Below are positions 1 to 64,000 of a stretch of 64,000 bases of DNA, one piece after another. The first letter of the stretch is position 1. Each line of letters opens with the position of its first letter. The notes beneath the pieces are model-generated. The model did no database searches and was not told the origin of the DNA. It worked only from the letters and a program-made list of their open reading frames with translations. The DNA comes from Saccharopolyspora gloriosae. Lineage in GTDB: Bacteria; Actinomycetota; Actinomycetes; Mycobacteriales; Pseudonocardiaceae. The position numbers and the translations under genes are program-made. The DNA is taken from the NCBI RefSeq assembly GCF_014203325.1, contig NZ_JACHIV010000001.1:869501-933500 (forward strand). Reading direction: 5' to 3'.

Positions 1-1819
1 ATGCCGCCGGCGAACTGGCTGCGCGCGGTCAGCGGGTTGATGATCCGCCCCACCGCGAACATGCCCAGCAGCCGCCGCACCCGCACCTCACCGCTGGTCA
101 CGTCGACCGCGACCTCGGCGAACTGAGAGCTGAAGGAGTGCCGTTCGAGCTGCTTGCGGGCACCGATCAGCTCGGTGGTGTCGGCCCGCGCGGTCACCGG
201 TGCCTGCTCGCCCGCGGCGAGCTTCTTCTGCAACGCCCGTGCCGCTTCGATGATCGCGAAGGACCAGGACTCGGTGCCGCGCGAACCTCCTGCGAGGAAC
301 GCGGGCCCGAAGTCGCTGTCGGCGATCCGGATCCGCACCGCTTCCAGCGGCACCTCCAGCGCTTCCGCGGCGACCTGGGACAGCGCGGTGCGCGCCCCGG
401 TGCCGATGTCGGCGGCGGTGATGCGCACCTCGTAGGTGCCGTCGGCCTCGGCGGTGATCGCGGCCGTGGAGGGCATCGGCCCGGCCCCGAACGAGCCCGC
501 CGCGACGCCGGTGCCCAGCAGCCAGCGCCCGTCGCGGCGCACCCCGGGCCGCGGATCCCGCTGCCACCAGCCGAAGCGGCTCGCGCCCTGCTCCAGGCAG
601 TCCACCAGCCTGCGGCTACTGAACGGGGTCCCGGACACGGGCCCGACGCTCGGTTCGTTGCGCAGCCGCAGCTCCACCGGGTCGATGTCGAGCCGCTCCG
701 CGAGCTCGTCCATCGCCGATTCCAGCGCGAACGATCCGGGCGCCGCGCCGGGCGCCCGCATCCAGCCTGGCGAGGGCACGTTCAGCGGCACCACCCGAGT
801 GCGGGTGCGGATGGCCTCCGACGCGTACATCACGCCGGTGAGCTCGGTGCCGAGCTCCACGAACTCCTTGATGGTGGAGGTGAACGACCGCGACTCGTGG
901 TCGATGGCGCGCATCCGGCCGTCGGCGTCGGCGGCGAGCCGCACCCGCTGCTCGGTCGCGGACCGCAGCGACGTGACGGCGAAGACCTGCGGGCGCGTCA
1001 GCACCACCCGCACCGGGCGCTGCGTCAGGGTCGCGGCCATCACCGCGAGCACCAGCTGCGGGCCGGCGGCCTTGGAGCCGAAGCCGCCGCCGACGTGCTC
1101 GGAGCGGACCCGCACAGACTCCGGGGCCAGGTCGAACAGCTTCACCAGGATCTGCGCGACCAGGTAGGAGCCCTGGTTGGCGTCGACGACCTCCAGCCGC
1201 CCGTCCTCCCAGCGCGCCATGGACGCGTGCGGCTCCATCGCGGTGTGGTGTTCTTCGGGAGTGCTGTAGGTCTGCTCGACGACGGCCGCCGCTCCGTCGG
1301 TCTCGGCGTCCACGTCGCCCTTGTCGACGGTGCCCGCGCCTTCCGGCGCGTACTCGGCGGGGTGGTCGGCGCGGAACTCGGAGTCGTGCGGTTCCGCCTC
1401 GTAGGTGACTTCGAGGGCGTCGGCTGCGGCGCGGGCCTGTTCCGGCGTCTTCGCCACCACCAGCGCCACCGGGTGCCCCACGTAGCGCACCCGATCGTCC
1501 TGCAGCAGCTGCAATCCCGGGTCGGGGCCGAAGATCCCGGCTTCCGGGTTGAGTCGTGGCGCGTTGCCGTGGTGCAGCACGGTGAGCACGCCGGGCATGC
1601 CCAGCACCGCTTCGTCACCGATCGAAGTGATGCGGCCGTGCGCGACGGTGGATAGCACGAGCGAACCGTGCGCGAGGTTCTCGATGGGGTGGTCGGCGGC
1701 GTAGCGGGCTTCGCCGGTGACCTTGGCGCGGCCTTCGAGCCGGGTGCGGGCGGAGCCGGCGGTCCCGGTGTCGGCGGGGGAGGTGGTGCTCGTCGCGCTC
1801 ACCCGCGGGTCGATCGTGG

Positions 1820-1823
<4 letters not shown>
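1..1823 (-). CDS. Molybdopterin-binding (large) subunit of a xanthine dehydrogenase/aldehyde oxidoreductase-type enzyme, partial
   Basis: This is the catalytic subunit of a three-subunit molybdenum hydroxylase, which would oxidise an aldehyde or N-heterocycle with water as oxygen donor. About 607 residues lie in the window and the C-terminus runs off the left edge; family members are usually about 730-780 residues. The translation shows the Mo-cofactor loop VGGGFGSKA and the motif MRAPGAAPGSFALE, followed by ELAERLDIDPVELRLRN, all typical of the family. The ATG start overlaps the stop of the FAD subunit by four bases (ATGA), so the genes are translationally coupled. The neighbouring FAD subunit points to the PaoABC/YagTSR aldehyde oxidoreductase branch. 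The substrate cannot be read from the sequence. Confidence 0.93.
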
Positions 1824-2808
<985 letters not shown>

Positions 2809-2812
<4 letters not shown>

Positions 2813-3375
2813 GCCGAGACCTCCGTTCCGGACACGGTGTTCTCGGCCTCGCGCATGGTGGCGGCCTGCGCGACGGCGCGCACGATCGAGTTGTGCGCGC
2901 CGCAGCGGCACAGGTTGCCGCTCATCCGCTCGCGGATCTCCGCAGCGTCCAGCGGTGGTGCGCCGGCTTCGGGCCGGACGTCCTCGGTGGCGGCGCTGGG
3001 CCAGCCCGCCGCGTGTTCCTCGATGACGGCGACGGCCGAGCAGATCTGGCCGGGAGTGCAGTAGCCGCACTGGTAGCCGTCGAAGTCCAGGAACGCCTGC
3101 TGCACCGGGTGCAGCCGGTCGCCGTCGGCGATGCCTTCGACGGTGGTGACCTCGGATCCGTCGACGCCGACGGCGAACTGCAGGCAGGACACCGCCCGCT
3201 TGCCGTCGAGCAGCACGGTGCAGGCGCCGCACTGCCCTTGGTCGCAGCCCTTCTTGGTGCCCACCAGGTCGAGGTCGTCGCGGAGCGCGTCGAGCAGGGT
3301 GGTGCGGTTGTCGACCGTGAGCGAACGGTCCTCGCCGTTCACCCGCAGCGAGATGGTGGAGCTGTGGTGGGACAT
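2809..3375 (-). CDS. 2Fe-2S iron-sulfur (small) subunit of the molybdenum hydroxylase
   Basis: A 188-residue electron-transfer subunit and first gene of the operon. The N-terminal ferredoxin-like domain has CDQGQCGACTVLL, and the C-terminal helical domain has CGYCTPGQIC and NLCRCGAHNSIV, supplying ligands for two 2Fe-2S clusters. The ATG at 3375 is preceded by GGAG at a good distance and gives the usual family N-terminus. The open frame continues upstream to 3597, but that stretch is arginine-rich and unlike the family. No TAT-type leader is evident from this start, so a cytoplasmic location is likely, unlike the periplasmic PaoABC of E. coli. Confidence 0.94.
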
Positions 3376-3838
3376 GGAGTCTCCGTCGGTATCAGACAAG
3401 GACGGGAATGACGTCGCGCGATGGTTCCGGGGCGTGCCGCGTTGGCCACCTTCTTGCTCACGACACCGCGCGGCAGCGGTCGAGCACGACCGACGCGGCA
3501 TCGGCCGGGTCGTGGGAAGGTCCAGCGGAAACCCATCTAAGCGGGGACGTCTCCACTTCACTGTAAGCGACCTTCTCGGACCCGGCAAACCGCTCAACGA
3601 CTCGACGCGGCGGAAAAATCCCGCATTCGGTCACCTGTTCGGGTCGGATCGAGGTGGCCGGGGCGCGACCACATCAAGATGTGCGGCGCATTCGGGGATG
3701 TGAGGCTGGATTCCCCGAGGCCGGAGCGGGGCCGGTCGCGGGATCGCGCGTGGTGGCGGCGAATCCGAGGTGGACCGTCCCGCATGCCGATGATCGTTCG
3801 CGGGTATTCCGGGGCGGACCCCGACAGAGGAGGAGCCG
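3376..3838. other. Divergent intergenic region
   Basis: This 463-base gap separates the divergently transcribed Mo-hydroxylase operon and the MFS transporter gene and must hold both promoters. It contains the AT-richer stretch near 3540-3620. I see no convincing promoter consensus, operator palindrome or small gene in it. Confidence 0.5.
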
Positions 3839-5263
3839 ATGGCGGCGAGCGCGCGCAAGCGGCGGCATCGCGGACAGCGCCTGGAGGATCAGGTCGACAT
3901 CGTCGAGGAGGGCAAGGTCCGCCGTGCCGTGACCGCCGCGGGCATCGGCAACATGATGGAGTGGTTCGACTTCGGCGTCTTCAGCTACCTGGTCGTGATC
4001 ACCGGGAAGGTCTTCTTCCCCGCCGGAAACCCGACGGTCCAGCTGCTGTCGACGTTCGCCACCTTCGCCGTCGCCTTCATCGTGCGCCCGCTCGGCGGAT
4101 TCGTGTTCGGCCCGCTCGGCGACCGCCTCGGCCGCAAGCGGGTCCTGGCCATCACGATGATCATGATGGCGCTCGGCACCGTGGCCATCGGATTCATCCC
4201 CTCGTACGCGACGATCGGCATCTGGGCACCGATCCTGCTGCTGGTAGCCAGGGTCGTGCAGGGCTTCTCCACCGGCGGCGAGTACGGCGGCGCCACCACG
4301 TTCGTCTCCGAGTACGCGCCCGACAAGCGACGCGGTTTCCTGGCGAGCTGGCTGGAATTCGGCACCCTCACCGGCTACGCGCTGGGAGCAGCGGTGGTCA
4401 CGATCCTGCTCACCGCGCTCGGCGAGCAGGAAATGGTGAATTGGGGCTGGCGAATCCCGTTCCTGCTGGCCGGGCCGCTCGGCGTGATCGGCCTGTACCT
4501 GCGCTTCCGCTTGGAGGAAACGCCCGCGCAGCAGCAAGCGGAGTCCTCAGGCGAGGACGCGGCCGGCAGCGGCCTCGGCATCTACCGCACGATCTTCCGC
4601 GACCACTGGCGTCCGGTGCTGACCTGCGTGTCGCTGGTGGCCGTGTTCAACGTCGCCAACTACATGCTCACCGCGTACATCCCCACCTACATCACCGCGG
4701 ACCTGCACTACGCCCACACCTCGGCGCTGGTGTTCGTGCTGGTGACGATGCTGGTCATCATGGGATTCGTGGTGCGGCTGGGCCGGATCTCCGACAAGAT
4801 CGGCCGCCTGCCGATCGTCGCGACCGGAGCCGGCGCGCTCGTCGTGCTGTCCTGGCCCGCGTTCTGGATGATCAGCCGCGGAGCCGTCTGGGCCGTGATC
4901 GGCGGCCTGATCGTCCTCGGCCTGATGCTGATCTGCTTCAGCTCGACGATGCCCTCCACCCTCCCCGCGCTGTTCCCCACGCACGTTCGCTACGGCGGAG
5001 TCTCGATCAGCTACAACATCTCGGTCGCGGTGTTCGGCGGCACGACCCCGCTGCTGTCGGAATACCTGGTGAGCGCAACGGGAAACACCACCGCCCCGGC
5101 GTTCGTGCTCATCGGAGCCGGGCTGCTGGGCCTGATCGCGTCCTGGTTCGCGAGGGAGACCGCGGGCCGCCCCCTGCCCGGAGCGAAACCGACCGCCGGG
5201 TCCCGGGAGGAAGCCCGCGAAACCCTGGAAGAACAGCGCGGCGAAGTGGAAGGGACGACGTGA
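3839..5263 (+). CDS. MFS transporter, metabolite:H+ symporter (MHS/ProP-like) family
   Basis: A 474-residue, 12-helix transporter. The first helix carries GNMMEWFDFGVFSYL, a hallmark of the MHS branch (ProP, ShiA and citrate or alpha-ketoglutarate permeases). The cytoplasmic loop between helices 2 and 3 has GPLGDRLGRKR, and FSTGGEYGGATTF lies in helix 5. The start ATG has a strong AGGAGGAG site just upstream. It is divergent from the molybdenum hydroxylase operon and could import that enzyme's substrate or a compatible solute, but the substrate is not readable. The C-terminus is charged and probably cytoplasmic. Confidence 0.93.
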   Translation: MAASARKRRHRGQRLEDQVDIVEEGKVRRAVTAAGIGNMMEWFDFGVFSYLVVITGKVFFPAGNPTVQLLSTFATFAVAFIVRPLGGFVFGPLGDRLGRKRVLAITMIMMALGTVAIGFIPSYATIGIWAPILLLVARVVQGFSTGGEYGGATTFVSEYAPDKRRGFLASWLEFGTLTGYALGAAVVTILLTALGEQEMVNWGWRIPFLLAGPLGVIGLYLRFRLEETPAQQQAESSGEDAAGSGLGIYRTIFRDHWRPVLTCVSLVAVFNVANYMLTAYIPTYITADLHYAHTSALVFVLVTMLVIMGFVVRLGRISDKIGRLPIVATGAGALVVLSWPAFWMISRGAVWAVIGGLIVLGLMLICFSSTMPSTLPALFPTHVRYGGVSISYNISVAVFGGTTPLLSEYLVSATGNTTAPAFVLIGAGLLGLIASWFARETAGRPLPGAKPTAGSREEARETLEEQRGEVEGTT

Positions 5264-5315
5264 CCCACCGCGACCCCGGCCACCGCGTGGCGGAACTCCG
5301 GCTCGGAGGCCGACG

Positions 5316-5825
5316 ATGATCGATTCGCCGCGGCTCGCATCGGTGGTCCTGCTGCTGGCCACGCTGACCACCGGGCTGCAAGCAGGCACCTACTACATCT
5401 TCGCCTGCGGAGTGATGCCCGGACTGGAGCTCGGAGACGACCGGACGTTCGTCGCGGCCATGCAGCAGTTCAACGTCGCGTTCATCAACCCTTGGTTCCT
5501 CGCGACCTTCCTCGGCGCCCCCGCGCTCGCCCTGATCGCGGTCGTGACCCACCGCCGCACGCATCCGGCGTTGTGGGCGTCGGTGACCGCCGGATTCCTC
5601 CTGGCCATGGCCACCGTCGTGATCACATCGGTGGTCCACTTCCCGCTCAACGCCGCGCTCGACGCCGCAGGCCCACCCGACCGCGCACCGAACCTGCACG
5701 CCGTCCGCGAAGCGAACGCCACCACCTGGACCCGCTGGAACACCGCCCGAGCCCTCACCTCGACCGCCGCCCTGGCAGCCCTCTCGTACGCCCTGCTCAC
5801 CACACGAACCCGAAACCAGAACTGA
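5316..5825 (+). CDS. DUF1772 (anthrone oxygenase-like) membrane protein
   Basis: A 169-residue integral membrane protein with about four hydrophobic segments (residues 8-28, 50-72, 84-106, 143-160). The overall pattern, with a tryptophan- and asparagine-containing segment NATTWTRWNTAR before the last helix, matches the DUF1772 family. Some fungal members act on anthrones; most bacterial ones have no known role. The start ATG is preceded by GGAGG. It follows the MFS gene by 52 bases in the same direction and may be cotranscribed with it. Confidence 0.8.
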   Translation: MIDSPRLASVVLLLATLTTGLQAGTYYIFACGVMPGLELGDDRTFVAAMQQFNVAFINPWFLATFLGAPALALIAVVTHRRTHPALWASVTAGFLLAMATVVITSVVHFPLNAALDAAGPPDRAPNLHAVREANATTWTRWNTARALTSTAALAALSYALLTTRTRNQN

Positions 5826-5884
5826 CCGAAACCGAAGCCGATCCATTCGCGCTGGCCGCGGAATCAAATATCCCTCTACCCACC

Positions 5885-5915
5885 AAAAGAAAAACCCCAG
5901 GTCGATGACCTGGGG
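5885..5915 (-). terminator. Rho-independent terminator of tRNA-Lys
   Basis: A perfect 9-bp stem (CCCCAGGTC with GACCTGGGG, 3-base loop) lies directly downstream of the tRNA on the minus strand. It is followed on that strand by a run read as TTTTTCTTTT. Confidence 0.85.
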
Positions 5916-5921
5916 CTTCGG

Positions 5922-5994
<73 letters not shown>

Positions 5995-6294
5995 TTGTGG
6001 TGTCCTCCAGGCTTTCGGTCTTGGACCGTCTCCCTGGCGACGAAAGAAACTTTAGCACGGGGTTTCGGGGGCCGAATCGGGGGGTGGCGCAGCGGCGGCG
6101 GGGGTGGGTTTCAGCCGGTCGGGGCGGGTGTCGTCGAGGTCGAGGGGCAACCTGGGGGTGGGGTCGCGCGTCTCATGGCCGTAGGTCCGCGGATTGACTC
6201 TTCGTGCACGGCTGGTCGTCGGACACACGGTCGGGGGTTTGATGCACACTGGTCGCAGGCGGATGTGGGGATCGGATCGAACGGACAGTCACGC

Positions 6295-7491
6295 ATGAAG
6301 CTGTTTCTTAACTCTGTCGGGAGAGTTACCGGGCGCTGGTCTCGCGGGATTCCTGCTGTGATCTTCGTGCTGGTGGGGCTGTTGGTCGCGAGCTGCAGCG
6401 GGTCCGGGGGCAAGAGTGCGCCGGCCGCGCCGCCGCCTCCGCCGTCCGTGCGGTTCGATCCGGGCGACGGGGCGCAGCAGGTCTCGCCGATCGCGCCGAT
6501 CACGGGGACCGCGGAGAACGGGAAGATCACCGGCGCGGTGCTCACCAACGAGGACGGCAAGCAGGTCGCGAACACCGTCACGCCGGACGGGGCCGGCTGG
6601 AGCGTGAGCGAGCCCCTCGGTTACGGCACCACCTACACCGCCGAGCTCACCGTGCAGGGCGCGGCGGGGGCGCCGGTGACGCAGCGGACCACCTTCACCA
6701 CGATCGAACCCGAGAACCAGACCTACGTGTCGATGAATCCGCTCGACGGGCAGACCGTCGGTGTCGGCCAGCCGTTGGCGTTCTACTTCTCCGAGGACGC
6801 GCCCGCGCCGGACAAGGCGAAGGCGGAGGAAGCGATCCGCATCCAGACCGAACCGGCCGTGGAGGGCGCCTTCTACTGGTTCGACGACCGCGAGGTGCAC
6901 TGGCGTCCGCAGGAGTACTGGAAGCCGGGCACCAAGATCACCGTGACCGCCGACGTCTACGGCAAGGACCTCGGCAACGGTTCGTGGGGCGAGGAGAACC
7001 GCTCCGCGACGATCACCATCGGCGACGCGGTGGTGCTGCACGCCGACGGCGCCAGCCACCAGATGTCGGTCAAGGTCAACGGGGCCACCCAGCGCACCAT
7101 GCCTATCTCGCTGGGCAAGCCCGAGTGGCCGTCCAACAACGGCGTGCACGTGGTCACCGAGCACCACCGCAAGAAGGTCATGGACTCCTCCAGCTACGGC
7201 CTGGACGTGGACAACGGCGGTTACCGCACCGAGGTCGAATGGGCGGTGCGCATCTCCAACGGCGGCGAGTTCCTGCACGCCGCGCCGTGGTCGGTGGGCC
7301 AGCAGGGCAGCAGCAACGTCAGCCACGGCTGCATCAACATGAGCGACGCCAACGCCCGGTACGTCTACGACCTGCTCAAGAAGGGCGACGTCGTGGAGAT
7401 CACCAACTCCGGCGGGCCGAACCTGCGGTCCTGGGACGGATTCGGTGACTGGCAGGTGCCGTGGAGCGAATGGGTCGGCGGCAACCGCTGA
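6295..7491 (+). CDS. L,D-transpeptidase lipoprotein (YkuD domain with Ig-like domains)
   Basis: A 398-residue cell-wall enzyme that forms 3-3 cross-links between meso-diaminopimelate residues of peptidoglycan. It has a lipoprotein signal ending LLVASC (Cys34), a proline-rich linker, two Ig-like domains (about residues 45-145 and 150-245) as in mycobacterial LdtMt2, and a C-terminal YkuD domain. The catalytic motif is SHGCINMS, with Cys346 as nucleophile and His344 beside it. The ATG at 6295 is chosen because it gives a good lipoprotein signal; the open frame extends further upstream over the tRNA-Lys gene and is not credible there. Two hairpins follow the stop codon. Confidence 0.94.
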   Translation: MKLFLNSVGRVTGRWSRGIPAVIFVLVGLLVASCSGSGGKSAPAAPPPPPSVRFDPGDGAQQVSPIAPITGTAENGKITGAVLTNEDGKQVANTVTPDGAGWSVSEPLGYGTTYTAELTVQGAAGAPVTQRTTFTTIEPENQTYVSMNPLDGQTVGVGQPLAFYFSEDAPAPDKAKAEEAIRIQTEPAVEGAFYWFDDREVHWRPQEYWKPGTKITVTADVYGKDLGNGSWGEENRSATITIGDAVVLHADGASHQMSVKVNGATQRTMPISLGKPEWPSNNGVHVVTEHHRKKVMDSSSYGLDVDNGGYRTEVEWAVRISNGGEFLHAAPWSVGQQGSSNVSHGCINMSDANARYVYDLLKKGDVVEITNSGGPNLRSWDGFGDWQVPWSEWVGGNR

Positions 7492-7508
7492 GCCGATTCG
7501 ACGTGGAG

Positions 7509-7535
7509 GCGCCCCTTCGGGGGCGCTTTCGCCTT
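7509..7535 (+). terminator. Terminator of the L,D-transpeptidase gene
   Basis: A GCGCCCC/GGGGCGC stem with loop TTCG is followed by TTTCGCCTTT, 17 bases after the stop codon. Confidence 0.8.
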
Positions 7536-7547
7536 TCCCTGAGCAAC

Positions 7548-7584
7548 GCGAAAGGCCCGCTCCGAAATGGAGCGGGCCTTTCGC
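7548..7584. terminator. Bidirectional hairpin between the ldt gene and tRNA-His
   Basis: A perfect 16-bp inverted repeat with a 5-base loop; each arm carries GAAAGGCCCGCTCC or its complement. It begins one base beyond the encoded CCA of tRNA-His on the minus strand and probably ends that transcript while backing up the plus-strand terminator. Confidence 0.8.
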
Positions 7585-7585
7585 A

Positions 7586-7662
7586 TGGGGTGAGTGACGG
7601 GATTCGAACCCGCGACTCCTGGGACCACAACCCAGTGCTCTACCGACTGAGCTACACCCACC
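7586..7662 (-). tRNA. tRNA-His (anticodon GTG)
   Basis: A minus-strand cloverleaf with acceptor GTGGGTG/CACTCAC, the extra 5' G(-1) opposite discriminator C typical of tRNA-His, anticodon stem CTGGG/CCCAG and loop TTGTGGT. The 3' CCA is encoded, unlike the other two tRNAs in the window. Confidence 0.97.
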
Positions 7663-7779
7663 GCAGCTTCCGATCGGCCGATCAACCGGCTTTCCGGAGC
7701 AACACGAATATCCTAGCGTGCGCCGTCAGGCCGGTCGTCACCGGGCTCCCGGCCACCTGGGGCGAACCGGTGAATCCCG

Positions 7780-8421
7780 TCATTCGACCTGGTGAGCGGC
7801 CTTGCCGGTGTCGCCGAGGCCGTCGCCGTCGAGCAGTTCGGCCGCCACGGCCTGCGCCTGCTCGCTGGTCGGTCCCGGCTGCGGGACGAACGCGGTGCGG
7901 CGGTAGTACGCCAGCTCGCGGATCGATTCCCGCACATCGGCCAGCGCGCGGTGCGCGAGGCCCTTCTCCGGCTGCGCGTAGTAGATCCGCGGGAACCAGC
8001 GCCTGCACAGCTCCTTGATGGACGACACGTCCACCATGCGGTAGTGCAGGTGCGCGTCCAGCGCGGGCATGTCGCGGGAGATGAAACCGCGGTCGGTCGC
8101 GATGGAATTGCCCGCCAGCGGCGCCGAGACGTTCTCCGGCACGTGCTCGCGGATGTAGTCCAGGACGCGTTGTTCGGCTTCGGCGGTGGTGACCGCGGAG
8201 CGCCGTACCTCCTCGGTCAGCCCGGAGCGCTCGTGCATGTCGCGCACCACTTCGGGCATCCCCGACAGGGCCTCGTCCGGGGCGTGGATCACGATGTCCA
8301 CGCCGTCGCCGAGGATGTTGAGGTCGGCATCGGTGACCAGGGCGGCGATCTCGATCAGGGCGTCGGAGCCCAGGTCGAGCCCGGTCATTTCACAGTCGAT
8401 CCACACTAGACGGTCGTTCAC
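7780..8421 (-). CDS. orn: Oligoribonuclease
   Basis: A 213-residue 3'-5' exoribonuclease that degrades RNA oligonucleotides of two to five residues and finishes mRNA and pGpG turnover. DEDDh-family motifs are visible: VWIDCEMTG near the N-terminus (Asp9, Glu11), the central RGFISRDMP and [13 protein letters not shown], and [11 protein letters not shown] with the catalytic His and Asp. The GTG at 8421 is chosen because it starts the conserved N-terminus directly; the reading frame extends to 8484 but that part is arginine-rich. The gene is monocistronic, with tRNA-His downstream on the same strand. Confidence 0.95.
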
Positions 8422-8480
8422 CTCACCGAGCCTAACGCGGTGGCCCGCGGCGCCGGGACCGCATCGGCGCCGCGGGGACA

Positions 8481-10169
8481 TCACCGTTCGGTCTCGGTGG
8501 GCTCCGGTTCCTCGCGCAGGCGGGCGGGCACCACCTTGCCGGTGGCGTTGCGCGGCAGCTCGGCCAGGAACGTGACGTCCCGCGGCAGCGCGAACTTCGG
8601 CAACGCGGGGCGGACGCGTTCGCGCACGGCCTCCGCGTCGAGGTCGGCGTCCTCGGTGAGCACGACGAACGCGGCCAGGCGCTGCCCGAACTCGGCGTCG
8701 TCGACGCCGATCACCGCGACTTCGGAGACCTCGGGCAGCGTGGCGATGGCGTCCTCGGTCTCCTTCGGGTACACGTTCTCGCCGCCCGAGACGATCATGT
8801 CGTCCTCCCGGCCGACGACCTGCAAGCGGCCCGCTTCGTCGATCCGCCCCAGGTCACCGGTGCTGAGCATGCCGCCGCGCACTTCCTTGCCGCCGCCACC
8901 GGTGTAGCCCTCGAACAGCATGTCGTTGCTGACGAAGATCCGCCCGGTCTCGCCGTCGCGCACCGGCGCGCCGTGCTCGTCGAGGATCTTCAGACTGGTG
9001 CCGCGGGGCGGGCGGCCCGCCGTGCCGGGGGACTCGGCTAGGTCCCGCGGATTCGCGATGCTGACCCAGGACGCCTCGGTCGAGCCGTAGAAGTTGTAGA
9101 GCACCTCGCCGAAGACCCCCTGGAAGCGGGTGGCCAGGTCGGCGGGCAGCGCCGAACCGCTGGCGGCGACGATGCGCAGCGACGACGTGTCGTAGGGCCG
9201 CAGCGCCTCCCGCGGCAGGTCGAGGATGCGCTGCAGCATCACCGGGACCATGAACATCGCGGTAGCGCGGTGGCGTTGGACCGCGGCTAGCGCCTGCTGC
9301 GGTTCGAACTTGCGGCGCAGCACCAGCGTCGCGCCGATCGCGGAGCTCAGCTGGAACGCCGCCAGTCCCCAGGTGTGGAAGATCGGCGCCGCCAGCAGGA
9401 TCCGCTCGCCGGCGCGCAGCGGCATCCGCGACATGATCGTCGCCGCCGGTCCGACGCCGGGCGGGGCGGGCCTGCGGGCTCCCTTCGGCGTGCCGGTGGT
9501 GCCGGAGGTGAGCACGATGATCCGCGCGTGCCGGGGCCTGCGCGGCAGCGCGCCGCCCGTGGAGCTGCCGATGAGGTGTTCCAGCGTGGCCTTGCGGGTG
9601 GTGCCCTCGGTCCAGGCGAGGACCACGTCGAGGTCGTCCGCGATGTCGAGGTCTTCGGTGAACTCGACGTCGGTCACCAGCAGGTCGGCCTGCTGCTCGG
9701 CCAGCACGGTGCGCACCTGCTGCGGGCGCAGGCCGGTGTTGAGCAGCACCACGTCCACGCCGAGCTTGCCGCAGGCCACGATCGTCTCGACGAGCCCGTG
9801 GTGGTTGCGGCACAGCACGGCGACCCGGCTGGTGTCGCGGATGCCGCGGGCGCGCAGGCCCTTCGCCAGGCGGGTGGTGCGCTGCTCCAGTTCGAGGAAG
9901 CTCAGCGCGCCGCGTTCGTCGATCACGGCGGGCCGGTCCGGGTGCCGGATGGCGGCGACGGCGTAGCCGAGCGCGGGAGTCACCCCCCAGCGCCGCCACG
10001 CGAACACGATGCGCACCAGTTTGTCCGGGCGCATCGGCCGCACCACGCCTTGCCGGACCAGCAGCCACAGCGTGTGCAAGCCGGAGCTGAGGCGGTCCCC
10101 CTTGGCTCGGGCGACGACGTCCGCCGCCACCTCTCGTGTCCGTTTCGCCGGCCGTCGCCACATCGCCAC
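8481..10169 (-). CDS. AMP-dependent acyl-CoA synthetase (FadD-like)
   Basis: A 562-residue ligase that activates a carboxylic acid as acyl-AMP and then acyl-CoA. The P-loop-like motif [10 protein letters not shown] is at residues 221-230. [21 protein letters not shown] and the C-terminal PRNATGKVV with its catalytic lysine are also present. The GTG at 10169 lies six bases after GGAGG; an in-frame ATG at 10163 is the alternative. A palindrome (10188-10201) sits just upstream of the start and looks like a TetR-type operator. No other fatty-acid gene is adjacent, so the chain length of the substrate is unknown. Confidence 0.92.
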
Positions 10170-10187
10170 GCGTCTCCTCCGATTTAA

Positions 10188-10201
10188 CTACTCGTCAGTA
10201 G
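10188..10201. promoter_or_regulatory. Candidate TetR-type operator upstream of the acyl-CoA ligase
   Basis: CTACT and AGTAG form an inverted repeat around CGTC, 19-32 bases upstream of the GTG start. Such CTACT-n4-AGTAG sites are common targets of TetR regulators of acyl-CoA metabolism in actinobacteria. No regulator gene is adjacent. Confidence 0.5.
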
Positions 10202-10234
10202 ATAATGCCTTGAGGGGAGGCGCGGGGGAAGGGT

Positions 10235-10450
10235 TCACTGGTCCGAAATGCTCTGTTCCGGCGCTGCGGCGGCCACCACGGCCTCCCGTATCGCTGCTCG
10301 CAGCCGACCCGCCTCCAATGGTGCCAGCACGGCGGTCTCCCCAGGCGGTGCGACCACGACAACGTTGCCCTGCTGCACGTACACCGCCATGCTCCGCCGC
10401 CTGCCCGCGACATCGCGGCAGCTGACCTGCCACTGTTCGCTGCTGACCAC
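10235..10450 (-). CDS. Small conserved-looking protein of unknown function
   Basis: A 71-residue protein starting at a GTG five bases after a strong GGAGGAGG site. It begins VVSSEQWQVSCRD and has an alternating polar/hydrophobic N-terminal half (AVYVQQGNVVVVAPPGETAVL), which suggests beta strands, then an alanine-rich helix. I do not recognise the family. It is transcribed towards the acyl-CoA ligase with 65 bases between them, so the two could share a transcript or be separated by the operator at 10188. Confidence 0.6.
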   Translation of the reverse strand: MVSSEQWQVSCRDVAGRRRSMAVYVQQGNVVVVAPPGETAVLAPLEAGRLRAAIREAVVAAAAPEQSISDQ

Positions 10451-10646
10451 GCCGACCTCCTCCCTCTGCGCCGAACGCGCCTGTGCGGTGCGCTCTCGTG
10501 GCTGAGACGCCTCAGGATCACTGACGTGACGGGTGTTCGCTTGATTAATCGTAGATTTCCCACGCCGGTGCTCACCCGGAGTGGCGGCCCGGCGCGGGAG
10601 CGAGCGCGCTCTAGGGGGTCCGGGCACGTCCTGGGACACTGCGATC

Positions 10647-11036
10647 ATGGCTGGTTACGACAGGCTGCTGTGGCGCACGCTGCACCGGGTGCTGCTGGTG
10701 CTCGCGATCGGAGTGCTGGGATTGCTGCTCGGGCTCGGCTCCGCCCCGACCCGGTCGGACTCGCTGCTGGGCGTGCTCGTCGTGGCGCTCGTGGTGCTGC
10801 CGGTGGCGATCACGGTGCGCCGGATGACACCCGTGGCCCGGGCCAACCTGCGGGCGGTGCCGCGCTACCGGCCGCTGATGGCCGTCACGAGCGCGCTGCT
10901 CGCCCTCGTCGCGCTGCTGGTGCTCTGGTGGGCGGTCGGCAACGCGCTGTTCCCCGGCACGCTCTCACCGCTCACGCTGGCCCTGGTGGGAGTGGTGCTC
11001 GCGGCGCTGACGGCGCTGCTCAACCGGGTGCTGTGA
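10647..11036 (+). CDS. Small membrane protein of unknown function
   Basis: A 129-residue protein with four hydrophobic segments (about residues 14-31, 38-55, 77-98 and 104-125) and little else. The ATG at 10647 is preferred because it places the charged sequence AGYDRLLWRTLHR before the first helix; the longer frame from 10581 adds only an arginine/glycine-rich leader. It is convergent with the gene at 11121-11858, and a hairpin lies between them. Confidence 0.65.
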   Translation: MAGYDRLLWRTLHRVLLVLAIGVLGLLLGLGSAPTRSDSLLGVLVVALVVLPVAITVRRMTPVARANLRAVPRYRPLMAVTSALLALVALLVLWWAVGNALFPGTLSPLTLALVGVVLAALTALLNRVL

Positions 11037-11055
11037 CCGGGCCCGGACACGACGA

Positions 11056-11093
11056 AGCCGCTGCCCGGTGGCGTCGGCCGGTGAGCAGCGGCT
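11056..11093. terminator. Hairpin between convergent genes
   Basis: AGCCGCTGC and GCAGCGGCT pair across a GC-rich loop that can itself fold. It lies between the convergent stops at 11036 and 11121. There is no T-run, so its strength is uncertain. Confidence 0.5.
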
Positions 11094-11120
11094 CGGTGCG
11101 TGCGTATCGCGCGGGTTCGG

Positions 11121-11858
11121 TCAGACCGGTCGGACGACCAGGCCCCGCGGCTCGGCGGTGAAGGTCAGCGCGCCCTCGAACTCCGCGATGGGCAGTTCGT
11201 CGCGGACCAGGCGGTGCGGCGCGTCGGCCGTCTCCACCCGGACCTCGGCCGCGGTGAAGGTCTGCTCGGCGAAGTCCGGTCCGGCGAGCTGGATCTCCAG
11301 CCGCTGCTCGCGCAAGGTGATCGCGGCGGCGCCACCTGGCACCGACAGCGGTTCGCCGTCGGCGGTGACGATGAGGCTGCCCTCGCCGTCGGACTCCGGG
11401 CGCACCGCGACGTGCGAGAGGGCGACGTCGCGCGCCCCTTCGGCACCGGTGACGCCGATGACGTCCCTGGCGACCTCGTCCTGCTCGGAGTTCTCCTCCG
11501 CGCGCGGAGCCAGCAGCGGCGTGCGCAGCTTCGCGGCCAGCCGGTGGGGAGCCCAGGAACCGGGTCCGATGAGGTTCACCACGGAGGTGATCTCGGTGTC
11601 GGCGAGCAGGCGTTCGCTGCCCACCGCGGGCGTGATCTCGATGGCCGCGACGTTCCGCTCCTCCAGCAGGTCGCGCAGCGCCTTGGCGCGCAGCCTGCTG
11701 TTGCGGTCGAATCCGCGGGTGATCGCGACGGCTCCGGACGTCCCGCTCTGCGCCGCGGCATCGGCGAGACCGGCCAGCGGAGCCCAGACCTTCGCCGGAT
11801 CCGGCCGGGTCGAGCGGCGGGAGCGGGCGGACTGAGGGGCGTCGGCAGTGGTGTCCAT
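11121..11858 (-). CDS. Unknown protein, possibly a degenerate lipid-kinase/NAD-kinase-like fold
   Basis: A 245-residue soluble protein. The N-terminal half (residues 40-120) alternates strands and helices, with VAITRGFDRNSRLRAKALRDLL resembling the start of a diacylglycerol-kinase or NAD-kinase fold. The C-terminal half contains IVTADGEPLSV and a run of beta strands, as in the second domain of that superfamily. The GGDGT catalytic motif is absent, so activity is doubtful. This assignment is weak and rests on pattern alone. It starts at ATG 11858 without a strong ribosome-binding site. Confidence 0.6.
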   Translation of the reverse strand: MDTTADAPQSARSRRSTRPDPAKVWAPLAGLADAAAQSGTSGAVAITRGFDRNSRLRAKALRDLLEERNVAAIEITPAVGSERLLADTEITSVVNLIGPGSWAPHRLAAKLRTPLLAPRAEENSEQDEVARDVIGVTGAEGARDVALSHVAVRPESDGEGSLIVTADGEPLSVPGGAAAITLREQRLEIQLAGPDFAEQTFTAAEVRVETADAPHRLVRDELPIAEFEGALTFTAEPRGLVVRPV

Positions 11859-11933
11859 TGCGTCAACTTTAATCCGCCACGCAGGGTCGCCTCACTAGGT
11901 GATCAGCGGTCGGATGTGTGACTTCGCTCGCGC

Positions 11934-12203
11934 TCACGCGTCCCAGGTGGTGACCACGAGATCCCGGTCGCGCTCCAGCTGTTCGTCGACGTGCTGCTCG
12001 CACTCCGGGCAACGCTCGGTGATGCGGCGGCTCGACGGTTCCTTGGTGGCCGGCCAGGTCTCGTGCGGGAGTTTGATCGTCGTCGCGCACAGCGCGGTCA
12101 CCGGATCACCGGCGGGTCTGGCACCGGGGCGCACCGTGATCGCGTGCCGGACCCGCTGCCCTGCTCCGACGATCCACCAGACGTGCTCTTGATCGGGGAA
12201 CAC
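11934..12203 (-). CDS. Small putative zinc-binding protein
   Basis: An 89-residue protein starting at a GTG preceded by GGGAG. It contains VWWIVGAGQRVRHAI near the N-terminus, a single Cys in the middle (ALCATTI) and CPECEQHV towards the C-terminus. This arrangement of cysteines and histidines resembles small putative zinc-finger proteins that are frequent in Pseudonocardiales and often annotated only as such. Metal binding is inferred from the CxxC and the nearby Cys and His. It is transcribed towards the gene at 11121-11858 with 75 bases between. Confidence 0.65.
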   Translation of the reverse strand: MFPDQEHVWWIVGAGQRVRHAITVRPGARPAGDPVTALCATTIKLPHETWPATKEPSSRRITERCPECEQHVDEQLERDRDLVVTTWDA

Positions 12204-12501
12204 TTCGCTCCCACCCCCATACCTGTCAGGACGTCCCGAGCCGCGCTTCGATCCGCTTGGCCGGATCTCGAACTCTAGACGGATCGATCAGCTCGCACGT
12301 TGCATTCGCGTGGCTACTGGAATGACTGGCTGCGCTGCTCCGATCGTGTTAATGCGGCTGTTCGGCGGAGCACCCTCGGTCCGGCGCGGATGCCGCGCTG
12401 GGCCACTCGACGTACGAAGCCGAGCACGCGCTTCGCTTGTGGTGAGAAGGATCACCGCTCATGCTGACCGCAACGATGATCGATTGCGGAGGCGTGTGCT
12501 C

Positions 12502-12732
12502 GTGACGGACCTGCACTTCCCCTGGCCGCGGCAGGATCCGCACGAGCCGGGGGTCCTCGCCCGCTGGCTGGCGGCCGACGGCGCCCCGGTGCGCAGCGGC
12601 ACCGCCGTCGCGGAGGTGGTGACCGACGGCGTCCGGCGCACCGTGCGCGCCTCCGCCTCGGGCACGTTGTGGCGGCAGGGCGCGGCGGGCGAGCACTTCG
12701 CCGCGGGAGCGGTCATCGGGCTCATCGAATGA
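12502..12732 (+). CDS. Lipoyl/biotinyl-like domain protein lacking the attachment lysine
   Basis: A 76-residue protein that is nothing but a lipoyl-type beta-hairpin domain: GVLARWLAADGAPVRSG, then VAEVVTDGVRRTVRASASG, then GTLWRQGAAGEHFAAG and VIGLIE. In E2 and biotin carrier proteins the equivalent hairpin reads about ETDK, with Lys modified; here the position is glycine (VTDG). It therefore should not be lipoylated or biotinylated at the usual site. The GTG at 12502 is nine bases after GGAGG; a GTG at 12496 is possible but too close. It lies just ahead of the thiamine genes in the same direction. Confidence 0.7.
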   Translation: MTDLHFPWPRQDPHEPGVLARWLAADGAPVRSGTAVAEVVTDGVRRTVRASASGTLWRQGAAGEHFAAGAVIGLIE

Positions 12733-12799
12733 GAGCGGCGCAGGGCACGGCGAGATCGGCGACTCCGGCGGGTTGACCGTGCTTGCTAGGTTGGGGGCA

Positions 12800-12882
12800 G
12801 TGACGCGGGGTGCCCGGCGAGCGGCCGGGCTGAGAGCAGACCCGTCGAACCTGACCTAGTTCGTGCTAGCGGAGGGACGTCA
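12800..12882 (+). promoter_or_regulatory. TPP riboswitch (THI box)
   Basis: The conserved elements appear in order: GGGGTGCCC, GGGCTGAGAGCAGACCC, GTCGAACCTGACCTAGTT and GCTAGCGGAGGGA. The Shine-Dalgarno sequence of thiD (GGAGGG, about 12871-12876) is the last part of the aptamer itself. Thiamine pyrophosphate binding should therefore hide the ribosome site directly, with no separate expression platform. Confidence 0.95.
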
Positions 12883-12887
12883 CCCAC

Positions 12888-13721
12888 GTGACCGTTCGTG
12901 CTGCCCGGCCGGAATTCGCCCGGCCCGTTCCCAACGTGCTGACGATCGCCGGAACCGACCCCAGCGGCGGTGCCGGGATTCAAGCCGACCTGAAAGCCTT
13001 CTCCGCCAACGGCGCCTACGGCATGTCGGTGGTGACGGCGCTGGTCGCGCAGACCACCACCGGCGTCGCCGAGGTGCGGGAAGTACCGCCGGAGTTCGTC
13101 ACCTCCCAGCTCACCACGCTGCTCGACGACGTGCGGGTGGACGCGGTGAAGATCGGGATGCTGGCGGGAACCGGGGTGATCCGCGCGGTCGTGGCCGTGC
13201 TCGACCGCTACGCGCCGCCGCACGTGGTGCTGGATCCGGTGATGGTCGCCAAGAGCGGGCACCGGCTGCTCGCCGACGAGGCGGTCGCGGTGCTGCGCGA
13301 CGAGCTGCTGCCGCGAGTGGACCTGATCACGCCGAACCTGCCGGAGGCAGCGGATCTGCTGGGGGAGCGGGAGATCACCGACTCCGGCGGGATGGCCGGG
13401 CAGGCCGAGCGGCTGACCGGCTTGGGCGCCAAGCAGGTGCTGCTCAAGGGCGGGCATCTGCGCGAGGCGGCGAGCCTCGACCTCTTCCGCGGCGACGGCG
13501 AAGCCGAGTTCCTGCGCCGCGAGCGGATCGAGACCACGAACGACCACGGCACCGGGTGCACGTTGTCGGCGGCCATCGCGGCACTGCGCCCGCAGCGGCC
13601 GGACTGGTCCTCGGCGGTCCGCGACGGCAAGGAGTACCTGACCGAGGCGTTGCGCGCCGCGGACCGGCTGGACGTGGGCCGGGGGCACGGCCCCGTGCAC
13701 CACTTCCACCGCTGGTGGTGA
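12888..13721 (+). CDS. thiD: Hydroxymethylpyrimidine/phosphomethylpyrimidine kinase
   Basis: A 277-residue kinase that phosphorylates HMP and HMP-P to HMP-PP for thiamine synthesis. Ribokinase-fold motifs are clear: IAGTDPSGGAGIQADLK near the N-terminus, VLDPVMVAKSGHRLL in the middle, and NDHGTGCTLSAAIA (about residues 221-234) with the anion hole and catalytic Asp region. The start is GTG 12888, eleven bases after the riboswitch-embedded Shine-Dalgarno. tenA follows after 25 bases and must share the riboswitch-controlled transcript. Confidence 0.96.
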   Translation: MTVRAARPEFARPVPNVLTIAGTDPSGGAGIQADLKAFSANGAYGMSVVTALVAQTTTGVAEVREVPPEFVTSQLTTLLDDVRVDAVKIGMLAGTGVIRAVVAVLDRYAPPHVVLDPVMVAKSGHRLLADEAVAVLRDELLPRVDLITPNLPEAADLLGEREITDSGGMAGQAERLTGLGAKQVLLKGGHLREAASLDLFRGDGEAEFLRRERIETTNDHGTGCTLSAAIAALRPQRPDWSSAVRDGKEYLTEALRAADRLDVGRGHGPVHHFHRWW

Positions 13722-13746
13722 ACCCGATCTCCTGGAGGGACCGTTC

Positions 13747-14460
13747 ATGAGCAGGCTTCCCGCCCCACCGCCCGGCGGTTTCTGCGCGGGCGCGTGGGAG
13801 CACACCGCCGCGTTGCAGCAGGCCATCGTCGAGCACCCGTTCAACGCGGCACTCACCGACGGCGCGCTGGACCGGGAGCGGTTCGCGTTCTACATCGTGC
13901 AGGACGCGCGGTACCTGGTCGGTTTCGCGCAGGCGCTGACCGCGGCGTCCACGCGGGCGGAGGACCCCGCCGACGCGGCGTTCCTGGCCGGTGCGGCGCA
14001 AGGCGCGCTGGTGGAGGAACGCCGGTTGCACGCCGGGTACGTGGAGGAGTTCGGGCTCACCGAGGCCGACCTCGCCGGGGTGGTGACCTCGCCGTCGTGC
14101 ACGGCCTACACCTCGTTCTTGCGCGGCAGCGCGCTGGTGGAGCCGTATCCGGTGCTGCTGGCGGCGATCCTGCCGTGCTTCTGGGTGTACCAGCACGTGG
14201 GCAGCGAGATCCTGGCCGCCGTCGGGGACGTGTCGGGCCACCCGTACCGGCGGTGGATCGAGACGTACGCCGACGACGAGTTCGCGGCGGCGGTGCTCAA
14301 CGCCCGCGAGCTCGTGGACCGGGTCGCGGCGGCGGCCGATGCGCCGATGCGGCAGCGGATGCTGGCCGCGTTCGCGCGCGCCAGCGAGTACGAGTGGATG
14401 TTCTGGGACGGCGCGTGGAATCGCGAGCAGTGGCCGACGGCGCGCTGGCTCCCGGCCTGA
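13747..14460 (+). CDS. tenA: Aminopyrimidine aminohydrolase/thiaminase II
   Basis: A 237-residue, largely helical enzyme that salvages the pyrimidine of degraded thiamine to HMP. The catalytic cysteine is Cys144 in ILPCFWVYQHVG, the TenA signature. FAFYIVQDARYLVGFAQAL and YTSFL line the pocket, and a C-terminal acidic residue lies in SEYEWMFWDGAW. The start ATG follows GGAGG. Together with thiD it makes a two-gene HMP salvage operon under the TPP riboswitch. Confidence 0.95.
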   Translation: MSRLPAPPPGGFCAGAWEHTAALQQAIVEHPFNAALTDGALDRERFAFYIVQDARYLVGFAQALTAASTRAEDPADAAFLAGAAQGALVEERRLHAGYVEEFGLTEADLAGVVTSPSCTAYTSFLRGSALVEPYPVLLAAILPCFWVYQHVGSEILAAVGDVSGHPYRRWIETYADDEFAAAVLNARELVDRVAAAADAPMRQRMLAAFARASEYEWMFWDGAWNREQWPTARWLPA

Positions 14461-14753
14461 GAACTCGTTGCGGCGGCACGGTTCTTCCCTGCGCACGAGG
14501 CTTCGCCCTGTCGCGAGGGCGGCTCGACGGCCGAGATTTTTGATCACCCTGAGTAGCGTCGATCGGGTGCGCGTGGAACCGGAGAGTCGGGTGGTCAGAG
14601 GCGCTGCGGCGGCGCGATCAATTCGTGATCAGGAGCACTTTCGAGTGGTGTTAACGAACACCCTCCGCCACGACGATGAGGTTTACGACACGTTCGTTCG
14701 GCGTGTTCAGACGTGGGACTTCTTCTCACCGCGGCGGCGGGATTCGGTGACCT

Positions 14754-14966
14754 TTGAGTACGGGTACTTCTATTGTGATCATGCTGGCGGGGATGCTGGT
14801 GCCGGTGCTGGCCGCAGCGCCCTTCTACATCGCCGACCGCCGACGCGACGCGGCGGCGGCCCAGGCGGAAGCGGAAGCCGAGAAACCCGACGCCGAGATC
14901 CACGTCCTGCATCCGGCGACGCAGGGCGGGATTTCGGCGAGCGGACCGGAGCAGGCGGCGGCGTGA
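14754..14966 (+). CDS. Small single-pass membrane protein of unknown function
   Basis: A 70-residue protein read from TTG 14754 (STGTSIVIMLAGMLVPVLAAAPFYIADRR), with one transmembrane helix (about residues 7-26) and a short charged, alanine/glutamate-rich cytoplasmic tail. The start is uncertain: GTG 14775 would still give most of the helix, and neither has a good ribosome-binding site. I do not recognise it. The 290 bases upstream hold a short palindrome (GATCA/TGATC at 14616-14630) but no gene. Confidence 0.5.
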   Translation: MSTGTSIVIMLAGMLVPVLAAAPFYIADRRRDAAAAQAEAEAEKPDAEIHVLHPATQGGISASGPEQAAA

Positions 14967-14969
14967 AGC

Positions 14970-14989
14970 ACGCCGCCGCCCGGCGGCGT
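14970..14989. terminator. Short GC hairpin between convergent genes
   Basis: ACGCCGCC and GGCGGCGT form an 8-bp stem with a 4-base loop, between the convergent stops at 14966 and 14989. There is no T-run on either side. Confidence 0.45.
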
Positions 14990-16122
14990 CAGTCCCCGTA
15001 GATCGACCAGGCCAGCTTCGACTTGGCCTCTTGCAGCGCGGCGAGCGTGGACTGCTCGTACCCGCCTTCCTGCGGCGGCGGCGGAACCTGCAGCCCTTCG
15101 CTGAGGCCCCAGCCGGAGCCGCGCTGGATCAACGAGCGGTGCTTGTTCGTGTAGTACCCGGAGTTGATCGACACGGCGACGCCGTGCGCACCGGCGGCCG
15201 CGGCCATCAGGTGCATGTGGAACCGGGTGGACAACCAGCGCTGACCGGCGGCGGCGGGCAGGCCGTGATCCATGATCTCGGAGAAGGCGTAGAACCGGGA
15301 ACCGGGCAGGTCGTGCTCGACCAGCGCGAAGACCTCCCGATCCACCCGCGGGATTCCCTCGATGATCCCGACCTGCTCCGGGTGCACGTCCCAGGCGCGC
15401 AGCGTGTCGAGCAGGAAACCGGCCAGCGCGGGCACCGTGACGTCCAGCAGGTCCGACTGCAGGCAGATCATCACGTCCCGCAGGTCGTCGGTGCGGTACA
15501 GCTCCGGCTCGATGCCGAAGAACATGTCGTCACCGGTCGCGGTGAGCTGGCCCGCGGAGTTGAGCAGCTCCGCGGACGGCTCGTCGCGGACGTCGATCAG
15601 CTCGAACTGCGAAGCGAGGTTGCGCACCAGCGGGTGCGCCTCCTCCGGCGCGGGCCACAGGCCCTGCCCGGTCATCACCGCGCGCCCGCCGGAGCGGCGC
15701 ACCGCGGCGACCGCGCCGGCCAGCAACCCGTAGTGCCGCGGCCAGATCCCGTTGATGAACCCGCCGCCGATGATGTGCACCAGGTCGGCCCGCGCGGCGA
15801 GTTCGATGCCGGCCAGCCAGTGCGGCGCGAGCCCCGGGTTGATCATGGCGTGCTGCACGAACGACGCCACTTCCCACGGCTCGTCGGAGGGCGCGGACCA
15901 GCACAGCCGCCACAGCGTGTCGGTGAACCGGACGTGCGGGTGCAGGTGCCCCAGCAGCACCTCGCTGGGACCGGGGTTGGGGCAGTCCACCCACACCTCG
16001 CTGTCGGGGGCGACCTTGGCCAGGTATTTCAGCCAGGTCGCGGCGATCAGCTCGTCGCCGTAGTTCGGGTTCCCGGTCGTGGCGACCAGGTACAGCGTGG
16101 GGCGTGTTGCGGAACTGGTCAC
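14989..16122 (-). CDS. Polysaccharide pyruvyl transferase family protein
   Basis: A 377-residue protein with a GT-B-like layout. It begins TLYLVATTGNPNYGDELI, the N-terminal loop typical of CsaB and related pyruvyl transferases, and has IIGGGFINGIWP and GVAVSINSGYYTNKHRSL later on. Family members move pyruvate from phosphoenolpyruvate to a cell-envelope sugar, but many homologues are untested. The GTG at 16122 follows GGAG by seven bases. It stands alone on the minus strand, with 215 bases without a gene between it and the next gene upstream. Confidence 0.82.
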   Translation of the reverse strand: MTSSATRPTLYLVATTGNPNYGDELIAATWLKYLAKVAPDSEVWVDCPNPGPSEVLLGHLHPHVRFTDTLWRLCWSAPSDEPWEVASFVQHAMINPGLAPHWLAGIELAARADLVHIIGGGFINGIWPRHYGLLAGAVAAVRRSGGRAVMTGQGLWPAPEEAHPLVRNLASQFELIDVRDEPSAELLNSAGQLTATGDDMFFGIEPELYRTDDLRDVMICLQSDLLDVTVPALAGFLLDTLRAWDVHPEQVGIIEGIPRVDREVFALVEHDLPGSRFYAFSEIMDHGLPAAAGQRWLSTRFHMHLMAAAAGAHGVAVSINSGYYTNKHRSLIQRGSGWGLSEGLQVPPPPQEGGYEQSTLAALQEAKSKLAWSIYGD

Positions 16123-16337
16123 TGGAGATCTCCACCGTTCGGGGTCGCGGCGCGCGCGCAGGCGCCGAACCTAACAACACGGTGGGCGCGGCTCCGCTCG
16201 GAGGCATCCCGGGCCGCCGCCTGGCGGGGCGTTCAGCGGCGCCGCTGTGCTCCACTCGGCGGCGGGCGACGCAAAACGGCGACAACGACTCGGTGGTAAT
16301 ACCGGTGCGTTGCCGCCGTTGATCGTGTTCGGCGAAT

Positions 16338-16757
16338 TCAGTTCTGCTCGTGCAGTTGGTTGCGGAGGCGTTCGATGCGGTCGCGGGTGCGGCGGAACTT
16401 CGCCTCGTAGTGCTCTTCGAACAGCGCCGTCGGCAGCGTCGCGACGCTGACCCCGAGCGCTCCGTCGGTTTCGGGCCGGTCCGGCAACGGCTCCGCGGAG
16501 CGGTCGGCGGCGGTCTCCTGGTGCGGGATGTCCGCACGTTCCGGCGCGGCCTCTGCGGGGCGCGCGTCCGGTTCGGCCGCAGCGGGGCGAGCGGTGTCGC
16601 CGGTGGGCTTCGCCTGCTGCTGCGGGGTGCGCAGCGCGTGCTTGCCGGTGGGCGGGGTGTCCGCGTGCGCCCGGCGGCGGGCGCGGCGCAGCAGCGGCCA
16701 GAAGATCACTGCTGCCACCACGGCACCACCGGCGAAGGAGATGACGATCAGGTCCAC
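16338..16757 (-). CDS. Single-pass membrane protein with disordered linker and C-terminal helix
   Basis: A 139-residue protein. The N-terminal helix DLIVISFAGGAVVAAVIFWPLL is followed by RRARRRA, a Pro/Ala/Glu-rich linker (residues 33-100), and a charged helix EEHYEAKFRRTRDRIERLRNQL at the C-terminus. The start is GTG 16757 after GGAG. It lies 14 bases downstream of the DivIVA-like gene, so the two are surely cotranscribed; it may be a membrane partner for that coiled-coil protein, which is inference. No family is recognised. Confidence 0.65.
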   Translation of the reverse strand: MDLIVISFAGGAVVAAVIFWPLLRRARRRAHADTPPTGKHALRTPQQQAKPTGDTARPAAAEPDARPAEAAPERADIPHQETAADRSAEPLPDRPETDGALGVSVATLPTALFEEHYEAKFRRTRDRIERLRNQLHEQN

Positions 16758-16771
16758 GTGCTCGCTCCGAA

Positions 16772-17731
16772 TCAGTTCCGCTGGACGGCGTCGGTCGGTT
16801 CGCTGTCGGTGTCGGCGGCGGGCTCCGCGTCACCGGAGCTCGTCGGCATGAGCGGGGAACCCAGCGGGATCAGGTAGCTCTGGGTGTCCCCTCGTGGTTC
16901 CGGCAGCCACACGTGCTGCGCCGGTTCGCCGACGAGTTCGGCGTCGATGACGTTGTCGATCTCCTGCGCGCCGATCTCGTTGGTGGTGGCGCCGACCAAC
17001 CGTCCGACGCTGTCCAAAGAGGACAGAACGGCGGTGCGGAGCTCCTCCATGCGGGCCTGCTTGGTGTGCAGGTCCTGCAGCACGTCGAGCCGCAGCTGCT
17101 CGGTCTCGGCATCGCGCTGCCCGCATTCCCACCGGGTGCGCGACAGCAGCTCGTCGGCCTCTTCCTTCGCGGCCGTGACCACCGCCTTGTACTCGTCCCG
17201 GATGTTGTGGCGCATGACGCGCTCGCGTTCCCGGATCTCGGCGAGGCTCTGCTCGTGCTCCCGGCGGATCTGGCGCTGCCTGGCGTCGAGCTCGTCGACC
17301 AGGCGGGAGCATTCGCTGCGCATGTCCTCGGCGGCCTGCTCGGCCGCGCTGATCAGTTGTTGGGCTTCGTATTCCGCGCTGCCACGCATGGTCTGTGCCT
17401 GGCGCTGCGCTTGTTCGCGCAGCGTCTGCACTTCCTCCTCGGCCAACGACAGCATGTTCTGCACGCGTTGCGAGGCGTGCGGCAAACCGGTGTCGGAGGC
17501 TTCGATGCGTTTGAGGCGGAGTTCGGCTTCGGCGAGGTCGTGCCGCGCGTCGTCGCAGAGGCGGCGCAGATCGGAATTCAGCGCCACCGCCTCGTTGCGA
17601 TCGATGCTGACCATGCGCAGCTGATCCTCGAGCAACTCGATGTGCTCGGTGACCTGGCGGCGATGGAAACCTCGTACCTGGATGTCGAATCCGGGACGGA
17701 GCGGGACGACGGCGTGTGCGGAGTCCTCCAC
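16772..17731 (-). CDS. DivIVA-domain coiled-coil protein
   Basis: A 319-residue protein. It starts VEDSAHAVVPLRPGFDIQVRGFHRRQVTEHI, in which FDIQVRGFHRRQV matches the membrane-binding DivIVA N-terminal motif of actinobacterial polarity proteins (Wag31, FilP and Scy relatives). A continuous heptad-rich coiled coil runs from about residue 40 to 260, then a short disordered tail. Such proteins organise polar growth, septation or cytoskeletal scaffolds under the membrane. The GTG at 17731 has AGGAG upstream; the longer frame to 17824 adds an unrelated arginine-rich leader. It is first in a two-gene unit with the small membrane protein downstream. Confidence 0.8.
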   Translation of the reverse strand: MEDSAHAVVPLRPGFDIQVRGFHRRQVTEHIELLEDQLRMVSIDRNEAVALNSDLRRLCDDARHDLAEAELRLKRIEASDTGLPHASQRVQNMLSLAEEEVQTLREQAQRQAQTMRGSAEYEAQQLISAAEQAAEDMRSECSRLVDELDARQRQIRREHEQSLAEIRERERVMRHNIRDEYKAVVTAAKEEADELLSRTRWECGQRDAETEQLRLDVLQDLHTKQARMEELRTAVLSSLDSVGRLVGATTNEIGAQEIDNVIDAELVGEPAQHVWLPEPRGDTQSYLIPLGSPLMPTSSGDAEPAADTDSEPTDAVQRN

Positions 17732-17867
17732 GTTGGACACTCCTCTCCACAGGCGAGGGTCGACTCGCCGAGGAGAGTAGGTCTGATCCGGACCCCGCGC
17801 GCGGTGGAGGAGGGCGAGCACCACCTGATCAGGTAGTGATCGGCGGGAAAACCCCGGCCGACGGTCC

Positions 17868-18800
17868 TCAGTGGATCTCCGGCGGGCTGACCTGTGATTC
17901 CGGGATGGCCGACGGCGTGACGCCCCACTTGGCGAGGATGCGGGCGTAGCCGCCGTCGTGGATCAGCTCGTTCACCGCCGCCCGCAGCGCCGGCGCCAGC
18001 GGTGAGCCCTTGGCCAGCGCGAATCCGACGTCGAGCCTGCGGAACTCGTTGCGCAGCTCCAGCGCGGGCTGCTGCGTCGCGGCGTAGCGCAGGCCGTTGA
18101 CGGCTCCCATGATCACGTCGATCTTGCGCTGGGCCAGCGCCGAGTACAGCGCGCTGCTCTCGGAGAACACCTGCACCTGGTAGGCGGGCTCGCCGATCTC
18201 GGCGCACCGGTGGGCGTGCGCGGTGAGGGTGGCCTCGAAGGTGGTGCCCTTGGTGGTGCCGACCGTCCGCCCGCACAGCCGGGTCACGTCGGTGATCGGA
18301 CCGCCGGGGTCGCCCGCGCGGACCGCGAAGCCCTGCCCGTCCTGGACGTAGGTGGCGAAGTCGATGGTCTTCTTGCGCTCCTCGGTGACGCCGAAGTTGC
18401 CGGTGCCCGCGTCGTACTTCCCGCTGCCGAGCGCGGGGAGGATCGTGTCGAAGGCGGCCTCCTGCGCGTCGAGGCGGAGACCGAGCTTGCGGGCGACCGC
18501 TTCGGCGATGTCGACGTCGAGGCCCACGGCGGTGCGGTTGTCCTCCAGGTAGAACGCGGACGGCGGTGCACCTCCGACGGAACGGCCGATGCGCAGCTCG
18601 CCGCTGTCGCGGATCGACGCGGGAAGCAGCGCTGCCGCGGCGTCGCTGCGCTGGACGCCGGAGACGACGTCGGCGCGCGCGTCGAGGCCCGGCGCGACCG
18701 CGCCCGGATCGGGGACGGGGCCGCAACCCGCGAGCAGAACTCCGCTCAACAGCAGGGCGAAACCGCCTGCGAAGGCCTTCGCGGCCGAAGAGGTGCGCAT
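17868..18800 (-). CDS. ABC transporter substrate-binding lipoprotein, polar amino-acid type
   Basis: A 310-residue extracellular solute-binding protein of family 3 (SBP_bac_3). The lipoprotein signal ends LLAGC (Cys26). The mature part contains GELRIGRSVGGAPPSAFY, GLDVDIAEAVARKLGLRL, FDTILPALGSGKYDAGTG and a final TPSAIPESQVSPPEIH tail. The ATG at 18800 is seven bases after AAAGGA. The open frame extends to 19061, but that part lacks protein-like composition. It is divergent from its permease and ATPase genes across a 351-base region, an uncommon split of the usual single operon. Confidence 0.93.
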   Translation of the reverse strand: MRTSSAAKAFAGGFALLLSGVLLAGCGPVPDPGAVAPGLDARADVVSGVQRSDAAAALLPASIRDSGELRIGRSVGGAPPSAFYLEDNRTAVGLDVDIAEAVARKLGLRLDAQEAAFDTILPALGSGKYDAGTGNFGVTEERKKTIDFATYVQDGQGFAVRAGDPGGPITDVTRLCGRTVGTTKGTTFEATLTAHAHRCAEIGEPAYQVQVFSESSALYSALAQRKIDVIMGAVNGLRYAATQQPALELRNEFRRLDVGFALAKGSPLAPALRAAVNELIHDGGYARILAKWGVTPSAIPESQVSPPEIH

Positions 18801-19151
18801 CGTGCTTCCTTTCCGGGCCCGGTCGCAGAGCGGGCCGGGCGTCGAGCGGAACGGTGCGCGGCCCGGGGTTCGGGCGCGCGTAGTCGTGCGGCACGCGCGA
18901 ACGGGCGCGGGTGGCGCGGGATCGTCTCGGATCAGCGGTGGCGGCGACAGGACGCCGACCACACCAGGCCGAGGTCGATGTGGGCGCGCGTGACCAAGCA
19001 CTTCCGATGCGGCACGCCGGTGAGCTTCGCCGGATCCGCCGGGAGCGTCAACGATGGCCACAGGGTGGGACGGCCGGGCTCACCGCTTGACGGACCTCCA
19101 CGGCGAGATGGATGTTCGAGTTCTCGATTCCCCTTGCACGGGTGGGAGAAC
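18801..19151. other. Divergent intergenic region of the ABC transporter
   Basis: The 351-base gap between the substrate-binding protein gene (minus) and the permease gene (plus) must carry both promoters. No clear operator or regulator gene is visible. Confidence 0.45.
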
Positions 19152-20060
19152 ATGTCACATCTGCACGCCGTACCCGATGCGGTCCGGGCCGCGCCGGAGG
19201 CGGCTCCCGAGGTCGTCGCGCTGCGGCGCCCGTTCCGCTGGGTCGCGGCGGTGCTGGTGCTGGTCCTGCTCGGCGCCACCGTCGTCTCGGTCGCGACGAA
19301 CCCGAACTTCCAGTGGAACGTCGTCGCCGCCTACTTCGCCACCCCGGCGGTGCTGCACGGGCTGTGGCTGACGTTGTGGCTCACCGCGGTGACCATGGTC
19401 CTCGGGTTCGCGCTCGGCACCGCGCTGGCCGTCATGCGGCTGTCCGGGAACCCGGTGCTGGCAGCGGTGGCCTGGGGGTACACCTGGTTCTTCCGGTCGG
19501 TTCCGGTGCTCGTCCAGCTGCTGTTCTGGTTCAACATCGGCGCGCTGTACCCGGTGATCGGGTTCGGGGAGTTCTCCGCGCCCACCGTCGATCTGCTCGG
19601 CGGCGTCACCACGGCGGTGATCGGCCTGGTGCTGCACGAAGCCGCCTACGCTGCGGAAGTGGTGCGCGGCGGAATCCTGTCGGTCGACGCCGGGCAGTCC
19701 GAATCGGCGCAGGCGCTGGGGATGACCCGCGCCCGCGTCCTGCGGCGGATCGTGCTGCCGCAGGCGATGCGCGCGATCGTGCCGCCCGCGGCGAACATGC
19801 TCATCGGCACGTTGAAGGGCACCTCGATCGTCAGCGTCATCGCGGTGCACGACCTGCTGCACTCGGTGCAGCTGATCTACAACCGCAACTACCTGGTGAT
19901 CCCGCTGCTGCTGGTGGCGACGGTCTGGTACTTGATCGTCACCAGCCTGCTGACGATCGGCCAGTACTACGTCGAACGGCACTATTCCCGCGGAGCGCAA
20001 CGAGAATCCGCGCCGACGCCGTGGCAGCGGTTGCGCGGCGCCGTGATCGGAGGTCGATGA
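19152..20060 (+). CDS. ABC transporter permease, polar amino-acid (His/Glu/Gln) family
   Basis: A 302-residue membrane protein with an extended hydrophilic N-terminus and about six helices. The EAA loop that docks on the ATPase is recognisable as [26 protein letters not shown] (near residues 190-216), and [14 protein letters not shown] is the conserved segment after helix 3. The ATG follows GGGAG. Its stop overlaps the ATPase start as ATGA. A single permease gene suggests a homodimeric transmembrane part. The ligand is probably an amino acid. Confidence 0.94.
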
Positions 20061-20824
20061 GCGTGTCCGCGATGGTCGAAGTGCGGGGCGTGCGCAAGAG
20101 CTTCGGCGCGGTGCCGGTGCTGCGCGGGGTGGATCTCGCCGTCGGCGGGGGAACGGTCACCTGCGTCATCGGCCCGTCCGGTTCCGGCAAGAGCACCCTG
20201 CTGCGCTGCATCAACCACCTGGAGAAGATCGACGCCGGGCGGGTCGAGGTGGACGGCGCGCTGGTCGGCTACCGGGAGTCCGGCGGCAAGCTCCACGAGC
20301 TGCCGGACCGGGTGATCTCCCGGCAGCGAGCCGAGATCGGCATGGTCTTCCAGGGATTCCACCTGTTCGGCCACATGACCGCGCTGCGCAACGTGATGGA
20401 AGCGCTGCGCGGGGTGCGACGTCTGTCCAAAAAGGACGCCGAGCGGCGGGCGCTGGCGGCGTTGCGCGAAGTGGGGCTGGAGGAGCACGCGGAGTCGTAC
20501 CCGCGCCGGCTCTCCGGCGGCCAGCAGCAGCGGGTGGCCATCGCGCGGGCCCTCGCCATGGAGCCGAAGGTGCTGCTGTTCGACGAACCGACCAGCGCGC
20601 TCGATCCGCAACTGGTGGGGGAGGTGCTGGCGGTGATGAAGGACCTCGCCCGCGGCGGGCTCACCATGGTGGTGGTGACGCACGAGATCGGGTTCGCCCG
20701 CGAGGTCGCGGACACCGTGGTGTTCCTCGACGACGGCCGAGTCGTCGAATCCGGCCCGCCCGCCGAAGTCCTGCTGGCGCCGCGCGAACCCCGAACCCAG
20801 GAATTCCTCACCCGAGTGCTCTGA
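20057..20824 (+). CDS. ABC transporter ATP-binding protein, amino-acid type
   Basis: A 255-residue ATPase with Walker [11 protein letters not shown]-loop [16 protein letters not shown], signature [15 protein letters not shown], Walker [14 protein letters not shown] and the switch histidine in VVTHE. It starts at ATG 20057 overlapping the permease stop. The insertion [15 protein letters not shown] after the first strand set is typical of the HisP/GlnQ group. The stop codon is followed 24 bases later by the first of the 49-bp palindromic repeats. Confidence 0.96.
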
Positions 20825-20848
20825 CCCCGCCACCGGGCCGCGTTTCCG

Positions 20849-20897
20849 AGTGAACGGACCGTTCGACCAATCCGCTTGGACGAACGGTCCGTTCACT
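20849..20897. repeat. 49-bp palindromic repeat, copy 1
   Basis: Both cores are perfect: GAACGGACCGTTC on the left and GAACGGTCCGTTC on the right. The arms pair over 22 bp except at positions 18/32. The loop reads TCCGC, the reverse orientation of the commonest loop. It starts 24 bases after the ATPase stop codon. Confidence 0.95.
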
Positions 20898-20955
20898 CCG
20901 ACCCGGTAGCCCCGGTGGTCGACGGCCCGGGACGGCGCTGCGGCCAGGAGCGTCG

Positions 20956-21004
20956 AGTGAACGGACCGTTCGTCCCATCCCGTTGGGCGAGCGGTCCGTT
21001 CACT
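20956..21004. repeat. 49-bp palindromic repeat, copy 2
   Basis: The left core is perfect and the right core is GAGCGGTCCGTTC. The loop is TCCCG, in reverse orientation. It starts 107 bases after copy 1. Confidence 0.95.
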
Positions 21005-21057
21005 CGGCGGCGGACGGTGCGGCCGGTGTCGTCGCCCGGTCGGTGGTGCTCGGGTGG

Positions 21058-21106
21058 AGTGAGCGGACCGTTCGTCCAACGGGATTGGGCAGGCGGTCCG
21101 TTCACT
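21058..21106. repeat. 49-bp palindromic repeat, copy 3
   Basis: The left arm begins AGTGAGCGGACCGTTC and the right arm is AGGCGGTCCGTTCACT. Four of its departures from perfect pairing are T/G oppositions. The loop CGGGA is in forward orientation. Confidence 0.95.
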
Positions 21107-21175
21107 CCGATGACGTGGTGGCGGTGAGTGATCGGGGGCACCGGGAGACGGGGGTCCGTTGACCGTTCGGCTGAG

Positions 21176-21194
21176 TTAGGGTCGGCTCTCCCGA
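21176..21194 (+). promoter_or_regulatory. Candidate IdeR/DmdR iron box upstream of the acyltransferase
   Basis: TTAGGGTCGGCTCTCCCGA agrees at 13 of 19 positions with the consensus TTAGGTTAGGCTAACCTAA. It ends 21 bases before the chosen start codon. It is weaker than the box at 31861, but its place before a siderophore gene supports it. Confidence 0.55.
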
Positions 21195-21215
21195 CTCAGC
21201 GTGAAGGGGTGGCGT

Positions 21216-22532
21216 GTGACAGGTGTGACCGAGAACGTGCAGGTGGATCCGCGGGCCGCGGTGTTGTTGCGAAGGTGGCTGGCGGAGACCCACACGCCGG
21301 TCGCGCTGGGTCCGCTGAAGGCGACGATCGGGCCGCTGCGGTTCACCACCGAGGTCACCTACCGCTCACCGACGGGCGCGCACGGCTTCGGCCCGATCCG
21401 GGTTGCGGACTCCGGTGCCGTCGCGGATTCGGCGCTGCTCGCCGCGGCCTGCTCGGCGGATGCGCGCGGCCGGGCGCCGGCCGACGCGCCGATCAACTCC
21501 GAGGGCGCGGGCACGTTGCTCGACTGGCTGCTGCACGCGGTGCGCACCGACGCGATCGATCCGCTGGCGGGCAACGACGACGTCGACGTGCTCGGGCAAG
21601 GCGTGTCGACGCAGGACGAGGCTCGGAGGTGGCTCGCGTCGCACGTGGAGAGCACGGTGACGCCCGCGCTGCGCAACCTCGATGGCCGCGCCGACCTGGA
21701 CGAGGTGACGGCGCGGCTGCTGACCCGCCGCTCGCTGGCCGTCATCGGGCGGTTCGGCCTGCGCGGGGTGGCCGACGAGTCGGTGCTGCTGGACGCGCTG
21801 GCCCACGACTTGGCGGCGCTCGCCGAGACCTACCCGGACACCGAGCGGGTGGTGCGGCACTGGCTGCACAGCGCCACCTTGACGGACCTGGCCGTGCTCA
21901 ACGGCTCCGGTCTGCGCTACCTGTCCGAGGGCAAGGTGGCGGTAGCGCCGGTGCGCTACGAAACGCCGAACCCGCTGCGCGAAGTGCCGGCGGAGGCGGT
22001 GCCGGGAGTTCCGGTGCCGGTGCTCGACGAGGGCTGGTCGTTGCGGCCGGTGGTGCTGGACTCCGAGGATCCCGCGCTGGTGCACCGCTGGATGAACGAG
22101 GACCACGTCGCGGTCAACTGGAACCAGACGTGGTCGTTGCAGCGCTGGCAGGACGAGCTCGGCGCGCAGCTCGGCGGCGAGCACTCGGTGCCGTGCATCG
22201 TGAGCCGCGACGGCCGCGCGGTCGCGTACGTGGAGCTGTACCGGGTGGTGCGGGACAAGCTCGCCGCCTGCTACCCGCTGCATCCGCGTGATCTCGGCGT
22301 GCACATCGCGATCGGGGAGAAGGACGCCGTCGGTCGCGGGCTCGGCTCGTCGTTGCTGACCTCGGTGGCGCGCGGCCTGCTCGCGGCGGATCCGGAGTGC
22401 GTGCGCGTCGTCGCGGAGCCCAACGTGCACAACGGCGCGTCGGTGGCGGCGTTCGGGAAGGCCGGTTTCGAGCGGTCCCGCGAGGTGGGGCTGCCCGGCA
22501 AGAACTCCGCCCTCATGGTCCACGCCCGCTGA
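21216..22532 (+). CDS. Siderophore acyltransferase (IucB/MbtK-type GNAT) with an unrecognised N-terminal domain
   Basis: A 438-residue protein. The C-terminal 190 residues are a siderophore-type GNAT domain (Acetyltransf_8): LVHRWMNEDHVAVNWNQTW and CYPLHPRDLGVHIAIG, then GLGSSLLTSVARGLL and NVHNGASVAAFGKAGF for CoA binding. Such enzymes acylate the hydroxyamino group of N-hydroxy-ornithine or -lysine to a hydroxamate. The N-terminal 240 residues I do not recognise. The GTG at 21216 is six bases after GAAGGGG; a GTG at 21201 is the alternative. It supplies the step missing between the hydroxylase at 32824 and the NRPS, and a candidate iron box lies upstream. Confidence 0.85.
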   Translation: MTGVTENVQVDPRAAVLLRRWLAETHTPVALGPLKATIGPLRFTTEVTYRSPTGAHGFGPIRVADSGAVADSALLAAACSADARGRAPADAPINSEGAGTLLDWLLHAVRTDAIDPLAGNDDVDVLGQGVSTQDEARRWLASHVESTVTPALRNLDGRADLDEVTARLLTRRSLAVIGRFGLRGVADESVLLDALAHDLAALAETYPDTERVVRHWLHSATLTDLAVLNGSGLRYLSEGKVAVAPVRYETPNPLREVPAEAVPGVPVPVLDEGWSLRPVVLDSEDPALVHRWMNEDHVAVNWNQTWSLQRWQDELGAQLGGEHSVPCIVSRDGRAVAYVELYRVVRDKLAACYPLHPRDLGVHIAIGEKDAVGRGLGSSLLTSVARGLLAADPECVRVVAEPNVHNGASVAAFGKAGFERSREVGLPGKNSALMVHAR

Positions 22533-22547
22533 TCGCGGTCCTGTCCG

Positions 22548-22596
22548 AGTGAACGGACCGTTCGTCCAACGCGATGGGACGAACGGTCCGTTCACC
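22548..22596. repeat. 49-bp palindromic repeat, copy 4
   Basis: Both cores are perfect. The loop region is CGCGA and the last base is C rather than T. It starts 15 bases after the acyltransferase stop codon. Confidence 0.95.
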
Positions 22597-22666
22597 AGCG
22601 CTGAGCAGCCATCGAGAGGAGTGAGCCAGCGTCACCCGGCGGCGGCCCGCTGTTCGAGAGCTCCGA

Positions 22667-22715
22667 AGTGAACGGACCGTTCGCCCAACCAGATTGGACG
22701 AACGGTCCGTTCACC
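22667..22715. repeat. 49-bp palindromic repeat, copy 5
   Basis: Both cores are perfect, with linker GCCCAA, loop CCAGA and linker TTGGAC. It is one of the best-paired copies. Confidence 0.95.
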
Positions 22716-22763
22716 CATATCCGCCTGCGCGGCGGCGCCGGAGGTGGGCGAGGGCTCGGGTGG

Positions 22764-22812
22764 AGTGAACGGACCGTTTGTCCCAAGGGATTGGACGGAC
22801 GGTCCGTTCACT
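22764..22812. repeat. 49-bp palindromic repeat, copy 6
   Basis: The left core is GAACGGACCGTTT and the right core GGACGGTCCGTTC. The changes at positions 16/34 and 15/35 are both T/G oppositions, which would still pair as U-G in RNA. Confidence 0.95.
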
Positions 22813-22895
22813 CGGAAACCGGCTGCGGGGGCTCGGGGTGCGGCGGCAGGGATGGACGGGAGTGGGGAGTCGTCCGTTCTTGCTCGTTGGGGTGG

Positions 22896-22944
22896 GGTGA
22901 ACGGATCGTTCGTCCCGTTGGGTTGGACGGACGGGCCGTTCACT
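22896..22944. repeat. 49-bp palindromic repeat, copy 7
   Basis: A diverged copy with left core GAACGGATCGTTC and right core GGACGGGCCGTTC. It ends 73 bases before the iron box of the NRPS operon. Confidence 0.92.
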
Positions 22945-23017
22945 TCTTCGTCTCCGGGGGTGGGGCTGAGAGGTAGCGCACGCGGTGGGGGTTCTGGTCA
23001 CCGGGCTGCGGGTGAAA

Positions 23018-23036
23018 TAAGGTTAGCCTTACTTTG
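23018..23036 (+). promoter_or_regulatory. Iron box upstream of the NRPS
   Basis: TAAGGTTAGCCTTACTTTG matches the IdeR/DmdR consensus TTAGGTTAGGCTAACCTAA at 13 of 19 positions, including the central GGTTAG and CT. It ends 22 bases before the NRPS start codon. Confidence 0.75.
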
Positions 23037-23058
23037 TCCGCGTCCCGTGGGGAGAACG

Positions 23059-26000
23059 ATGCCGGAGCCGCAGGGCGCGTCACTGCCGCTGTCCGCCGCG
23101 CAAGCGGGGATCTGGTTCGCGCAGGCGCTCGACCGCGCGAACCCGATCTACAACACCAGCGAGTACGTCGAGATCCACGGCCCGGTCGACCCGGAGCTGT
23201 TCGCCGACGCGCTGACGAGGGTGCTGGCCGAGGCCGACACGCTGCGGATCCGGGTGGTCGAGACCGAGGACGGTCCGCGGCAGCTGATCGACCGGCCGTG
23301 GGAGCCGAGCCTGCCGGTGGTCGACGTCAGCGGGGACGCGGACCCGATGTCGGCCGCGCTGCGGTGGATGCGCGGCGACCTCGCCGAGCAGGTGGACCTG
23401 GCGGTGGGGGGCCCGGAGGGCAGGCTGTTCACGGCGGCGCTGCTGAAGCCGGCCGACGATCGGTGGCTCTGGTACCAGCGGATCCACCACGTGGCCATCG
23501 ACGGCTACGGCTTCTCCATCGTGCTGCGCCGGGTCGCGGAGGTCTACACGGCGCTGGTCGCGGGCGATGAGCCGGGGCGGTCCCCGTTCGGGCCGCTGGA
23601 GTCGTTGCTGGAGGCGGAGCGGGACTACCGGGCGTCGGAGAAGTTCGAGCGGGATGCGGAGTTCTGGCGGGAGCGGTTCGCCGACCGCCCCGAACCGGGC
23701 ACCTTGGCGGGGCGGTCGGGCCGGACGGCGCGCACGTTCCTGCGCCGCGCGGCGGACGTGGATTCCGGAGCCGCCGACGCGCTGGCCGGGGCCGCGCAGG
23801 ACAGCCGCACGATCTGGCCGGACGCGTTGATCGCCGGGTTCGCGGCGTACCTGCACCGGGTGACGGGGCAGCGCGAGGTGGTGCTGGGGCTGCCGGTGAT
23901 GGGGCGGCTCGGGTCGGCCGCGTCGCGGGTGCCGGGCATGGTCGTGAACGTGCTGCCGCTGCGGCTGTCGGTCGCGCCGGATTCGACGCGCGACGAGCTG
24001 GTCGTGCAGGTGGCGAAGGCGGTCCGCCAGGTGCGCAAGCACCAGCAGTACCGGGGCGAGGACCTGCGCCGGGACTTGCGACTGCTGGGCACGGACCGGC
24101 CGCTGTTCGGTCCGATGATCAACGTGAAGGCGTTCGACTACGACCTGTGCTTCGGCGAGCACTCCGCGACGGTGCACAACCTGGCGGCGGGCCCGGTCGA
24201 CGACCTGACGGTGTCGGTCTACACCGTCGGCACCGGGATGCGGTTCGAGTTCGACGCGAACCCGGACCTCTACACCGCCGACGAGATCTCCGCGCACCAG
24301 GACAGGTTCCTGCGCTTCCTGAGCCGGTTCGCGGAGGCGAACGGGACGGTCGGCGAGGTCGACCTGCTCTCCGCTGAAGAACGCCGCTTGGTGCTCGACG
24401 AGTGGAACGGCGGCCCCGTCGGAGCCGACCGCACGGGGATGACGCTGCCGGACCTGTTCGAGGACCAGGTCCGCCGCACCCCGGAGGCGGTGGCGCTGAC
24501 CTGGGGCGACGAGCGGATCACCTACACCGAGCTGGACGCGCGGGCGAACCGGCTGGCGCACTGCCTCATCGACCACGGCGTCGGCCCGGAGCAGCTGGTG
24601 GCGCTGGCGCTGCCGCGTTCGGCGGAGCTGGTGGTCTCGGTGCTGGCGGTGCTCAAGGCGGGAGCGGCGTACTTGCCGCTGGATCCGGGGAACCCGGCGA
24701 GCCGCATCGCCTACATCGTCGCGGACTCCGAGCCCGCGATGCTGATCAGCGACACCGCGCACCACGCGAACCTCCCGGCCGACATCCCGCGGCTGCTGCT
24801 GGACGATCCGGCCGGAGCGGCGGAGATCGCCGAGCATTCCCAGCGCGATCCGCGCGGTGGGGAACGCGGGCCGTTGACGTCGGATCACGCCGCGTACGTC
24901 ATCTACACCTCTGGTTCCACCGGCCAGCCGAAGGGCGTGGTGATCCCGCACCACAACGTGGTGCGCTTGTTCACCGCGACCGACCCGTGGTTCTCCTTCG
25001 GGGCCCAGGACGTGTGGACGCTGTTCCACTCGTACGCCTTCGACTTCTCGGTGTGGGAGCTGTGGGGCGCGCTGCTGCACGGCGGCAGGCTGGTCGTGGT
25101 GCCGCACGAGGTGAGCCGTTCGCCGCAGGAGTTCCTGGGCCTGCTGGCGCGTGAGCGCGTCACCGTGCTGAACCAGACCCCGTCGGCGTTCTACCAGCTC
25201 ATCGAGGCCGACCGGAACGCTCCGGAGTTCGAGCTAGCGCTGCGGTACGTGGTGTTCGGCGGTGAGGCGCTGGACCTGTCCCGGCTGGACGACTGGTACG
25301 CGCGGCACCCGGACGACCCGAAGCTGATCAACATGTACGGGATCACCGAGACGACCGTGCACGTGTCGTACGTGGAGCTCGACCCGGAGCTGGTCGCGCG
25401 GCGCGACGGCAGCCTGATCGGCCGCGGCATCCCGGACCTGCGGGTGTACCTGCTGGACGAGAACCTGCACCCGGTGCCGCCGGGCGTGATCGGCGAGCTC
25501 TACATCTCGGGGGAGGGGCTGGCGCGCGGCTACCTGGGGCGGCGGGCGTTGACGGCGTCGCGGTTCGTCGCCGACCCGTTCGGCGAGAAGGGCGCCCGGA
25601 TGTACCGCTCCGGGGACTTGGCGCGGTGGCGCTCCGGTGGCCTGCTGGAGTTCGTCGGGCGAGCCGACCACCAGGTCAAGATCCGCGGTTTCCGCATCGA
25701 GCTCGGTGAGATCGAGGCACGGCTCGCGGCGCATCCGCAGGTCACGCAGGCCGCGGTGGTGGCGCGCGAGGACCAGCCCGGTGATCACCGGCTCGTCGGG
25801 TACGCCGTGTCGGCCGCCGAAGCCGCCGAGCTGCGATCGCACTTGGCGGCGGAGCTGCCGGACTACATGGTGCCTTCGGCGGTGGTGCTGCTGGACGCGC
25901 TTCCGCTGACCCCCAACGGAAAGCTCGACGCGAAGGCGCTGCCCGCGCCGGACTTCGCGCCGCAGGCGGCGGGCCGGGGCCCGCGCGACGCGGTCGAATC

Positions 26001-29000
26001 GGTGCTGTGCCGGCTGTTCGGCGAGGTGCTGGGCGTGCCGGAGGTCGGCATCGACGACGGTTTCTTCGATCTCGGCGGGCATTCGCTGCTGGCGACGCGG
26101 CTGCTGACGCGGGTGCGCGGCGAACTGGGCGTGGAGCTGTCCATCCGCACCTTGTTCGACCACCCGACCGTGGCGGGTCTGGTGCGGCGGATGGGGCCGA
26201 GCCTGCGCCCCCGCCCGGAACTGCGCCCGCGGCCCCGGCCGGACGAGGTACCGCTGTCCTTCGCGCAGCAGCGGCTCTGGTTCCTGCACCGGCTGGAGGG
26301 CCCCAGCGCCACCTACAACCTGCCGATCAGCGTGCGGCTGTCCGGTGAGCTCGACGTGGCCGCGTTGCGCGCCGCGCTCGGCGACGTGGTGGGCAGGCAC
26401 GAGAGCCTGCGCACCGCGTTCCCCGACCGCCAGGGCGAACCGCGTCAGTCCGTGCTGGAGCCTGGTGAGCCGGAGTTGCCGCTCGTCGAGACGACCGAGG
26501 CCGAGCTCGACGGCGAGCTCGCCGCGGCGGCCCGGCACGGTTTCGACCTGGCGCAGGAGCCGCCGCTGCGCGCCACGCTGCTGCGCACCGGCGAGCGGGA
26601 GCACGTGCTGCTGGTGCTGCTGCACCACATCGCCACCGACGAGTGGTCGATGGCGCCGCTGCTGCGCGACCTCGCCACCGCCTACGCGGCCCGCCGCCGC
26701 GGCGCGGAACCGGACTGGGCGCCGTTACCGGTGCAGTACGCGGATTACGCGCTGTGGCAGCGGGAACTGCTCGGTGACGAGCAGGACGAGCAGAGCCTCG
26801 CGGCGCGCGAACTCGCGTTCTGGCGGGACGCGCTGGCGGGGCTGCCCGACGAGCTCGCGCTGCCCGCCGACCACCAGCGGCCCGCGGTGCCCAGCCACCG
26901 GGGCGGCGCCGTGCGGTTCGGCTTCGACGCCGCGCTGCACCGGGACCTCCGCGCGCTGGCCACCGAACACCGGGCGAGCCTGTTCATGGTGGTGCAGGCC
27001 GGGTTGGCCGCGCTGCTGACCCGCCTCGGCGCGGGCACCGACATCCCCATCGGTTCGCCGGTCGCGGGACGCGGCGACGACCGGCTCGACGAGCTCGTCG
27101 GCTTCTTCGTCAACAGCCTGGTGCTGCGCACCGACACCTCCGGCGAGCCCACGTTCGCCGAGCTGCTGGACCGGGTGCGCCAGTCCGACCTGGCCGCCTA
27201 CGACCACGCCGAGCTGCCCTTCGAGCGGCTCGCGGAGGTGCTCAACCCGTCGCGGTCGCTGGCCCGGCACCCGCTGTTCCAGGTGATGCTGGCCTACTGG
27301 GGCGAAGCGGAGGCGGTGGACGCGGAGTTCCCCGGTCTCGACGCGACCGTGGACACCGTCGACGCGGGGGCCGCCAAGTTCGACCTGGCGCTGAGCCTGC
27401 GCGAGGTCTCCGACGGCGTCGAGGGCGTCGCCCAGTTCAGCGCGGACCTGTTCGAGCCCGCGAGCGTCGAGGCGCTGACCGCGCGGTTCGTGCGGCTGCT
27501 CACCGCCGCCGCCGCGGCCCCGGACACCCCGATCGGCGACCTGGACCTGCTCGATCCGGCGGAGCGACGGCGGATCTTCAACTGGGGCGACGCGATCCCG
27601 GACCAGGACGTGCGGCCCGCGACGTTCCCCGACCTGCTCGACCAGCGGATCGCGGAACGCCCGGACAAGGCGGCGCTGGTCTTCGAGGGCACCGAGCTCA
27701 GCTACGCGGAGCTGGGCGCGCGGGTGAACGCGCTGGCGCACCTGCTGATGGAGCGCGGGGCCGCGCCGGGCCGGATCGTCGGCGTGATGCTGCCGCGCTC
27801 CCCGGAACTGATCATCGGGTTGCTGGCGGTGCTCGCGTCCGGTGCGGCCTACCTGGCGCTGGACCCCGACTACCCGGCCGACCGGCTGGAGCACATGATC
27901 GACGACGCGGATCCGGGCCTGGTGCTGGCGTTCTCGGACCGCAGCCCGGACAACGCGCCGACGCTGCTGCTCGACAGCGCGCAGGTGCGCGCGGCCTGGG
28001 ACGCCGAGCCCACCGCGACACCGCCCCGGAAGTCCACAGTGGATGATCCGGCGTACGTCATCTACACCTCCGGTTCCACCGGCAGGCCCAAGGGCGTCGT
28101 CGTCCCGCACACCGGCGTCGCCGGTCTCGTCGCCACCCAGACCCAGCGGGTCGGCATCACCGCCGAGAGCAGGGTGCTGCAGTTCGCCTCGCCGAGCTTC
28201 GACGTCGCGTTCTGGGAGCTGTGCATGGGACTGCTCTCCGGCGGCACGCTCGTCGTGGTGCCCGCCGACCGGCGGGTGCCGGGCGCGCCGCTGGCCGACT
28301 ACGCCCGCGAGCACGAGGTGACGCACCTGGCGATCGGGCCGTCGGTGATGGGCATGTTCCCGCCCGACGTGGACCTGCCGCCGAACGCGACGCTGCTCTG
28401 CGGTGCCGAGAAGGTGCCCGCCGACCTGGTGGAACGCTGGTCGCGGGACCGCGTGATGCTCAACTGCTACGGCCCGACCGAGGCCACCGTGAACTCCACC
28501 CTGTGGGAGTGCGAACCCGACACCGGCACGTCGGTCCCGATCGGCGTGCCCGACCCCGGCACCCGGCTCTACGTGCTCGACGCCGCGCTGCGGCCGGTGC
28601 CGCCGGGAGTGGTCGGCGAGCTCTACGTCTCCGGAACCGGCCTCGCCCACGGCTACCTGAACCGCCCGTCGCTGACCGCCGAGCGCTTCGTCGCCGATCC
28701 GCACGGCGCGCCCGGCGCGCGCATGTACCGCACCGGTGACCTGGTGCGGTGGCGTGCCGACGGGGCGCTGGACTTCGCCGGGCGGGCCGACGACCAGGTC
28801 AAGATCCGCGGATTCCGCATCGAACCCGGTGAGATCGAGGCGTCGCTGGCCAAGCACCCCGCCGTCGGCCAGGTCGCCACCGTCGTGCGCGAGGACCGGC
28901 CCGGCGACAAGCGCCTCATCGGCTACGTCGTCGCCCAGCGGGAAGTGGAGCAGGCCGAACTGCGCGCGCACGTCGCCGAATCGCTGCCGGACTACATGGT

Positions 29001-30162
29001 CCCCGCCGCGATCGTGTTCGTGGACGCACTGCCGCTGATGCCGAACGGGAAGCTGGACCGGTCTGCGCTGCCCGAACCCGACCTCGCCGGCGCCGTCGGC
29101 TCCGCGGTGCCCCGCGACCCCACCGAAGAGGTGCTGTGCGCGCTGTTCGCGGAAGTGCTCGAACTCCCGCGCGTCGGCGTGCACGACGGCTTCTTCGACC
29201 TCGGCGGGCATTCGCTGCTCGCGGCCCGGCTCATCGCGCGCATCGACGAGGCGCTCGGCGTGAAGCTCAACGTGGGCAGCCTGTTCGCCGCCCCGACCGT
29301 CGCCGGGCTCGGCGCCCGCGTGCGCACCGGTGGCAAGGGCGACGCGCTGGGCATCCTGCTGCCGCTGCGCACCGAGGGCGCGAAGGAACCGCTGTTCTGC
29401 GTGCACCCCGCGGCCGGGCTGGCCTGGCCGTTCTCCGGGCTGATGAAGCACATCGACCCGCAGCGCCCGCTCTACGGCCTGCAATCGCGGGGCCTCGACG
29501 AGCCCGCGCCGGTGCTGGACGACCTCGCGGCGATGGCCGCCGAGTACCTCGACCACGTCCGCGAGGTGCAGCCGCACGGCCCGTACCACTTCCTCGGCTG
29601 GTCCTTCGGCGGCGTCGTCGCCCACGAGATGAGCACCCAGCTCCAGGACCAGGGCGAACAGGTCCGGTTCCTGTGCATGCTCGACTCGTACCCGAAGGAC
29701 GTGTGGGACGAGCTGCCCACCGAGGAGGAGGCGCTCAAGGCGCTGCTGTACATGGCCGGCTACGACATGGGCCTGCTGGGCGAGCAGCCGCTGCACCGCG
29801 ACCAGGTGATGGAGATCCTCTCCGCCGAGGGCAGCGCGCTGGCGAACCTCGAAGAGCACACCGTGAAGGCCGTCATCGACAACTTCGCCAACTGCGCGGT
29901 GCTGGAGAACGAGGCCGACCACGGCACGTTCCACGGCGACGTGCTGTTCTTCACCGCCACCGTCAACCAGGCCAAGGCATCCCTGACGCCCCGCATGTGG
30001 GAGTCCTACGTGGACGGAGCCGTGGAGAACCACGACATCGCCTGCGAGCACAAGGACATGACCCGGCCCGCCCCGCTCGCCGAGATCGCCGAGATCGTCC
30101 AAGATCGGCTGCGGCGCACCGAAGCCCCCGCTCCCGACCCGCGAAGGAGTTCCGGACCATGA
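23059..30162 (+). CDS. Two-module nonribosomal peptide synthetase for a siderophore (C-A-T-C-A-T-TE)
   Basis: A 2367-residue synthetase. C1 has HHVAIDG at 143-149. A1 has [10 protein letters not shown] from 613 and [10 protein letters not shown] with Asp662. T1 has DLGGHSL with Ser1009. C2 has HHIATDEWS from 1189. A2 has [10 protein letters not shown] from 1666 and FDVAFWELC with Asp1715. T2 has Ser2052. The thioesterase has GWSFGG with Ser2182. By alignment to GrsA, the A1 pocket reads D-F-W-N-V-G-M-V-H, the usual threonine code; A2 reads D-V-W-A-L-G-C-V-N, which I cannot assign. There is no epimerase domain. ATG 23059 follows GGGGAG; the open frame runs upstream through two palindromic repeats and is spurious there. 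The stop overlaps mbtH. Confidence 0.95.
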
Positions 30163-30356
30163 GCAATCCGTTCGACGACCCCGAGGGCTCGTTCTACGCC
30201 CTGGTCAACGACGAGGACCAGTACTCGCTGTGGCCGGAGCGGATCAAGGTGCCCGACGGCTGGACGGTCGCCCACGGCCCGGCGGGCCGCGAAGCCTGCC
30301 TGGAACACATCGAGGTGCACTGGACGGACATCCGCCCGGTCCGCAACGGCGCGTAA
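30159..30356 (+). CDS. MbtH-like protein
   Basis: A 65-residue chaperone that binds NRPS adenylation domains and is often required for their folding or activity. The family pattern is complete: [24 protein letters not shown], then [21 protein letters not shown] and a final WTDIRP. Its ATG overlaps the NRPS stop by four bases, which fits stoichiometric coupling with the synthetase. Confidence 0.97.
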
Positions 30357-30370
30357 GTCGGGAACCAACA

Positions 30371-31792
30371 GTGCGTGTGAACGACCCCAAAGTCGCGGTC
30401 TGCATCGTCTACGTCGCCGCGATGTTCATGAACGGCATGGACGCCACCATCGTCAACGTGGCGCTGCCCGCGATCGGCGCCGAGTTCGGGGTGCCGCCGA
30501 GCGCGACCAGCGCCATCAACATCGGCTACCTGGTCAGCCTCGCGGTGTGCATCCCCGTGTCGGGCTGGCTGGGCGACCGGTTCGGGACCAAGAAGGTCTT
30601 CCTGGCCGCGTTCGGCGCGTTCGTGCTGGCCTCCGCGCTGTGCGGGGCCGCTCAAGACCTGACGCAGCTCACCGCGGCCCGCGTCGTGCAGGGCGCGGGC
30701 GGCGGCGTGCTGAGCCCGGTGGCGTTGACCATGCTGTTCCGCGCCTACCCGCCGCAGGAGCGGATCAGGCTCTCCAGGGTGCTGGTGATCCCGACCGCGG
30801 TGGCACCCGCGCTCGGGCCGGTGCTGGGCGGGTTCTTCGTCGAGCAGCTCAGCTGGCGGTGGGGCTTCTTCGTGAACGTGCCGTTCGGCGTGCTGGCCCT
30901 GGTCTACGGCGTGCTGCGGCTGCGCGAACACGTCGAATCCGTGCACAAGCGGTTCGACCTGATCGGGTTCGCGCTGGCCGCGCCCGGACTGGGCCTGCTG
31001 ATGTACGCGCTGGACGCGGTGTCGATGCGCGGGCCGGACTCCCCGCACTTCTACCTGGCGGGGGTGGTCGGGCTGGGCTGCCTCATCGCGCTCGTCGTGT
31101 CCCAGCTGCGGTCCCGGCAACCGATGCTGGACGTGCGGTTGTTCGGCGACGCCTCGTTCCGGCGGGCCAGCCTCATCCTGGCGACGTGCGTGGCCGGATT
31201 CCTCGGCACGCTCTACGGCTTCACGCTGATGTACCAGTCCGGCATGGGCGCCTCGCCGTGGGAGACGGGGCTGGTGACCCTGCCGAAGGCGGTCGGGCTG
31301 ATGGTGGCCTCGCAGGCGGTGACCTGGGCGCACCCCAGGATGGGGCCGCGGTTGCTGATCGCCTCGGCGATGCTCGGCGCCGCCGCGTCGTTCGCCGCGA
31401 TGAACCTGGTGACCGGTCCGCTGTCGGCGGGGGCCGTGCAGTTCGCCTCCGGGTTCTTCGTCGGTGCCGCGTCGATCGAGCTGCAGGTCGTGGCGTTCGC
31501 GACGATCAGCGCCACCGCCACCGGCGGCGCGTCCACCTTGTTCAACGTGCAGCGCCAGATCGGTTCGGCGCTCGGCGTCGCCGTCACGGCCGGTGTGCTC
31601 GCACTCGGCGGGGCCGGGTCGTCCGGTTCGCTCGGCGCCTACCACGTGGCGATGCTCGTCTCCGCCGGATTCGCGCTGCTGGGCGTGTTCGTGGCGCTGC
31701 GCATCAAGAATCCCGCCGCGCTGCGCGCCGATGCTGGTCACGACGTGGACGAGGGCAGCGGGTCCGGGGCGGTCCCGGCGGCCCGGAGCTGA
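30371..31792 (+). CDS. MFS transporter, DHA2 (14-helix) family; probable siderophore exporter
   Basis: A 473-residue transporter with about 14 hydrophobic helices. The loop motif GWLGDRFGTKKVF follows helix 2, and PALGPVLGGFFVEQLSWRWGFFVNVP is the antiporter motif C region of the DHA2 drug-efflux branch. It begins 14 bases after mbtH and so belongs to the NRPS operon, where secretion of the finished siderophore is the natural role; that is inference from context. The GTG at 30371 is used, and a GTG at 30377 is possible. Confidence 0.9.
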   Translation: MRVNDPKVAVCIVYVAAMFMNGMDATIVNVALPAIGAEFGVPPSATSAINIGYLVSLAVCIPVSGWLGDRFGTKKVFLAAFGAFVLASALCGAAQDLTQLTAARVVQGAGGGVLSPVALTMLFRAYPPQERIRLSRVLVIPTAVAPALGPVLGGFFVEQLSWRWGFFVNVPFGVLALVYGVLRLREHVESVHKRFDLIGFALAAPGLGLLMYALDAVSMRGPDSPHFYLAGVVGLGCLIALVVSQLRSRQPMLDVRLFGDASFRRASLILATCVAGFLGTLYGFTLMYQSGMGASPWETGLVTLPKAVGLMVASQAVTWAHPRMGPRLLIASAMLGAAASFAAMNLVTGPLSAGAVQFASGFFVGAASIELQVVAFATISATATGGASTLFNVQRQIGSALGVAVTAGVLALGGAGSSGSLGAYHVAMLVSAGFALLGVFVALRIKNPAALRADAGHDVDEGSGSGAVPAARS

Positions 31793-31860
31793 CGGCGCTC
31801 CCGGCCGGTCGTGCGTTCGGGCGAGATCTGGCCCACCGTGGGGAAGACATCCCGCCGTTC

Positions 31861-31879
31861 TATGGTTAGGCTAGCCTTA
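31861..31879 (+). promoter_or_regulatory. Iron box upstream of the siderophore-interacting protein
   Basis: TATGGTTAGGCTAGCCTTA agrees with the IdeR/DmdR consensus at 15 of 19 positions, the best match in the window. It lies 47 bases before the start codon. Confidence 0.82.
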
Positions 31880-31926
31880 ATTCCAGTGATCGTTCTGGAG
31901 ACAGTGAGGAAGGAACGCCAGGGCCG

Positions 31927-32760
31927 ATGACGACAGCGGACCGACCCGGACGCAGCGAACACCGCCGTCCTCCGACCCGCACGCTGGAGGTGCTCCGCAC
32001 GACGGAGCTGTCGCCTTCGATGCGGCGCATCACCCTCGGCGGGGACGAACTCGCCGGGTTCCGCGAGCAGCACAGCGGGCCCAACGTGAAGGTGTTCGTC
32101 CCGCAACCCGGTCAGCACCGCCCGGTGCTCCCCGTCCTCAACGACGAAGGCCGCTACGTGTGGCCCGAAGCGCACGAACGGCCCACCATGCGCACCTACA
32201 CGGTGCGCCGCTACGACGAACAGCGCGGCGAGCTCGACATCGACTTCGTCATGCACGGAGACCACGGCGTCGCCGCGTCTTGGGCGCGCGCAGCCGAACC
32301 GGGCGACTACCTCGGCGTGCTCGGCCCCGGCGGCCGGACCTGCCGGGAAGCCGACTGGTACCTGTTGGTCGGCGACGAGACCGCGATGCCCGCCATCGCC
32401 TCGATCATCGAAGGGCTGCCGCTCACCGCGCGCGGCCAGGTCTTCCTGGAAGTCGCCGGGAGCAGCGACCAGCAGCACATCGAATGCCCGCCGAACGTGC
32501 GGATGACCTGGCTGCACCGCGACGGCGTGCCAGCAGGGCGCTCCACGCTGCTGTCCGACGCCGTCCGCGACCTCGACATCCCCGACAGCCACGACGTGTC
32601 GGCCTGGGTCTCCGGTGAATCCGGGATCGTCCGCGGCATCCGCCGCCACCTGCGGCAGGACCGCGGATTCGACGCCCGATCGGTGCTCGCCATCGGCTAC
32701 TGGAAAGCCGGCATGGCCGAAACCGACTACCACGACCGATACAACCACGACCGCGACTGA
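31927..32760 (+). CDS. Siderophore-interacting FAD-dependent reductase (SIP family)
   Basis: A 277-residue cytoplasmic flavoprotein that would release iron by reducing the ferri-siderophore with NAD(P)H. The FAD-binding strand reads RTYTVRRYD, followed by IDFVMHGDHGVAASWA and GPGGR. The NAD(P)H-binding half begins YLLVGDETAMPAIASI, and the C-terminal motif is GYWKAG, as in ViuB-like proteins. It has its own iron box and follows the NRPS operon, so uptake and utilisation are controlled by the same iron signal as synthesis. Confidence 0.94.
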   Translation: MTTADRPGRSEHRRPPTRTLEVLRTTELSPSMRRITLGGDELAGFREQHSGPNVKVFVPQPGQHRPVLPVLNDEGRYVWPEAHERPTMRTYTVRRYDEQRGELDIDFVMHGDHGVAASWARAAEPGDYLGVLGPGGRTCREADWYLLVGDETAMPAIASIIEGLPLTARGQVFLEVAGSSDQQHIECPPNVRMTWLHRDGVPAGRSTLLSDAVRDLDIPDSHDVSAWVSGESGIVRGIRRHLRQDRGFDARSVLAIGYWKAGMAETDYHDRYNHDRD

Positions 32761-32823
32761 GCGGTCTGCGGATTCCACCGTGCCCGAGCGCGACACCGAC
32801 CGGGTACCGGCGAAGGGACAACC

Positions 32824-34167
32824 GTGTCTGCGGCTCCGACCCCCGTGCAAGGCCACGTCCAGGACATCCTGGGCATCGGCTTCGGCCCCTCCAACTTAGC
32901 GCTGGCCGTGGCCGTCGAGGAACACAACCGCCGCTGCGACGAGGGCGAACGGCTCGACGCGAGCTTCGTGGAACGCAAGCCGAGGTTCGGCTGGCACCGC
33001 GGCATGCTCATCGAAGGCACCACGATGCAGGTCTCCTTCCTCAAAGACCTCGTGACGATGCGCGAGCCCGCCAGCGACTTCTCGTTCCTGTCGTACCTGC
33101 GGGACAAGGGTCGCCTGGTCGACTTCATCAACCACAAGACCATGTTCCCGACCCGCGTCGAATATCACGACTACCTGGAGTGGGCCGCCGGCCGGCTGGA
33201 ACACCTCGCGGACTACGACGCCGAAGTCATCGACGTGCGGCCCGTGCAGGACGGCGACGTGTTCGAAGTGCTCGTGCGGCACGGGTCCGGCCAGGTCACC
33301 GCCCGGCTCGCCCGCAACATCGTCGTCGCCGTCGGACTCGAAGCGAGCCTGCCGCCCGGCGCGGAACTCGGCGACCGCGTGTGGCACAACCTCGAACTGA
33401 TGCACCGCGTCGGCGAACTCGACGGCACCGAGCCACGCCGGTTCACCATCGTCGGAGCCGGGCAGAGCGCCGCCGAAGTCACCGACCACCTGCACCGCTC
33501 GTTCCCCGACGCGGAAGTGTGCTCGGTGTTCAGCCGGTACGGGCACACCCCCGCCGACGACAGCCCGTTCGCGAACCGCATCTTCGACCCCGACGCGGTC
33601 GACCACTTCTACACCTCGCCGACCGGGGTGAAGCAGATGCTCATGGACTACCACCGCAACACGAACTACTCCGTGGTGGACCTCGAACTCATCGAGCAGC
33701 TCTACGCCCGCGCCTACCAGGAGAAGGTGCAGGGCAAGGAACGGCTGCGGATGCTCAACGCCTCCCGCGTCACCGACGTCGAGACCTCCGCCGACGGCGT
33801 CGCGGTCACCGTCGAATTCCTGCCCACCGGTGAGCGCGAAGTGCTCGACTCCGACGTGCTCGTCTACGCCACCGGCTGCCGGCCCGGCGACCCCGGGCGG
33901 TTCCTCGGGCGCACCTGGGAGGAATGCCTGCAGGACGCGGACGGGCAGGTGCAGGTGGACCGCGACTACCGGGTGCGCACCACCGACGGCGTCCGCGGCG
34001 GCGTGTACTTCCAAGGCGGCACCGAGCACACCCACGGCATCACGTCGTCGCTGCTGTCCAACGGCGCGGTCCGGGCGGGCGACATCCGCGACTCGATCCT
34101 CCGGTACCGCAACACGCCCCGGGCGACCGCGCCCTCCGGCTACGCCCTCACCGCCGAACACGCCTGA
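32824..34167 (+). CDS. L-ornithine N5- / L-lysine N6-monooxygenase
   Basis: A 447-residue flavin enzyme that hydroxylates the side-chain amine, the first step to hydroxamate siderophores. The FAD motif is GIGFGPSNLALAV, the substrate-binding part includes MQVSFLKDLVTMREP, the NADPH motif is IVGAGQSAAEV, and the C-terminal ATG-type motif reads YATGCRPGD. The start is GTG 32824; no ATG precedes the conserved region. Ornithine is the likelier substrate by analogy with erythrochelin and coelichelin loci, but the sequence alone does not exclude lysine. A cluster of six 49-bp repeats begins 15 bases after its stop. Confidence 0.94.
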   Translation: MSAAPTPVQGHVQDILGIGFGPSNLALAVAVEEHNRRCDEGERLDASFVERKPRFGWHRGMLIEGTTMQVSFLKDLVTMREPASDFSFLSYLRDKGRLVDFINHKTMFPTRVEYHDYLEWAAGRLEHLADYDAEVIDVRPVQDGDVFEVLVRHGSGQVTARLARNIVVAVGLEASLPPGAELGDRVWHNLELMHRVGELDGTEPRRFTIVGAGQSAAEVTDHLHRSFPDAEVCSVFSRYGHTPADDSPFANRIFDPDAVDHFYTSPTGVKQMLMDYHRNTNYSVVDLELIEQLYARAYQEKVQGKERLRMLNASRVTDVETSADGVAVTVEFLPTGEREVLDSDVLVYATGCRPGDPGRFLGRTWEECLQDADGQVQVDRDYRVRTTDGVRGGVYFQGGTEHTHGITSSLLSNGAVRAGDIRDSILRYRNTPRATAPSGYALTAEHA

Positions 34168-34182
34168 GCCCCCGGCATCCCG

Positions 34183-34231
34183 AGCGAACGGCCCGTCCGC
34201 CCAACCCCGTTGGACGAACGGTCCGCCCACT
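34183..34231. repeat. 49-bp palindromic repeat, copy 8
   Basis: A diverged copy: left core GAACGGCCCGTCC, right core GAACGGTCCGCCC, loop CCCCG. It is first in the six-copy cluster and lies 15 bases after the hydroxylase stop. Confidence 0.92.
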
Positions 34232-34255
34232 CCACCCTGCGCAGGAACGGAAGCG

Positions 34256-34304
34256 AGTGAACGGCCCGTTCGTCCGACCAGCTTGGTCAAACGGTCCGCT
34301 CACC
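34256..34304. repeat. 49-bp palindromic repeat, copy 9
   Basis: The left core is GAACGGCCCGTTC and the right core AAACGGTCCGCTC. The loop region is in reverse orientation (CCAGC). Confidence 0.92.
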
Positions 34305-34321
34305 TGCGCAGAGCGGGATTG

Positions 34322-34370
34322 AGTGAACGGCCTGTTCGTCCAATCCCGTTGGACGAACGGTCCGCTCACC
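34322..34370. repeat. 49-bp palindromic repeat, copy 10
   Basis: The left core is GAACGGCCTGTTC and the right core GAACGGTCCGCTC. The loop TCCCG is in reverse orientation. Confidence 0.93.
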
Positions 34371-34427
34371 TCATTCCGGACCGGCGCGGCGCCGTCTTCT
34401 CCGGGAGCTTGCCGCCGGGGCGGGTGG

Positions 34428-34476
34428 AGTGAACGGACCGTTCGTCCAGTCGGATTGGGCAGACGGTCCGTTCACT
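34428..34476. repeat. 49-bp palindromic repeat, copy 11
   Basis: The left core is perfect; the right arm reads AGACGGTCCGTTCACT. The spacing to copies 10 and 12 is 106-108 bases. Confidence 0.94.
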
Positions 34477-34535
34477 CGATCCGAGGTCGTTCGTGGGTGA
34501 GGTGGCTCCAGCGGAGGTCCGGTCGGGCTGGAGGG

Positions 34536-34584
34536 GGTGAACGGACCGTTCGTCCAACGGGATTGGGCGGAGGGTCCGTTCACT
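34536..34584. repeat. 49-bp palindromic repeat, copy 12
   Basis: The left core is perfect and the right core is GGAGGGTCCGTTC, a variant shared only with copy 13 next to it. Confidence 0.94.
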
Positions 34585-34641
34585 TCGTCCCGGATCGGCG
34601 CGGTGGCGCCCGCTCTGGGGGTGTGCCGCTGGGCTGGAGGG

Positions 34642-34690
34642 GGTGAACGGACTGTTCGTCCAAGGGGATTGGGCGGAGGGTCCGTTCACT
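34642..34690. repeat. 49-bp palindromic repeat, copy 13
   Basis: The left core is GAACGGACTGTTC and the right core GGAGGGTCCGTTC, as in copy 12. Both the copy and the 57-base spacer before it resemble their neighbours, which suggests tandem duplication. Confidence 0.94.
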
Positions 34691-34765
34691 CGGGGTGGGG
34701 TTGTGATCACCGGCACAGGGGTGGGGTGGGAACAAAGGGCCGTGATCGGGTGGTTGGGAACGGCG

Positions 34766-35872
34766 ATGGACACTGTCGCCAACCCGGACCGCACCGCCCT
34801 CGGGGCCCACGGTCACGCGGACCAGACCGACCCGATTCGCGGCACGGCGCGAGGGCGGTCAACCGTGCCGCTGTCGATCCTCGACCTCGCGCCCGTCGGG
34901 GTGGAGACCACGCCCGGTGAGGCGCTGGCCACGACCACGGAGCTCGCGAGGGCCGCGGAACGCTGGGGCTTCCACCGGCTGTGGGTCGCCGAGCACCACG
35001 GCATGCCGGGGATCGCGAGCTCCTCGCCGCCGGTGGTGATCGCGCACCTGGCCGCCGCGACGAGCACGTTGCGGCTCGGCTCGGGCGGCGTGATGCTGCC
35101 CAACCACGCGCCGCTGGTCGTCGCGGAGCAGTTCGGCACGTTGCAGGCGCTGCATCCGGGTCGCATCGACCTCGGCATCGGCCGCGCGCCCGGTACCGAC
35201 CAGGGCACGGCCCGCGCGCTGCGCCGCACGAGCGGTCCGCTGTCGGTCGACGACTTCCCGCAGCAGCTCGGTGAACTGCTGCGCTTCCTCGGCGACGGTT
35301 TCACCGCCGACCACCCGTACGCCGAGGTGAACTCGATCCCGCACGGCCAGGCGCCGCCGGTGTGGCTGCTCGGTTCCAGCGGTTTCAGCGCCCAGGTCGC
35401 GGGTGCGCTGGGGTTGCCGTTCGCGTTCGCCCACCACTTCTCGGCGCGCAACACGCTGCCCGCGCTGGAGCTGTACCGGCAGTCGTTCCAGCCTTCGGAG
35501 GTGCTCGACGAGCCCTACTCGATGATCGGCGCGCAGGCGATCGCCGCCGACACCGAGCAGGAGGCGCTGGACTTGGCGCGTCCGATGGCGCTGAGCATGT
35601 TGCGGCTGCGCAGCGGCAACCCGGGGCGCATGCCCAGCCCCGAGGAGGCCCGCGAGTACCGGTACTCGGCGATGGAGCAGAGCGTCGTGGACAGCTGGCT
35701 GGCCGACGCGATCTACGGCACGCCCGAGTCGGTGCACGCGGAGCTGGAGGCGCTGCGGGAGAGCACCGAGGTCGACGAGCTGATGCTGACCGCGAACATG
35801 TACGACCGGACGGCGAAGCTGCGTTCCTACGAGCTGATCGCGCGCGCCTACGGGTTGCCGGGCGTGGACTGA
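34766..35872 (+). CDS. LLM-class flavin-dependent oxidoreductase (MsnO8-like)
   Basis: A 368-residue luciferase-like monooxygenase using reduced flavin. The N-terminal family motif [12 protein letters not shown] is followed by [20 protein letters not shown], then [24 protein letters not shown] and [12 protein letters not shown], typical of the MsnO8 subgroup. Homologues usually begin near VPLSILDL, so the GTG at 34865 is a real alternative to the ATG at 34766, which adds 33 residues of low-complexity leader. The substrate is unknown. The start lies 75 bases after the last repeat of the cluster. Confidence 0.9.
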
Positions 35873-36009
35873 ACTCCTGATCCACGTCGCCTCCGACGCG
35901 CGGGCGTGGCCGGCACCACTGTCTCGCCAGGTCACGCGCAGCCGTGCGGGGGCGGTGGCGTACGGTCGATTCCGGTGTTCGTGGCAGCGGCGGGATTGAG
36001 GGATTTGTG

Positions 36010-36384
36010 GTGAAGCCTGGCGTTCTGGCCTTCTACCGGGTCATGGCGTACGTGACAGCGGTGCTGCTCATCTTGCTGTGCCTGACGATGGTGCTGAAGT
36101 ACTTGTGGCCCGAGGGCTCGTCCATGCAGCTGCTGGGCGACCAGTGGACGACCACGATCGGCATCGGCCACGGCTACCTCTACATCGTGTACTTGTTCGT
36201 CGCGCTCGTCACCACCGTGCAGCTGCGCATCCCCTACGGGCGGATGCTGCTGGTCCTGCTGGCGGGCACCATCCCGTTCGGCGCTTTCTTCGCGGAGCGC
36301 AAGGTCGTGCTGTGGCACCGGCTGCGCACGAGCGGTGAGCCGCTGCCGTTCGAGACCGCGGCGACGTCGGAGGCGACGAGCTGA
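36010..36384 (+). CDS. DUF3817 integral membrane protein
   Basis: A 124-residue membrane protein with three helices (about residues 9-31, 48-68 and 78-96). It has the DUF3817 pattern: [16 protein letters not shown], then [13 protein letters not shown] and [15 protein letters not shown]. The GTG at 36010 is seven bases after GAGGG. Its stop overlaps the ctaB start (TGATG), so the two are coupled; this pairing hints at a role near heme or cytochrome oxidase assembly, but the function is not established. Confidence 0.85.
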
Positions 36385-37322
36385 TGACGGCGGTTCCCGA
36401 ACAGGCTGAGACCGCGGCCCCCGCCACCACCACCGCGAAGCGGCGCGGCGTGCTCGCCGCGTACTTCGCGCTCACCAAGCCGCGGGTCATCGAGCTGCTG
36501 CTGGTCACGACGATCCCGGCGATGTTCCTGGCCGAGCGCGGCGTCCCGTCGCCGTGGCTGGTGCTGGTGACGCTGGTCGGCGGCGCCATGTCCGCGGGCA
36601 GCGCGAACGCGCTGAACTGCGTGGCCGATTCGGACATCGACGCGGTGATGCACCGCACCCGCAGCCGCCCGCTGGTGAGCTACGAGGTGCCGCGCAAGCA
36701 CGCGTTGATCTTCGGGATCGTGCTGGGCGTGGTCTCGTTCGCGGTGCTCGCGCTGGGCGCGAACCTGCTGGCGGCGGTGCTGTCGCTGGCGGCGATCCTG
36801 TTCTACGTCTTCGTCTACACGCTGCTGCTCAAGCGGCGGACCTCGCAGAACATCGTGTGGGGCGGTGCCGCGGGCTGCATGCCGGTGGTGATCGGCTGGG
36901 CCGCGGTGGCCGGCAAGGTCGAGTGGCCCGCGATCGTGATGTTCGCGGTGGTGTTCCTGTGGACGCCGCCGCACTTCTGGTCGTTGGCGATGAAGTACCG
37001 CGACGACTACGCGCGCGCCGGGGTGCCGATGCTGCCGGTGGTGGCGACGCCGCGGCAGGTGTCGGCGCGGATCCTGGTCTACAGCTGGGCGACGGTGGCC
37101 TGCACGCTGTTGCTGGTGCCCGCGACGAGCTGGGTGTACGTGGCGATCGCGGTCCTGTCCGGCGCGGCGTTCCTGATCGTGGCCCAGCGGCTGCACGCGT
37201 CGGTGCGCCAAGGGCGGACGACGAATCCGATGACGTTGTTCCACCTGTCGAACTCGTACCTGGCGGTGCTGTTCGTGGCGATCGCCGTCGACGCCGCGAT
37301 CGGCCTCCCCACCCTCACCTGA
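36384..37322 (+). CDS. ctaB: Heme O synthase (protoheme IX farnesyltransferase)
   Basis: A 312-residue UbiA-family prenyltransferase with about nine helices. It attaches farnesyl diphosphate to heme b for the heme A of aa3 oxidase. The first Asp-rich motif is [20 protein letters not shown], the second loop is [17 protein letters not shown], and [18 protein letters not shown] opens the first helix. The ATG at 36384 overlaps the DUF3817 stop by one base. A cluster of repeats starts 30 bases past its stop codon. The CtaG-domain gene at 57545 probably serves the same oxidase. Confidence 0.96.
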
Positions 37323-37352
37323 TCCACTCCTCCGCCCGCCGGCGCTGATCGG

Positions 37353-37401
37353 AGTGAACGGCCCGTTCGTCCCATCTGATCGGTCGAACGGGCCGTCGAC
37401 C
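37353..37401. repeat. 49-bp palindromic repeat, copy 14
   Basis: The left core is GAACGGCCCGTTC and the right core GAACGGGCCGTCG. The central pair of the arms is C/G here instead of the usual A/T, a compensated change. The outer right end has decayed. Confidence 0.9.
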
Positions 37402-37415
37402 GCTGCACGCGTGGT

Positions 37416-37464
37416 GGTGAACGGTCCGTTTGCCCAGTGGGATTGGTCGAACGGGACGTTCACT
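37416..37464. repeat. 49-bp palindromic repeat, copy 15
   Basis: The left core is GAACGGTCCGTTT and the right core GAACGGGACGTTC, a right-arm variant found only in this cluster. It starts 63 bases after copy 14. Confidence 0.92.
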
Positions 37465-37479
37465 CGGTGCTGGCGCTGT

Positions 37480-37528
37480 GGTGAACGGTCCGTCTGCCTA
37501 ATGGGATTGGTCGAACGGGACGTTCACC
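37480..37528. repeat. 49-bp palindromic repeat, copy 16
   Basis: The left core is GAACGGTCCGTCT and the right core GAACGGGACGTTC, with loop TGGGA. It starts 64 bases after copy 15. Confidence 0.92.
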
Positions 37529-37543
37529 CGGGACTGTCACTGG

Positions 37544-37592
37544 CGTGAACGGCCCGTTTGCCCGACGGGATTGGTCGAACGGGACGTTCACT
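37544..37592. repeat. 49-bp palindromic repeat, copy 17
   Basis: The left core is GAACGGCCCGTTT and the right core GAACGGGACGTTC. It starts 64 bases after copy 16 and ends 33 bases from the stop of the minus-strand gene at 37626. Confidence 0.92.
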
Positions 37593-37625
37593 CCGAAGCC
37601 GATCCTGCGCTCGCGTCGGGCGTCG

Positions 37626-38045
37626 TCACCGCCGACGCACCCTGGCCGCGATGGCGGTGGTGAGCGCGGTGAGCAGCACGGCGCCCCACACGACGGCCAG
37701 CGCGATGAGCAGTCCCGTCGAGTAGTCGCGGTCCAGCAGGCCGGGGTTCTGGTTCGGCGCGTAGGTGCGCCACAGGAACGGCACGGCCAGCAGCGCCAGC
37801 ACAGCGCTCAGCACCATGCCGACCGCCGCGGGCGCCCGCCAGGAGCGCGGCAGCACCCGGGCCGCCGTCCATCCGACGAGTCCGGCCAGCGGCAGCAGCA
37901 CCAGGTCGGTGAGCACCGGCCCGGCCGCGAGCCAGCCGAGCACCGACCACCGGATCGCTTCGTCGGCGAGCAGTTCCGCCGCGAGGTACCAGCCACCCCA
38001 GCCGATCATCGCCAGCCCGGCGGCGGCGAGCAGCGCGCGCGTCAC
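37626..38045 (-). CDS. Four-helix membrane protein of unknown function
   Basis: A 139-residue membrane protein with helices at about residues 4-24, 35-58, 72-92 and 108-131, and a basic C-terminus AARVRRR. Its GTG start overlaps the stop of the molybdopterin oxidoreductase gene, so it is the last gene of that five-gene operon. It could be a membrane partner of the oxidoreductase or of the glycosyl transfer genes; the sequence does not say. I do not recognise the family. Confidence 0.72.
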   Translation of the reverse strand: MTRALLAAAGLAMIGWGGWYLAAELLADEAIRWSVLGWLAAGPVLTDLVLLPLAGLVGWTAARVLPRSWRAPAAVGMVLSAVLALLAVPFLWRTYAPNQNPGLLDRDYSTGLLIALAVVWGAVLLTALTTAIAARVRRR

Positions 38046-39136
38046 AGGACCTCCACCCGTCGCACCCACTTGGTCTGCAGCACACCGGGCCGGTTCGGCG
38101 CGATGAGGCGGCACGGGTAGCCGTGGTCGGGGTGCAGCGGTTCGCCGCCGAGCCGCAGCGCGAGCAGCGTGAGCGGGTCGCGCGCGTGGGCGGCGGGCAG
38201 CACCGTCGACGAGTACGGGCTGCCTTCCTCCAGCGAGGAGATCCGCACCTCCGCGTCGGGCGCGGCGCCGACCTCGCGCAGCAGGTCGGCGAGCGGCACG
38301 CCGCTCCACGTGGCCTGCGCGCTCCAGCCCTCCACGCACGCGATGGGCAGTTCGGCGGTGGTCTGCGGCAGCGCCGCGAGTTCAGGGCGGCTGAAGGTGC
38401 GGGTCCCCCGTGGTCCGCTGACCTCCAGCCGCCAGCCGGGATCCCGGCTGATGTCGAGGACTCCCGCCGCGGTGGCGGTCCGGTTCACCGGCAGGCCCTG
38501 CGGGCCGTTCGGCGACCGGGTGCCCAGGACCGCGAGGTCGCGCAGCCACGGCACGGTCATCCCCGCGGTGACCGTGACGGCGGTGCCGACCGACAGCGCG
38601 GTCAGGCCGAGGAATCCTCGACGACCCACGAGGCCGCCGCGTTCGGCGGGCTCGCGAGGTTCTCCGAGCGCAGACCGGAACGCGGGGATCTTCACGGCCG
38701 CGTGCAGCAGCAGCGAGCCCACGGCGATCCAGCCGAGCGCGAAGTGCAGGTCCGGGAACGAGAAGTTCCACGGGTAGTTCTGGGCGATGTTGAACAGGCC
38801 CGTGATCAGTTCGAACGTGGCCGAGGCGATGAGCACCAGCAGCGATCCGCGTTCCAGCAGGTGCGGCAGCGACCGCACCACCGGGCGTTCGAACAGCTTC
38901 GGCGCCACGCTCCACAGCTTCGCCGCGAGCAGCGGGATCGCCGCGATGCCGCTGAGCACGTGCGCGCCCTGGGTGATCCGGTACAGGTTCACCGGCCGCG
39001 ACGGCCAGTCGAACCAGCCCGGCGGGTGCTGGATGCCGTGGCTGATCAGCCCGGTGATCATGCAGATCCCGAAGGTCACCGCCAGCCACACCCCCAGGCG
39101 GCCGGCGGTGACCGGCTCCCTCCCCGCTCTGGTCAT
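38042..39136 (-). CDS. Membrane-anchored molybdopterin-dependent oxidoreductase with N-terminal cytochrome b-like domain
   Basis: A 364-residue fusion. Residues 1-150 form four helices with several histidines (HGIQHPPGW, QGAHVLSG, HFALGW, LLLHAAVK), like a di-heme cytochrome b. Then comes GRRGFLGLT, a fifth helix, and a sulfite-oxidase-fold Mo domain (residues 215-364). The Mo-ligating cysteine is Cys267 in IACVEGWSAQATW, and the C-terminal HPDHGYPCRLIAPNRPG is conserved. The topology suggests electron flow between an extracytoplasmic substrate and the membrane quinone pool; the substrate is unknown. Its start and stop overlap the flanking genes. Confidence 0.9.
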   Translation of the reverse strand: MTRAGREPVTAGRLGVWLAVTFGICMITGLISHGIQHPPGWFDWPSRPVNLYRITQGAHVLSGIAAIPLLAAKLWSVAPKLFERPVVRSLPHLLERGSLLVLIASATFELITGLFNIAQNYPWNFSFPDLHFALGWIAVGSLLLHAAVKIPAFRSALGEPREPAERGGLVGRRGFLGLTALSVGTAVTVTAGMTVPWLRDLAVLGTRSPNGPQGLPVNRTATAAGVLDISRDPGWRLEVSGPRGTRTFSRPELAALPQTTAELPIACVEGWSAQATWSGVPLADLLREVGAAPDAEVRISSLEEGSPYSSTVLPAAHARDPLTLLALRLGGEPLHPDHGYPCRLIAPNRPGVLQTKWVRRVEVL

Positions 39137-39750
39137 GAGGTGCTCCTCAGCTCGGCGAACCAGCGCCCGGATCGTTCGGCGACGTGCGCCACGGTGAAGC
39201 GGGTCTCGACGGCGAGTTCGGCGAGCGCGTCCACGCCGACCCACGCCCACCGGAACCACGCCCCGGTGCCGTTCATCCGCACGTTCCCGCTGCGCATGCC
39301 GGTTCCCGGCGGGTCGAGTTCGATGATGAGCAGTCCGTCGGCGCAGAGCAGCCGGTGCACCCGGTGCAGCAGTGCGACGGGGTCGCCGCCGATGCCGACG
39401 TTGCCGTCGGCGAGCAGCGCGGTCTGCCAGCGGCCCTCGCCGGGAAGGGTGCTGAACAGGTCGCGGCGCAGCGCGGCGGCGCCGCGACCGCGCGTCATGG
39501 CCACGGCGACGGGGCTCTCGTCGACGCCGAGCGAGGGCACGCCGCGTTCGGTGAGCGCGCCGACGAGGCGGCCGGGCCCGCAGCCGAGGTCCAGGGTGGG
39601 GCCGGTGCAGGCGGCGAGCACTGCTTCGTCGGCGGCGTCGGGCTCGCGGGACCAGCGCTGCACGGGCAGCCGCCACCGTTGACCTCCGCTGCCGTGCAAT
39701 GCGGTCACCTCCCCGCGCAGTGCCGAGTCGAACATCGCCGTGGTGGTCAT
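39133..39750 (-). CDS. Class I SAM-dependent methyltransferase
   Basis: A 205-residue Rossmann-fold methyltransferase. Motif I is TLDLGCGPGRLVGALTERG, motif II contains SLGVDESPVAVAM, and LLIIELDPPGTGMR follows. ATG 39750 and the stop are both in ATGA overlaps with neighbours, placing it third in the GT2 / DUF2064 / methyltransferase / Mo oxidoreductase / membrane protein operon. The acceptor is not predictable, but the context suggests a glycan or lipid-linked sugar. Confidence 0.88.
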   Translation of the reverse strand: MTTTAMFDSALRGEVTALHGSGGQRWRLPVQRWSREPDAADEAVLAACTGPTLDLGCGPGRLVGALTERGVPSLGVDESPVAVAMTRGRGAAALRRDLFSTLPGEGRWQTALLADGNVGIGGDPVALLHRVHRLLCADGLLIIELDPPGTGMRSGNVRMNGTGAWFRWAWVGVDALAELAVETRFTVAHVAERSGRWFAELRSTS

Positions 39751-40445
39751 CGGGGTCCTCCGGCGGAGTGCGCGTCGGCGACGACTTCGCCGACGGCGCG
39801 GGCGAAGCGGGTCCCGGGAAGTCGTGCGGCGACGTCCCGCGCGACCTCCATCGTGTCCACATCGGACAGTTCGGCCAGCCGGTCCGGATCGCGTCCTGCT
39901 CGGCTCATCGCGGCGGCCGTGAGCGCGCCGGTGTCCGGCCGCGACATCGGCACCGCGCGCAGCGCCGCCGCTCGCAGCGGATCGCGCAACCCCAGCGCCC
40001 ACCACCCGCCGTCCGAGGCGGGGCCCAGCACGGCTTCCGGGCCCGCCGGATCGGACATCCGCCGCGTCGCGTCCGCCAGCAACCGGCGGCTGACCTGCGG
40101 GGTGTCCATGCCGATCTGCACGACGGGGAGACCGGGGTGGATCGCGGCGGAGTCCTGGTGCGCGTACGCGAGCCGATCGCCGAACGCCGCGCCGCGCTGC
40201 GGGATCACGGTCAGCGACCGCAGCACCCGCCGCAGCTCGGCGGAGTCCTCGGCGGCGGCGAGGTCCCCGGTCATCGCGACCACCGGCCGCGCACCGGGCA
40301 CGTCGAGCACCACGCGCAGCGTCCGCAGCAGGCTCGCCGCGGCGATGCGCGCCGCCTGCTCGGGAGTGGCCGGTGGGCACAGCCGCGTCTTGGCGAGACC
40401 GGCGACGGGCGCCTTCGCGACGACCAGCAGGATCGCGGCGCTCAT
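39747..40445 (-). CDS. DUF2064 (TIGR04282-like) glycosyl/nucleotidyl-transferase-fold protein
   Basis: A 232-residue protein with a GT-A-like fold. It begins AILLVVAKAPVAGLAKTRL, the characteristic N-terminus of the DUF2064 family related to CofC and MobA nucleotidyltransferases. VVQIGMDTPQVSRRLL and LGPASDGGWWALGLR are the metal- and substrate-site segments. The family is usually found, as here, beside a GT2 glycosyltransferase, and its chemistry is unsettled. It starts at ATG 40445, overlapping the GT2 stop. Confidence 0.88.
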   Translation of the reverse strand: MSAAILLVVAKAPVAGLAKTRLCPPATPEQAARIAAASLLRTLRVVLDVPGARPVVAMTGDLAAAEDSAELRRVLRSLTVIPQRGAAFGDRLAYAHQDSAAIHPGLPVVQIGMDTPQVSRRLLADATRRMSDPAGPEAVLGPASDGGWWALGLRDPLRAAALRAVPMSRPDTGALTAAAMSRAGRDPDRLAELSDVDTMEVARDVAARLPGTRFARAVGEVVADAHSAGGPR

Positions 40446-41095
40446 CGCAGCACCCGCGCCATGTCCCGCACGGCACGGGTGGTGCCGCGCACGGAGCCGC
40501 TCACCTTCGACTTGGTGCCCGCGGTCCGCGGCCGGTAGTCGATGTCGAGCTCGTGCACCCGCCACCCGGCCCGCTCCGCCCGGAGCAGCAGCTCCAGCGG
40601 GTAGCCGAACGCGCGGTCCCGCACGTCGAGGTCCAGCAGCGCCTGCCTGCGGGCGCAGCGCACCGGCCCGATGTCGTGCACGGGTAGTCCGCGCCGCCGC
40701 AGCAGTCCGGCGAGCACCGCGTTGCCCGCCCGCGCGTGCCACGGCCAGGCGCCGCGTTCGGCCGGGACCCGGCGGCCCACGGCGAGGTCCGCTTCACCCG
40801 AGTCGACCACGTCCACCATTCGCGCCAGCACGCCCGCGTCCATCGAGCCGTCCGCGTCGAGGAAGCACACGACGTCGGCGTCGGAGGCCTCCAGCCCGGT
40901 GTGCACGGCGGCGCCGTAGCCGCGCCGCGCCTCGTGCACCACGAGCGCGCCGTGCTCGGCGGCCACGGCAGGGGAGCCGTCGCCGGAGCCGTTGTCCACC
41001 ACGATCGCGCGGTGCCCGGCGGGGATCGCCGCGAGCACACCGGGCAGCGCGGCGGCCTCGTCGAGACAGGGCAAGATCACGTCCACGGAGCTCAT
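40442..41095 (-). CDS. Family 2 glycosyltransferase (DPM1-like)
   Basis: A 217-residue soluble glycosyltransferase and first gene of the five-gene operon. It begins SVDVILPCLDEAAALPGVL and has VVDNGSGDGSP, VCFLDADGSMD (the DxD metal site) and GSVRGTTRAVRDM at the end, like polyprenyl-phosphate sugar synthases. It has no C-terminal membrane helices, unlike many polyprenyl-phosphate glycosyltransferases. It is divergent from the response regulator gene, with the 205 bases between them holding both promoters. Confidence 0.92.
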   Translation of the reverse strand: MSSVDVILPCLDEAAALPGVLAAIPAGHRAIVVDNGSGDGSPAVAAEHGALVVHEARRGYGAAVHTGLEASDADVVCFLDADGSMDAGVLARMVDVVDSGEADLAVGRRVPAERGAWPWHARAGNAVLAGLLRRRGLPVHDIGPVRCARRQALLDLDVRDRAFGYPLELLLRAERAGWRVHELDIDYRPRTAGTKSKVSGSVRGTTRAVRDMARVLR

Positions 41096-41300
41096 GACCC
41101 CAAGCTAGGTCCGCCTCGGATGGCCGGAAAGCGTTGTGGCGCTTAGGAAATCATTACGGGAGCCAGGTCCTTACGGATTCGTGACGCCTCCGCCGAAGTG
41201 GCGGGGAAGCCCGCCGCGCGCCCCTAAGGTGGATCGGATGACCGGACAGGTTCTGCCAACCCGCCAGTGGCGACCCCCCGCGGTGGGCCACCATGTGCCC

Positions 41301-42011
41301 ATGAACAGCTCCGGAACCGAGCTCGGCCGGATCCTGGTGGTCGACGACGACGCCACGGTCCGCGACGTCGTCGGCCGCTACCTGCGCCGGGACGGGCACG
41401 AGGTGGTGGAGGCCGCCGACGGGGAGATGGCGTTGCACCTGCTGCAACGGCGACCGCCGGATCTCGTGGTGCTGGACCTGATGCTGCCCGGCATGGACGG
41501 CGTCGAGGTGTGCCGCCGCATCCGGGACGCCGGCAGCACCCCCGTGATCATGCTGACCGCGCTCGGCGAGGAATCCGACCGCATCACCGGGTTGCGCACC
41601 GGTGCCGACGACTACGTGGTGAAACCGTTCAGCCCCGGCGAACTGGCGTTGCGAGTGGCGTCGGTGCTGCGCAGGGCCCGCAACGCGGTGGAGCCCAACG
41701 CGGGCGCCCGGATCGCCGACGGCGACCTCCAGGTGGACACCGGCGCGCGCACCGCCGTGCTCGGCGGCACGTCGCTGACCTTGGCGACCCGCGAGTTCGA
41801 CCTGCTGGCGTTCTTCCTGTCCCACCGCGGCCACGCCTACTCGCGGACGGAGCTGCTCAGCAAGGTCTGGGGCTGGGAGTTCGGCGACCAGTCGACCGTC
41901 ACGGTGCACGTGCGCCGGCTCCGGGAGAAGGTCGAGCCGGACCCGGCGAGCCCGCGTCGCATCGCCACCGTCTGGGGAGTCGGCTACCGCTACGACGGAC
42001 TCGGGGACTGA
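41301..42011 (+). CDS. OmpR/PhoB-family response regulator
   Basis: A 236-residue regulator. The receiver domain carries the acidic triad VVDDD, phospho-acceptor Asp59 in LVVLDLMLPGMDG, and the conserved Lys in VVKPFSPGEL. The winged-helix DNA-binding domain ends RIATVWGVGYRYD. ATG 41301 gives the normal family N-terminus; an upstream ATG at 41238 with AAGGTGG before it would add 21 residues and cannot be excluded. It forms a pair with the kinase three bases downstream. Confidence 0.94.
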   Translation: MNSSGTELGRILVVDDDATVRDVVGRYLRRDGHEVVEAADGEMALHLLQRRPPDLVVLDLMLPGMDGVEVCRRIRDAGSTPVIMLTALGEESDRITGLRTGADDYVVKPFSPGELALRVASVLRRARNAVEPNAGARIADGDLQVDTGARTAVLGGTSLTLATREFDLLAFFLSHRGHAYSRTELLSKVWGWEFGDQSTVTVHVRRLREKVEPDPASPRRIATVWGVGYRYDGLGD

Positions 42012-42014
42012 GCC

Positions 42015-43034
42015 GTGTTCGTCACCTTCTCGCACGTCGCGCCCTACGCCATCGGGTTCTCGCTGCCGGTGGCGCTGCTGGGGGCGGCGCTGCTGTTCGC
42101 GATGCGGCGGCGGGCTTCGCTGGCGCTGGCCATGACGGTGCTGGTGCTGATCCCGCTGGCCGCGACGCTGGTCGGGGTGCTGGCGGTGACGGGCTTCATG
42201 TTCTCCCACCAGCTGACGATCACGGTGATCGTGTGCTTCGCGGTGGCGCTGGTGACGGTGCCGGTTGCGATCCTGCTGGGACGGGCGTTGTCCCAGCGCA
42301 CCGTGTGGGAGCAGGAGGCCCGCGACCGGGAGCGGGCCGCGGAGAGCGCCCGGCGGGAGCTGGTCGCCTGGATCAGCCACGACCTGCGCACCCCGCTGGC
42401 CGGGATGCGGGCGATGTCGGAGGCGCTGGCCGACGGAGTGGTGGACCGGCCGGACGAGGTCGTGGAGTACGCCCGCCGCATCGGCGGCGAGGTGCGCCAG
42501 CTGTCGGGCATGGTGGACGACCTGTTCGAGCTGTCCCGCATCGCGGCGGGCGCGCTGCGCATCACCCCCGCCGCGGTGCCGCTGCGCGACGTCGTCAGCG
42601 AAGTCACCGAATCGGAGCGCATCCTCGCCGGAACCCGTGGTGTGACGCTGGAGGTGCGGGCGCGGAGCTGGCCCGTCGTGTGGGGTTCCGACCCGGAGTT
42701 GGCGCGGGTGGTACGCAACCTGGTGGGCAACGCGATCCGGCACACCCCGCGGCACGAGACCGTCGTGGTGGCGGTGCGCGAGGAAGCCGGGCGCGCGTGG
42801 CTGTCGGTGCAGGACGCGTGCGGCGGCATCGGCTCCGACGAGCTGGCCCGGGTGTTCGACGTGGGTTATCGCGGTGGGACGGCGCGGGACTCCGGGTCGG
42901 AGACGACGCGGCGCGCGGGGCTCGGCCTGGCCATCACCCGAGGTCTGGTGGAGGCCCACGACGGGCGGATCAGCGTCGTCAACGACGGGCCGGGCTGCCG
43001 GTTCGACGTCGCCTTGCCGCTGGTGCCCGCCTGA
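42015..43034 (+). CDS. Membrane sensor histidine kinase
   Basis: A 339-residue kinase with three N-terminal helices (about residues 10-30, 38-60 and 68-90), no sizeable extracellular domain, a HAMP-like linker, the phosphorylated His122 in [15 protein letters not shown], the N box [11 protein letters not shown], and ATP-lid boxes DACGGIG and RAGLGLAI. The lack of an outer sensor domain suggests it senses the membrane or an intramembrane partner. The GTG start is three bases after the regulator stop. The target genes are not evident; the divergent GT2 operon is one candidate. Confidence 0.94.
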
Positions 43035-43044
43035 ACGCGCGCTT

Positions 43045-43671
43045 TCAGCGCAGGACGGGGAAGACCTCGGCGCCACCGCGTCCGGTGGCCGCCTCCACGA
43101 GGTGCACCGGGTCGGCGACGGCGGTGAGCAGCGCGGCGGTCTCCCGCATCGGTTCTCCCGCGAGCGGGCCGGGTTTCGGCAGTTCCAGCGCGGTGGCCAT
43201 GTCGAGGTAGTGCACCACCGCCTCCATCAGCTGGATGCGGAGCACTTCGCCCCCGGCCACGGTGCCCAGCCCGATGTACGGGACGAGCCGGTCGAGGTCC
43301 TGGCCGCGCAACCGCGCGATCGTCCGCGGTGCCACGTCGGTGAACTGGTCGACCAGTTCGGCAGGCGAACGGTCATCGGCGATGCCCGCATCGCGGATCT
43401 GGTCGGCCGCGGTGTGCGCGACTCCGCCGGGGCGCTGCATCAACGCCAGCAGCCGTGCCGCGTCCGCGAACGTCGGCGCGGTCCCGGGGGTGACGGCGTC
43501 CTCTGCGTCGAGCGCGGCTCCGACCATGGCGGGGACGTCCGCGCAGTGCGCGAACACGTGCCGCACGGTCCAGCCCTCCAGCCGCGTCGGCCGAGCCCAC
43601 TGCTCGGCGTCGAGATTCCGGCCGAGTTCCGCCCAAGCCTGCCAAGCTCGGTCGAGCGCGTCCACGATCAT
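43045..43671 (-). CDS. Maleylpyruvate isomerase-like (DinB-fold, mycothiol-linked) family protein
   Basis: A 208-residue helical protein. RPTRLEGWTVRHVFAHCADVPAMVGAAL is the metal-binding signature of the mycothiol-dependent maleylpyruvate isomerase N-terminal family, and EVLRIQLMEAVVHYLDMATAL supplies further His and Asp residues. Most members in actinobacteria are uncharacterised. ATG 43671 follows GGGAG. It is convergent with the kinase gene (10 bases apart) and divergent from the Crp-family gene. Confidence 0.82.
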   Translation of the reverse strand: MIVDALDRAWQAWAELGRNLDAEQWARPTRLEGWTVRHVFAHCADVPAMVGAALDAEDAVTPGTAPTFADAARLLALMQRPGGVAHTAADQIRDAGIADDRSPAELVDQFTDVAPRTIARLRGQDLDRLVPYIGLGTVAGGEVLRIQLMEAVVHYLDMATALELPKPGPLAGEPMRETAALLTAVADPVHLVEAATGRGGAEVFPVLR

Positions 43672-43792
43672 GGTGTACTCCCAGGGCAACGGCTGTCGGG
43701 TGCCAGGAGATCACGACCGCGCACGTTTCGGTGGATGTTCGCGGACGACGATCGGTGCCGCGCGGTCATCGGCATGTCGGATGGGGGCGTGC

Positions 43793-44446
43793 ATGGGCGA
43801 ACGGTGGAATGCGGAGGCGGTGGCCGCGTTTCGGGCGGTGTCGAGGCGGCGGCGGTGGCGGGCGAGCGCCGTGCTGTTCTCGGTGGGCGACGAATCGGAC
43901 CACGTGCTGCTCATCCGCAGCGGCCGGGTCAAGGTGTGGTCGATGTCGGCGCGCGGAACCGAGGCGATGCTCGCGATCCGCGGGCCGGGCTCGATGATCG
44001 GCGATTTCGCCGCGGTCGACGGGGAACCGCGCGGCGCCACGGTGACCGCGCTTGAGCAGGTCGAAGCCGACGTCGTGTCCGGCGGGGACTTCCGCCGGTT
44101 CCTGCACGAACACCCGGAGGCGATGTTCGAACTGCTCACCCGGGTCGTCGCCCGGTTGCGGGAATCGGACCGGCACCGGGTGGAGTTCGCCTCCTCCGGT
44201 GTCGCGGAACGGCTCGCCCGGCTGCTGCTGGAACTGGTGCGCGAGCACGGAGTTCCGGACGGTGCCGGGCGGCGCGCGATCGCGATCCCGCTGAGCCAGG
44301 CGGAACTCGCGAGCGCGACGAGCGCGTCCCGGGAGGCGGTGGCCCGTGCACTGCGCGAACTGCGGGAATGCGGCGCGGTCAGCACGCAGCGCAGGCAGAT
44401 CGTCGTGCTGCGAGGTGACGTGCTCGCCGAGTACGCGGCGCGGTAG
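43793..44446 (+). CDS. Crp/Fnr-family transcriptional regulator
   Basis: A 217-residue regulator with a cyclic-nucleotide-binding beta barrel (residues 25-115; FSVGDESDHVLLIRSGRVKVW, GPGSMIGDFAAVDGEPRGATV) and a C-terminal helix-turn-helix (AIPLSQAELASATSASREAVARALREL). The ligand pocket lacks the exact RTA-type motif of E. coli CRP, so cAMP binding is uncertain. ATG 43793 is chosen; an in-frame ATG at 43781 is possible. It ends three bases from the convergent PycTM-like gene, an intriguing neighbour for a possible cNMP sensor. Confidence 0.9.
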   Translation: MGERWNAEAVAAFRAVSRRRRWRASAVLFSVGDESDHVLLIRSGRVKVWSMSARGTEAMLAIRGPGSMIGDFAAVDGEPRGATVTALEQVEADVVSGGDFRRFLHEHPEAMFELLTRVVARLRESDRHRVEFASSGVAERLARLLLELVREHGVPDGAGRRAIAIPLSQAELASATSASREAVARALRELRECGAVSTQRRQIVVLRGDVLAEYAAR

Positions 44447-44449
44447 TGC

Positions 44450-45070
44450 TCAGCTCCCCGCAGCGGGCAGGAACAGGAGCAGGCCGGTCCAGAGCAGGAA
44501 CGCCAGCAGCGCGGTGCAGAAGCAGCGCAACGCGTTGCGCAGCCGCCGGTACTTCGTGCCCGCGATGCCCGCGAGCGTCTCCGCCTGCTGCCACGCCTGC
44601 GCGCACAGCTCGACGGTGGTCGCCGTGTGCAGCTGCGCCGCGCTGTGCCGCTGGAAGGTGGGGAACGCGAACAGGTTCGGCCTGCCCGACGGCACGCGGG
44701 TGCGCGGGGTGAGCGCGGACGTCAGGTAGAGCAGTGCCCCCAGCGCCGCGCACAACGACACCGCCAGCAGCGCCAGCGAGGTGAACTTCGACGCGGCGTC
44801 CGACAGCGCGGGCGGCGCGGAGATCGCTTTGCTCGCGCCGCCGATGCAGATGCCGAGCGCGGAGATCAGCAGGCCCGCTTTGGTGTCCGCTCCGGCGATG
44901 GAACTGCGGAAGTCGCCCGCGGTGCGCAGCGCGACCTCCAGCTCCTGCTCTGCGGTGAGGTGACCGCCCGGTTCGGGAGCGTCCGGCCCGTCCTGCCGCA
45001 GTCCGACGCGGGTCGGGGTGGCGTGGTCCGGGGTGGTGCGGTCGATCGTGGCGAGCTGCTCGCGGGGCAT
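44450..45070 (-). CDS. Pycsar effector-like (PycTM/DUF5706) membrane protein
   Basis: A 206-residue protein with a disordered N-terminus (1-40), an amphipathic helix, and membrane segments at about 65-82, 97-118 and 181-203. ADTKAGLLISALGIC before the first helix and the spacing of the last helix match the PycTM-type effector family, whose tested members perforate the membrane when a cognate pyrimidine cyclase makes cCMP or cUMP during phage infection. No cyclase gene lies in the window, so this is an orphan or a member with another role. ATG 45070 follows GGAGGAA. The assignment is from pattern only. Confidence 0.62.
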   Translation of the reverse strand: MPREQLATIDRTTPDHATPTRVGLRQDGPDAPEPGGHLTAEQELEVALRTAGDFRSSIAGADTKAGLLISALGICIGGASKAISAPPALSDAASKFTSLALLAVSLCAALGALLYLTSALTPRTRVPSGRPNLFAFPTFQRHSAAQLHTATTVELCAQAWQQAETLAGIAGTKYRRLRNALRCFCTALLAFLLWTGLLLFLPAAGS

Positions 45071-45212
45071 GGCTTCCTCCGTGTCCGTCGGTGCGGGGTG
45101 AGATCAGCTCATCACTGTCCGTGCCTGAACACTGCGTCAGAATCCACACAACGAAAGCGCTCCACCCCACACCCACCCGGACCAACCCCCCCGCCCAGCG
45201 AAGCTCCAACGG

Positions 45213-45261
45213 AGTGAACGGCCCGTTCGTCCAACGGCATTGGTCGAACGGTCCGTTCACT
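45213..45261. repeat. 49-bp palindromic repeat, copy 18
   Basis: The left core is GAACGGCCCGTTC and the right core GAACGGTCCGTTC, with loop CGGCA. It lies 142 bases upstream of the PycTM-like start codon. Confidence 0.94.
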
Positions 45262-45294
45262 CAATTCCGGGTGTCGAGCGAGCCGCGGGGGTGG

Positions 45295-45343
45295 AGTGAA
45301 CGGCCTGTTCGTCCAACGGGATTGGGCAAAGGGTCCGTTCGCT
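45295..45343. repeat. 49-bp palindromic repeat, copy 19
   Basis: The left core is GAACGGCCTGTTC and the right core AAAGGGTCCGTTC, with loop CGGGA. It lies 38 bases downstream of the stop of the minus-strand TetR gene. Confidence 0.92.
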
Positions 45344-45381
45344 CCGGATGGGGTGCTCCCGCGGCGCGCGCCGCCTGGCGG

Positions 45382-45972
45382 TCAGGTGCGCAGGGCCGCG
45401 GCGACGTGGGAGTGCGCCATGTCGGCGACGGTGCGCAGGTCCGCCAGCGGCGTCCCGGCAAGGTGCAGCACGGTGAGCGACTGGTTCACCGCGCTCACGT
45501 ACAGCGCCAGGTCGTCGAGTTCCGTCACCGACGACGTCCCTTCCGCCGGGCGCAGTGCCGCCCGTACCTCGGCGCGCTGCCCGTCGAGCGCGTTCCCCAC
45601 GGCGTCGCGCACGGGATCATCGAGTTCGGCGGTCTCCGCGGCGAGCCGGGTGATCAGGCAGCCCGCCGGTACCTCCGGTTCGGCGAGCCGTTCCAGCACG
45701 GCGTCGTAGAAGGCGCGGATCGCCGCGACGGGATCGTCGGGGTGGGCGCGCAGCGCGTGCGAGAGCCGGGAGCCGAACAGCTCGGCGTAGCGGTGCAGGC
45801 TGAGCCGGAACAGCTGTTCCTTGCTGCCGAAGGTGGAGTACAGCGAGCCGCGCCCGAGTCCGGTGGCGGCGAGCAGCCTGCTCAGGCTTGCCTCGGCGTA
45901 GCCGTGTTCCCAGAACACGTGCATCGCGCCGTCCAGGGCGACGTCGACGTCGAACTGCTTGCGTCCTGCCAT
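45382..45972 (-). CDS. TetR-family regulator (divergent from the epoxide hydrolase-like gene)
   Basis: A 196-residue repressor with an N-terminal helix-turn-helix (ASLSRLLAATGLGRGSLYSTFGSKEQL) and a ligand domain ending DMAHSHVAAALRT. ATG 45972 is chosen because GGGGAG lies seven bases upstream; an ATG at 45993 would start within the likely operator. The palindrome at 45991-46016 just before the gene should mediate both autorepression and control of the divergent hydrolase gene. Confidence 0.92.
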   Translation of the reverse strand: MAGRKQFDVDVALDGAMHVFWEHGYAEASLSRLLAATGLGRGSLYSTFGSKEQLFRLSLHRYAELFGSRLSHALRAHPDDPVAAIRAFYDAVLERLAEPEVPAGCLITRLAAETAELDDPVRDAVGNALDGQRAEVRAALRPAEGTSSVTELDDLALYVSAVNQSLTVLHLAGTPLADLRTVADMAHSHVAAALRT

Positions 45973-45990
45973 CCGCGCACTCCCCTCGAC

Positions 45991-46016
45991 CATGTTTGAC
46001 CGATCGTTCCAACATG
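45991..46016. promoter_or_regulatory. Probable TetR operator
   Basis: A 26-bp imperfect palindrome with outer halves CATGTT and AACATG and a central GACCGATCG. It lies 18 bases upstream of the TetR start and 110 bases upstream of the hydrolase start. Confidence 0.75.
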
Positions 46017-46126
46017 GCTAGCGTAGGTCGAACCGGCCGGGTCGGGCCACTCAAGTGGGCCGTCCGCTCGGCGCCGAGCGATACCGGCCGGTCCTTCTTC
46101 TCCTTCGTCGAACACGGAGTTTCCTC

Positions 46127-47062
46127 GTGACCTCAACCGAAGTCCCGCACGGCCCCGGATCGGTCGCCTCGGCGCCACGACTGCCAGCGGGGTTCACCGA
46201 CGTCTTCCGCGACCACTACGTGACGGTCGACGGCCTCCGGTCGCACTACCTCGCGGGTGGTGGCGGGTCGCCGCTGCTGGTGCTCGGAGGCTGGCCGCAG
46301 AACTGGTACCAGTGGCGATTCGTGCTCCTGGAGCTCGCCGAGCGGTTCTCCGTGGTGGCCGTCGATCCGCGCGGCGTGAACCTGACCGACAAGCCCGCGA
46401 CCGGCTACGACTCCGGGACGCTGGCCGCCGACCTCGTGGGGCTCATGCGCGCGCTGGGGCATGAGCGGTTCGCGCTCGTCGCCCATGACATCGGGGTGTG
46501 GACCGGCTACGCGCTGGCCGCTGACCATCCCGGCGTGCTGGAGCGGGCCGTGCTCGCCGAAGCGATCGTGCCGGGGCTGTCCGATTCGCCGCCGCTGCTG
46601 GCCGATCGCCGGACCAGCGATCTCCTGTGGCACTTCAACTTCAACCGCGCGCTCGGCGTGAACGAACGGCTGGTCCAAGGGCGGGAGGAGATCTACTTCG
46701 GCCACCAGTTCGCGACCAAGGCGGCCACGCCGACGGCGATCCCCGAGCATGCCGTCCAGGTGTACGTCGACGCCGTGCGCGATCCGGAGGCGTTGCGGGC
46801 CAGCTTCGATTACTACCGCGCCATCGACGCGATCATCGAGCAGAACCAGGTGCGAAGGAAGGCGAAACTAGCCCTGCCGCTGCTCACGATCGCGGGCGCG
46901 GAGTCCGTCGGCGACCTCATGGCGGCCGAGTTCGATGCGGTGGCAGAGGACGTGACCAGCGTGGTGCTGCCGGGTACCGGGCACTACGTCCCCGAGGAGA
47001 ACGCGGCCGGCATGCTGGCCGCGATGCGCCCGTTCCTCGCCGAGTACCTCGCGGCGGCCTGA
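46127..47062 (+). CDS. Alpha/beta hydrolase, epoxide hydrolase-like
   Basis: A 311-residue enzyme with the order GGWPQNWYQWRFVLLEL (oxyanion-hole HGxP-like region, here GGWP), nucleophile loop LVAHDIGVWTGY with Asp at the elbow, and the catalytic His in GTGHYVPEE. An Asp nucleophile points to epoxide hydrolases or dehalogenases rather than esterases; the substrate is unknown. The GTG at 46127 has GGAG eight bases before it. It is divergently paired with the TetR gene, which probably represses it. Confidence 0.9.
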   Translation: MTSTEVPHGPGSVASAPRLPAGFTDVFRDHYVTVDGLRSHYLAGGGGSPLLVLGGWPQNWYQWRFVLLELAERFSVVAVDPRGVNLTDKPATGYDSGTLAADLVGLMRALGHERFALVAHDIGVWTGYALAADHPGVLERAVLAEAIVPGLSDSPPLLADRRTSDLLWHFNFNRALGVNERLVQGREEIYFGHQFATKAATPTAIPEHAVQVYVDAVRDPEALRASFDYYRAIDAIIEQNQVRRKAKLALPLLTIAGAESVGDLMAAEFDAVAEDVTSVVLPGTGHYVPEENAAGMLAAMRPFLAEYLAAA

Positions 47063-47066
47063 CGTC

Positions 47067-47102
47067 GGTGCGGGGCTCGCGGCTGTCCGCGAGCCCCGCA
47101 CC
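47067..47102. terminator. Strong hairpin between convergent genes
   Basis: A perfect 16-bp stem (arms GGTGCGGGGCTCGCGG and its complement) with loop CTGT, between the hydrolase stop and the SDR stop. There is no long T-run, but the stem is very stable. Confidence 0.8.
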
Positions 47103-47106
47103 GCGC

Positions 47107-47895
47107 TCAGGTCAGGGAGGGGGCGACGCCGCCGTCGACGCGCAGTGCGGCGCCGGTGGTCGCCGAGCCCGCCTCGGAGCCCGCGTAGAGCACCAGGTTC
47201 GCCACTTCTTCCGGGCGGATCAGCCTGCCGAGCAGGGAACTCGGGCGTTCCTCGGCGATGAACCGGCGTTCGGCCTCTTCGAACGGCACGTCGGCGCCGA
47301 CTCGGCTGCTGATGAACTCGGCGACGCCGGGGGTGAGGGTCGGGCCGGGCAGCACGCTGTTCACGGTGACTCCGGTGCCCTTCACCTCCTGGGCCATGCC
47401 GCGCGCCACGGAGAGCTGGGCGGTCTTGGTCATCCCGTAGTGCACCATCTCGGTCGGGATGAAGATCGAGGACTCGCTGCTGATGAAGATCACCCGGCCC
47501 CAGCCGCGCTCGACCATGCGGGGCGCGTAGTGCCGGGCGAGGCGCACTCCGGACAACACGTTGACCTCGAAGAACCGGCTCCACTCGGCATCGCTGATCT
47601 CGAAGACCGGAGTGGCGGAGAAGATCCCGGCGTTGTTCACCAGGACGTCCACGTCGGGCAGCTCGGCGATGAGCGACTCGGCGCCCTCCGCGGTGCCGAT
47701 GTCCGCGGCGATCCCGCGCACGGTGCCGCCGGTGTCGGCGCGCAAGGTCTCGGCGGTGGCGTCCACGCGTTCGCGGGACCTGCCGTTGACCACGACGTCG
47801 GCTCCGGCGCGGGCGAAGCTCGCGGCGATCGCCTGGCCGATTCCGCTGGTGGAGCCGGTGACCAGCGCGGTGCGGCCGGACATGTCGGTGTTCAT
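47107..47895 (-). CDS. Short-chain dehydrogenase/reductase
   Basis: A 262-residue classical SDR: NAD(P)-binding TGSTSGIGQ near residue 14, NNAGIFS, catalytic Ser in VIFISSESS, Tyr and Lys in HYGMTKTA, and GAALRVDGG at the end. ATG 47895 is used; an ATG four codons inside is also possible and neither has a strong ribosome site. The longer frame to 48000 covers the promoter. It is divergent from a MarR gene, which likely regulates it. The substrate is unknown. Confidence 0.92.
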   Translation of the reverse strand: MNTDMSGRTALVTGSTSGIGQAIAASFARAGADVVVNGRSRERVDATAETLRADTGGTVRGIAADIGTAEGAESLIAELPDVDVLVNNAGIFSATPVFEISDAEWSRFFEVNVLSGVRLARHYAPRMVERGWGRVIFISSESSIFIPTEMVHYGMTKTAQLSVARGMAQEVKGTGVTVNSVLPGPTLTPGVAEFISSRVGADVPFEEAERRFIAEERPSSLLGRLIRPEEVANLVLYAGSEAGSATTGAALRVDGGVAPSLT

Positions 47896-47989
47896 CGATG
47901 CTCGCTTTCTCGTGGCGTCTCCCGTCGGGTGCCCAGGGCGGGCCGTCCCGACGCGCAGGGTGCGTGAGCCGAAACCACGCTTGAGCGGG

Positions 47990-48038
47990 TAGTTGCGCAC
48001 GCTTGATAAATAGTTGCACGCGCCTTCTATCTGCGCAA
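47990..48038. promoter_or_regulatory. Candidate MarR operator region
   Basis: TAGTTGC occurs twice, 21 bases apart (47990 and 48011), and TTGCGCA at 47993 has an inverted partner TGCGCAA at 48032. The region lies between the divergent SDR and MarR genes. Confidence 0.5.
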
Positions 48039-48104
48039 GCTGCTAGACTGGGAGGGGAGATCGAGCTCACCGGCCGTGGGGGCTCACCGGTAGGAGGTGC
48101 GCGA

Positions 48105-48554
48105 GTGGGTATCGCCGACGACGCGGTCGAAGTGCGCGCGCAAGGCTGGCGCACGCTCGCCGCGCTGCACGGAATGCTGGAGACGGCGCTGGAGAAAGCG
48201 CTCAGCACCGGACACGGCCTGTCCGTCGTCGAATACACCGTGCTCGACGCGCTCAGCCGCCAGGACGGTTGGCACATGCGGATGCAGCAGCTCAGCCGTG
48301 CCGCCGCACTCAGCGGCAGCGCCACGACGAGGCTCGTGACCAGGCTCGAAGACCGCGGCCTGCTCACCCGCATCCTGTGCAAGGACGACCGCCGCGGCAT
48401 CTACACGGAGCTCACCGACGAAGGCCGCGCCCTGCTGGAGCAGGCCCGCCCGACCCACGACGCGGCGCTGGAGAAGTCCCTCGCCGAAGCCGAACAGGTA
48501 CCGGAGCTCAGCGATCTGGTCGACGCCTTCCACCGCGTCACCGCCCGCACCTGA
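48105..48554 (+). CDS. MarR-family transcriptional regulator
   Basis: A 149-residue winged-helix regulator. The recognition region is LSRAAALSGSATTRLVTRLEDRGLL, followed by the wing ILCKDDRRGIYTELTDEGRALL. The GTG at 48105 has AGGAGGTG seven bases upstream, the best ribosome site in this area; the frame opens earlier at 48003. It is divergent from the SDR gene and probably controls it. A four-copy repeat cluster begins 18 bases after its stop. Confidence 0.93.
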   Translation: MGIADDAVEVRAQGWRTLAALHGMLETALEKALSTGHGLSVVEYTVLDALSRQDGWHMRMQQLSRAAALSGSATTRLVTRLEDRGLLTRILCKDDRRGIYTELTDEGRALLEQARPTHDAALEKSLAEAEQVPELSDLVDAFHRVTART

Positions 48555-48572
48555 CTCCCGCCGCCCCGTCGA

Positions 48573-48621
48573 AGTGAACGGACCGTTCGCCCAACAGGAT
48601 TGGACGAACGGTCCGTTCACT
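48573..48621. repeat. 49-bp palindromic repeat, copy 20
   Basis: Both cores are perfect, with loop CAGGA. It lies 18 bases after the MarR stop and is one of the best-preserved copies. Confidence 0.95.
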
Positions 48622-48653
48622 TTTCCGCCTCGATTCGCGGAGGCCGTCCGTGG

Positions 48654-48702
48654 GGTGAACGGACCGTTGGTCCAAGGAGTTTGGGCGAACGGTCCGTTCA
48701 CT
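48654..48702. repeat. 49-bp palindromic repeat, copy 21
   Basis: The left core is GAACGGACCGTTG and the right core is perfect. The GTTG left-arm variant is unique to this cluster. Confidence 0.94.
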
Positions 48703-48750
48703 CTTTCCGGACCGCACGATTCGGGGGTGGCTCGCGGAGGCCGTTCGTGG

Positions 48751-48799
48751 GGTGAACGGACCGTTGGTCCAACGGGTTTGGGCGAACGGTCCGTTCACT
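48751..48799. repeat. 49-bp palindromic repeat, copy 22
   Basis: The left core is GAACGGACCGTTG and the right core is perfect. The bases before it (CGCGGAGGCCGTTCGTGG) almost repeat those before copy 21, a sign of tandem duplication. Confidence 0.94.
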
Positions 48800-48850
48800 C
48801 GCTTCGGGGCTGAATCGTGCTCGGGGCGTGGTGGCTGCCGGCGTGCTCGG

Positions 48851-48899
48851 GGTGAGCGGACCGTTGGTCCAGTGGGATTGGACGGACGGACCGTTCGCT
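48851..48899. repeat. 49-bp palindromic repeat, copy 23
   Basis: A diverged copy with left core GAGCGGACCGTTG and right core GGACGGACCGTTC. It directly abuts the stop codon of the minus-strand methyltransferase gene. Confidence 0.92.
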
Positions 48900-49520
48900 T
48901 CAGCGGGGGAGGGGCTCGGGCTTCTGCCAGGTGAGGGAGTAGCGCCAGAGCAGCAGGCGGCGGTACCGGGAGCCGGGGAGCAGCACTTGCGCGGTGCGGC
49001 GCACGTCGTCCCACGTCATCGTGGGCTCCTGGGTGGGCATGCCGGGCGGCTCGGTGACGCCGCCGTGGCGGCGGGCGAGCACGCGGTGCGCCGGGATCGC
49101 GGCGAGGTCCACCGCCCAGTCCAGCGGCGTGTGGTGCCGGGCCAGGCCGATGACCATCAGCGTGCCGCCGGGCGAGAGCATCCGCGCCATCCCGGTGAGC
49201 GCCGAGGCGAAGTCGATGTGGTGCAGCGAGGCGACGCAGCAGATGAACCCGTACTCGCCGTCGCGCGCCTTCGCCTCGAAGTCCACGAAGTCACTGTCCA
49301 CAAAGGATGCGTTGGTGAGGTCGGTGGTGGCCTTGCGGGCTTCCCGGATCATCGAGCGGGAGCGGTCGATCCCGATGACGCGCCTGGTCTTGGCGGCGAG
49401 CTTGCGCACCAGGGTCCCGTCGCCGCATCCGATGTCGAGCGCGCTGTCGCAGTCGTCGGGCACCGCGTCGAGCACGCGCGGGTGGTAGTGCACGTTGTGA
49501 TTCCAAGGCTCCCCAGACAC
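48900..49520 (-). CDS. Class I SAM-dependent methyltransferase
   Basis: A 206-residue methyltransferase. It starts VSGEPWNHNVHYHPRVLDAV, then motif I ALDIGCGDGTLVRKLAAK, then VIGIDRSRSMIREAR, CCVASLHHIDF and LSPGGTLMVIGLAR. The N-terminal NHNVHYHP pattern is common to a group of small-molecule methyltransferases in actinomycetes. The GTG at 49520 has a weak GGTGAG site. Its 3' end meets a palindromic repeat with no gap. Confidence 0.88.
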   Translation of the reverse strand: MSGEPWNHNVHYHPRVLDAVPDDCDSALDIGCGDGTLVRKLAAKTRRVIGIDRSRSMIREARKATTDLTNASFVDSDFVDFEAKARDGEYGFICCVASLHHIDFASALTGMARMLSPGGTLMVIGLARHHTPLDWAVDLAAIPAHRVLARRHGGVTEPPGMPTQEPTMTWDDVRRTAQVLLPGSRYRRLLLWRYSLTWQKPEPLPR

Positions 49521-49777
49521 TTGCTCACCCTAACCGCCTGCGCGGTGGCTTCCGGCGGGTCACCAGGGCGTGCTCCTGGGATCTGAAAACCCGCCGAGGT
49601 GGTGTCCAAGAACGGAGAATTTCGTTGCGCGGCAAGAGGATTCTCGATACCTGAGGCTGCGCCGATCACTCCTCGCCACGGTGTCCTCCCGCCCTCGGCG
49701 AACGGGACGAACCCGTCTCCTGGCGCAGACGTAGTGCAAAAGTGACCCCGCCGCCACCTGCCGTGCCGGGCATCTGT

Positions 49778-51004
49778 TCACACCGCGTCCCCATCGGAGC
49801 CATCCGGCAGGGACTGCGCAGGCGCCAGCACGCACCGGGTGCGGCGCCCGAAGATGGTGGTCATGCACTTGTTGTTGTGGTTGCACAGCGAACGGGTGCG
49901 CGGCCGCTGCTGCAGCTGGTTGATCAGGTCCGGCTCGCGCAGCAACGCCCGAGCCATGGCGACGAACTGGAAACCGTCGCCCATCGCCCGGTCCATGACC
50001 TCGCGGCCGGTGACGCCGCCGAGGAGGATCAGCGGGAGGTCCACCGCGGCGCGGATCTGGCGGGCGTCTTCGAGCAGGTAGCCGTCCTCGTACGGGTAAC
50101 CGCGCAGCAGGCGCGGGCCGGCGAGCTTGACGGCGCTCTTGATCGGCCCCGGCAGCTGCGCGGCGAAGTCGTGCACCGGGGCGTCACCTCGGAACAGGTA
50201 CATGGGGTTGAGCAGGGAGCTGCCGACCGTCATCTCCAGGGCGTCCACCGTGCCCTCCTGCTCGAGCCACTGCGCCACCACGGCCGCCTCGTCCAGCCAG
50301 AAGCCGCCGGGCACGCCGTCGTCCATGTTCAGCTTCGCGAGGATCGCGATGCGGTCGCCGACCGCGTCCCGCACGGCCCGGGTGATCTCGAGCGCGAGGC
50401 GCGCTCGGTTCCGCAACGGGCCGCCGTAGTCGTCCTTGCGGTGGTTGAGCTTGGGGCTCAGGAAGGAGCTCGCGAGGTAGTTGTGCCCGAGGTGCACTTC
50501 GACGGCGTCGAACCCCGCCTCGATCGCCATCCGGGCCGCCGATCCGTGCGCGCGGACGATCCGCGCGAGGTCGAGGCGGCTCGCCGGTGTGGTGCGCATG
50601 GTCAGCGGGTGGAGCGTCCGGCCGGGCGACAGCGCGGGGCCGCCGGTGCTCCAGGGGTTGCCCACCGGGCCCGCATGGCCGATCTGCGCGGACGCGGCGG
50701 CGCCCTCGGCGTGCACGGCGTCGGTGAGCCGCCGCAGCCCCGGCAGCGCTTCGGGGCGCCAGTGGATCTGGTGGCCGTCGGTGCGCCCCTCCGGTGAGAC
50801 CGCGCAGTAGGCCACGGTCGTCATCCCGACTCCGCCCGCGGCGTGGGCGACGTGGAAGTCGATGAGCGCGTCGGTGGCCAGGCCGCCGCGCGCCCGCTTC
50901 TCGTACGTCGCGGCTTTGATGGTGCGGTTGCGCAGCGTCAACGGCCCGAGCGCGGCGGGTGCGAACACGTGCGGCGCGCGGTGCGCCGCGGAGTGCTGGG
51001 GCAT
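49778..51004 (-). CDS. Old-yellow-enzyme-like NADH:flavin oxidoreductase
   Basis: A 408-residue TIM-barrel flavin enzyme that reduces activated double bonds. TLRNRTIKAATYEKRARGG is the N-terminal FMN region, AQIGHAG and VEVHLGHNYLASSFLSP carry the substrate-binding His and Asn residues, and LGGVTGREVMDRAM and FVAMARALL bind the phosphate. The C-terminal CNHNNKC is unusual and might bind metal. ATG 51004 follows GGAGGAG. The SDR gene 71 bases upstream is in the same direction, so the two form a likely reductive or degradative operon under the divergent TetR. Confidence 0.9.
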   Translation of the reverse strand: MPQHSAAHRAPHVFAPAALGPLTLRNRTIKAATYEKRARGGLATDALIDFHVAHAAGGVGMTTVAYCAVSPEGRTDGHQIHWRPEALPGLRRLTDAVHAEGAAASAQIGHAGPVGNPWSTGGPALSPGRTLHPLTMRTTPASRLDLARIVRAHGSAARMAIEAGFDAVEVHLGHNYLASSFLSPKLNHRKDDYGGPLRNRARLALEITRAVRDAVGDRIAILAKLNMDDGVPGGFWLDEAAVVAQWLEQEGTVDALEMTVGSSLLNPMYLFRGDAPVHDFAAQLPGPIKSAVKLAGPRLLRGYPYEDGYLLEDARQIRAAVDLPLILLGGVTGREVMDRAMGDGFQFVAMARALLREPDLINQLQQRPRTRSLCNHNNKCMTTIFGRRTRCVLAPAQSLPDGSDGDAV

Positions 51005-51075
51005 CGTCTCCTCCTTGAGCCGATGGGGTTCCGGTCGCCGGGAGCTCCCCGCGCACGGGCGCCGACGGCACCGGA

Positions 51076-51939
51076 TCACGGTGCGGCGCGGGGCTTTCGC
51101 ACGTCGGGGGACCTCAGCTTCCGGACGTAGCCGAGGAGTTCGCGCAGGCGTCCGGGGCGCGGCCAGGCGTCGGGTCGGAAGTAGGCGTCCGATCCGCCGT
51201 CGACGAACACGACGCTGCCGACGAGGAAGTCCGCGGCGTCGGAGAGCATGAAGACCACCCAGTCGCCCAGCTGCTCGGCGTCGCCGTAGCCGCCGATGGG
51301 AACGGGGAACGACTCGACGGCCCGGGACTCGGCCGGGCTCGACAGCAGCCGTTCGACCATCGGGGTCCTGATCGCGCCGGGGGCGAGGGCGTTGAGCCGG
51401 ATGCCCGCGCCCGCCCACTCGGGCAGCACCGCGCGGCGGCGCACCCAGTGGCTCACCGCGAGCTTCGACGCGGCGTAGATCATCAGCGGGGCGGCTCGGC
51501 CGAAGTGCCTGACGCTGCGGATCGCCTTCTCCGGGTCGCCGTCGAGGAAGGCGGTGATCGTGCGGCGCGGGACCAGCGGGGTGGTCGTCGTGGCGTTGCT
51601 GGAGAACACGACCACCTTGGCCTTCTCCGCCGCGGCGAGAGCGGGCCGCCAGGCTTCGAGCAGCTCGACGACGCCGAAGTAGTTGACCTGGGCGACCGCC
51701 GGTCCGCTGCCGGGAGCCGGCCCCAGTCCTGCGGCGAGGACGGCACCGTCGAGGCGCCCGCCCGCCGCGCGCAGCACACCTGCCGCCGCCGCGCGCCGGC
51801 CTTCCGGTGTCGAGAGGTCGGCGGGGACGTCGGCTTCTTCGACGTCGACCCCGATGACGGTGTGGCCCGCGGCGCGAAGCTTGTCGGCCGCGGCCTTTCC
51901 CATGCCGGACGCGGATCCGGTCACGGCGTGCACGCCCAT
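51076..51939 (-). CDS. Short-chain dehydrogenase/reductase (3-alpha-hydroxysteroid dehydrogenase/carbonyl reductase type)
   Basis: A 287-residue SDR. It starts MGVHAVTGSASGMGKAAA with the TGxxxGxG site, then VIGVDVEEADVPADLS, catalytic SerSer in VVFSSNATTT, an insertion before IYAASKLAVSHW with the Tyr and Lys, and VVFVDGGSDAYF. The shape, with the Asp-rich second strand and the long loop before YAASK, resembles 3-alpha-HSD/carbonyl reductases. ATG 51939 is six bases after GGAGG. Together with the OYE gene downstream it suggests steroid- or terpenoid-like substrates, but this is inference. Confidence 0.9.
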   Translation of the reverse strand: MGVHAVTGSASGMGKAAADKLRAAGHTVIGVDVEEADVPADLSTPEGRRAAAAGVLRAAGGRLDGAVLAAGLGPAPGSGPAVAQVNYFGVVELLEAWRPALAAAEKAKVVVFSSNATTTTPLVPRRTITAFLDGDPEKAIRSVRHFGRAAPLMIYAASKLAVSHWVRRRAVLPEWAGAGIRLNALAPGAIRTPMVERLLSSPAESRAVESFPVPIGGYGDAEQLGDWVVFMLSDAADFLVGSVVFVDGGSDAYFRPDAWPRPGRLRELLGYVRKLRSPDVRKPRAAP

Positions 51940-52250
51940 GACCCACCTCCCTGCCGGTGCGACGACACTGCGGGCCCCTTTCCGCATGACCTGCGTAGCT
52001 GGTCGCTCAGCGGCTTCCGCGCTGCCCGTTTTCCTGGTGTGGCCGCGATTTCTCGTGTGGCAGCCCTACACGGCGAAATCGCTGTCTTCGCGAGGAAGCC
52101 GCTGAGGACCCGCCGGTGGTCGTGTTGCTCAAGCCGGTCACTGCTCAGTGGCTGCGCCACTGACGAGACACCGATCAACAGACTGCGAGGACTCCCGACA
52201 CCTTATTGGCTCACTGAGACAAAAACAATGGTTCGGTTATCCTCCGGGCG
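51940..52250. other. Divergent intergenic region between the SDR and TetR genes
   Basis: A 311-base gap with promoters for both directions. It is locally AT-richer around 52200-52245, with CTCACTGAG as a short symmetric element at 52212-52220. No convincing long palindrome is seen. Confidence 0.45.
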
Positions 52251-52865
52251 ATGTCCACCACCGATGCGGGCGGTCCCGCTCCCCGCCGCGGTCGCCCGAC
52301 GGTGCTCGATCGCGGTGCGGTCGCCACGGCCACGTTCCGGCTCTGGACCGAGCACGGTTACGACGCGGTCGGCTGGAGCGACATCGCGGAGGCGACCGGG
52401 GTCAGCGTGCGCACGCTCGTCCGGCACTTCTCCCGCAAGTCCGAGATCGCGTGGGTCGGCGTGCCCGCCGCCACGAAGCGGCTCCGCGAGGCGTTGCGCG
52501 CCACGCCGGACGACCTCCCCGTCGGCGACGCGGTCCGGCGGAGCGTCCTGGCCTCGGTCTCGCACGACCCGATGCTGGCGTCCGCCGGTGTCGATTGGGT
52601 GCGCGTCGTCTACGCGCAGGAGGAGATCGCCGGTTCCGCCGGAGCCGCCTACCGGCCGTGGATCGAGGAACTCGCCGGGTACATCGCCGGGCGCGTCCCC
52701 GAGATCACCCGGGCGGCCGCGACGGCCGTCGCGAGCGGCTACCAGGCGGCGACGTTCGCGGCGCTCGTCGCCTGGAGCGAGGGCGGGGCGCGCGGCGACG
52801 CCGTGGCCGCGACCGACGAAGCGCTGCGATGGCTGGAGATTCCGCCCCGCCCGCGAACAGGGTGA
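52251..52865 (+). CDS. TetR-family regulator
   Basis: A 204-residue regulator. The N-terminal RRGRPTVLDRGAVATATFRLW leads into the helix-turn-helix GWSDIAEATGVSVRTLVRHFSRKSEI. The C-terminal domain is alanine-rich with AAATAVASGYQAATFAALVAW. ATG 52251 lacks a strong ribosome site and may be a leaderless start, given the AT-rich bases just upstream. It is divergent from the SDR-OYE pair, which it probably controls. A strong hairpin follows. Confidence 0.92.
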   Translation: MSTTDAGGPAPRRGRPTVLDRGAVATATFRLWTEHGYDAVGWSDIAEATGVSVRTLVRHFSRKSEIAWVGVPAATKRLREALRATPDDLPVGDAVRRSVLASVSHDPMLASAGVDWVRVVYAQEEIAGSAGAAYRPWIEELAGYIAGRVPEITRAAATAVASGYQAATFAALVAWSEGGARGDAVAATDEALRWLEIPPRPRTG

Positions 52866-52897
52866 GCCACCCGGATCTGAGCGGCGCGAGAAGGGAA

Positions 52898-52927
52898 CGG
52901 CCCCGTCCGGTTGACCGGACGGGGCCG
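52898..52927. terminator. Bidirectional terminator between the TetR gene and metE
   Basis: A perfect 13-bp stem (arm CGGCCCCGTCCGG) with loop TTGA, between the convergent stops at 52865 and 52984. Confidence 0.85.
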
Positions 52928-52983
52928 CACGAGGGGTGCCGGGGGCGGGAGCGGTGGGAACGACTACCGCCCCCGGCTTCGGA

Positions 52984-55272
52984 TCAGCCGGAGGCCGGGC
53001 GCACGGCCTCCGTCGCGCTGATCACGTTCTTGAGCGCGGTCTCCACCTCCGCGTAGCCGCGGGTCTTGAGACCGCAGTCCGGGTTGACCCACAGGCGTTC
53101 CGCGGGCACCGCCGCCAGCGCCGCCTTCAGCAGGTCGGTGACCTCCCCGGCTTCCGGGACGCGCGGCGAGTGGATGTCGTACACGCCCGGCCCGACCCCG
53201 CGGGCGAACCCGACCGCGTTGAGGTCGTCGAGCACCTCCATGCGCGAGCGGGCCGCCTCGATGCTCGTCACGTCCGCGTCCAGCGCCACGATCGCGTTGA
53301 TCACGTCGCCGAACTCCGAGTAGCACAGGTGGGTGTGGATCTGGGTGCTCTCGGCGATGCCGGAGGTGGCGAGGCGGAACGATTCCACCGCCCAGTCCAG
53401 GTAGTCCTGGTGCGCGGCGGAACGCAGCGGCAGCAGTTCGCGCAGCGCGGGCTCGTCGACCTGGATCACCCGGATGCCCGCGTTCTCCAAGTCCTTGACC
53501 TCGTCCCGGATGGCGAGCGCGACCTGCCGCGCGGTGTCGCCCAACGGCTGGTCGTCGCGCACGAACGACCAGGCGAGGATGGTGACCGGTCCGGTCAGCA
53601 TGCCCTTCACCGGTTTCTCGGTGAGCCGCTGCGCGTACTTCGCCCAGTCCACCGTGATCGGCTCGGGCCGGGACACGTCGCCGAACAGGATCGGCGGGCG
53701 CACGCAGCGCGACCCGTAGGACTGCACCCAGCCGTTGTGGGTGCTCACGAATCCGTCCAGGTGCTCGGAGAAGTACTGCACCATGTCGTTGCGCTCCGGC
53801 TCGCCGTGCACCAGCACGTCGAGGCCCAGGTCTTCCTGCAGCCGGATGACGCGTTCGATCTCGTCCCGCATCCGCTGCTTGTAGGTGGCCTGGTCGATGC
53901 TGCCGGAGCGCAGTGCGGCGCGAGCCTTGCGCACGTCGGTGGTCTGCGGGAAGGAGCCGATCGTCGTCGTCGGCAGCGGCGGCAGGCGCAGCGATTTCCG
54001 CTGCGCGGCGAGCCGTTTCGCGTAGTCCCCGCGCTGGGCGTGCTCGGGTTTGAGCGCGGTGAGCCGGGCCTGCACCCGGTCGTTGCGCACCCGTTCGGCG
54101 TTCGCCCGGTCCGCGATGCGCCGGCGGCCGTCCTCCAGCTGCTCGGACACCGAGTCGCGGCCCTGGTGCAGCGCGCGGTCGAGGACGACGACCTCGTCGA
54201 CCTTCTGCGCCGCGAACGCCAGCCACGACTTCACCTGCGGGTCGATGTCGGTCTCGGCTTCGACGTCGTAGGGCACGTGCAGCAGCGAGCACGAGGTGCT
54301 CACGGCCACCTCGCCCGCGAGGCCCAGCAGCGTCGCCGCTTTCGCCAGCGCCCCGTCCAGGTCGGTGCGCCAGATGTTGCGGCCGTCGACCAGGCCCGCG
54401 ACCAGCGTCTTGTCCCGGAGCCCGGAGACCGACGGCAGTTCGTCGACGGTGCGTTGACCTGCGACGAGGTCCACGCCGAGCGCTTCGACCGGTGAGGACG
54501 CCAGCACGCCCAGCGCATCGCCGAGGTCGCCGAAGTAGGAGGCGACCAGGATCTTCGGGCGCTGCGCGAGCTCGCCGAGCCTGCGGTAGGCGGTGCGCAG
54601 CGCGTCCAGGTCGGCCTGCGAGCGGTCCGCGGCGAACGCCGGTTCGTCCAGCTGGACCCACTCCACGCCCGCGCGGTGCAGCTCGCCCAGCAGTTCCGCG
54701 TAGGCCGAGACGAGCTCGTCGACCTTGTCCAGCGGCCGGAACGACGCGGGCGCGCCGTCCCGCGGCTTCGACAGCAGCAGGAACGTCAGCGGGCCGACCA
54801 CGACCGGGCGGGTCTTGACGCCCAGCTCAGCGGCTTCGTGGTACTGGTCCACCACGGTCTGGTCGGACAGCCGGAACGCGGTCTCCGGGCCGATCTCCGG
54901 CACGATGTAGTGGTAGTTCGTGTCAAACCACTTAGTCATCTCCAGCGGTGGCGCGGATTCCACGCCGCGCGCCATCGCGAAGTAGGTGTCGAGCGGGCTC
55001 AGCCCCAGCTCCGCGAAGCGGGGCGGTACCGCGCCGAAGGTGACGGCGGCGTCGAGAACCTGGTCGTAGTAGGAGGAAGTGTTCCCCGGCACGGAGTCCA
55101 GACCGGCATCGCGCAGCGAGCGCCACGCGTCGGTGCGCAGCGTGCGGGCGACTTCGCGCAGCTCCGGCTCACCGATGCGGGACTTCCAGTAGTTCTCCAG
55201 TGCCCGTTTCAGTTCCCGGTTCGGTCCGATCCTGGGATACCCGAGCACGGTGGATCCGATGGTGCTGGTCAA
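52984..55272 (-). CDS. metE: Cobalamin-independent methionine synthase
   Basis: A 762-residue enzyme that moves the methyl of 5-methyl-tetrahydropteroyltriglutamate to homocysteine. The N-terminal half starts [21 protein letters not shown]. The catalytic half has [17 protein letters not shown] and the zinc ligands in [10 protein letters not shown] and NPDCGLKTR. The TTG at 55272 is six bases after GGAG and gives the family N-terminus; the frame extends upstream only into the riboswitch. The cobalamin riboswitch on the same strand means expression should fall when B12 is plentiful, implying a B12-dependent MetH elsewhere. Confidence 0.96.
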
Positions 55273-55404
55273 CGCTCTCTCCTCGCGAGCTGGACGACAG
55301 TTCTGCGAGGTTCGGGCAGGCGTGATCGGCACCCGTCGCCGCGGACGGCGACTCGTCGACCAGGTCCTCCCGCGAGACCTCGCAACAGCGCGCGTCGCGT
55401 GGAC

Positions 55405-55600
55405 GCGCGCACCGGCGGCAGGTCTTCGGACTCGTGGGCGTTCCCGGAGGACCGGGGTTCCTACTGGCCGTCGCTTCCCGAGCTCGCGCCCAGTGCTGTG
55501 ACCGGTCTTCTCAGACCGGTGACGGCGTTCGTTCCCACTCACCGCTGCGGGGCAGTCCCGGATTCGCACCGGGTTCCCTCTTGCCTCGCGCAGCGCCGCT
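55405..55600 (-). promoter_or_regulatory. Cobalamin riboswitch controlling metE
   Basis: Read on the minus strand, the aptamer shows GGGAACCCGGTGCGAATCC, then GGGACTGCCCCGCAGCGGTG, a variable hairpin arm ACCGGTCTGAGAAGACCGGT, and the closing AGTCCGAAGACCTGCCGCC. This is the B12-box order. It lies 130-330 bases upstream of metE in its leader. Confidence 0.95.
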
Positions 55601-55817
55601 TTCGCAGAGCTGTGCGAACCACCAGCACTTCGGAGGCTACTTGCTTCTGGCGGGAAGACAAGGCCTTGACGTCCCGGTCACCCGGCGTGCACGTGGCCGC
55701 GCACGCGAGGATTTCCCGGCCCGGCGGGCAACCCGCGGCGCTCGGGAGCGTCTTCAGGACAGGTGGGGGGAGCGGTTCCCGTCCTGCCGAGCAGGTGGAT
55801 TCGAGAGGGAGAAAACT

Positions 55818-56465
55818 GTGGGGATCAACGGAATTCGAGTAACCGTGAGCATCGGTGCGTTGGCCGCGGCGATGGCCCTGGCCCCGTTCGGCGTCGCCAC
55901 CGCGGATTCGACCGAGACGTCCACAGTGGACTTGAACGGTGATGGGACGCCGGACACCGCGACGCTGGCCGCCGTCGGTGACGGCTCGCGGCAGGTCCTC
56001 AAGTTCACAGTGGACGGACGCGTCACCGAGGCGACGCTGACCGGTGACGCCTACGCCGGTACGCGGCCCATGCGGGTGCTCGACGTCAACCACGACGGCA
56101 AGCAGGAACTGCTGGTGAGCGAGTCCGTCGGGGCGAACACCGAGTGGTTCGGCGTCTGGGATCTCGGCGCCGACGGCGCCCCGCGCGAGATGACCACTCA
56201 GGACGGTCGGCCGCTCAAGATCAACGAAGGTGGCGGCGTCGCCGCGCGGCTCGGCTACGAGTGCGCCCCGGCGGGGTCGGACGGCCGCGTGCTGATCACC
56301 CTCGCGGCGTCGAACGAGAGCCAGACGACCGAACCCGCCTACGACGGCAAGCGCGTCGCCTACGACGTGCGCGACGGCGTGGCCGCTCCGGTCGACGAGT
56401 ACCCGTTCGCCGGGGTCGGCCAGGACGACCCGGTGCTGGTCGTGGAGCCCGGCAGCTGCGCGTGA
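55818..56465 (+). CDS. Secreted protein with two Ca-binding-like (FG-GAP/dockerin-type) motifs
   Basis: A 215-residue exported protein. The signal peptide ends about FGVATA-DS (after residue 29). The mature part has DLNGDGTPD and DVNHDGKQE, EF-hand-like loops seen in FG-GAP/VCBS beta-propeller repeats, and two cysteines (EC near residue 150 and the last-but-one residue) that may pair. The protein is too short for a full propeller, and its function is unknown. The GTG at 55818 has GAGGGAG seven bases upstream. It is divergent from metE, 545 bases from it. Confidence 0.75.
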   Translation: MGINGIRVTVSIGALAAAMALAPFGVATADSTETSTVDLNGDGTPDTATLAAVGDGSRQVLKFTVDGRVTEATLTGDAYAGTRPMRVLDVNHDGKQELLVSESVGANTEWFGVWDLGADGAPREMTTQDGRPLKINEGGGVAARLGYECAPAGSDGRVLITLAASNESQTTEPAYDGKRVAYDVRDGVAAPVDEYPFAGVGQDDPVLVVEPGSCA

Positions 56466-56713
56466 GCGGACGTCGGGGCCGTCGTGCCGGAGAGCGGCGC
56501 GGCGGCCCCGGCGCACGTCCTCCGGCCGTGCGGCCGTGACTCCTTTGTGACCGTTCAGCGGGTTCGAGGACCCGTAGCGGGGTCCGTTCCCGGGCTGAGT
56601 TGTCGATCAGCTTGCCGTTCGATACCGGCTCTGCAACGCCGATGGCGTCGGTACCACTGTCGACGGAGTGGCCGGTTACCCTGCTTCCTGCAGCTCACGT
56701 GAGCGATGCGCGG

Positions 56714-56787
56714 GCCCTCGTAGCTCAGCTGGACAGAGCAAAGGACTTCTAATCCTTAGGTCGCAGGTTCGAGTCCTGCCGGGGGCG
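56714..56787 (+). tRNA. tRNA-Arg (anticodon TCT)
   Basis: A cloverleaf with acceptor GCCCTCG/CGGGGGC, anticodon stem AAGGA/TCCTT, loop CTTCTAA and T-arm GCAGGTTCGAGTCCTGC. It reads the rare AGA/AGG codons of a GC-rich genome. CCA is not encoded, and CTTTTT follows at once. Confidence 0.97.
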
Positions 56788-56810
56788 CTTTTTCCTGGTC
56801 ACCGGGCGCA

Positions 56811-56836
56811 GAGCCGATCTCGATCAAGATCGGCTC
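56811..56836. terminator. Hairpin downstream of tRNA-Arg
   Basis: GAGCCGATCT and AGATCGGCTC form a perfect 10-bp stem with a 6-base loop, 24 bases after the tRNA. There is no T-run after it, but T5 precedes it. Confidence 0.55.
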
Positions 56837-57247
56837 TGACCTTACCCCCACTCCGCGCGGTAGTCGCACGGAGTGCGGCGGCAGCCGGATCGACGTGCGC
56901 CTCGCGGGGAAGGCGTAGGGTCGGGGTACCGGAGGCGATCGGCTGCCGGTGACCGCGAGTGCCGCCGCAGGCGCCCCGCGGTCGTCCCGATCGACATCGC
57001 GCCGGAACCGCCGAGATGATCTCGGCCTCGTCGAATCCACACTGCACTCGTGCCTCCGCGATCGCGGACGGCGCCGCAGTGCCCGGTCTCCCTCCGGTGC
57101 CGAAGACGGGGCCGACGTCCGGCACGAACGCACTTCCAGAGCTGCGGAGCGGTGGAAGGCCGACCGAGCCGCGCAGCGAGCGTCCGCCGAGCGGACGTGA
57201 TCGCGCACCCGCCGCAGCCGATTCACCTGACGCATGAGGAGATTTCG
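56837..57247. other. Intergenic region with no recognised gene
   Basis: About 410 bases between the tRNA-Arg terminator and a small ORF. Open frames here are arginine- and alanine-rich, without ribosome sites or family-like segments. I see no gene, only a probable promoter region for the small ORF at 57248. Confidence 0.5.
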
Positions 57248-57415
57248 ATGAACACGCACACCCAGCAGTGGTCCACCGACGTCGTCGTGGAGCCCGCGGT
57301 GTTCAGCCACCCCGAGGACCAGCAGCCCGCCCCGCGCCCGGAGGCGGGTGGGCGGACCGACCTCCGCTCGCGCGACATCCGGTTCTCGGAGCAGCCGGCC
57401 ACCGCGGGGCGGTGA
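57248..57415 (+). CDS. Small hypothetical peptide
   Basis: A 55-residue ORF with a good GAGGAG site six bases before its ATG. It reads MNTHTQQWSTDVVVEPAV, then a Pro/Gln/Arg-rich middle, and ends RFSEQPATAGR. It has no cysteine, no hydrophobic segment and no recognised domain. The ribosome site and the non-random N-terminal half argue for a real gene; a role as a leader or modified peptide precursor is only a thought, since no modifying enzyme is adjacent. Confidence 0.5.
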   Translation: MNTHTQQWSTDVVVEPAVFSHPEDQQPAPRPEAGGRTDLRSRDIRFSEQPATAGR

Positions 57416-57544
57416 GCGCGCCGCCCGATCCGCGGCGGACCTCGCGTGGCGTCTCCGCCGGTCATCTCCGGCCCCGTGCCGCTGCCACCGTTGTGATGTC
57501 CGACCCGAAACCGCAGGTCAGAGTCCGGAAGTTAGGCTCGTTGC

Positions 57545-59578
57545 GTGGCTTCTGAGACCGTTACGCCCGACCCGCGCACCAGGTCCACCACCGTCGGGAT
57601 CTTGGTCGTCACGGCCGGGATCCTCGCCGCGGTGGTGGCCGCGGCACTCACCGCGATGTCGGCGAGCGACTCCTACGCCGCCTACGGACTGCCCGATCCG
57701 GGAACGGTCACCAGCCTCGGGCTGCCGGTCGTCCGGGTGCTCGCCGAGGCCGGTGCGGTCGTGTGCATCGGCTCGTTGCTGCTGGCGGCGTTCGGCATCC
57801 CCGCGCGGCGCTCCGGACCACTGCTCGCCGACGGCTACGCCGCGGTGCGCACCGCCGGCTGGGCCGCGGCGGTGTGGTGCGCCGGTGCCTTGCTGCTCGT
57901 CCCGTTCACCGCCGCCGACGCGACCGGCCGCCCGATCCACGAGGTGCTCAGCGCCGAGGTGCTGTTCGGGCTCGTCGACGCGCTGGAAGAGGCCAAGGCG
58001 TGGCTGCTGACCGCGGGGATCGCGCTGGTGCTCGCCGTGGGCTGCCGGGTCGTGCTGTCCTGGGGCTGGACGGTCGTGCTGTTCGCGATCTCGCTGCTCG
58101 GGCTGTTCCCGGTGATCGCCACCGGCCACTCCGCCAGCGGCGGCGCCCACGACATCGCCACGAACAGCCTGCTGTTCCACCTGTTCTCGGCCACGTTGTG
58201 GGTCGGGGGGCTGGTGGCGCTGCTGGCGCACCTGGCGCGCGGCGGCGCGCACGCCGGGCTGGTGGCGCGGCGGTTCTCCCGGATCGCGCTGGTGTGCTGG
58301 ATCGTCATGGCCGTCTCCGGCGTCCTCAACTCCTTCGTGCGGGTTCCGCCGGACCAGCTGGTCACGACGACCTACGGGCTGCTGGTCCTGGTCAAGATCG
58401 TGCTGCTGGCCGTGCTCGGCGTCATCGCCTACTTCCAGCGGGAGCGGGCGGTGCGGCGCGTCGAGGAGGGCGCGGACACCCTGCTGCGCCTGGGCGCGAT
58501 CGAAGTGCTGACCATGTTCGCGACGATCGGGGTGGCCGTCGCGCTCGGCCGCACCCCGCCGCCCGCGGAGCTGGGCGCGGTCCCGGACCGCACGGAGCTG
58601 CTGATCGGCTATCCGCTGGACGGGGCTCCGACGGCGCTGAAGCTGTTCTTCGACGGCCGGTTCGACCTGGTCTACGGCACCGCGTCGCTCGTGCTGGCCG
58701 GGCTGTACCTCTACGGCGTGCGCGTGCTGCGCCGCCGCGGCGACCGGTGGCCGGTGGGCCGCACCGCGGCCTGGCTGCTCGGCTGCGCGAGCATCCTGTT
58801 CGCCACGTCCTCGGGCATGGGCCGCTACGCGCCGGCGATGTTCAGCGTGCACATGGGCCAGCACATGATCCTGTCCATGCTCGCGCCGGTGCTGCTGGTG
58901 CTGGCGGGGCCGACGTCGCTCGCGCTGCGGGCGCTCAAGCCCGCGGGGAAGGGCGAACCGCCCGGCGCCAGGGAGTGGCTGCTGGCGTTCCTGCACTCAC
59001 CGCTGACCCGGTGGCTGACGAATCCGTTCGTGGCGCTGGCGCTGTTCGTCGGCTCGTTCTGGGCGCTGTACTTCTCCGGGCTGTTCGACGCGGCGCTGCC
59101 GGAGCACTGGGCGCACCTGCTGATGAACGCGCACTTCCTGCTGGCGGGTTACGTCTTCTACTGGCCGGTGATCGGCATCGATCCCGCGCCGCGGCCGTTG
59201 CCGTCGCTGGCGAAGGTGGGGCTGGTGTTCGCCTCGATGCCGTTCCACGCGTTCTTCGGCATCACCTTGATGATGTCCAAGAACGTGATCGGCTCGGACT
59301 TCTACCGTGGCCTGTCGCTGCCGTGGGCGCCGGATCTGCTGGCGGACCAGAACCTGGGCGGCGGGCTCGCGTGGGCGTCGGGGGAGGTGCCGCTGGTGGT
59401 GGTGATGCTGGCGCTGCTGATCCAGTGGTCGCGCGCCGATGATCGGGAGGCCCGGCGCTACGACCGCAGGGCCGCCGCCGACGGGGACGCGGATCTGGTC
59501 GCCTACAACGAGATGCTGCGGCGGCTCTCCGGTGGTGATGCCGCCGGTTCGGGCTCGCAATCTCGTTCCGATGGGTGA
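57545..59578 (+). CDS. CopD-CtaG fusion membrane protein (copper/cytochrome oxidase assembly)
   Basis: A 677-residue protein with about 15 helices. The N-terminal half resembles CopD: the central GHSASGGAHDIATNSLLFHLFSATLWVGGL carries His residues likely to bind copper. The C-terminal half is caa3_Cta[42 protein letters not shown] and FASMPFHAFFGITLMM, with a line of His and Met residues. The fusion occurs in many actinobacteria. It probably takes up copper and helps build the CuB or CuA centre of cytochrome oxidase, in line with ctaB at 36384. The start is GTG 57545. Confidence 0.9.
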   Translation: MASETVTPDPRTRSTTVGILVVTAGILAAVVAAALTAMSASDSYAAYGLPDPGTVTSLGLPVVRVLAEAGAVVCIGSLLLAAFGIPARRSGPLLADGYAAVRTAGWAAAVWCAGALLLVPFTAADATGRPIHEVLSAEVLFGLVDALEEAKAWLLTAGIALVLAVGCRVVLSWGWTVVLFAISLLGLFPVIATGHSASGGAHDIATNSLLFHLFSATLWVGGLVALLAHLARGGAHAGLVARRFSRIALVCWIVMAVSGVLNSFVRVPPDQLVTTTYGLLVLVKIVLLAVLGVIAYFQRERAVRRVEEGADTLLRLGAIEVLTMFATIGVAVALGRTPPPAELGAVPDRTELLIGYPLDGAPTALKLFFDGRFDLVYGTASLVLAGLYLYGVRVLRRRGDRWPVGRTAAWLLGCASILFATSSGMGRYAPAMFSVHMGQHMILSMLAPVLLVLAGPTSLALRALKPAGKGEPPGAREWLLAFLHSPLTRWLTNPFVALALFVGSFWALYFSGLFDAALPEHWAHLLMNAHFLLAGYVFYWPVIGIDPAPRPLPSLAKVGLVFASMPFHAFFGITLMMSKNVIGSDFYRGLSLPWAPDLLADQNLGGGLAWASGEVPLVVVMLALLIQWSRADDREARRYDRRAAADGDADLVAYNEMLRRLSGGDAAGSGSQSRSDG

Positions 59579-59736
59579 CCCACGAAGGTGGAATCAGCCT
59601 CGATCTCGGGTGCGGTTGTCCACAGGCGCTCGATCTGTGCACAGATCGTGAAATCGGGGTAGCGCGGCGTGATCGCCGCGGCGCACTCTGGAATCGGGCC
59701 GAGGGACGGCTCCGATGCTCCGAAGGGTGGGCCGTG

Positions 59737-60174
59737 ATGTTCGAGACGACCGTGGCAGTGGTGGGGACCGTGCTCACCGAGCCGAAGATCCGGGAGACCT
59801 CCCGCGGCGAGCGGGTCGTCAGCTTCCGGCTGGCGGGCAATTCCCGGCGCTACGACAAGGAAGCCGAGAGGTGGGTGGACGGCGACCGCCTGGTGGTCAC
59901 CGTCAACTGCTGGCGCAGGGTGGCCGACGGGGTGATCGGAGTGGTGGGCAAGACCACGCCGGTGCTCGTGTCCGGGCGGCTGCACACCCGCGAGTACGAG
60001 TCGGCCGCCGGGTGGCGCACCGCCGTCGAGGTGGAGGCCGCGGCCGTGGGACTGGATCTGGCGCGGGGCAACCGTTTTCCCGGATCAGCCGATCGGCTCG
60101 CCGCCGAGCTCGACGCCGTCCAGGGCGAATCCGGCGTCGACCGGCCGCGGCCCGCGGCGGCCAGGGGCGGGTGA
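59737..60174 (+). CDS. Single-stranded DNA-binding protein-like (OB fold)
   Basis: A 145-residue protein with an SSB-type OB fold: MFETTVAVVGTVLTEPKIRE, then ERVVSFRLAGNSRRYDKEAERWVDGDRLVVTVNCWRR and LVSGRLHTREYESAAGW. It lacks the acidic DDDIPF-type C-terminal tip that recruits replication partners, so it is probably an accessory paralogue of the main SSB. ATG 59737 is used, and GTG 59734 is equally possible. It precedes ettA by 128 bases on the same strand. Confidence 0.9.
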   Translation: MFETTVAVVGTVLTEPKIRETSRGERVVSFRLAGNSRRYDKEAERWVDGDRLVVTVNCWRRVADGVIGVVGKTTPVLVSGRLHTREYESAAGWRTAVEVEAAAVGLDLARGNRFPGSADRLAAELDAVQGESGVDRPRPAAARGG

Positions 60175-60302
60175 CCTGCGGGGGTGCGGGGCGGTCCGGT
60201 GACCAGCGGTGGAGCCGGGCGAGCACGGGACGTGCGCTGCCGGTGGAGCGGCAACCGACGGCGGTGCACGGGCCGACACGGGTCGCAACTACGATTCAGG
60301 GC

Positions 60303-61979
60303 ATGGCCGAGTTCATTTACACCATGAAGAAGGTGCGGAAGGCGCACGGGGACAAGGTCATCCTCGAGGATGCGACCATCCAGTTCCTCCCCGGTGCCAA
60401 GATCGGCGTCGTTGGCCCGAACGGCGCCGGCAAGTCGACCGTGCTCAAGATCATGGCGGGACTCGAACACCCGAACAACGGTGAAGCGTTCCTCTCGCCC
60501 GGTTACACCGTCGGCATCATGCAGCAGGAGCCTCCGCTCAACGAAGACAAGACCGTCCTCGGCAACGTCGAGGAAGGCGTCGGCGAGATCATGGAGAAGC
60601 TGCACCGCTTCAACGCGATCGCCGAGCAGCTCGCCACGGACTACACCGACGAGCTGATGGAAGAGATGGGCAAGCTCCAGGAGGACCTCGACCACGCGGA
60701 CGCGTGGGAGATCGACTCCCAGCTCGAACAGGCGATGGACGCGCTGCGCTGCCCGCCGCCGGACGCGGCGGTCACCCAGCTCTCCGGCGGTGAGCGCCGC
60801 CGGGTCGCGCTGTGCAAGCTGCTGCTGAGCAAGCCCGATCTGCTGCTGCTGGACGAGCCGACGAACCACCTGGACGCCGAGAGCGTGCTGTGGCTCGAGC
60901 AGTTCCTGGCGACCTACCCGGGCGCCGTCCTCGCCGTGACGCACGACAGGTACTTCCTGGACAACGTCGCGGGCTGGATCCTGGAGCTCGACCGCGGGCG
61001 CACCTTCCCCTACGAGGGCAACTACTCCACGTACCTGGAGAAGAAGCAAGAGCGGCTCGCCGTGCAGGGCAAGCGCGACCAGAAGCTCCAGCGCCGCCTC
61101 AAGGACGAGCTGGAGTGGGTCCGCTCCAACGCCAAGGCCCGCCAGACCAAGTCGCGCTCCCGGCTGGAGCGCTACGAGGAGATGGCGGCCGAGGCGGAGA
61201 AGACTCGCAAGCTCGACTTCGAGGAGATCCAGATCCCGCCGGGCCCGCGACTGGGCAACCAGGTCGTGGAGGTGGAGAACCTCAAGAAGGGCTTCGGCGA
61301 CAACCTGCTCATCGACGGTCTGTCGTTCGACCTGCCGCGCAACGGCATCGTCGGCGTCATCGGTCCGAACGGCGTCGGCAAGACGACGCTGTTCAAGACC
61401 ATCGTCGGCCTGGAGCAGCCGGACGCGGGCACCGTCAAGGTCGGCGACACCGTTCGGCTGTCGTACGTCGACCAGAACCGGTCCAACATCGACCCGAAGA
61501 AGAACGTGTGGGAGGTGGTCTCCGACGGTCTCGACTACATCCAGGTCGGCCAGGTCGAGATGCCGTCCCGCGCGTACGTCAGCGCGTTCGGCTTCAAGGG
61601 CCCGGACCAGCAGAAGCCGGCGGGCGTGCTCTCCGGCGGTGAGCGCAACCGGCTGAACCTCGCCCTGACCCTCAAAGAGGGCGGCAACCTGATCCTGCTG
61701 GACGAGCCGACGAACGACCTCGACGTCGAAACGCTGGGCTCGCTGGAGAACGCGCTCGAACAGTTCCCCGGCTGCGCCGTGGTGATCTCGCACGACAGGT
61801 GGTTCCTGGACCGCGTCGCGACGCACATCCTGGCCTGGGAAGGCGACGACGAGAACCCGGCCAAGTGGTACTGGTTCGAGGGCAACTTCGAGGGCTACGA
61901 GAAGAACAAGATCGACAGACTGGGGCAGGAAGCCGCCCGTCCGCATCGTGTCACCCACCGGAAGTTGACCCGGGGCTGA
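60303..61979 (+). CDS. ettA: ABC-F ATPase, energy-dependent translational throttle protein
   Basis: A 558-residue ribosome-binding ABC-F protein that gates early elongation according to ATP/ADP. It has two ABC domains: GPNGAGKST, LSGGERRRVALC and LLLDEPTNHLD in the first, GPNGVGKTT, LSGGERNRLNLA and LLDEPTNDLD in the second. An arm insertion (about 95-135) lies in the first domain, and the linker QRRLKDELEWVRSNAKARQTKSRSR follows it. The ATG has no clear ribosome site. No membrane helices are present, as expected for ABC-F. Confidence 0.96.
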   Translation: MAEFIYTMKKVRKAHGDKVILEDATIQFLPGAKIGVVGPNGAGKSTVLKIMAGLEHPNNGEAFLSPGYTVGIMQQEPPLNEDKTVLGNVEEGVGEIMEKLHRFNAIAEQLATDYTDELMEEMGKLQEDLDHADAWEIDSQLEQAMDALRCPPPDAAVTQLSGGERRRVALCKLLLSKPDLLLLDEPTNHLDAESVLWLEQFLATYPGAVLAVTHDRYFLDNVAGWILELDRGRTFPYEGNYSTYLEKKQERLAVQGKRDQKLQRRLKDELEWVRSNAKARQTKSRSRLERYEEMAAEAEKTRKLDFEEIQIPPGPRLGNQVVEVENLKKGFGDNLLIDGLSFDLPRNGIVGVIGPNGVGKTTLFKTIVGLEQPDAGTVKVGDTVRLSYVDQNRSNIDPKKNVWEVVSDGLDYIQVGQVEMPSRAYVSAFGFKGPDQQKPAGVLSGGERNRLNLALTLKEGGNLILLDEPTNDLDVETLGSLENALEQFPGCAVVISHDRWFLDRVATHILAWEGDDENPAKWYWFEGNFEGYEKNKIDRLGQEAARPHRVTHRKLTRG

Positions 61980-61997
61980 TCCTGGCGGGGAGGCGTC

Positions 61998-64000
61998 TTG
62001 GCCAGCGTGCACGGAGCTCAACCGGGCGGTGCGCAAGAGTTGTTCGAACCCGCTTGGCAGATGCGTTGGCGGGTTCCCGAGCTTGCCCTGATGCTCGGCG
62101 ATCAAGCCGTGGCACAGGCCAGACGTGTCGGAGATCGTTCGCTGCGGCTCCGTGCCGAGGCGGTGGCGCTGTTCGCGTCCAACCGCCTCGGGCACGGCGT
62201 CGCGGTGACCAACCGGGCCATCACGGCGGTGCGCGACGCGGAGCGCGCGGGTGATCATGAGATCGCCGCGGAGCTGCGCGTCGAACTAGCCTGCTGCGCG
62301 CGTACCGCCGGTGGGCACGAGGTCGCGCTGCGCGTGTTGCAGCCGGTGCTCGAGCGCGAGCGGATCGAGCCGTCGCTGCGCGCGCACGCACTGCTGGAGC
62401 TCGCGGCGGCCCTACCGGGCAAGCAGCGGGAAGCGGAACGCTCCGAGGCGCTCGACGAGGCCGATCGGCTCTACGCCGCCGCCACCGAGCTGAACCGGGA
62501 CACCAGCAGGCTGCTGCTGGCGCGGGTGCGCACGGCACGGGCCGGGCACCTGCGGCGCAACGGGGACTTCGAACAGGCCGCTCGCGCGGCCGAGGCGGGT
62601 CTGGCCCTGCTGGACCGGCTCGGAGATCCCGCCGCGGAGAGCGGTGAGATCCGGGCGCGCCTGGTGCTGGAGCGGGTGCACTCGCTGCTGGACCTCGGTC
62701 GTCGCGTCGAGGCCGTCGAAGCCGCCTTCCCGGTGATCCGCACGCCCGTCCGGGCTGCGGCGGCCGGGCCGTCGGGGTGGCTGCGGCTGGCGTTGGCGAC
62801 CCGCGTGCACCTGCCCTCCGGCGAGCTCGCCGCGGCGGTCAGGTTGCTCAACGACGCGGCGGCCAACGCCGAACGGCACAAGCTGGACTGCCTGCTCGCC
62901 GAATCGCTGAGCATGTCCTCGCAGACCCACGAGCGGGCCGAGGAGTACGTCGAGGCCCTGGCCATGCTGCGACGCGCGTACGCCGCCGACCGGCGGTGGC
63001 GTACCGCGGTGCACTCGGCGCGGGTCCGGCTGCTGGAGGAGTTCCCGGCGCTGGCGACCGCGAACCCGGCAGCGCAGGGCACCGCGGCGCGGCCCGCCGA
63101 GCCCGCGGAACCCGTCGTGCCCGCCGCCGAAGCGGGCGCCGGGCAGGCCGCCGAAGCGGTCGCCGAACCCGCGCCGGAACGCCCCCGGCGAGCGCGTGCC
63201 GCCGCCGAGCCCGTCAACGAGACCACCGCGCACGACTCGGACGGTGCGGGAACGCACGGCACCGACGTCCCCGCACCGCGGCAGACCGCCGGGCGCCGCC
63301 GCGCTGACGGCACCGGTCGCCCGCAGCGCCTCGCGGACCCCGAACCGCAGGCCTTCCCCGCCTCGGCCGCACCGCCGGAGACCTCCTGGCCGGAGCCCGA
63401 GCCGGAACCCGAACCCGAAGCGCGCACCGAGCAGCAGTCCCCGTCGGGCGACCCGCTCGACGAGTACCGCAAGCCGGGGGAGAGCAGCGTGCGCGACGCC
63501 GCGCGCAGGCTGATGGACACGCTCACCAGCCGCGTGGCCGACGACCGCAGGCCGCACTCGGACACCGCGGACCAGGACCGGCCCACCCCGGCGTCGGAGA
63601 CCGCGGGCACCGCGATGCCCGAGCCCCGCGCGCCGGAACCCGCCGCGCCGACCGCGGGCGCCGCGGGCTCCGGCGGCAAGCGCCGCGCGCCGGAACCGGA
63701 ACCGCCCGCCGCGGAAGGCCGTCACGGCGGCGTCGACGTGCCCGTCGGGCGCGTCACCGCCGCGCCGTTCGGCGAAGGGTTCCCGGTCTACGACTTCGGG
63801 TCCGGTGGCGCGGCCGACCGGGGCGCCGAGAGCAGCGCCGAGGACTTCCCGGAGTTCCGCACCCGGGGAGCGCGCCGCGAGGAACCCGTCGCCGACGAGC
63901 AGCCCGCCGACATGGGCGCCCCTTGGGATCGGAGCCCGGCCGCCGAGCCGGTCGCGCCGCCGGACGTGACCGCGATCATGCCGGTGATCTCCATCCCGGA
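61998..64000 (+). CDS. TPR-like helical protein with long disordered tail, partial
   Basis: About 667 residues are in the window and the gene continues past the right edge. Residues 1-350 are repeated helical pairs rich in Ala, Leu and Arg (for example LRLRAEAVALFASNRLGHGVA and EQAARAAEAGLALLDRLGD) in tetratricopeptide style. From about 355 onward the sequence is Pro/Glu/Ala-rich and disordered, with a short ordered-looking island, DPLDEYRKPGESSVRDAARRLMDTLTSR. The TTG at 61998 is preferred for its GGGGAGG site; GTG 62007 and ATG 62061 are alternatives. It starts 18 bases after ettA. I do not recognise the family. Confidence 0.75.
   Translation, partial: MASVHGAQPGGAQELFEPAWQMRWRVPELALMLGDQAVAQARRVGDRSLRLRAEAVALFASNRLGHGVAVTNRAITAVRDAERAGDHEIAAELRVELACCARTAGGHEVALRVLQPVLERERIEPSLRAHALLELAAALPGKQREAERSEALDEADRLYAAATELNRDTSRLLLARVRTARAGHLRRNGDFEQAARAAEAGLALLDRLGDPAAESGEIRARLVLERVHSLLDLGRRVEAVEAAFPVIRTPVRAAAAGPSGWLRLALATRVHLPSGELAAAVRLLNDAAANAERHKLDCLLAESLSMSSQTHERAEEYVEALAMLRRAYAADRRWRTAVHSARVRLLEEFPALATANPAAQGTAARPAEPAEPVVPAAEAGAGQAAEAVAEPAPERPRRARAAAEPVNETTAHDSDGAGTHGTDVPAPRQTAGRRRADGTGRPQRLADPEPQAFPASAAPPETSWPEPEPEPEPEARTEQQSPSGDPLDEYRKPGESSVRDAARRLMDTLTSRVADDRRPHSDTADQDRPTPASETAGTAMPEPRAPEPAAPTAGAAGSGGKRRAPEPEPPAAEGRHGGVDVPVGRVTAAPFGEGFPVYDFGSGGAADRGAESSAEDFPEFRTRGARREEPVADEQPADMGAPWDRSPAAEPVAPPDVTAIMPVISIP

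What the first reader, a model, noticed from the sequence alone, without database searches (positions are those of the whole stretch)
20849..48899. A family of 49-bp doubly palindromic intergenic repeats, 23 copies in six clusters
Seen directly: 23 copies of one 49-base element (listed as copies 1-23), all outside genes. Each is a long inverted repeat with 22-base arms around a 5-base loop. The left arm begins AGTGAACGGACCGTTC and continues GTCCAA; the right arm mirrors it. Inside each arm sits a second palindrome, GAACGGnCCGTTC, so the element holds two symmetric cores inside a symmetric whole. I know of no named family with this sequence. The density in 28 kb, with none in the first 20 kb or last 15 kb, is striking. 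Possible natures are a REP/BIME- or MITE-like element, an RNA 3'-end element, or a protein-binding array.
Basis: seen in the sequence. Interest (0 to 1): 0.88.

Follow-up and report, generated by a model that had tools for sequence, protein, structure and literature searches.

The report
Phased DNA-site arrays between Saccharopolyspora genes
A soil bacterium carries hundreds of copies of a 49-base mirror-image DNA sequence in the gaps between its genes, and their rhythmic spacing suggests that they are docking sites for an unknown DNA-binding protein rather than RNA hairpins or jumping DNA.

Summary
In detail: 23 copies of a 49-bp, doubly palindromic element in six intergenic arrays. The window lies in a 6.83-Mb Saccharopolyspora chromosome with roughly 270 copies (extrapolated); five same-genus genomes carry the family. 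Base pairing is not what is preserved: arm substitutions are not compensated in four genomes, G-U and A-C mismatches are balanced in tandem arrays, and there is no U-tract. Each arm is conserved as a sequence at fixed length. Neighbouring copies are helically phased: one sharp period near 11.2 bp; held-out arrays are phased too, but with best period 10.4. Array sites are stable between species (14 of 15 and 13 of 16 occupied conserved gene pairs shared), while copy number and loop sequence turn over, the loop in concert. Arrays abut stop codons and seldom come within 50 bp of start codons. No RAYT-type transposase exists in G000-G003, which include the three copy-richest genomes. Best reading: phased binding arrays for an unidentified DNA-binding protein. 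The protein and any effect on transcription or chromosome folding are untested.

The parts
20849..20897 (.). Array 1, copy 1
   Evidence: PWM 82.1
20956..21004 (.). Array 1, copy 2
   Evidence: 72.7
21058..21106 (.). Array 1, copy 3
   Evidence: 70.5
22548..22596 (.). Array 2, copy 1
   Evidence: 75.8
22667..22715 (.). Array 2, copy 2
   Evidence: 79.1
22764..22812 (.). Array 2, copy 3
   Evidence: 76.3
22896..22944 (.). Array 2, copy 4
   Evidence: 63.4
34183..34231 (.). Array 3, copy 1
   Evidence: 61.0
34256..34304 (.). Array 3, copy 2
   Evidence: 63.6
34322..34370 (.). Array 3, copy 3
   Evidence: 72.4
34428..34476 (.). Array 3, copy 4
   Evidence: 77.0
34536..34584 (.). Array 3, copy 5
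   Evidence: 74.0
34642..34690 (.). Array 3, copy 6
   Evidence: 69.9
37353..37401 (.). Array 4, copy 1
   Evidence: 56.0
37416..37464 (.). Array 4, copy 2
   Evidence: 65.9
37480..37528 (.). Array 4, copy 3
   Evidence: 61.5
37544..37592 (.). Array 4, copy 4
   Evidence: 64.1
45213..45261 (.). Array 5, copy 1
   Evidence: 79.3
45295..45343 (.). Array 5, copy 2
   Evidence: 70.0
48573..48621 (.). Array 6, copy 1
   Evidence: 78.6
48654..48702 (.). Array 6, copy 2
   Evidence: 71.2
48751..48799 (.). Array 6, copy 3
   Evidence: 74.6
48851..48899 (.). Array 6, copy 4
   Evidence: 62.0
20825..21224 (.). Intergenic gap of array 1 (ABC transporter gene end to acetyltransferase gene); the orthologous gap holds 2 copies in G002, 4 in G003, 0 in G004
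22533..23058 (.). Intergenic gap of array 2 (acetyltransferase to NRPS gene); 4 copies in G002, 3 in G003, 0 in G004 and G005
34168..34765 (.). Intergenic gap of array 3 (Lys/Orn monooxygenase to luciferase-like gene); 4 copies in G001, 3 in G002, 1 in G003; 0 in G004 and G005, where the downstream neighbour differs
37323..37625 (.). Convergent gap of array 4, at the edge of a gene block without orthologues at this place in G001-G003; no copies after the orthologous upstream gene in G001-G005
45071..45381 (.). Intergenic gap of array 5; 2 copies in G001 (neighbouring gene differs), 2 in G002, 4 in G003
48555..48899 (.). Convergent gap of array 6; 1 copy in G001 (gap only 67 bp), 2 in G002, 4 in G003

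Best explanation
Each 49-bp element is a pair of inverted DNA recognition sites (consensus arm rGTGAACGGaCCGTTCGnCCAA, arms mirrored around a free 5-base loop) for one sequence-specific, multimeric DNA-binding protein that has not been identified. Elements are strung in intergenic arrays at helically phased distances, so that complexes on neighbouring elements face each other and can touch or loop the short DNA between them. Arrays abut stop codons or fill convergent gaps and mostly keep clear of start codons, as expected if a bound array would disturb initiation. Its likely effect is a protein-made barrier or anchor at gene borders (transcription roadblock/insulator or chromosome-folding site). 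Shown: copies, positions, arm conservation without compensation, helical phasing, site stability, copy-number turnover, concerted loop change. Inferred: the protein, its multimerisation, and the barrier or anchor role.
For: Spacing of 225 neighbouring pairs in 113 arrays of six genomes has a single strong spectral peak at 11.24 bp (R 0.41, next peak 0.15; 0 of 2000 smoothed nulls; cluster bootstrap 11.04-11.42; one spacing per array R 0.44). Taken apart, G000 zone, G001, G002 and G003 each show it (jitter p at most 0.002); 25 further G000 spacings give p 0.058. Held-out arrays are phased as well: 40 spacings, 29 after collapsing near-equal ones, R 0.74, 0 of 2000 nulls. The control, offsets of arrays to gene ends, has R 0.07 (n 152). 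About 11 bp is the period of protein-made DNA loops in living E. coli and a cyanobacterium (PMC3922697, passages). Substitutions are not compensated: 24 against 34.5 expected by shuffling, 25 against 24.6, 17 against 19.2, 20 against 31.2 in G000-G003; a shuffle test on another repeat of this genome does show compensation (296 of 315 cells Watson-Crick against 146 shuffled). Arm positions 7, 8, 19 and 20 are at least 98% fixed in every genome group, while positions 18 and 23-25 are free. All but one of the matches above 40 bits in the gapped search are exactly 54 bases long. In window and sample 0 of 64 distances to start codons are under 50 bp while 30 of 110 to stop codons are. Occupied gene pairs are shared between species: 14 both and 1 single with G002, 13 both and 3 single with G003.
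Against: No cognate protein was found. The best period differs between sets, and the bootstrap ranges do not overlap: 11.04-11.42 in discovery, 10.04-10.86 in the held-out set. Predicted in-phase facing cores at 11.2 bp are not met there after collapsing (phase -0.22 turns, V-test p 0.24; at 10.8 bp, chosen afterwards, phase -0.02). Within the element conservation shows no helical rhythm (4162 of 5000 nulls as strong), and the 30 bp between the two cores of one element is not a whole number of turns. Phasing could also be left by a phased insertion or copying process. Avoidance of start codons is not absolute: 1 of 69, 1 of 58 and 2 of 46 distances in the zones of G000, G002 and G003 are under 50 bp. 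Elements are strongly clumped, which a general boundary role does not explain. Of ten genes checked beside divergent arrays, one is a regulator of PucR type, the others enzymes or non-regulators.
Confidence: 0.55

Rival explanations
1. A non-autonomous mobile or recombinogenic element: a transposase or recombinase binds the arms, adds copies beside existing ones with helical preference, and spreads new loop types through the genome. Phasing is then a trace of the insertion complex, not a host function.
For: Copy number at shared sites differs in 10 of 14 (G002) and 11 of 13 (G003). Loops change in concert: TAGA-type 0 of 97 in G000 but 30 of 61 in G003 (17 of 21 arrays); GGGAT 47 of 97 in G000 but 3 of 61 in G003.
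Against: Sites hardly move. No Y1 transposase in G000-G003 (other transposase families were not searched). No match in the plasmid or phage collections for one copy used as query and none in viral contigs to a strict pattern. No target-site duplication was demonstrated.
Confidence: 0.22
2. Neutral minisatellite-like repeats: an old palindromic repeat grows and shrinks by slippage and ectopic exchange, and survives where intergenic DNA is free.
For: In G000 adjacent spacers are more alike (0.576 against 0.479; 18 of 42 above 0.6 against 255 of 2203), so some copies arose by local duplication; e.g. 48635-48710 and 48732-48807 are 92% identical.
Against: Spacers in G002 and G003 are at background likeness (0.476 and 0.490 against 0.476 and 0.481) while many arm positions stay above 95% fixed. 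Neutrality gives no helical phase and no constant length.
Confidence: 0.12
3. RNA 3'-end hairpin clusters: transcription terminators or mRNA stabilisers of the hairpin-cluster type.
For: Very stable hairpin as RNA (one copy: -48.2 kcal/mol, z -8.5). 25 of 26 non-divergent arrays begin within 44 bp of a stop codon; 13 of 40 convergent gaps in the zone are occupied. Hairpin clusters are proposed terminators in GC-rich bacteria (PMC8355165, passages).
Against: No compensation, G-U 75 against A-C 64 in tandem arrays, p 0.4, and 22 against 37 in convergent ones, 1 of 54 with five or more T in 8 nt, arrays between divergent genes: 3 of 29 in window plus sample, 5 of 29 in the zone (overlapping sets). 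RNA gives no reason for a helical spacing period.
Confidence: 0.1

Closest known systems
REP/BIME with RAYT transposase (PMC2817692: search listing and start of abstract; rest recalled)
   Same: Short palindromes, intergenic, clusters, about 270 copies per genome (estimate)
   Different: No Y1 transposase in G000-G003; conserved arms without compensation; helical phasing
Clusters of hairpins as intrinsic terminators (PMC8355165, passages)
   Same: Several strong hairpins after stop codons in GC-rich genomes
   Different: One sequence family with fixed length; pairing not preserved by evolution; also between divergent genes
Mycobacterial MIRU-type minisatellites (recalled)
   Same: Intergenic arrays with labile copy number near stop codons
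   Different: Palindromic arms, phased spacing, spacers mostly unrelated
matS/parS-type chromosome-organising sites and looping operators (recalled; in vivo looping period from PMC3922697, passages)
   Same: Palindromic protein sites concentrated in one chromosome zone; helical phase
   Different: 49-bp paired sites in arrays of up to six; no protein known

Membership tests
REP/BIME-RAYT | Y1 (RAYT) transposase in the genome | tested here: not met
   PF01797 in 0 of the 4 genomes G000-G003; present in G004 and G005
REP/BIME-RAYT | Short palindromes, many copies, extragenic | tested here: met
MITE | Occupied and empty sites differ between relatives | tested here: not met
   only 1 of 15 and 3 of 16 occupied conserved pairs differ
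MITE | Target-site duplication | tested here: inconclusive
   Orthologous gaps of five arrays were read by eye; no clean empty site, no systematic test
Intrinsic terminator | U-tract after the stem | tested here: not met
   1 of 54 tandem elements with five or more T in 8 nt
Structured RNA | Compensatory changes in the stem | tested here: not met
Structured RNA | Match to a described family | tested here: not met
   no Rfam match at gathering score at the elements; (20800-23000 only): sub-threshold matches, best 49.5 bits against a cut-off of 200
Phased protein-binding array | Neighbour spacing in helical register | tested here: met
   exact period unsettled
Phased protein-binding array | A protein that binds the sequence | not testable with these tools
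   Needs pull-down, EMSA or ChIP
Minisatellite (VNTR) | Copy number varies at fixed loci | tested here: met
   equal copy number in only 4 of 14 and 2 of 13 shared sites
Minisatellite (VNTR) | Whole unit with spacer tandemly repeated | tested here: inconclusive
   seen in part of G000 arrays, not in G002 or G003

The most novel reading that the evidence does not exclude
A genus-level system of helically phased intergenic protein arrays, concentrated in one conserved chromosome zone and maintained by genome-wide concerted evolution, acts as a chromosome-organising or gene-border insulating system of an actinobacterium, with an unknown architectural protein.
Probability: 0.3. Interest if true: 0.85.

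Novelty: new variant of a known kind. Interest (0 to 1): 0.72.

Why it matters
Bacterial intergenic palindromes are usually filed as terminators or relics of transposition. Here the sequence record itself argues for neither: pairing is not preserved, while helical phase is. That gives a directly testable case of a dispersed architectural DNA site system in actinobacteria. The dense zone of roughly 230 kb, dense also in two sister species, is a ready target for pull-down and contact mapping. It also shows how stable sites can coexist with genome-wide homogenisation of a repeat, an open question in repeat evolution.

Tried and rejected
RNA selection: tested by compensation, G-U against A-C balance and U-tracts, rejected as main driver. 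RAYT carrier: rejected for G000-G003. Mobile DNA: no matches in plasmids, phages or viral contigs. Ancestral single 17-bp palindrome GTGAANGGNCCNTTCAC as the basic unit: present in 32 of 150 family genomes but at 11 or fewer places each, and in 5 of 296 phylum genomes (own included), so not an abundant unit. Double palindromy as a family-wide rule: not general, since several long hairpins of G010 and G018 have arms that are not self-palindromic. Helical rhythm of conservation inside the element: not significant. Search for a regulator beside divergent arrays: one PucR-type regulator among ten genes. Literature: five searches aimed at a printed description, with sequence, genus or repeat terms, showed none in their listings; only open-licence PMC text was searched, so print elsewhere is not excluded. 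PMC3610266 (S. erythraea transcriptome; outline and passages) mentions long inverted repeats numbered 1-5; the passages seen do not describe this element. Corrected on checking: in my first held-out spacing set 3 of 44 spacings, from G001, were also in the discovery set through L050 and L052; one search repeats the test with all G001 spacings left out (40 remain). Confidence in the best reading was lowered from 0.58 to 0.55, and the mobile rival raised from 0.20 to 0.22, because that test separates the two period estimates further and because start-codon avoidance proved not absolute in the zone.
Full report
Observation. The window holds 23 copies of a 49-bp element in six intergenic clusters, aligned without a gap. 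The core GAACGGnCCGTTC has 37 matches at up to one mismatch against 0.39 expected. The window is G000:C1:869501-933500 of a 6,825,909-bp chromosome. A strict full-length pattern in the named genome collection matched 23 stretches, all of Saccharopolyspora sp. NFXS83; records of the window's own genome may be left out there. G001 is very probably that strain, because contig lengths 63998, 78560, 251684 and 17159 agree. The genus name of G000 rests on this.

Number and range. A half-arm pattern gives 413 matches in G000 and 0 in its control. Same-genus genomes have 335, 398, 198, 193 and 202; the 35 other genomes searched have 0 to 9 each. In 80 evenly spaced 20-kb stretches (1.6 Mb, 23% of the genome) a position matrix built on the window copies finds 64 elements at 30 bits or more beside the 23 of the window, and the reversed sequence gives none (two weaker hits were dropped). 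That extrapolates to about 270 per genome. They are clumped: 14 of 80 stretches hold all 64. A zone at 0.66-0.93 Mb holds 97 (25-bit threshold). With the covariance model, 62 of 150 genomes of the family and 32 of 46 genera give at least one match at E 0.001 or better (at most 38 candidates scored per genome, so counts are lower bounds). The best hits differ in sequence by genus, so likely relatives of the element are spread through the family.

Position. Of 87 elements in window and sample, none overlaps a predicted gene by more than 10 nt. They form 29 arrays of 1 to 6 copies: 10 in convergent, 16 in tandem and 3 in divergent gaps. Divergent gaps make 27% of intergenic bases but hold 5 of 87 elements; convergent gaps make 19% and hold 28 of 87. 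In the zone 13 of 40 convergent, 11 of 156 tandem and 5 of 41 divergent gene pairs are occupied. Of the 26 non-divergent arrays of window and sample, 25 begin within 44 bp of a stop codon and one at 130. In window and sample no element lies within 75 bp of a start codon (0 of 64 distances under 50); in the zones of G000, G002 and G003 1 of 69, 1 of 58 and 2 of 46 distances are under 50. Genes were called by a script of mine, so starts are approximate.

What evolution preserves. If the hairpin mattered, changes in one arm would be matched in the other. They are not: compensated double changes number 24, 25, 17 and 20 in G000, G001, G002 and G003, against 34.5, 24.6, 19.2 and 31.2 when partners are shuffled (the window alone gave the same answer). 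G-U pairs are not commoner than A-C mismatches along the transcript in tandem arrays (75 and 64, p 0.4; convergent 22 and 37). Only 1 of 54 tandem copies has five or more T in 8 nt after the stem. Arm positions 7, 8, 19 and 20 are at least 98% fixed in all groups, and 18 and 23-25 are free. Length is constant: in the gapped model search all but one match above 40 bits is 54 bases long. So each arm is kept as a sequence, which is the mark of a DNA recognition site.

Phasing. Distances between neighbouring copies run from 61 to 132 bp, with rare longer ones (one search lists 166 and 361 in G002 within single gaps), and they are not smooth: they pile up near 63, 74, 86, 96, 108 and 119. In 225 spacings from 113 arrays (neighbours up to 160 bp apart) the only strong period between 4 and 25 bp is 11.24 (R 0.41; next 0.15 at 7.4), 0 of 2000 smoothed nulls reach it, and the array bootstrap gives 11.04-11.42. 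It was first noticed in 58 G000 spacings, then seen in G001, G002 and G003 separately (p 0.0005, 0.001 and under 0.0005) and in the G000 zone (p 0.002), more weakly in 25 other G000 spacings (p 0.058). After near-equal spacings of one array were collapsed, 192 remain with R 0.39. A held-out set without G001 (40 spacings: 31 from ten arrays and 9 from listed positions; 29 after collapsing) has R 0.74 but best period 10.36 (10.04-10.86). The phasing is therefore repeated; its exact period is not settled, and the two ranges do not overlap. At 11.1 bp the facing cores of neighbours in the discovery set are whole turns apart (phase 0.01); in the held-out set this is so at 10.8 bp (-0.02) but not at 11.2 (-0.22). 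Offsets from arrays to gene ends show no phase (R 0.07, n 152). Lac-type DNA loops in living cells show an 11-bp period (PMC3922697, passages).

Turnover. The zone was compared with G002 and G003. Of 154 gene pairs conserved with G002, 14 are occupied in both, 0 only in G000 and 1 only in G002; with G003 the numbers are 156, 13, 1 and 2. Copy number is equal in only 4 of 14 and 2 of 13. In the window itself array 3 has 6, 4, 3 and 1 copies in G000-G003 with promoter-side flanks alike, and none in G004 and G005, where the next gene differs. The loop drifts in concert: TAGA-type loops in 0 of 97 copies of G000, 3 of 65 of G002, 30 of 61 of G003 (17 of 21 arrays); GGGAT loops in 47, 18 and 3. Within multi-copy arrays of tandem and convergent gaps in the three zones, the first copy has the C-rich loop 26 times and the G-rich loop 8 times, the last copy 5 and 29 times, the rest being undecided. 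Local duplication is visible in G000 (adjacent spacers 0.576 against 0.479) but not in G002 or G003. How loops spread between distant arrays is unexplained.

Reading. A sequence-specific protein binding two inverted sites per element, in phased arrays, explains arm conservation without compensation, fixed length, phasing and the preference for stop-codon sides of gaps. A mobile element whose insertion complex is phased would explain turnover better and site stability worse; no carrier was found (PF01797 absent from G000-G003; nothing in plasmids, phages or viral contigs). The role is inferred: a roadblock or insulator at gene borders, or a chromosome-folding anchor. GC skew in the sample puts the origin near 6.4 Mb and the terminus near 3.03 Mb, so the dense zone is in neither place.

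Novelty. Rfam has no match at gathering score at the elements. Five literature searches aimed at a description showed none. I call it a new variant of a known kind: operator-like arrays are known, but of a dispersed, phased, concerted-evolving set of this form I know none (recall, not a search).

Noticed in passing
G000 genome-wide, e.g. L116:2233-2263, L136:8298-8328; none found in the window: A second repeat of about 100-120 bp, nearly invariant (alignment of 26 of 55 sampled copies) except for a 7-bp stem that is hypervariable yet compensated: 296 Watson-Crick, 5 G-U, 14 other cells in the 45 of 55 copies that could be parsed, against 146, 47 and 122 when shuffled, 19 distinct left stems. 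48 of 55 lie on the strand of the upstream gene, 42 of these with the inner hairpin 53-83 bp after its stop codon. 255 matches in G000, 67, 140 and 21 in G001-G003, 0 in the 37 other genomes searched. No Rfam match near a cut-off. It deserves its own study.
   Followed up: partly
L197:9625-9731 (G018): Another genus of the family has palindromes (GTGAACGGCCCGTTCAC) repeated at 30-bp steps, the same core-to-core distance as inside the 49-bp element.
   Followed up: no
L193:1884-1924 and L194:11120-11174 (G010): A different long hairpin (TTTTCCCTAAAGTTGTG...) occurs twice in 80 kb of G010.
   Followed up: no
window 37626-43034: Gene block without orthologues in G001-G003 at this place; three of its seven genes have orthologues in G004 and G005. 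Array 4 lies at its edge.
   Followed up: partly
window 43235-45070: A cNMP-binding Crp-like regulator gene converges on a gene with a PycTM (Pycsar effector) domain; no cyclase was looked for.
   Followed up: no
window 21201-34167: Siderophore-type cluster: acetyltransferase, two-module NRPS with thioesterase, MFS transporter, siderophore-interacting protein, Lys/Orn monooxygenase.
   Followed up: no
window 55400-55638 and 12796-12894: Cobalamin and TPP riboswitches.
   Followed up: no
G000 2.98-3.08 Mb: Sharp GC-skew swing from +0.126 to -0.128 at the presumed terminus.
   Followed up: no
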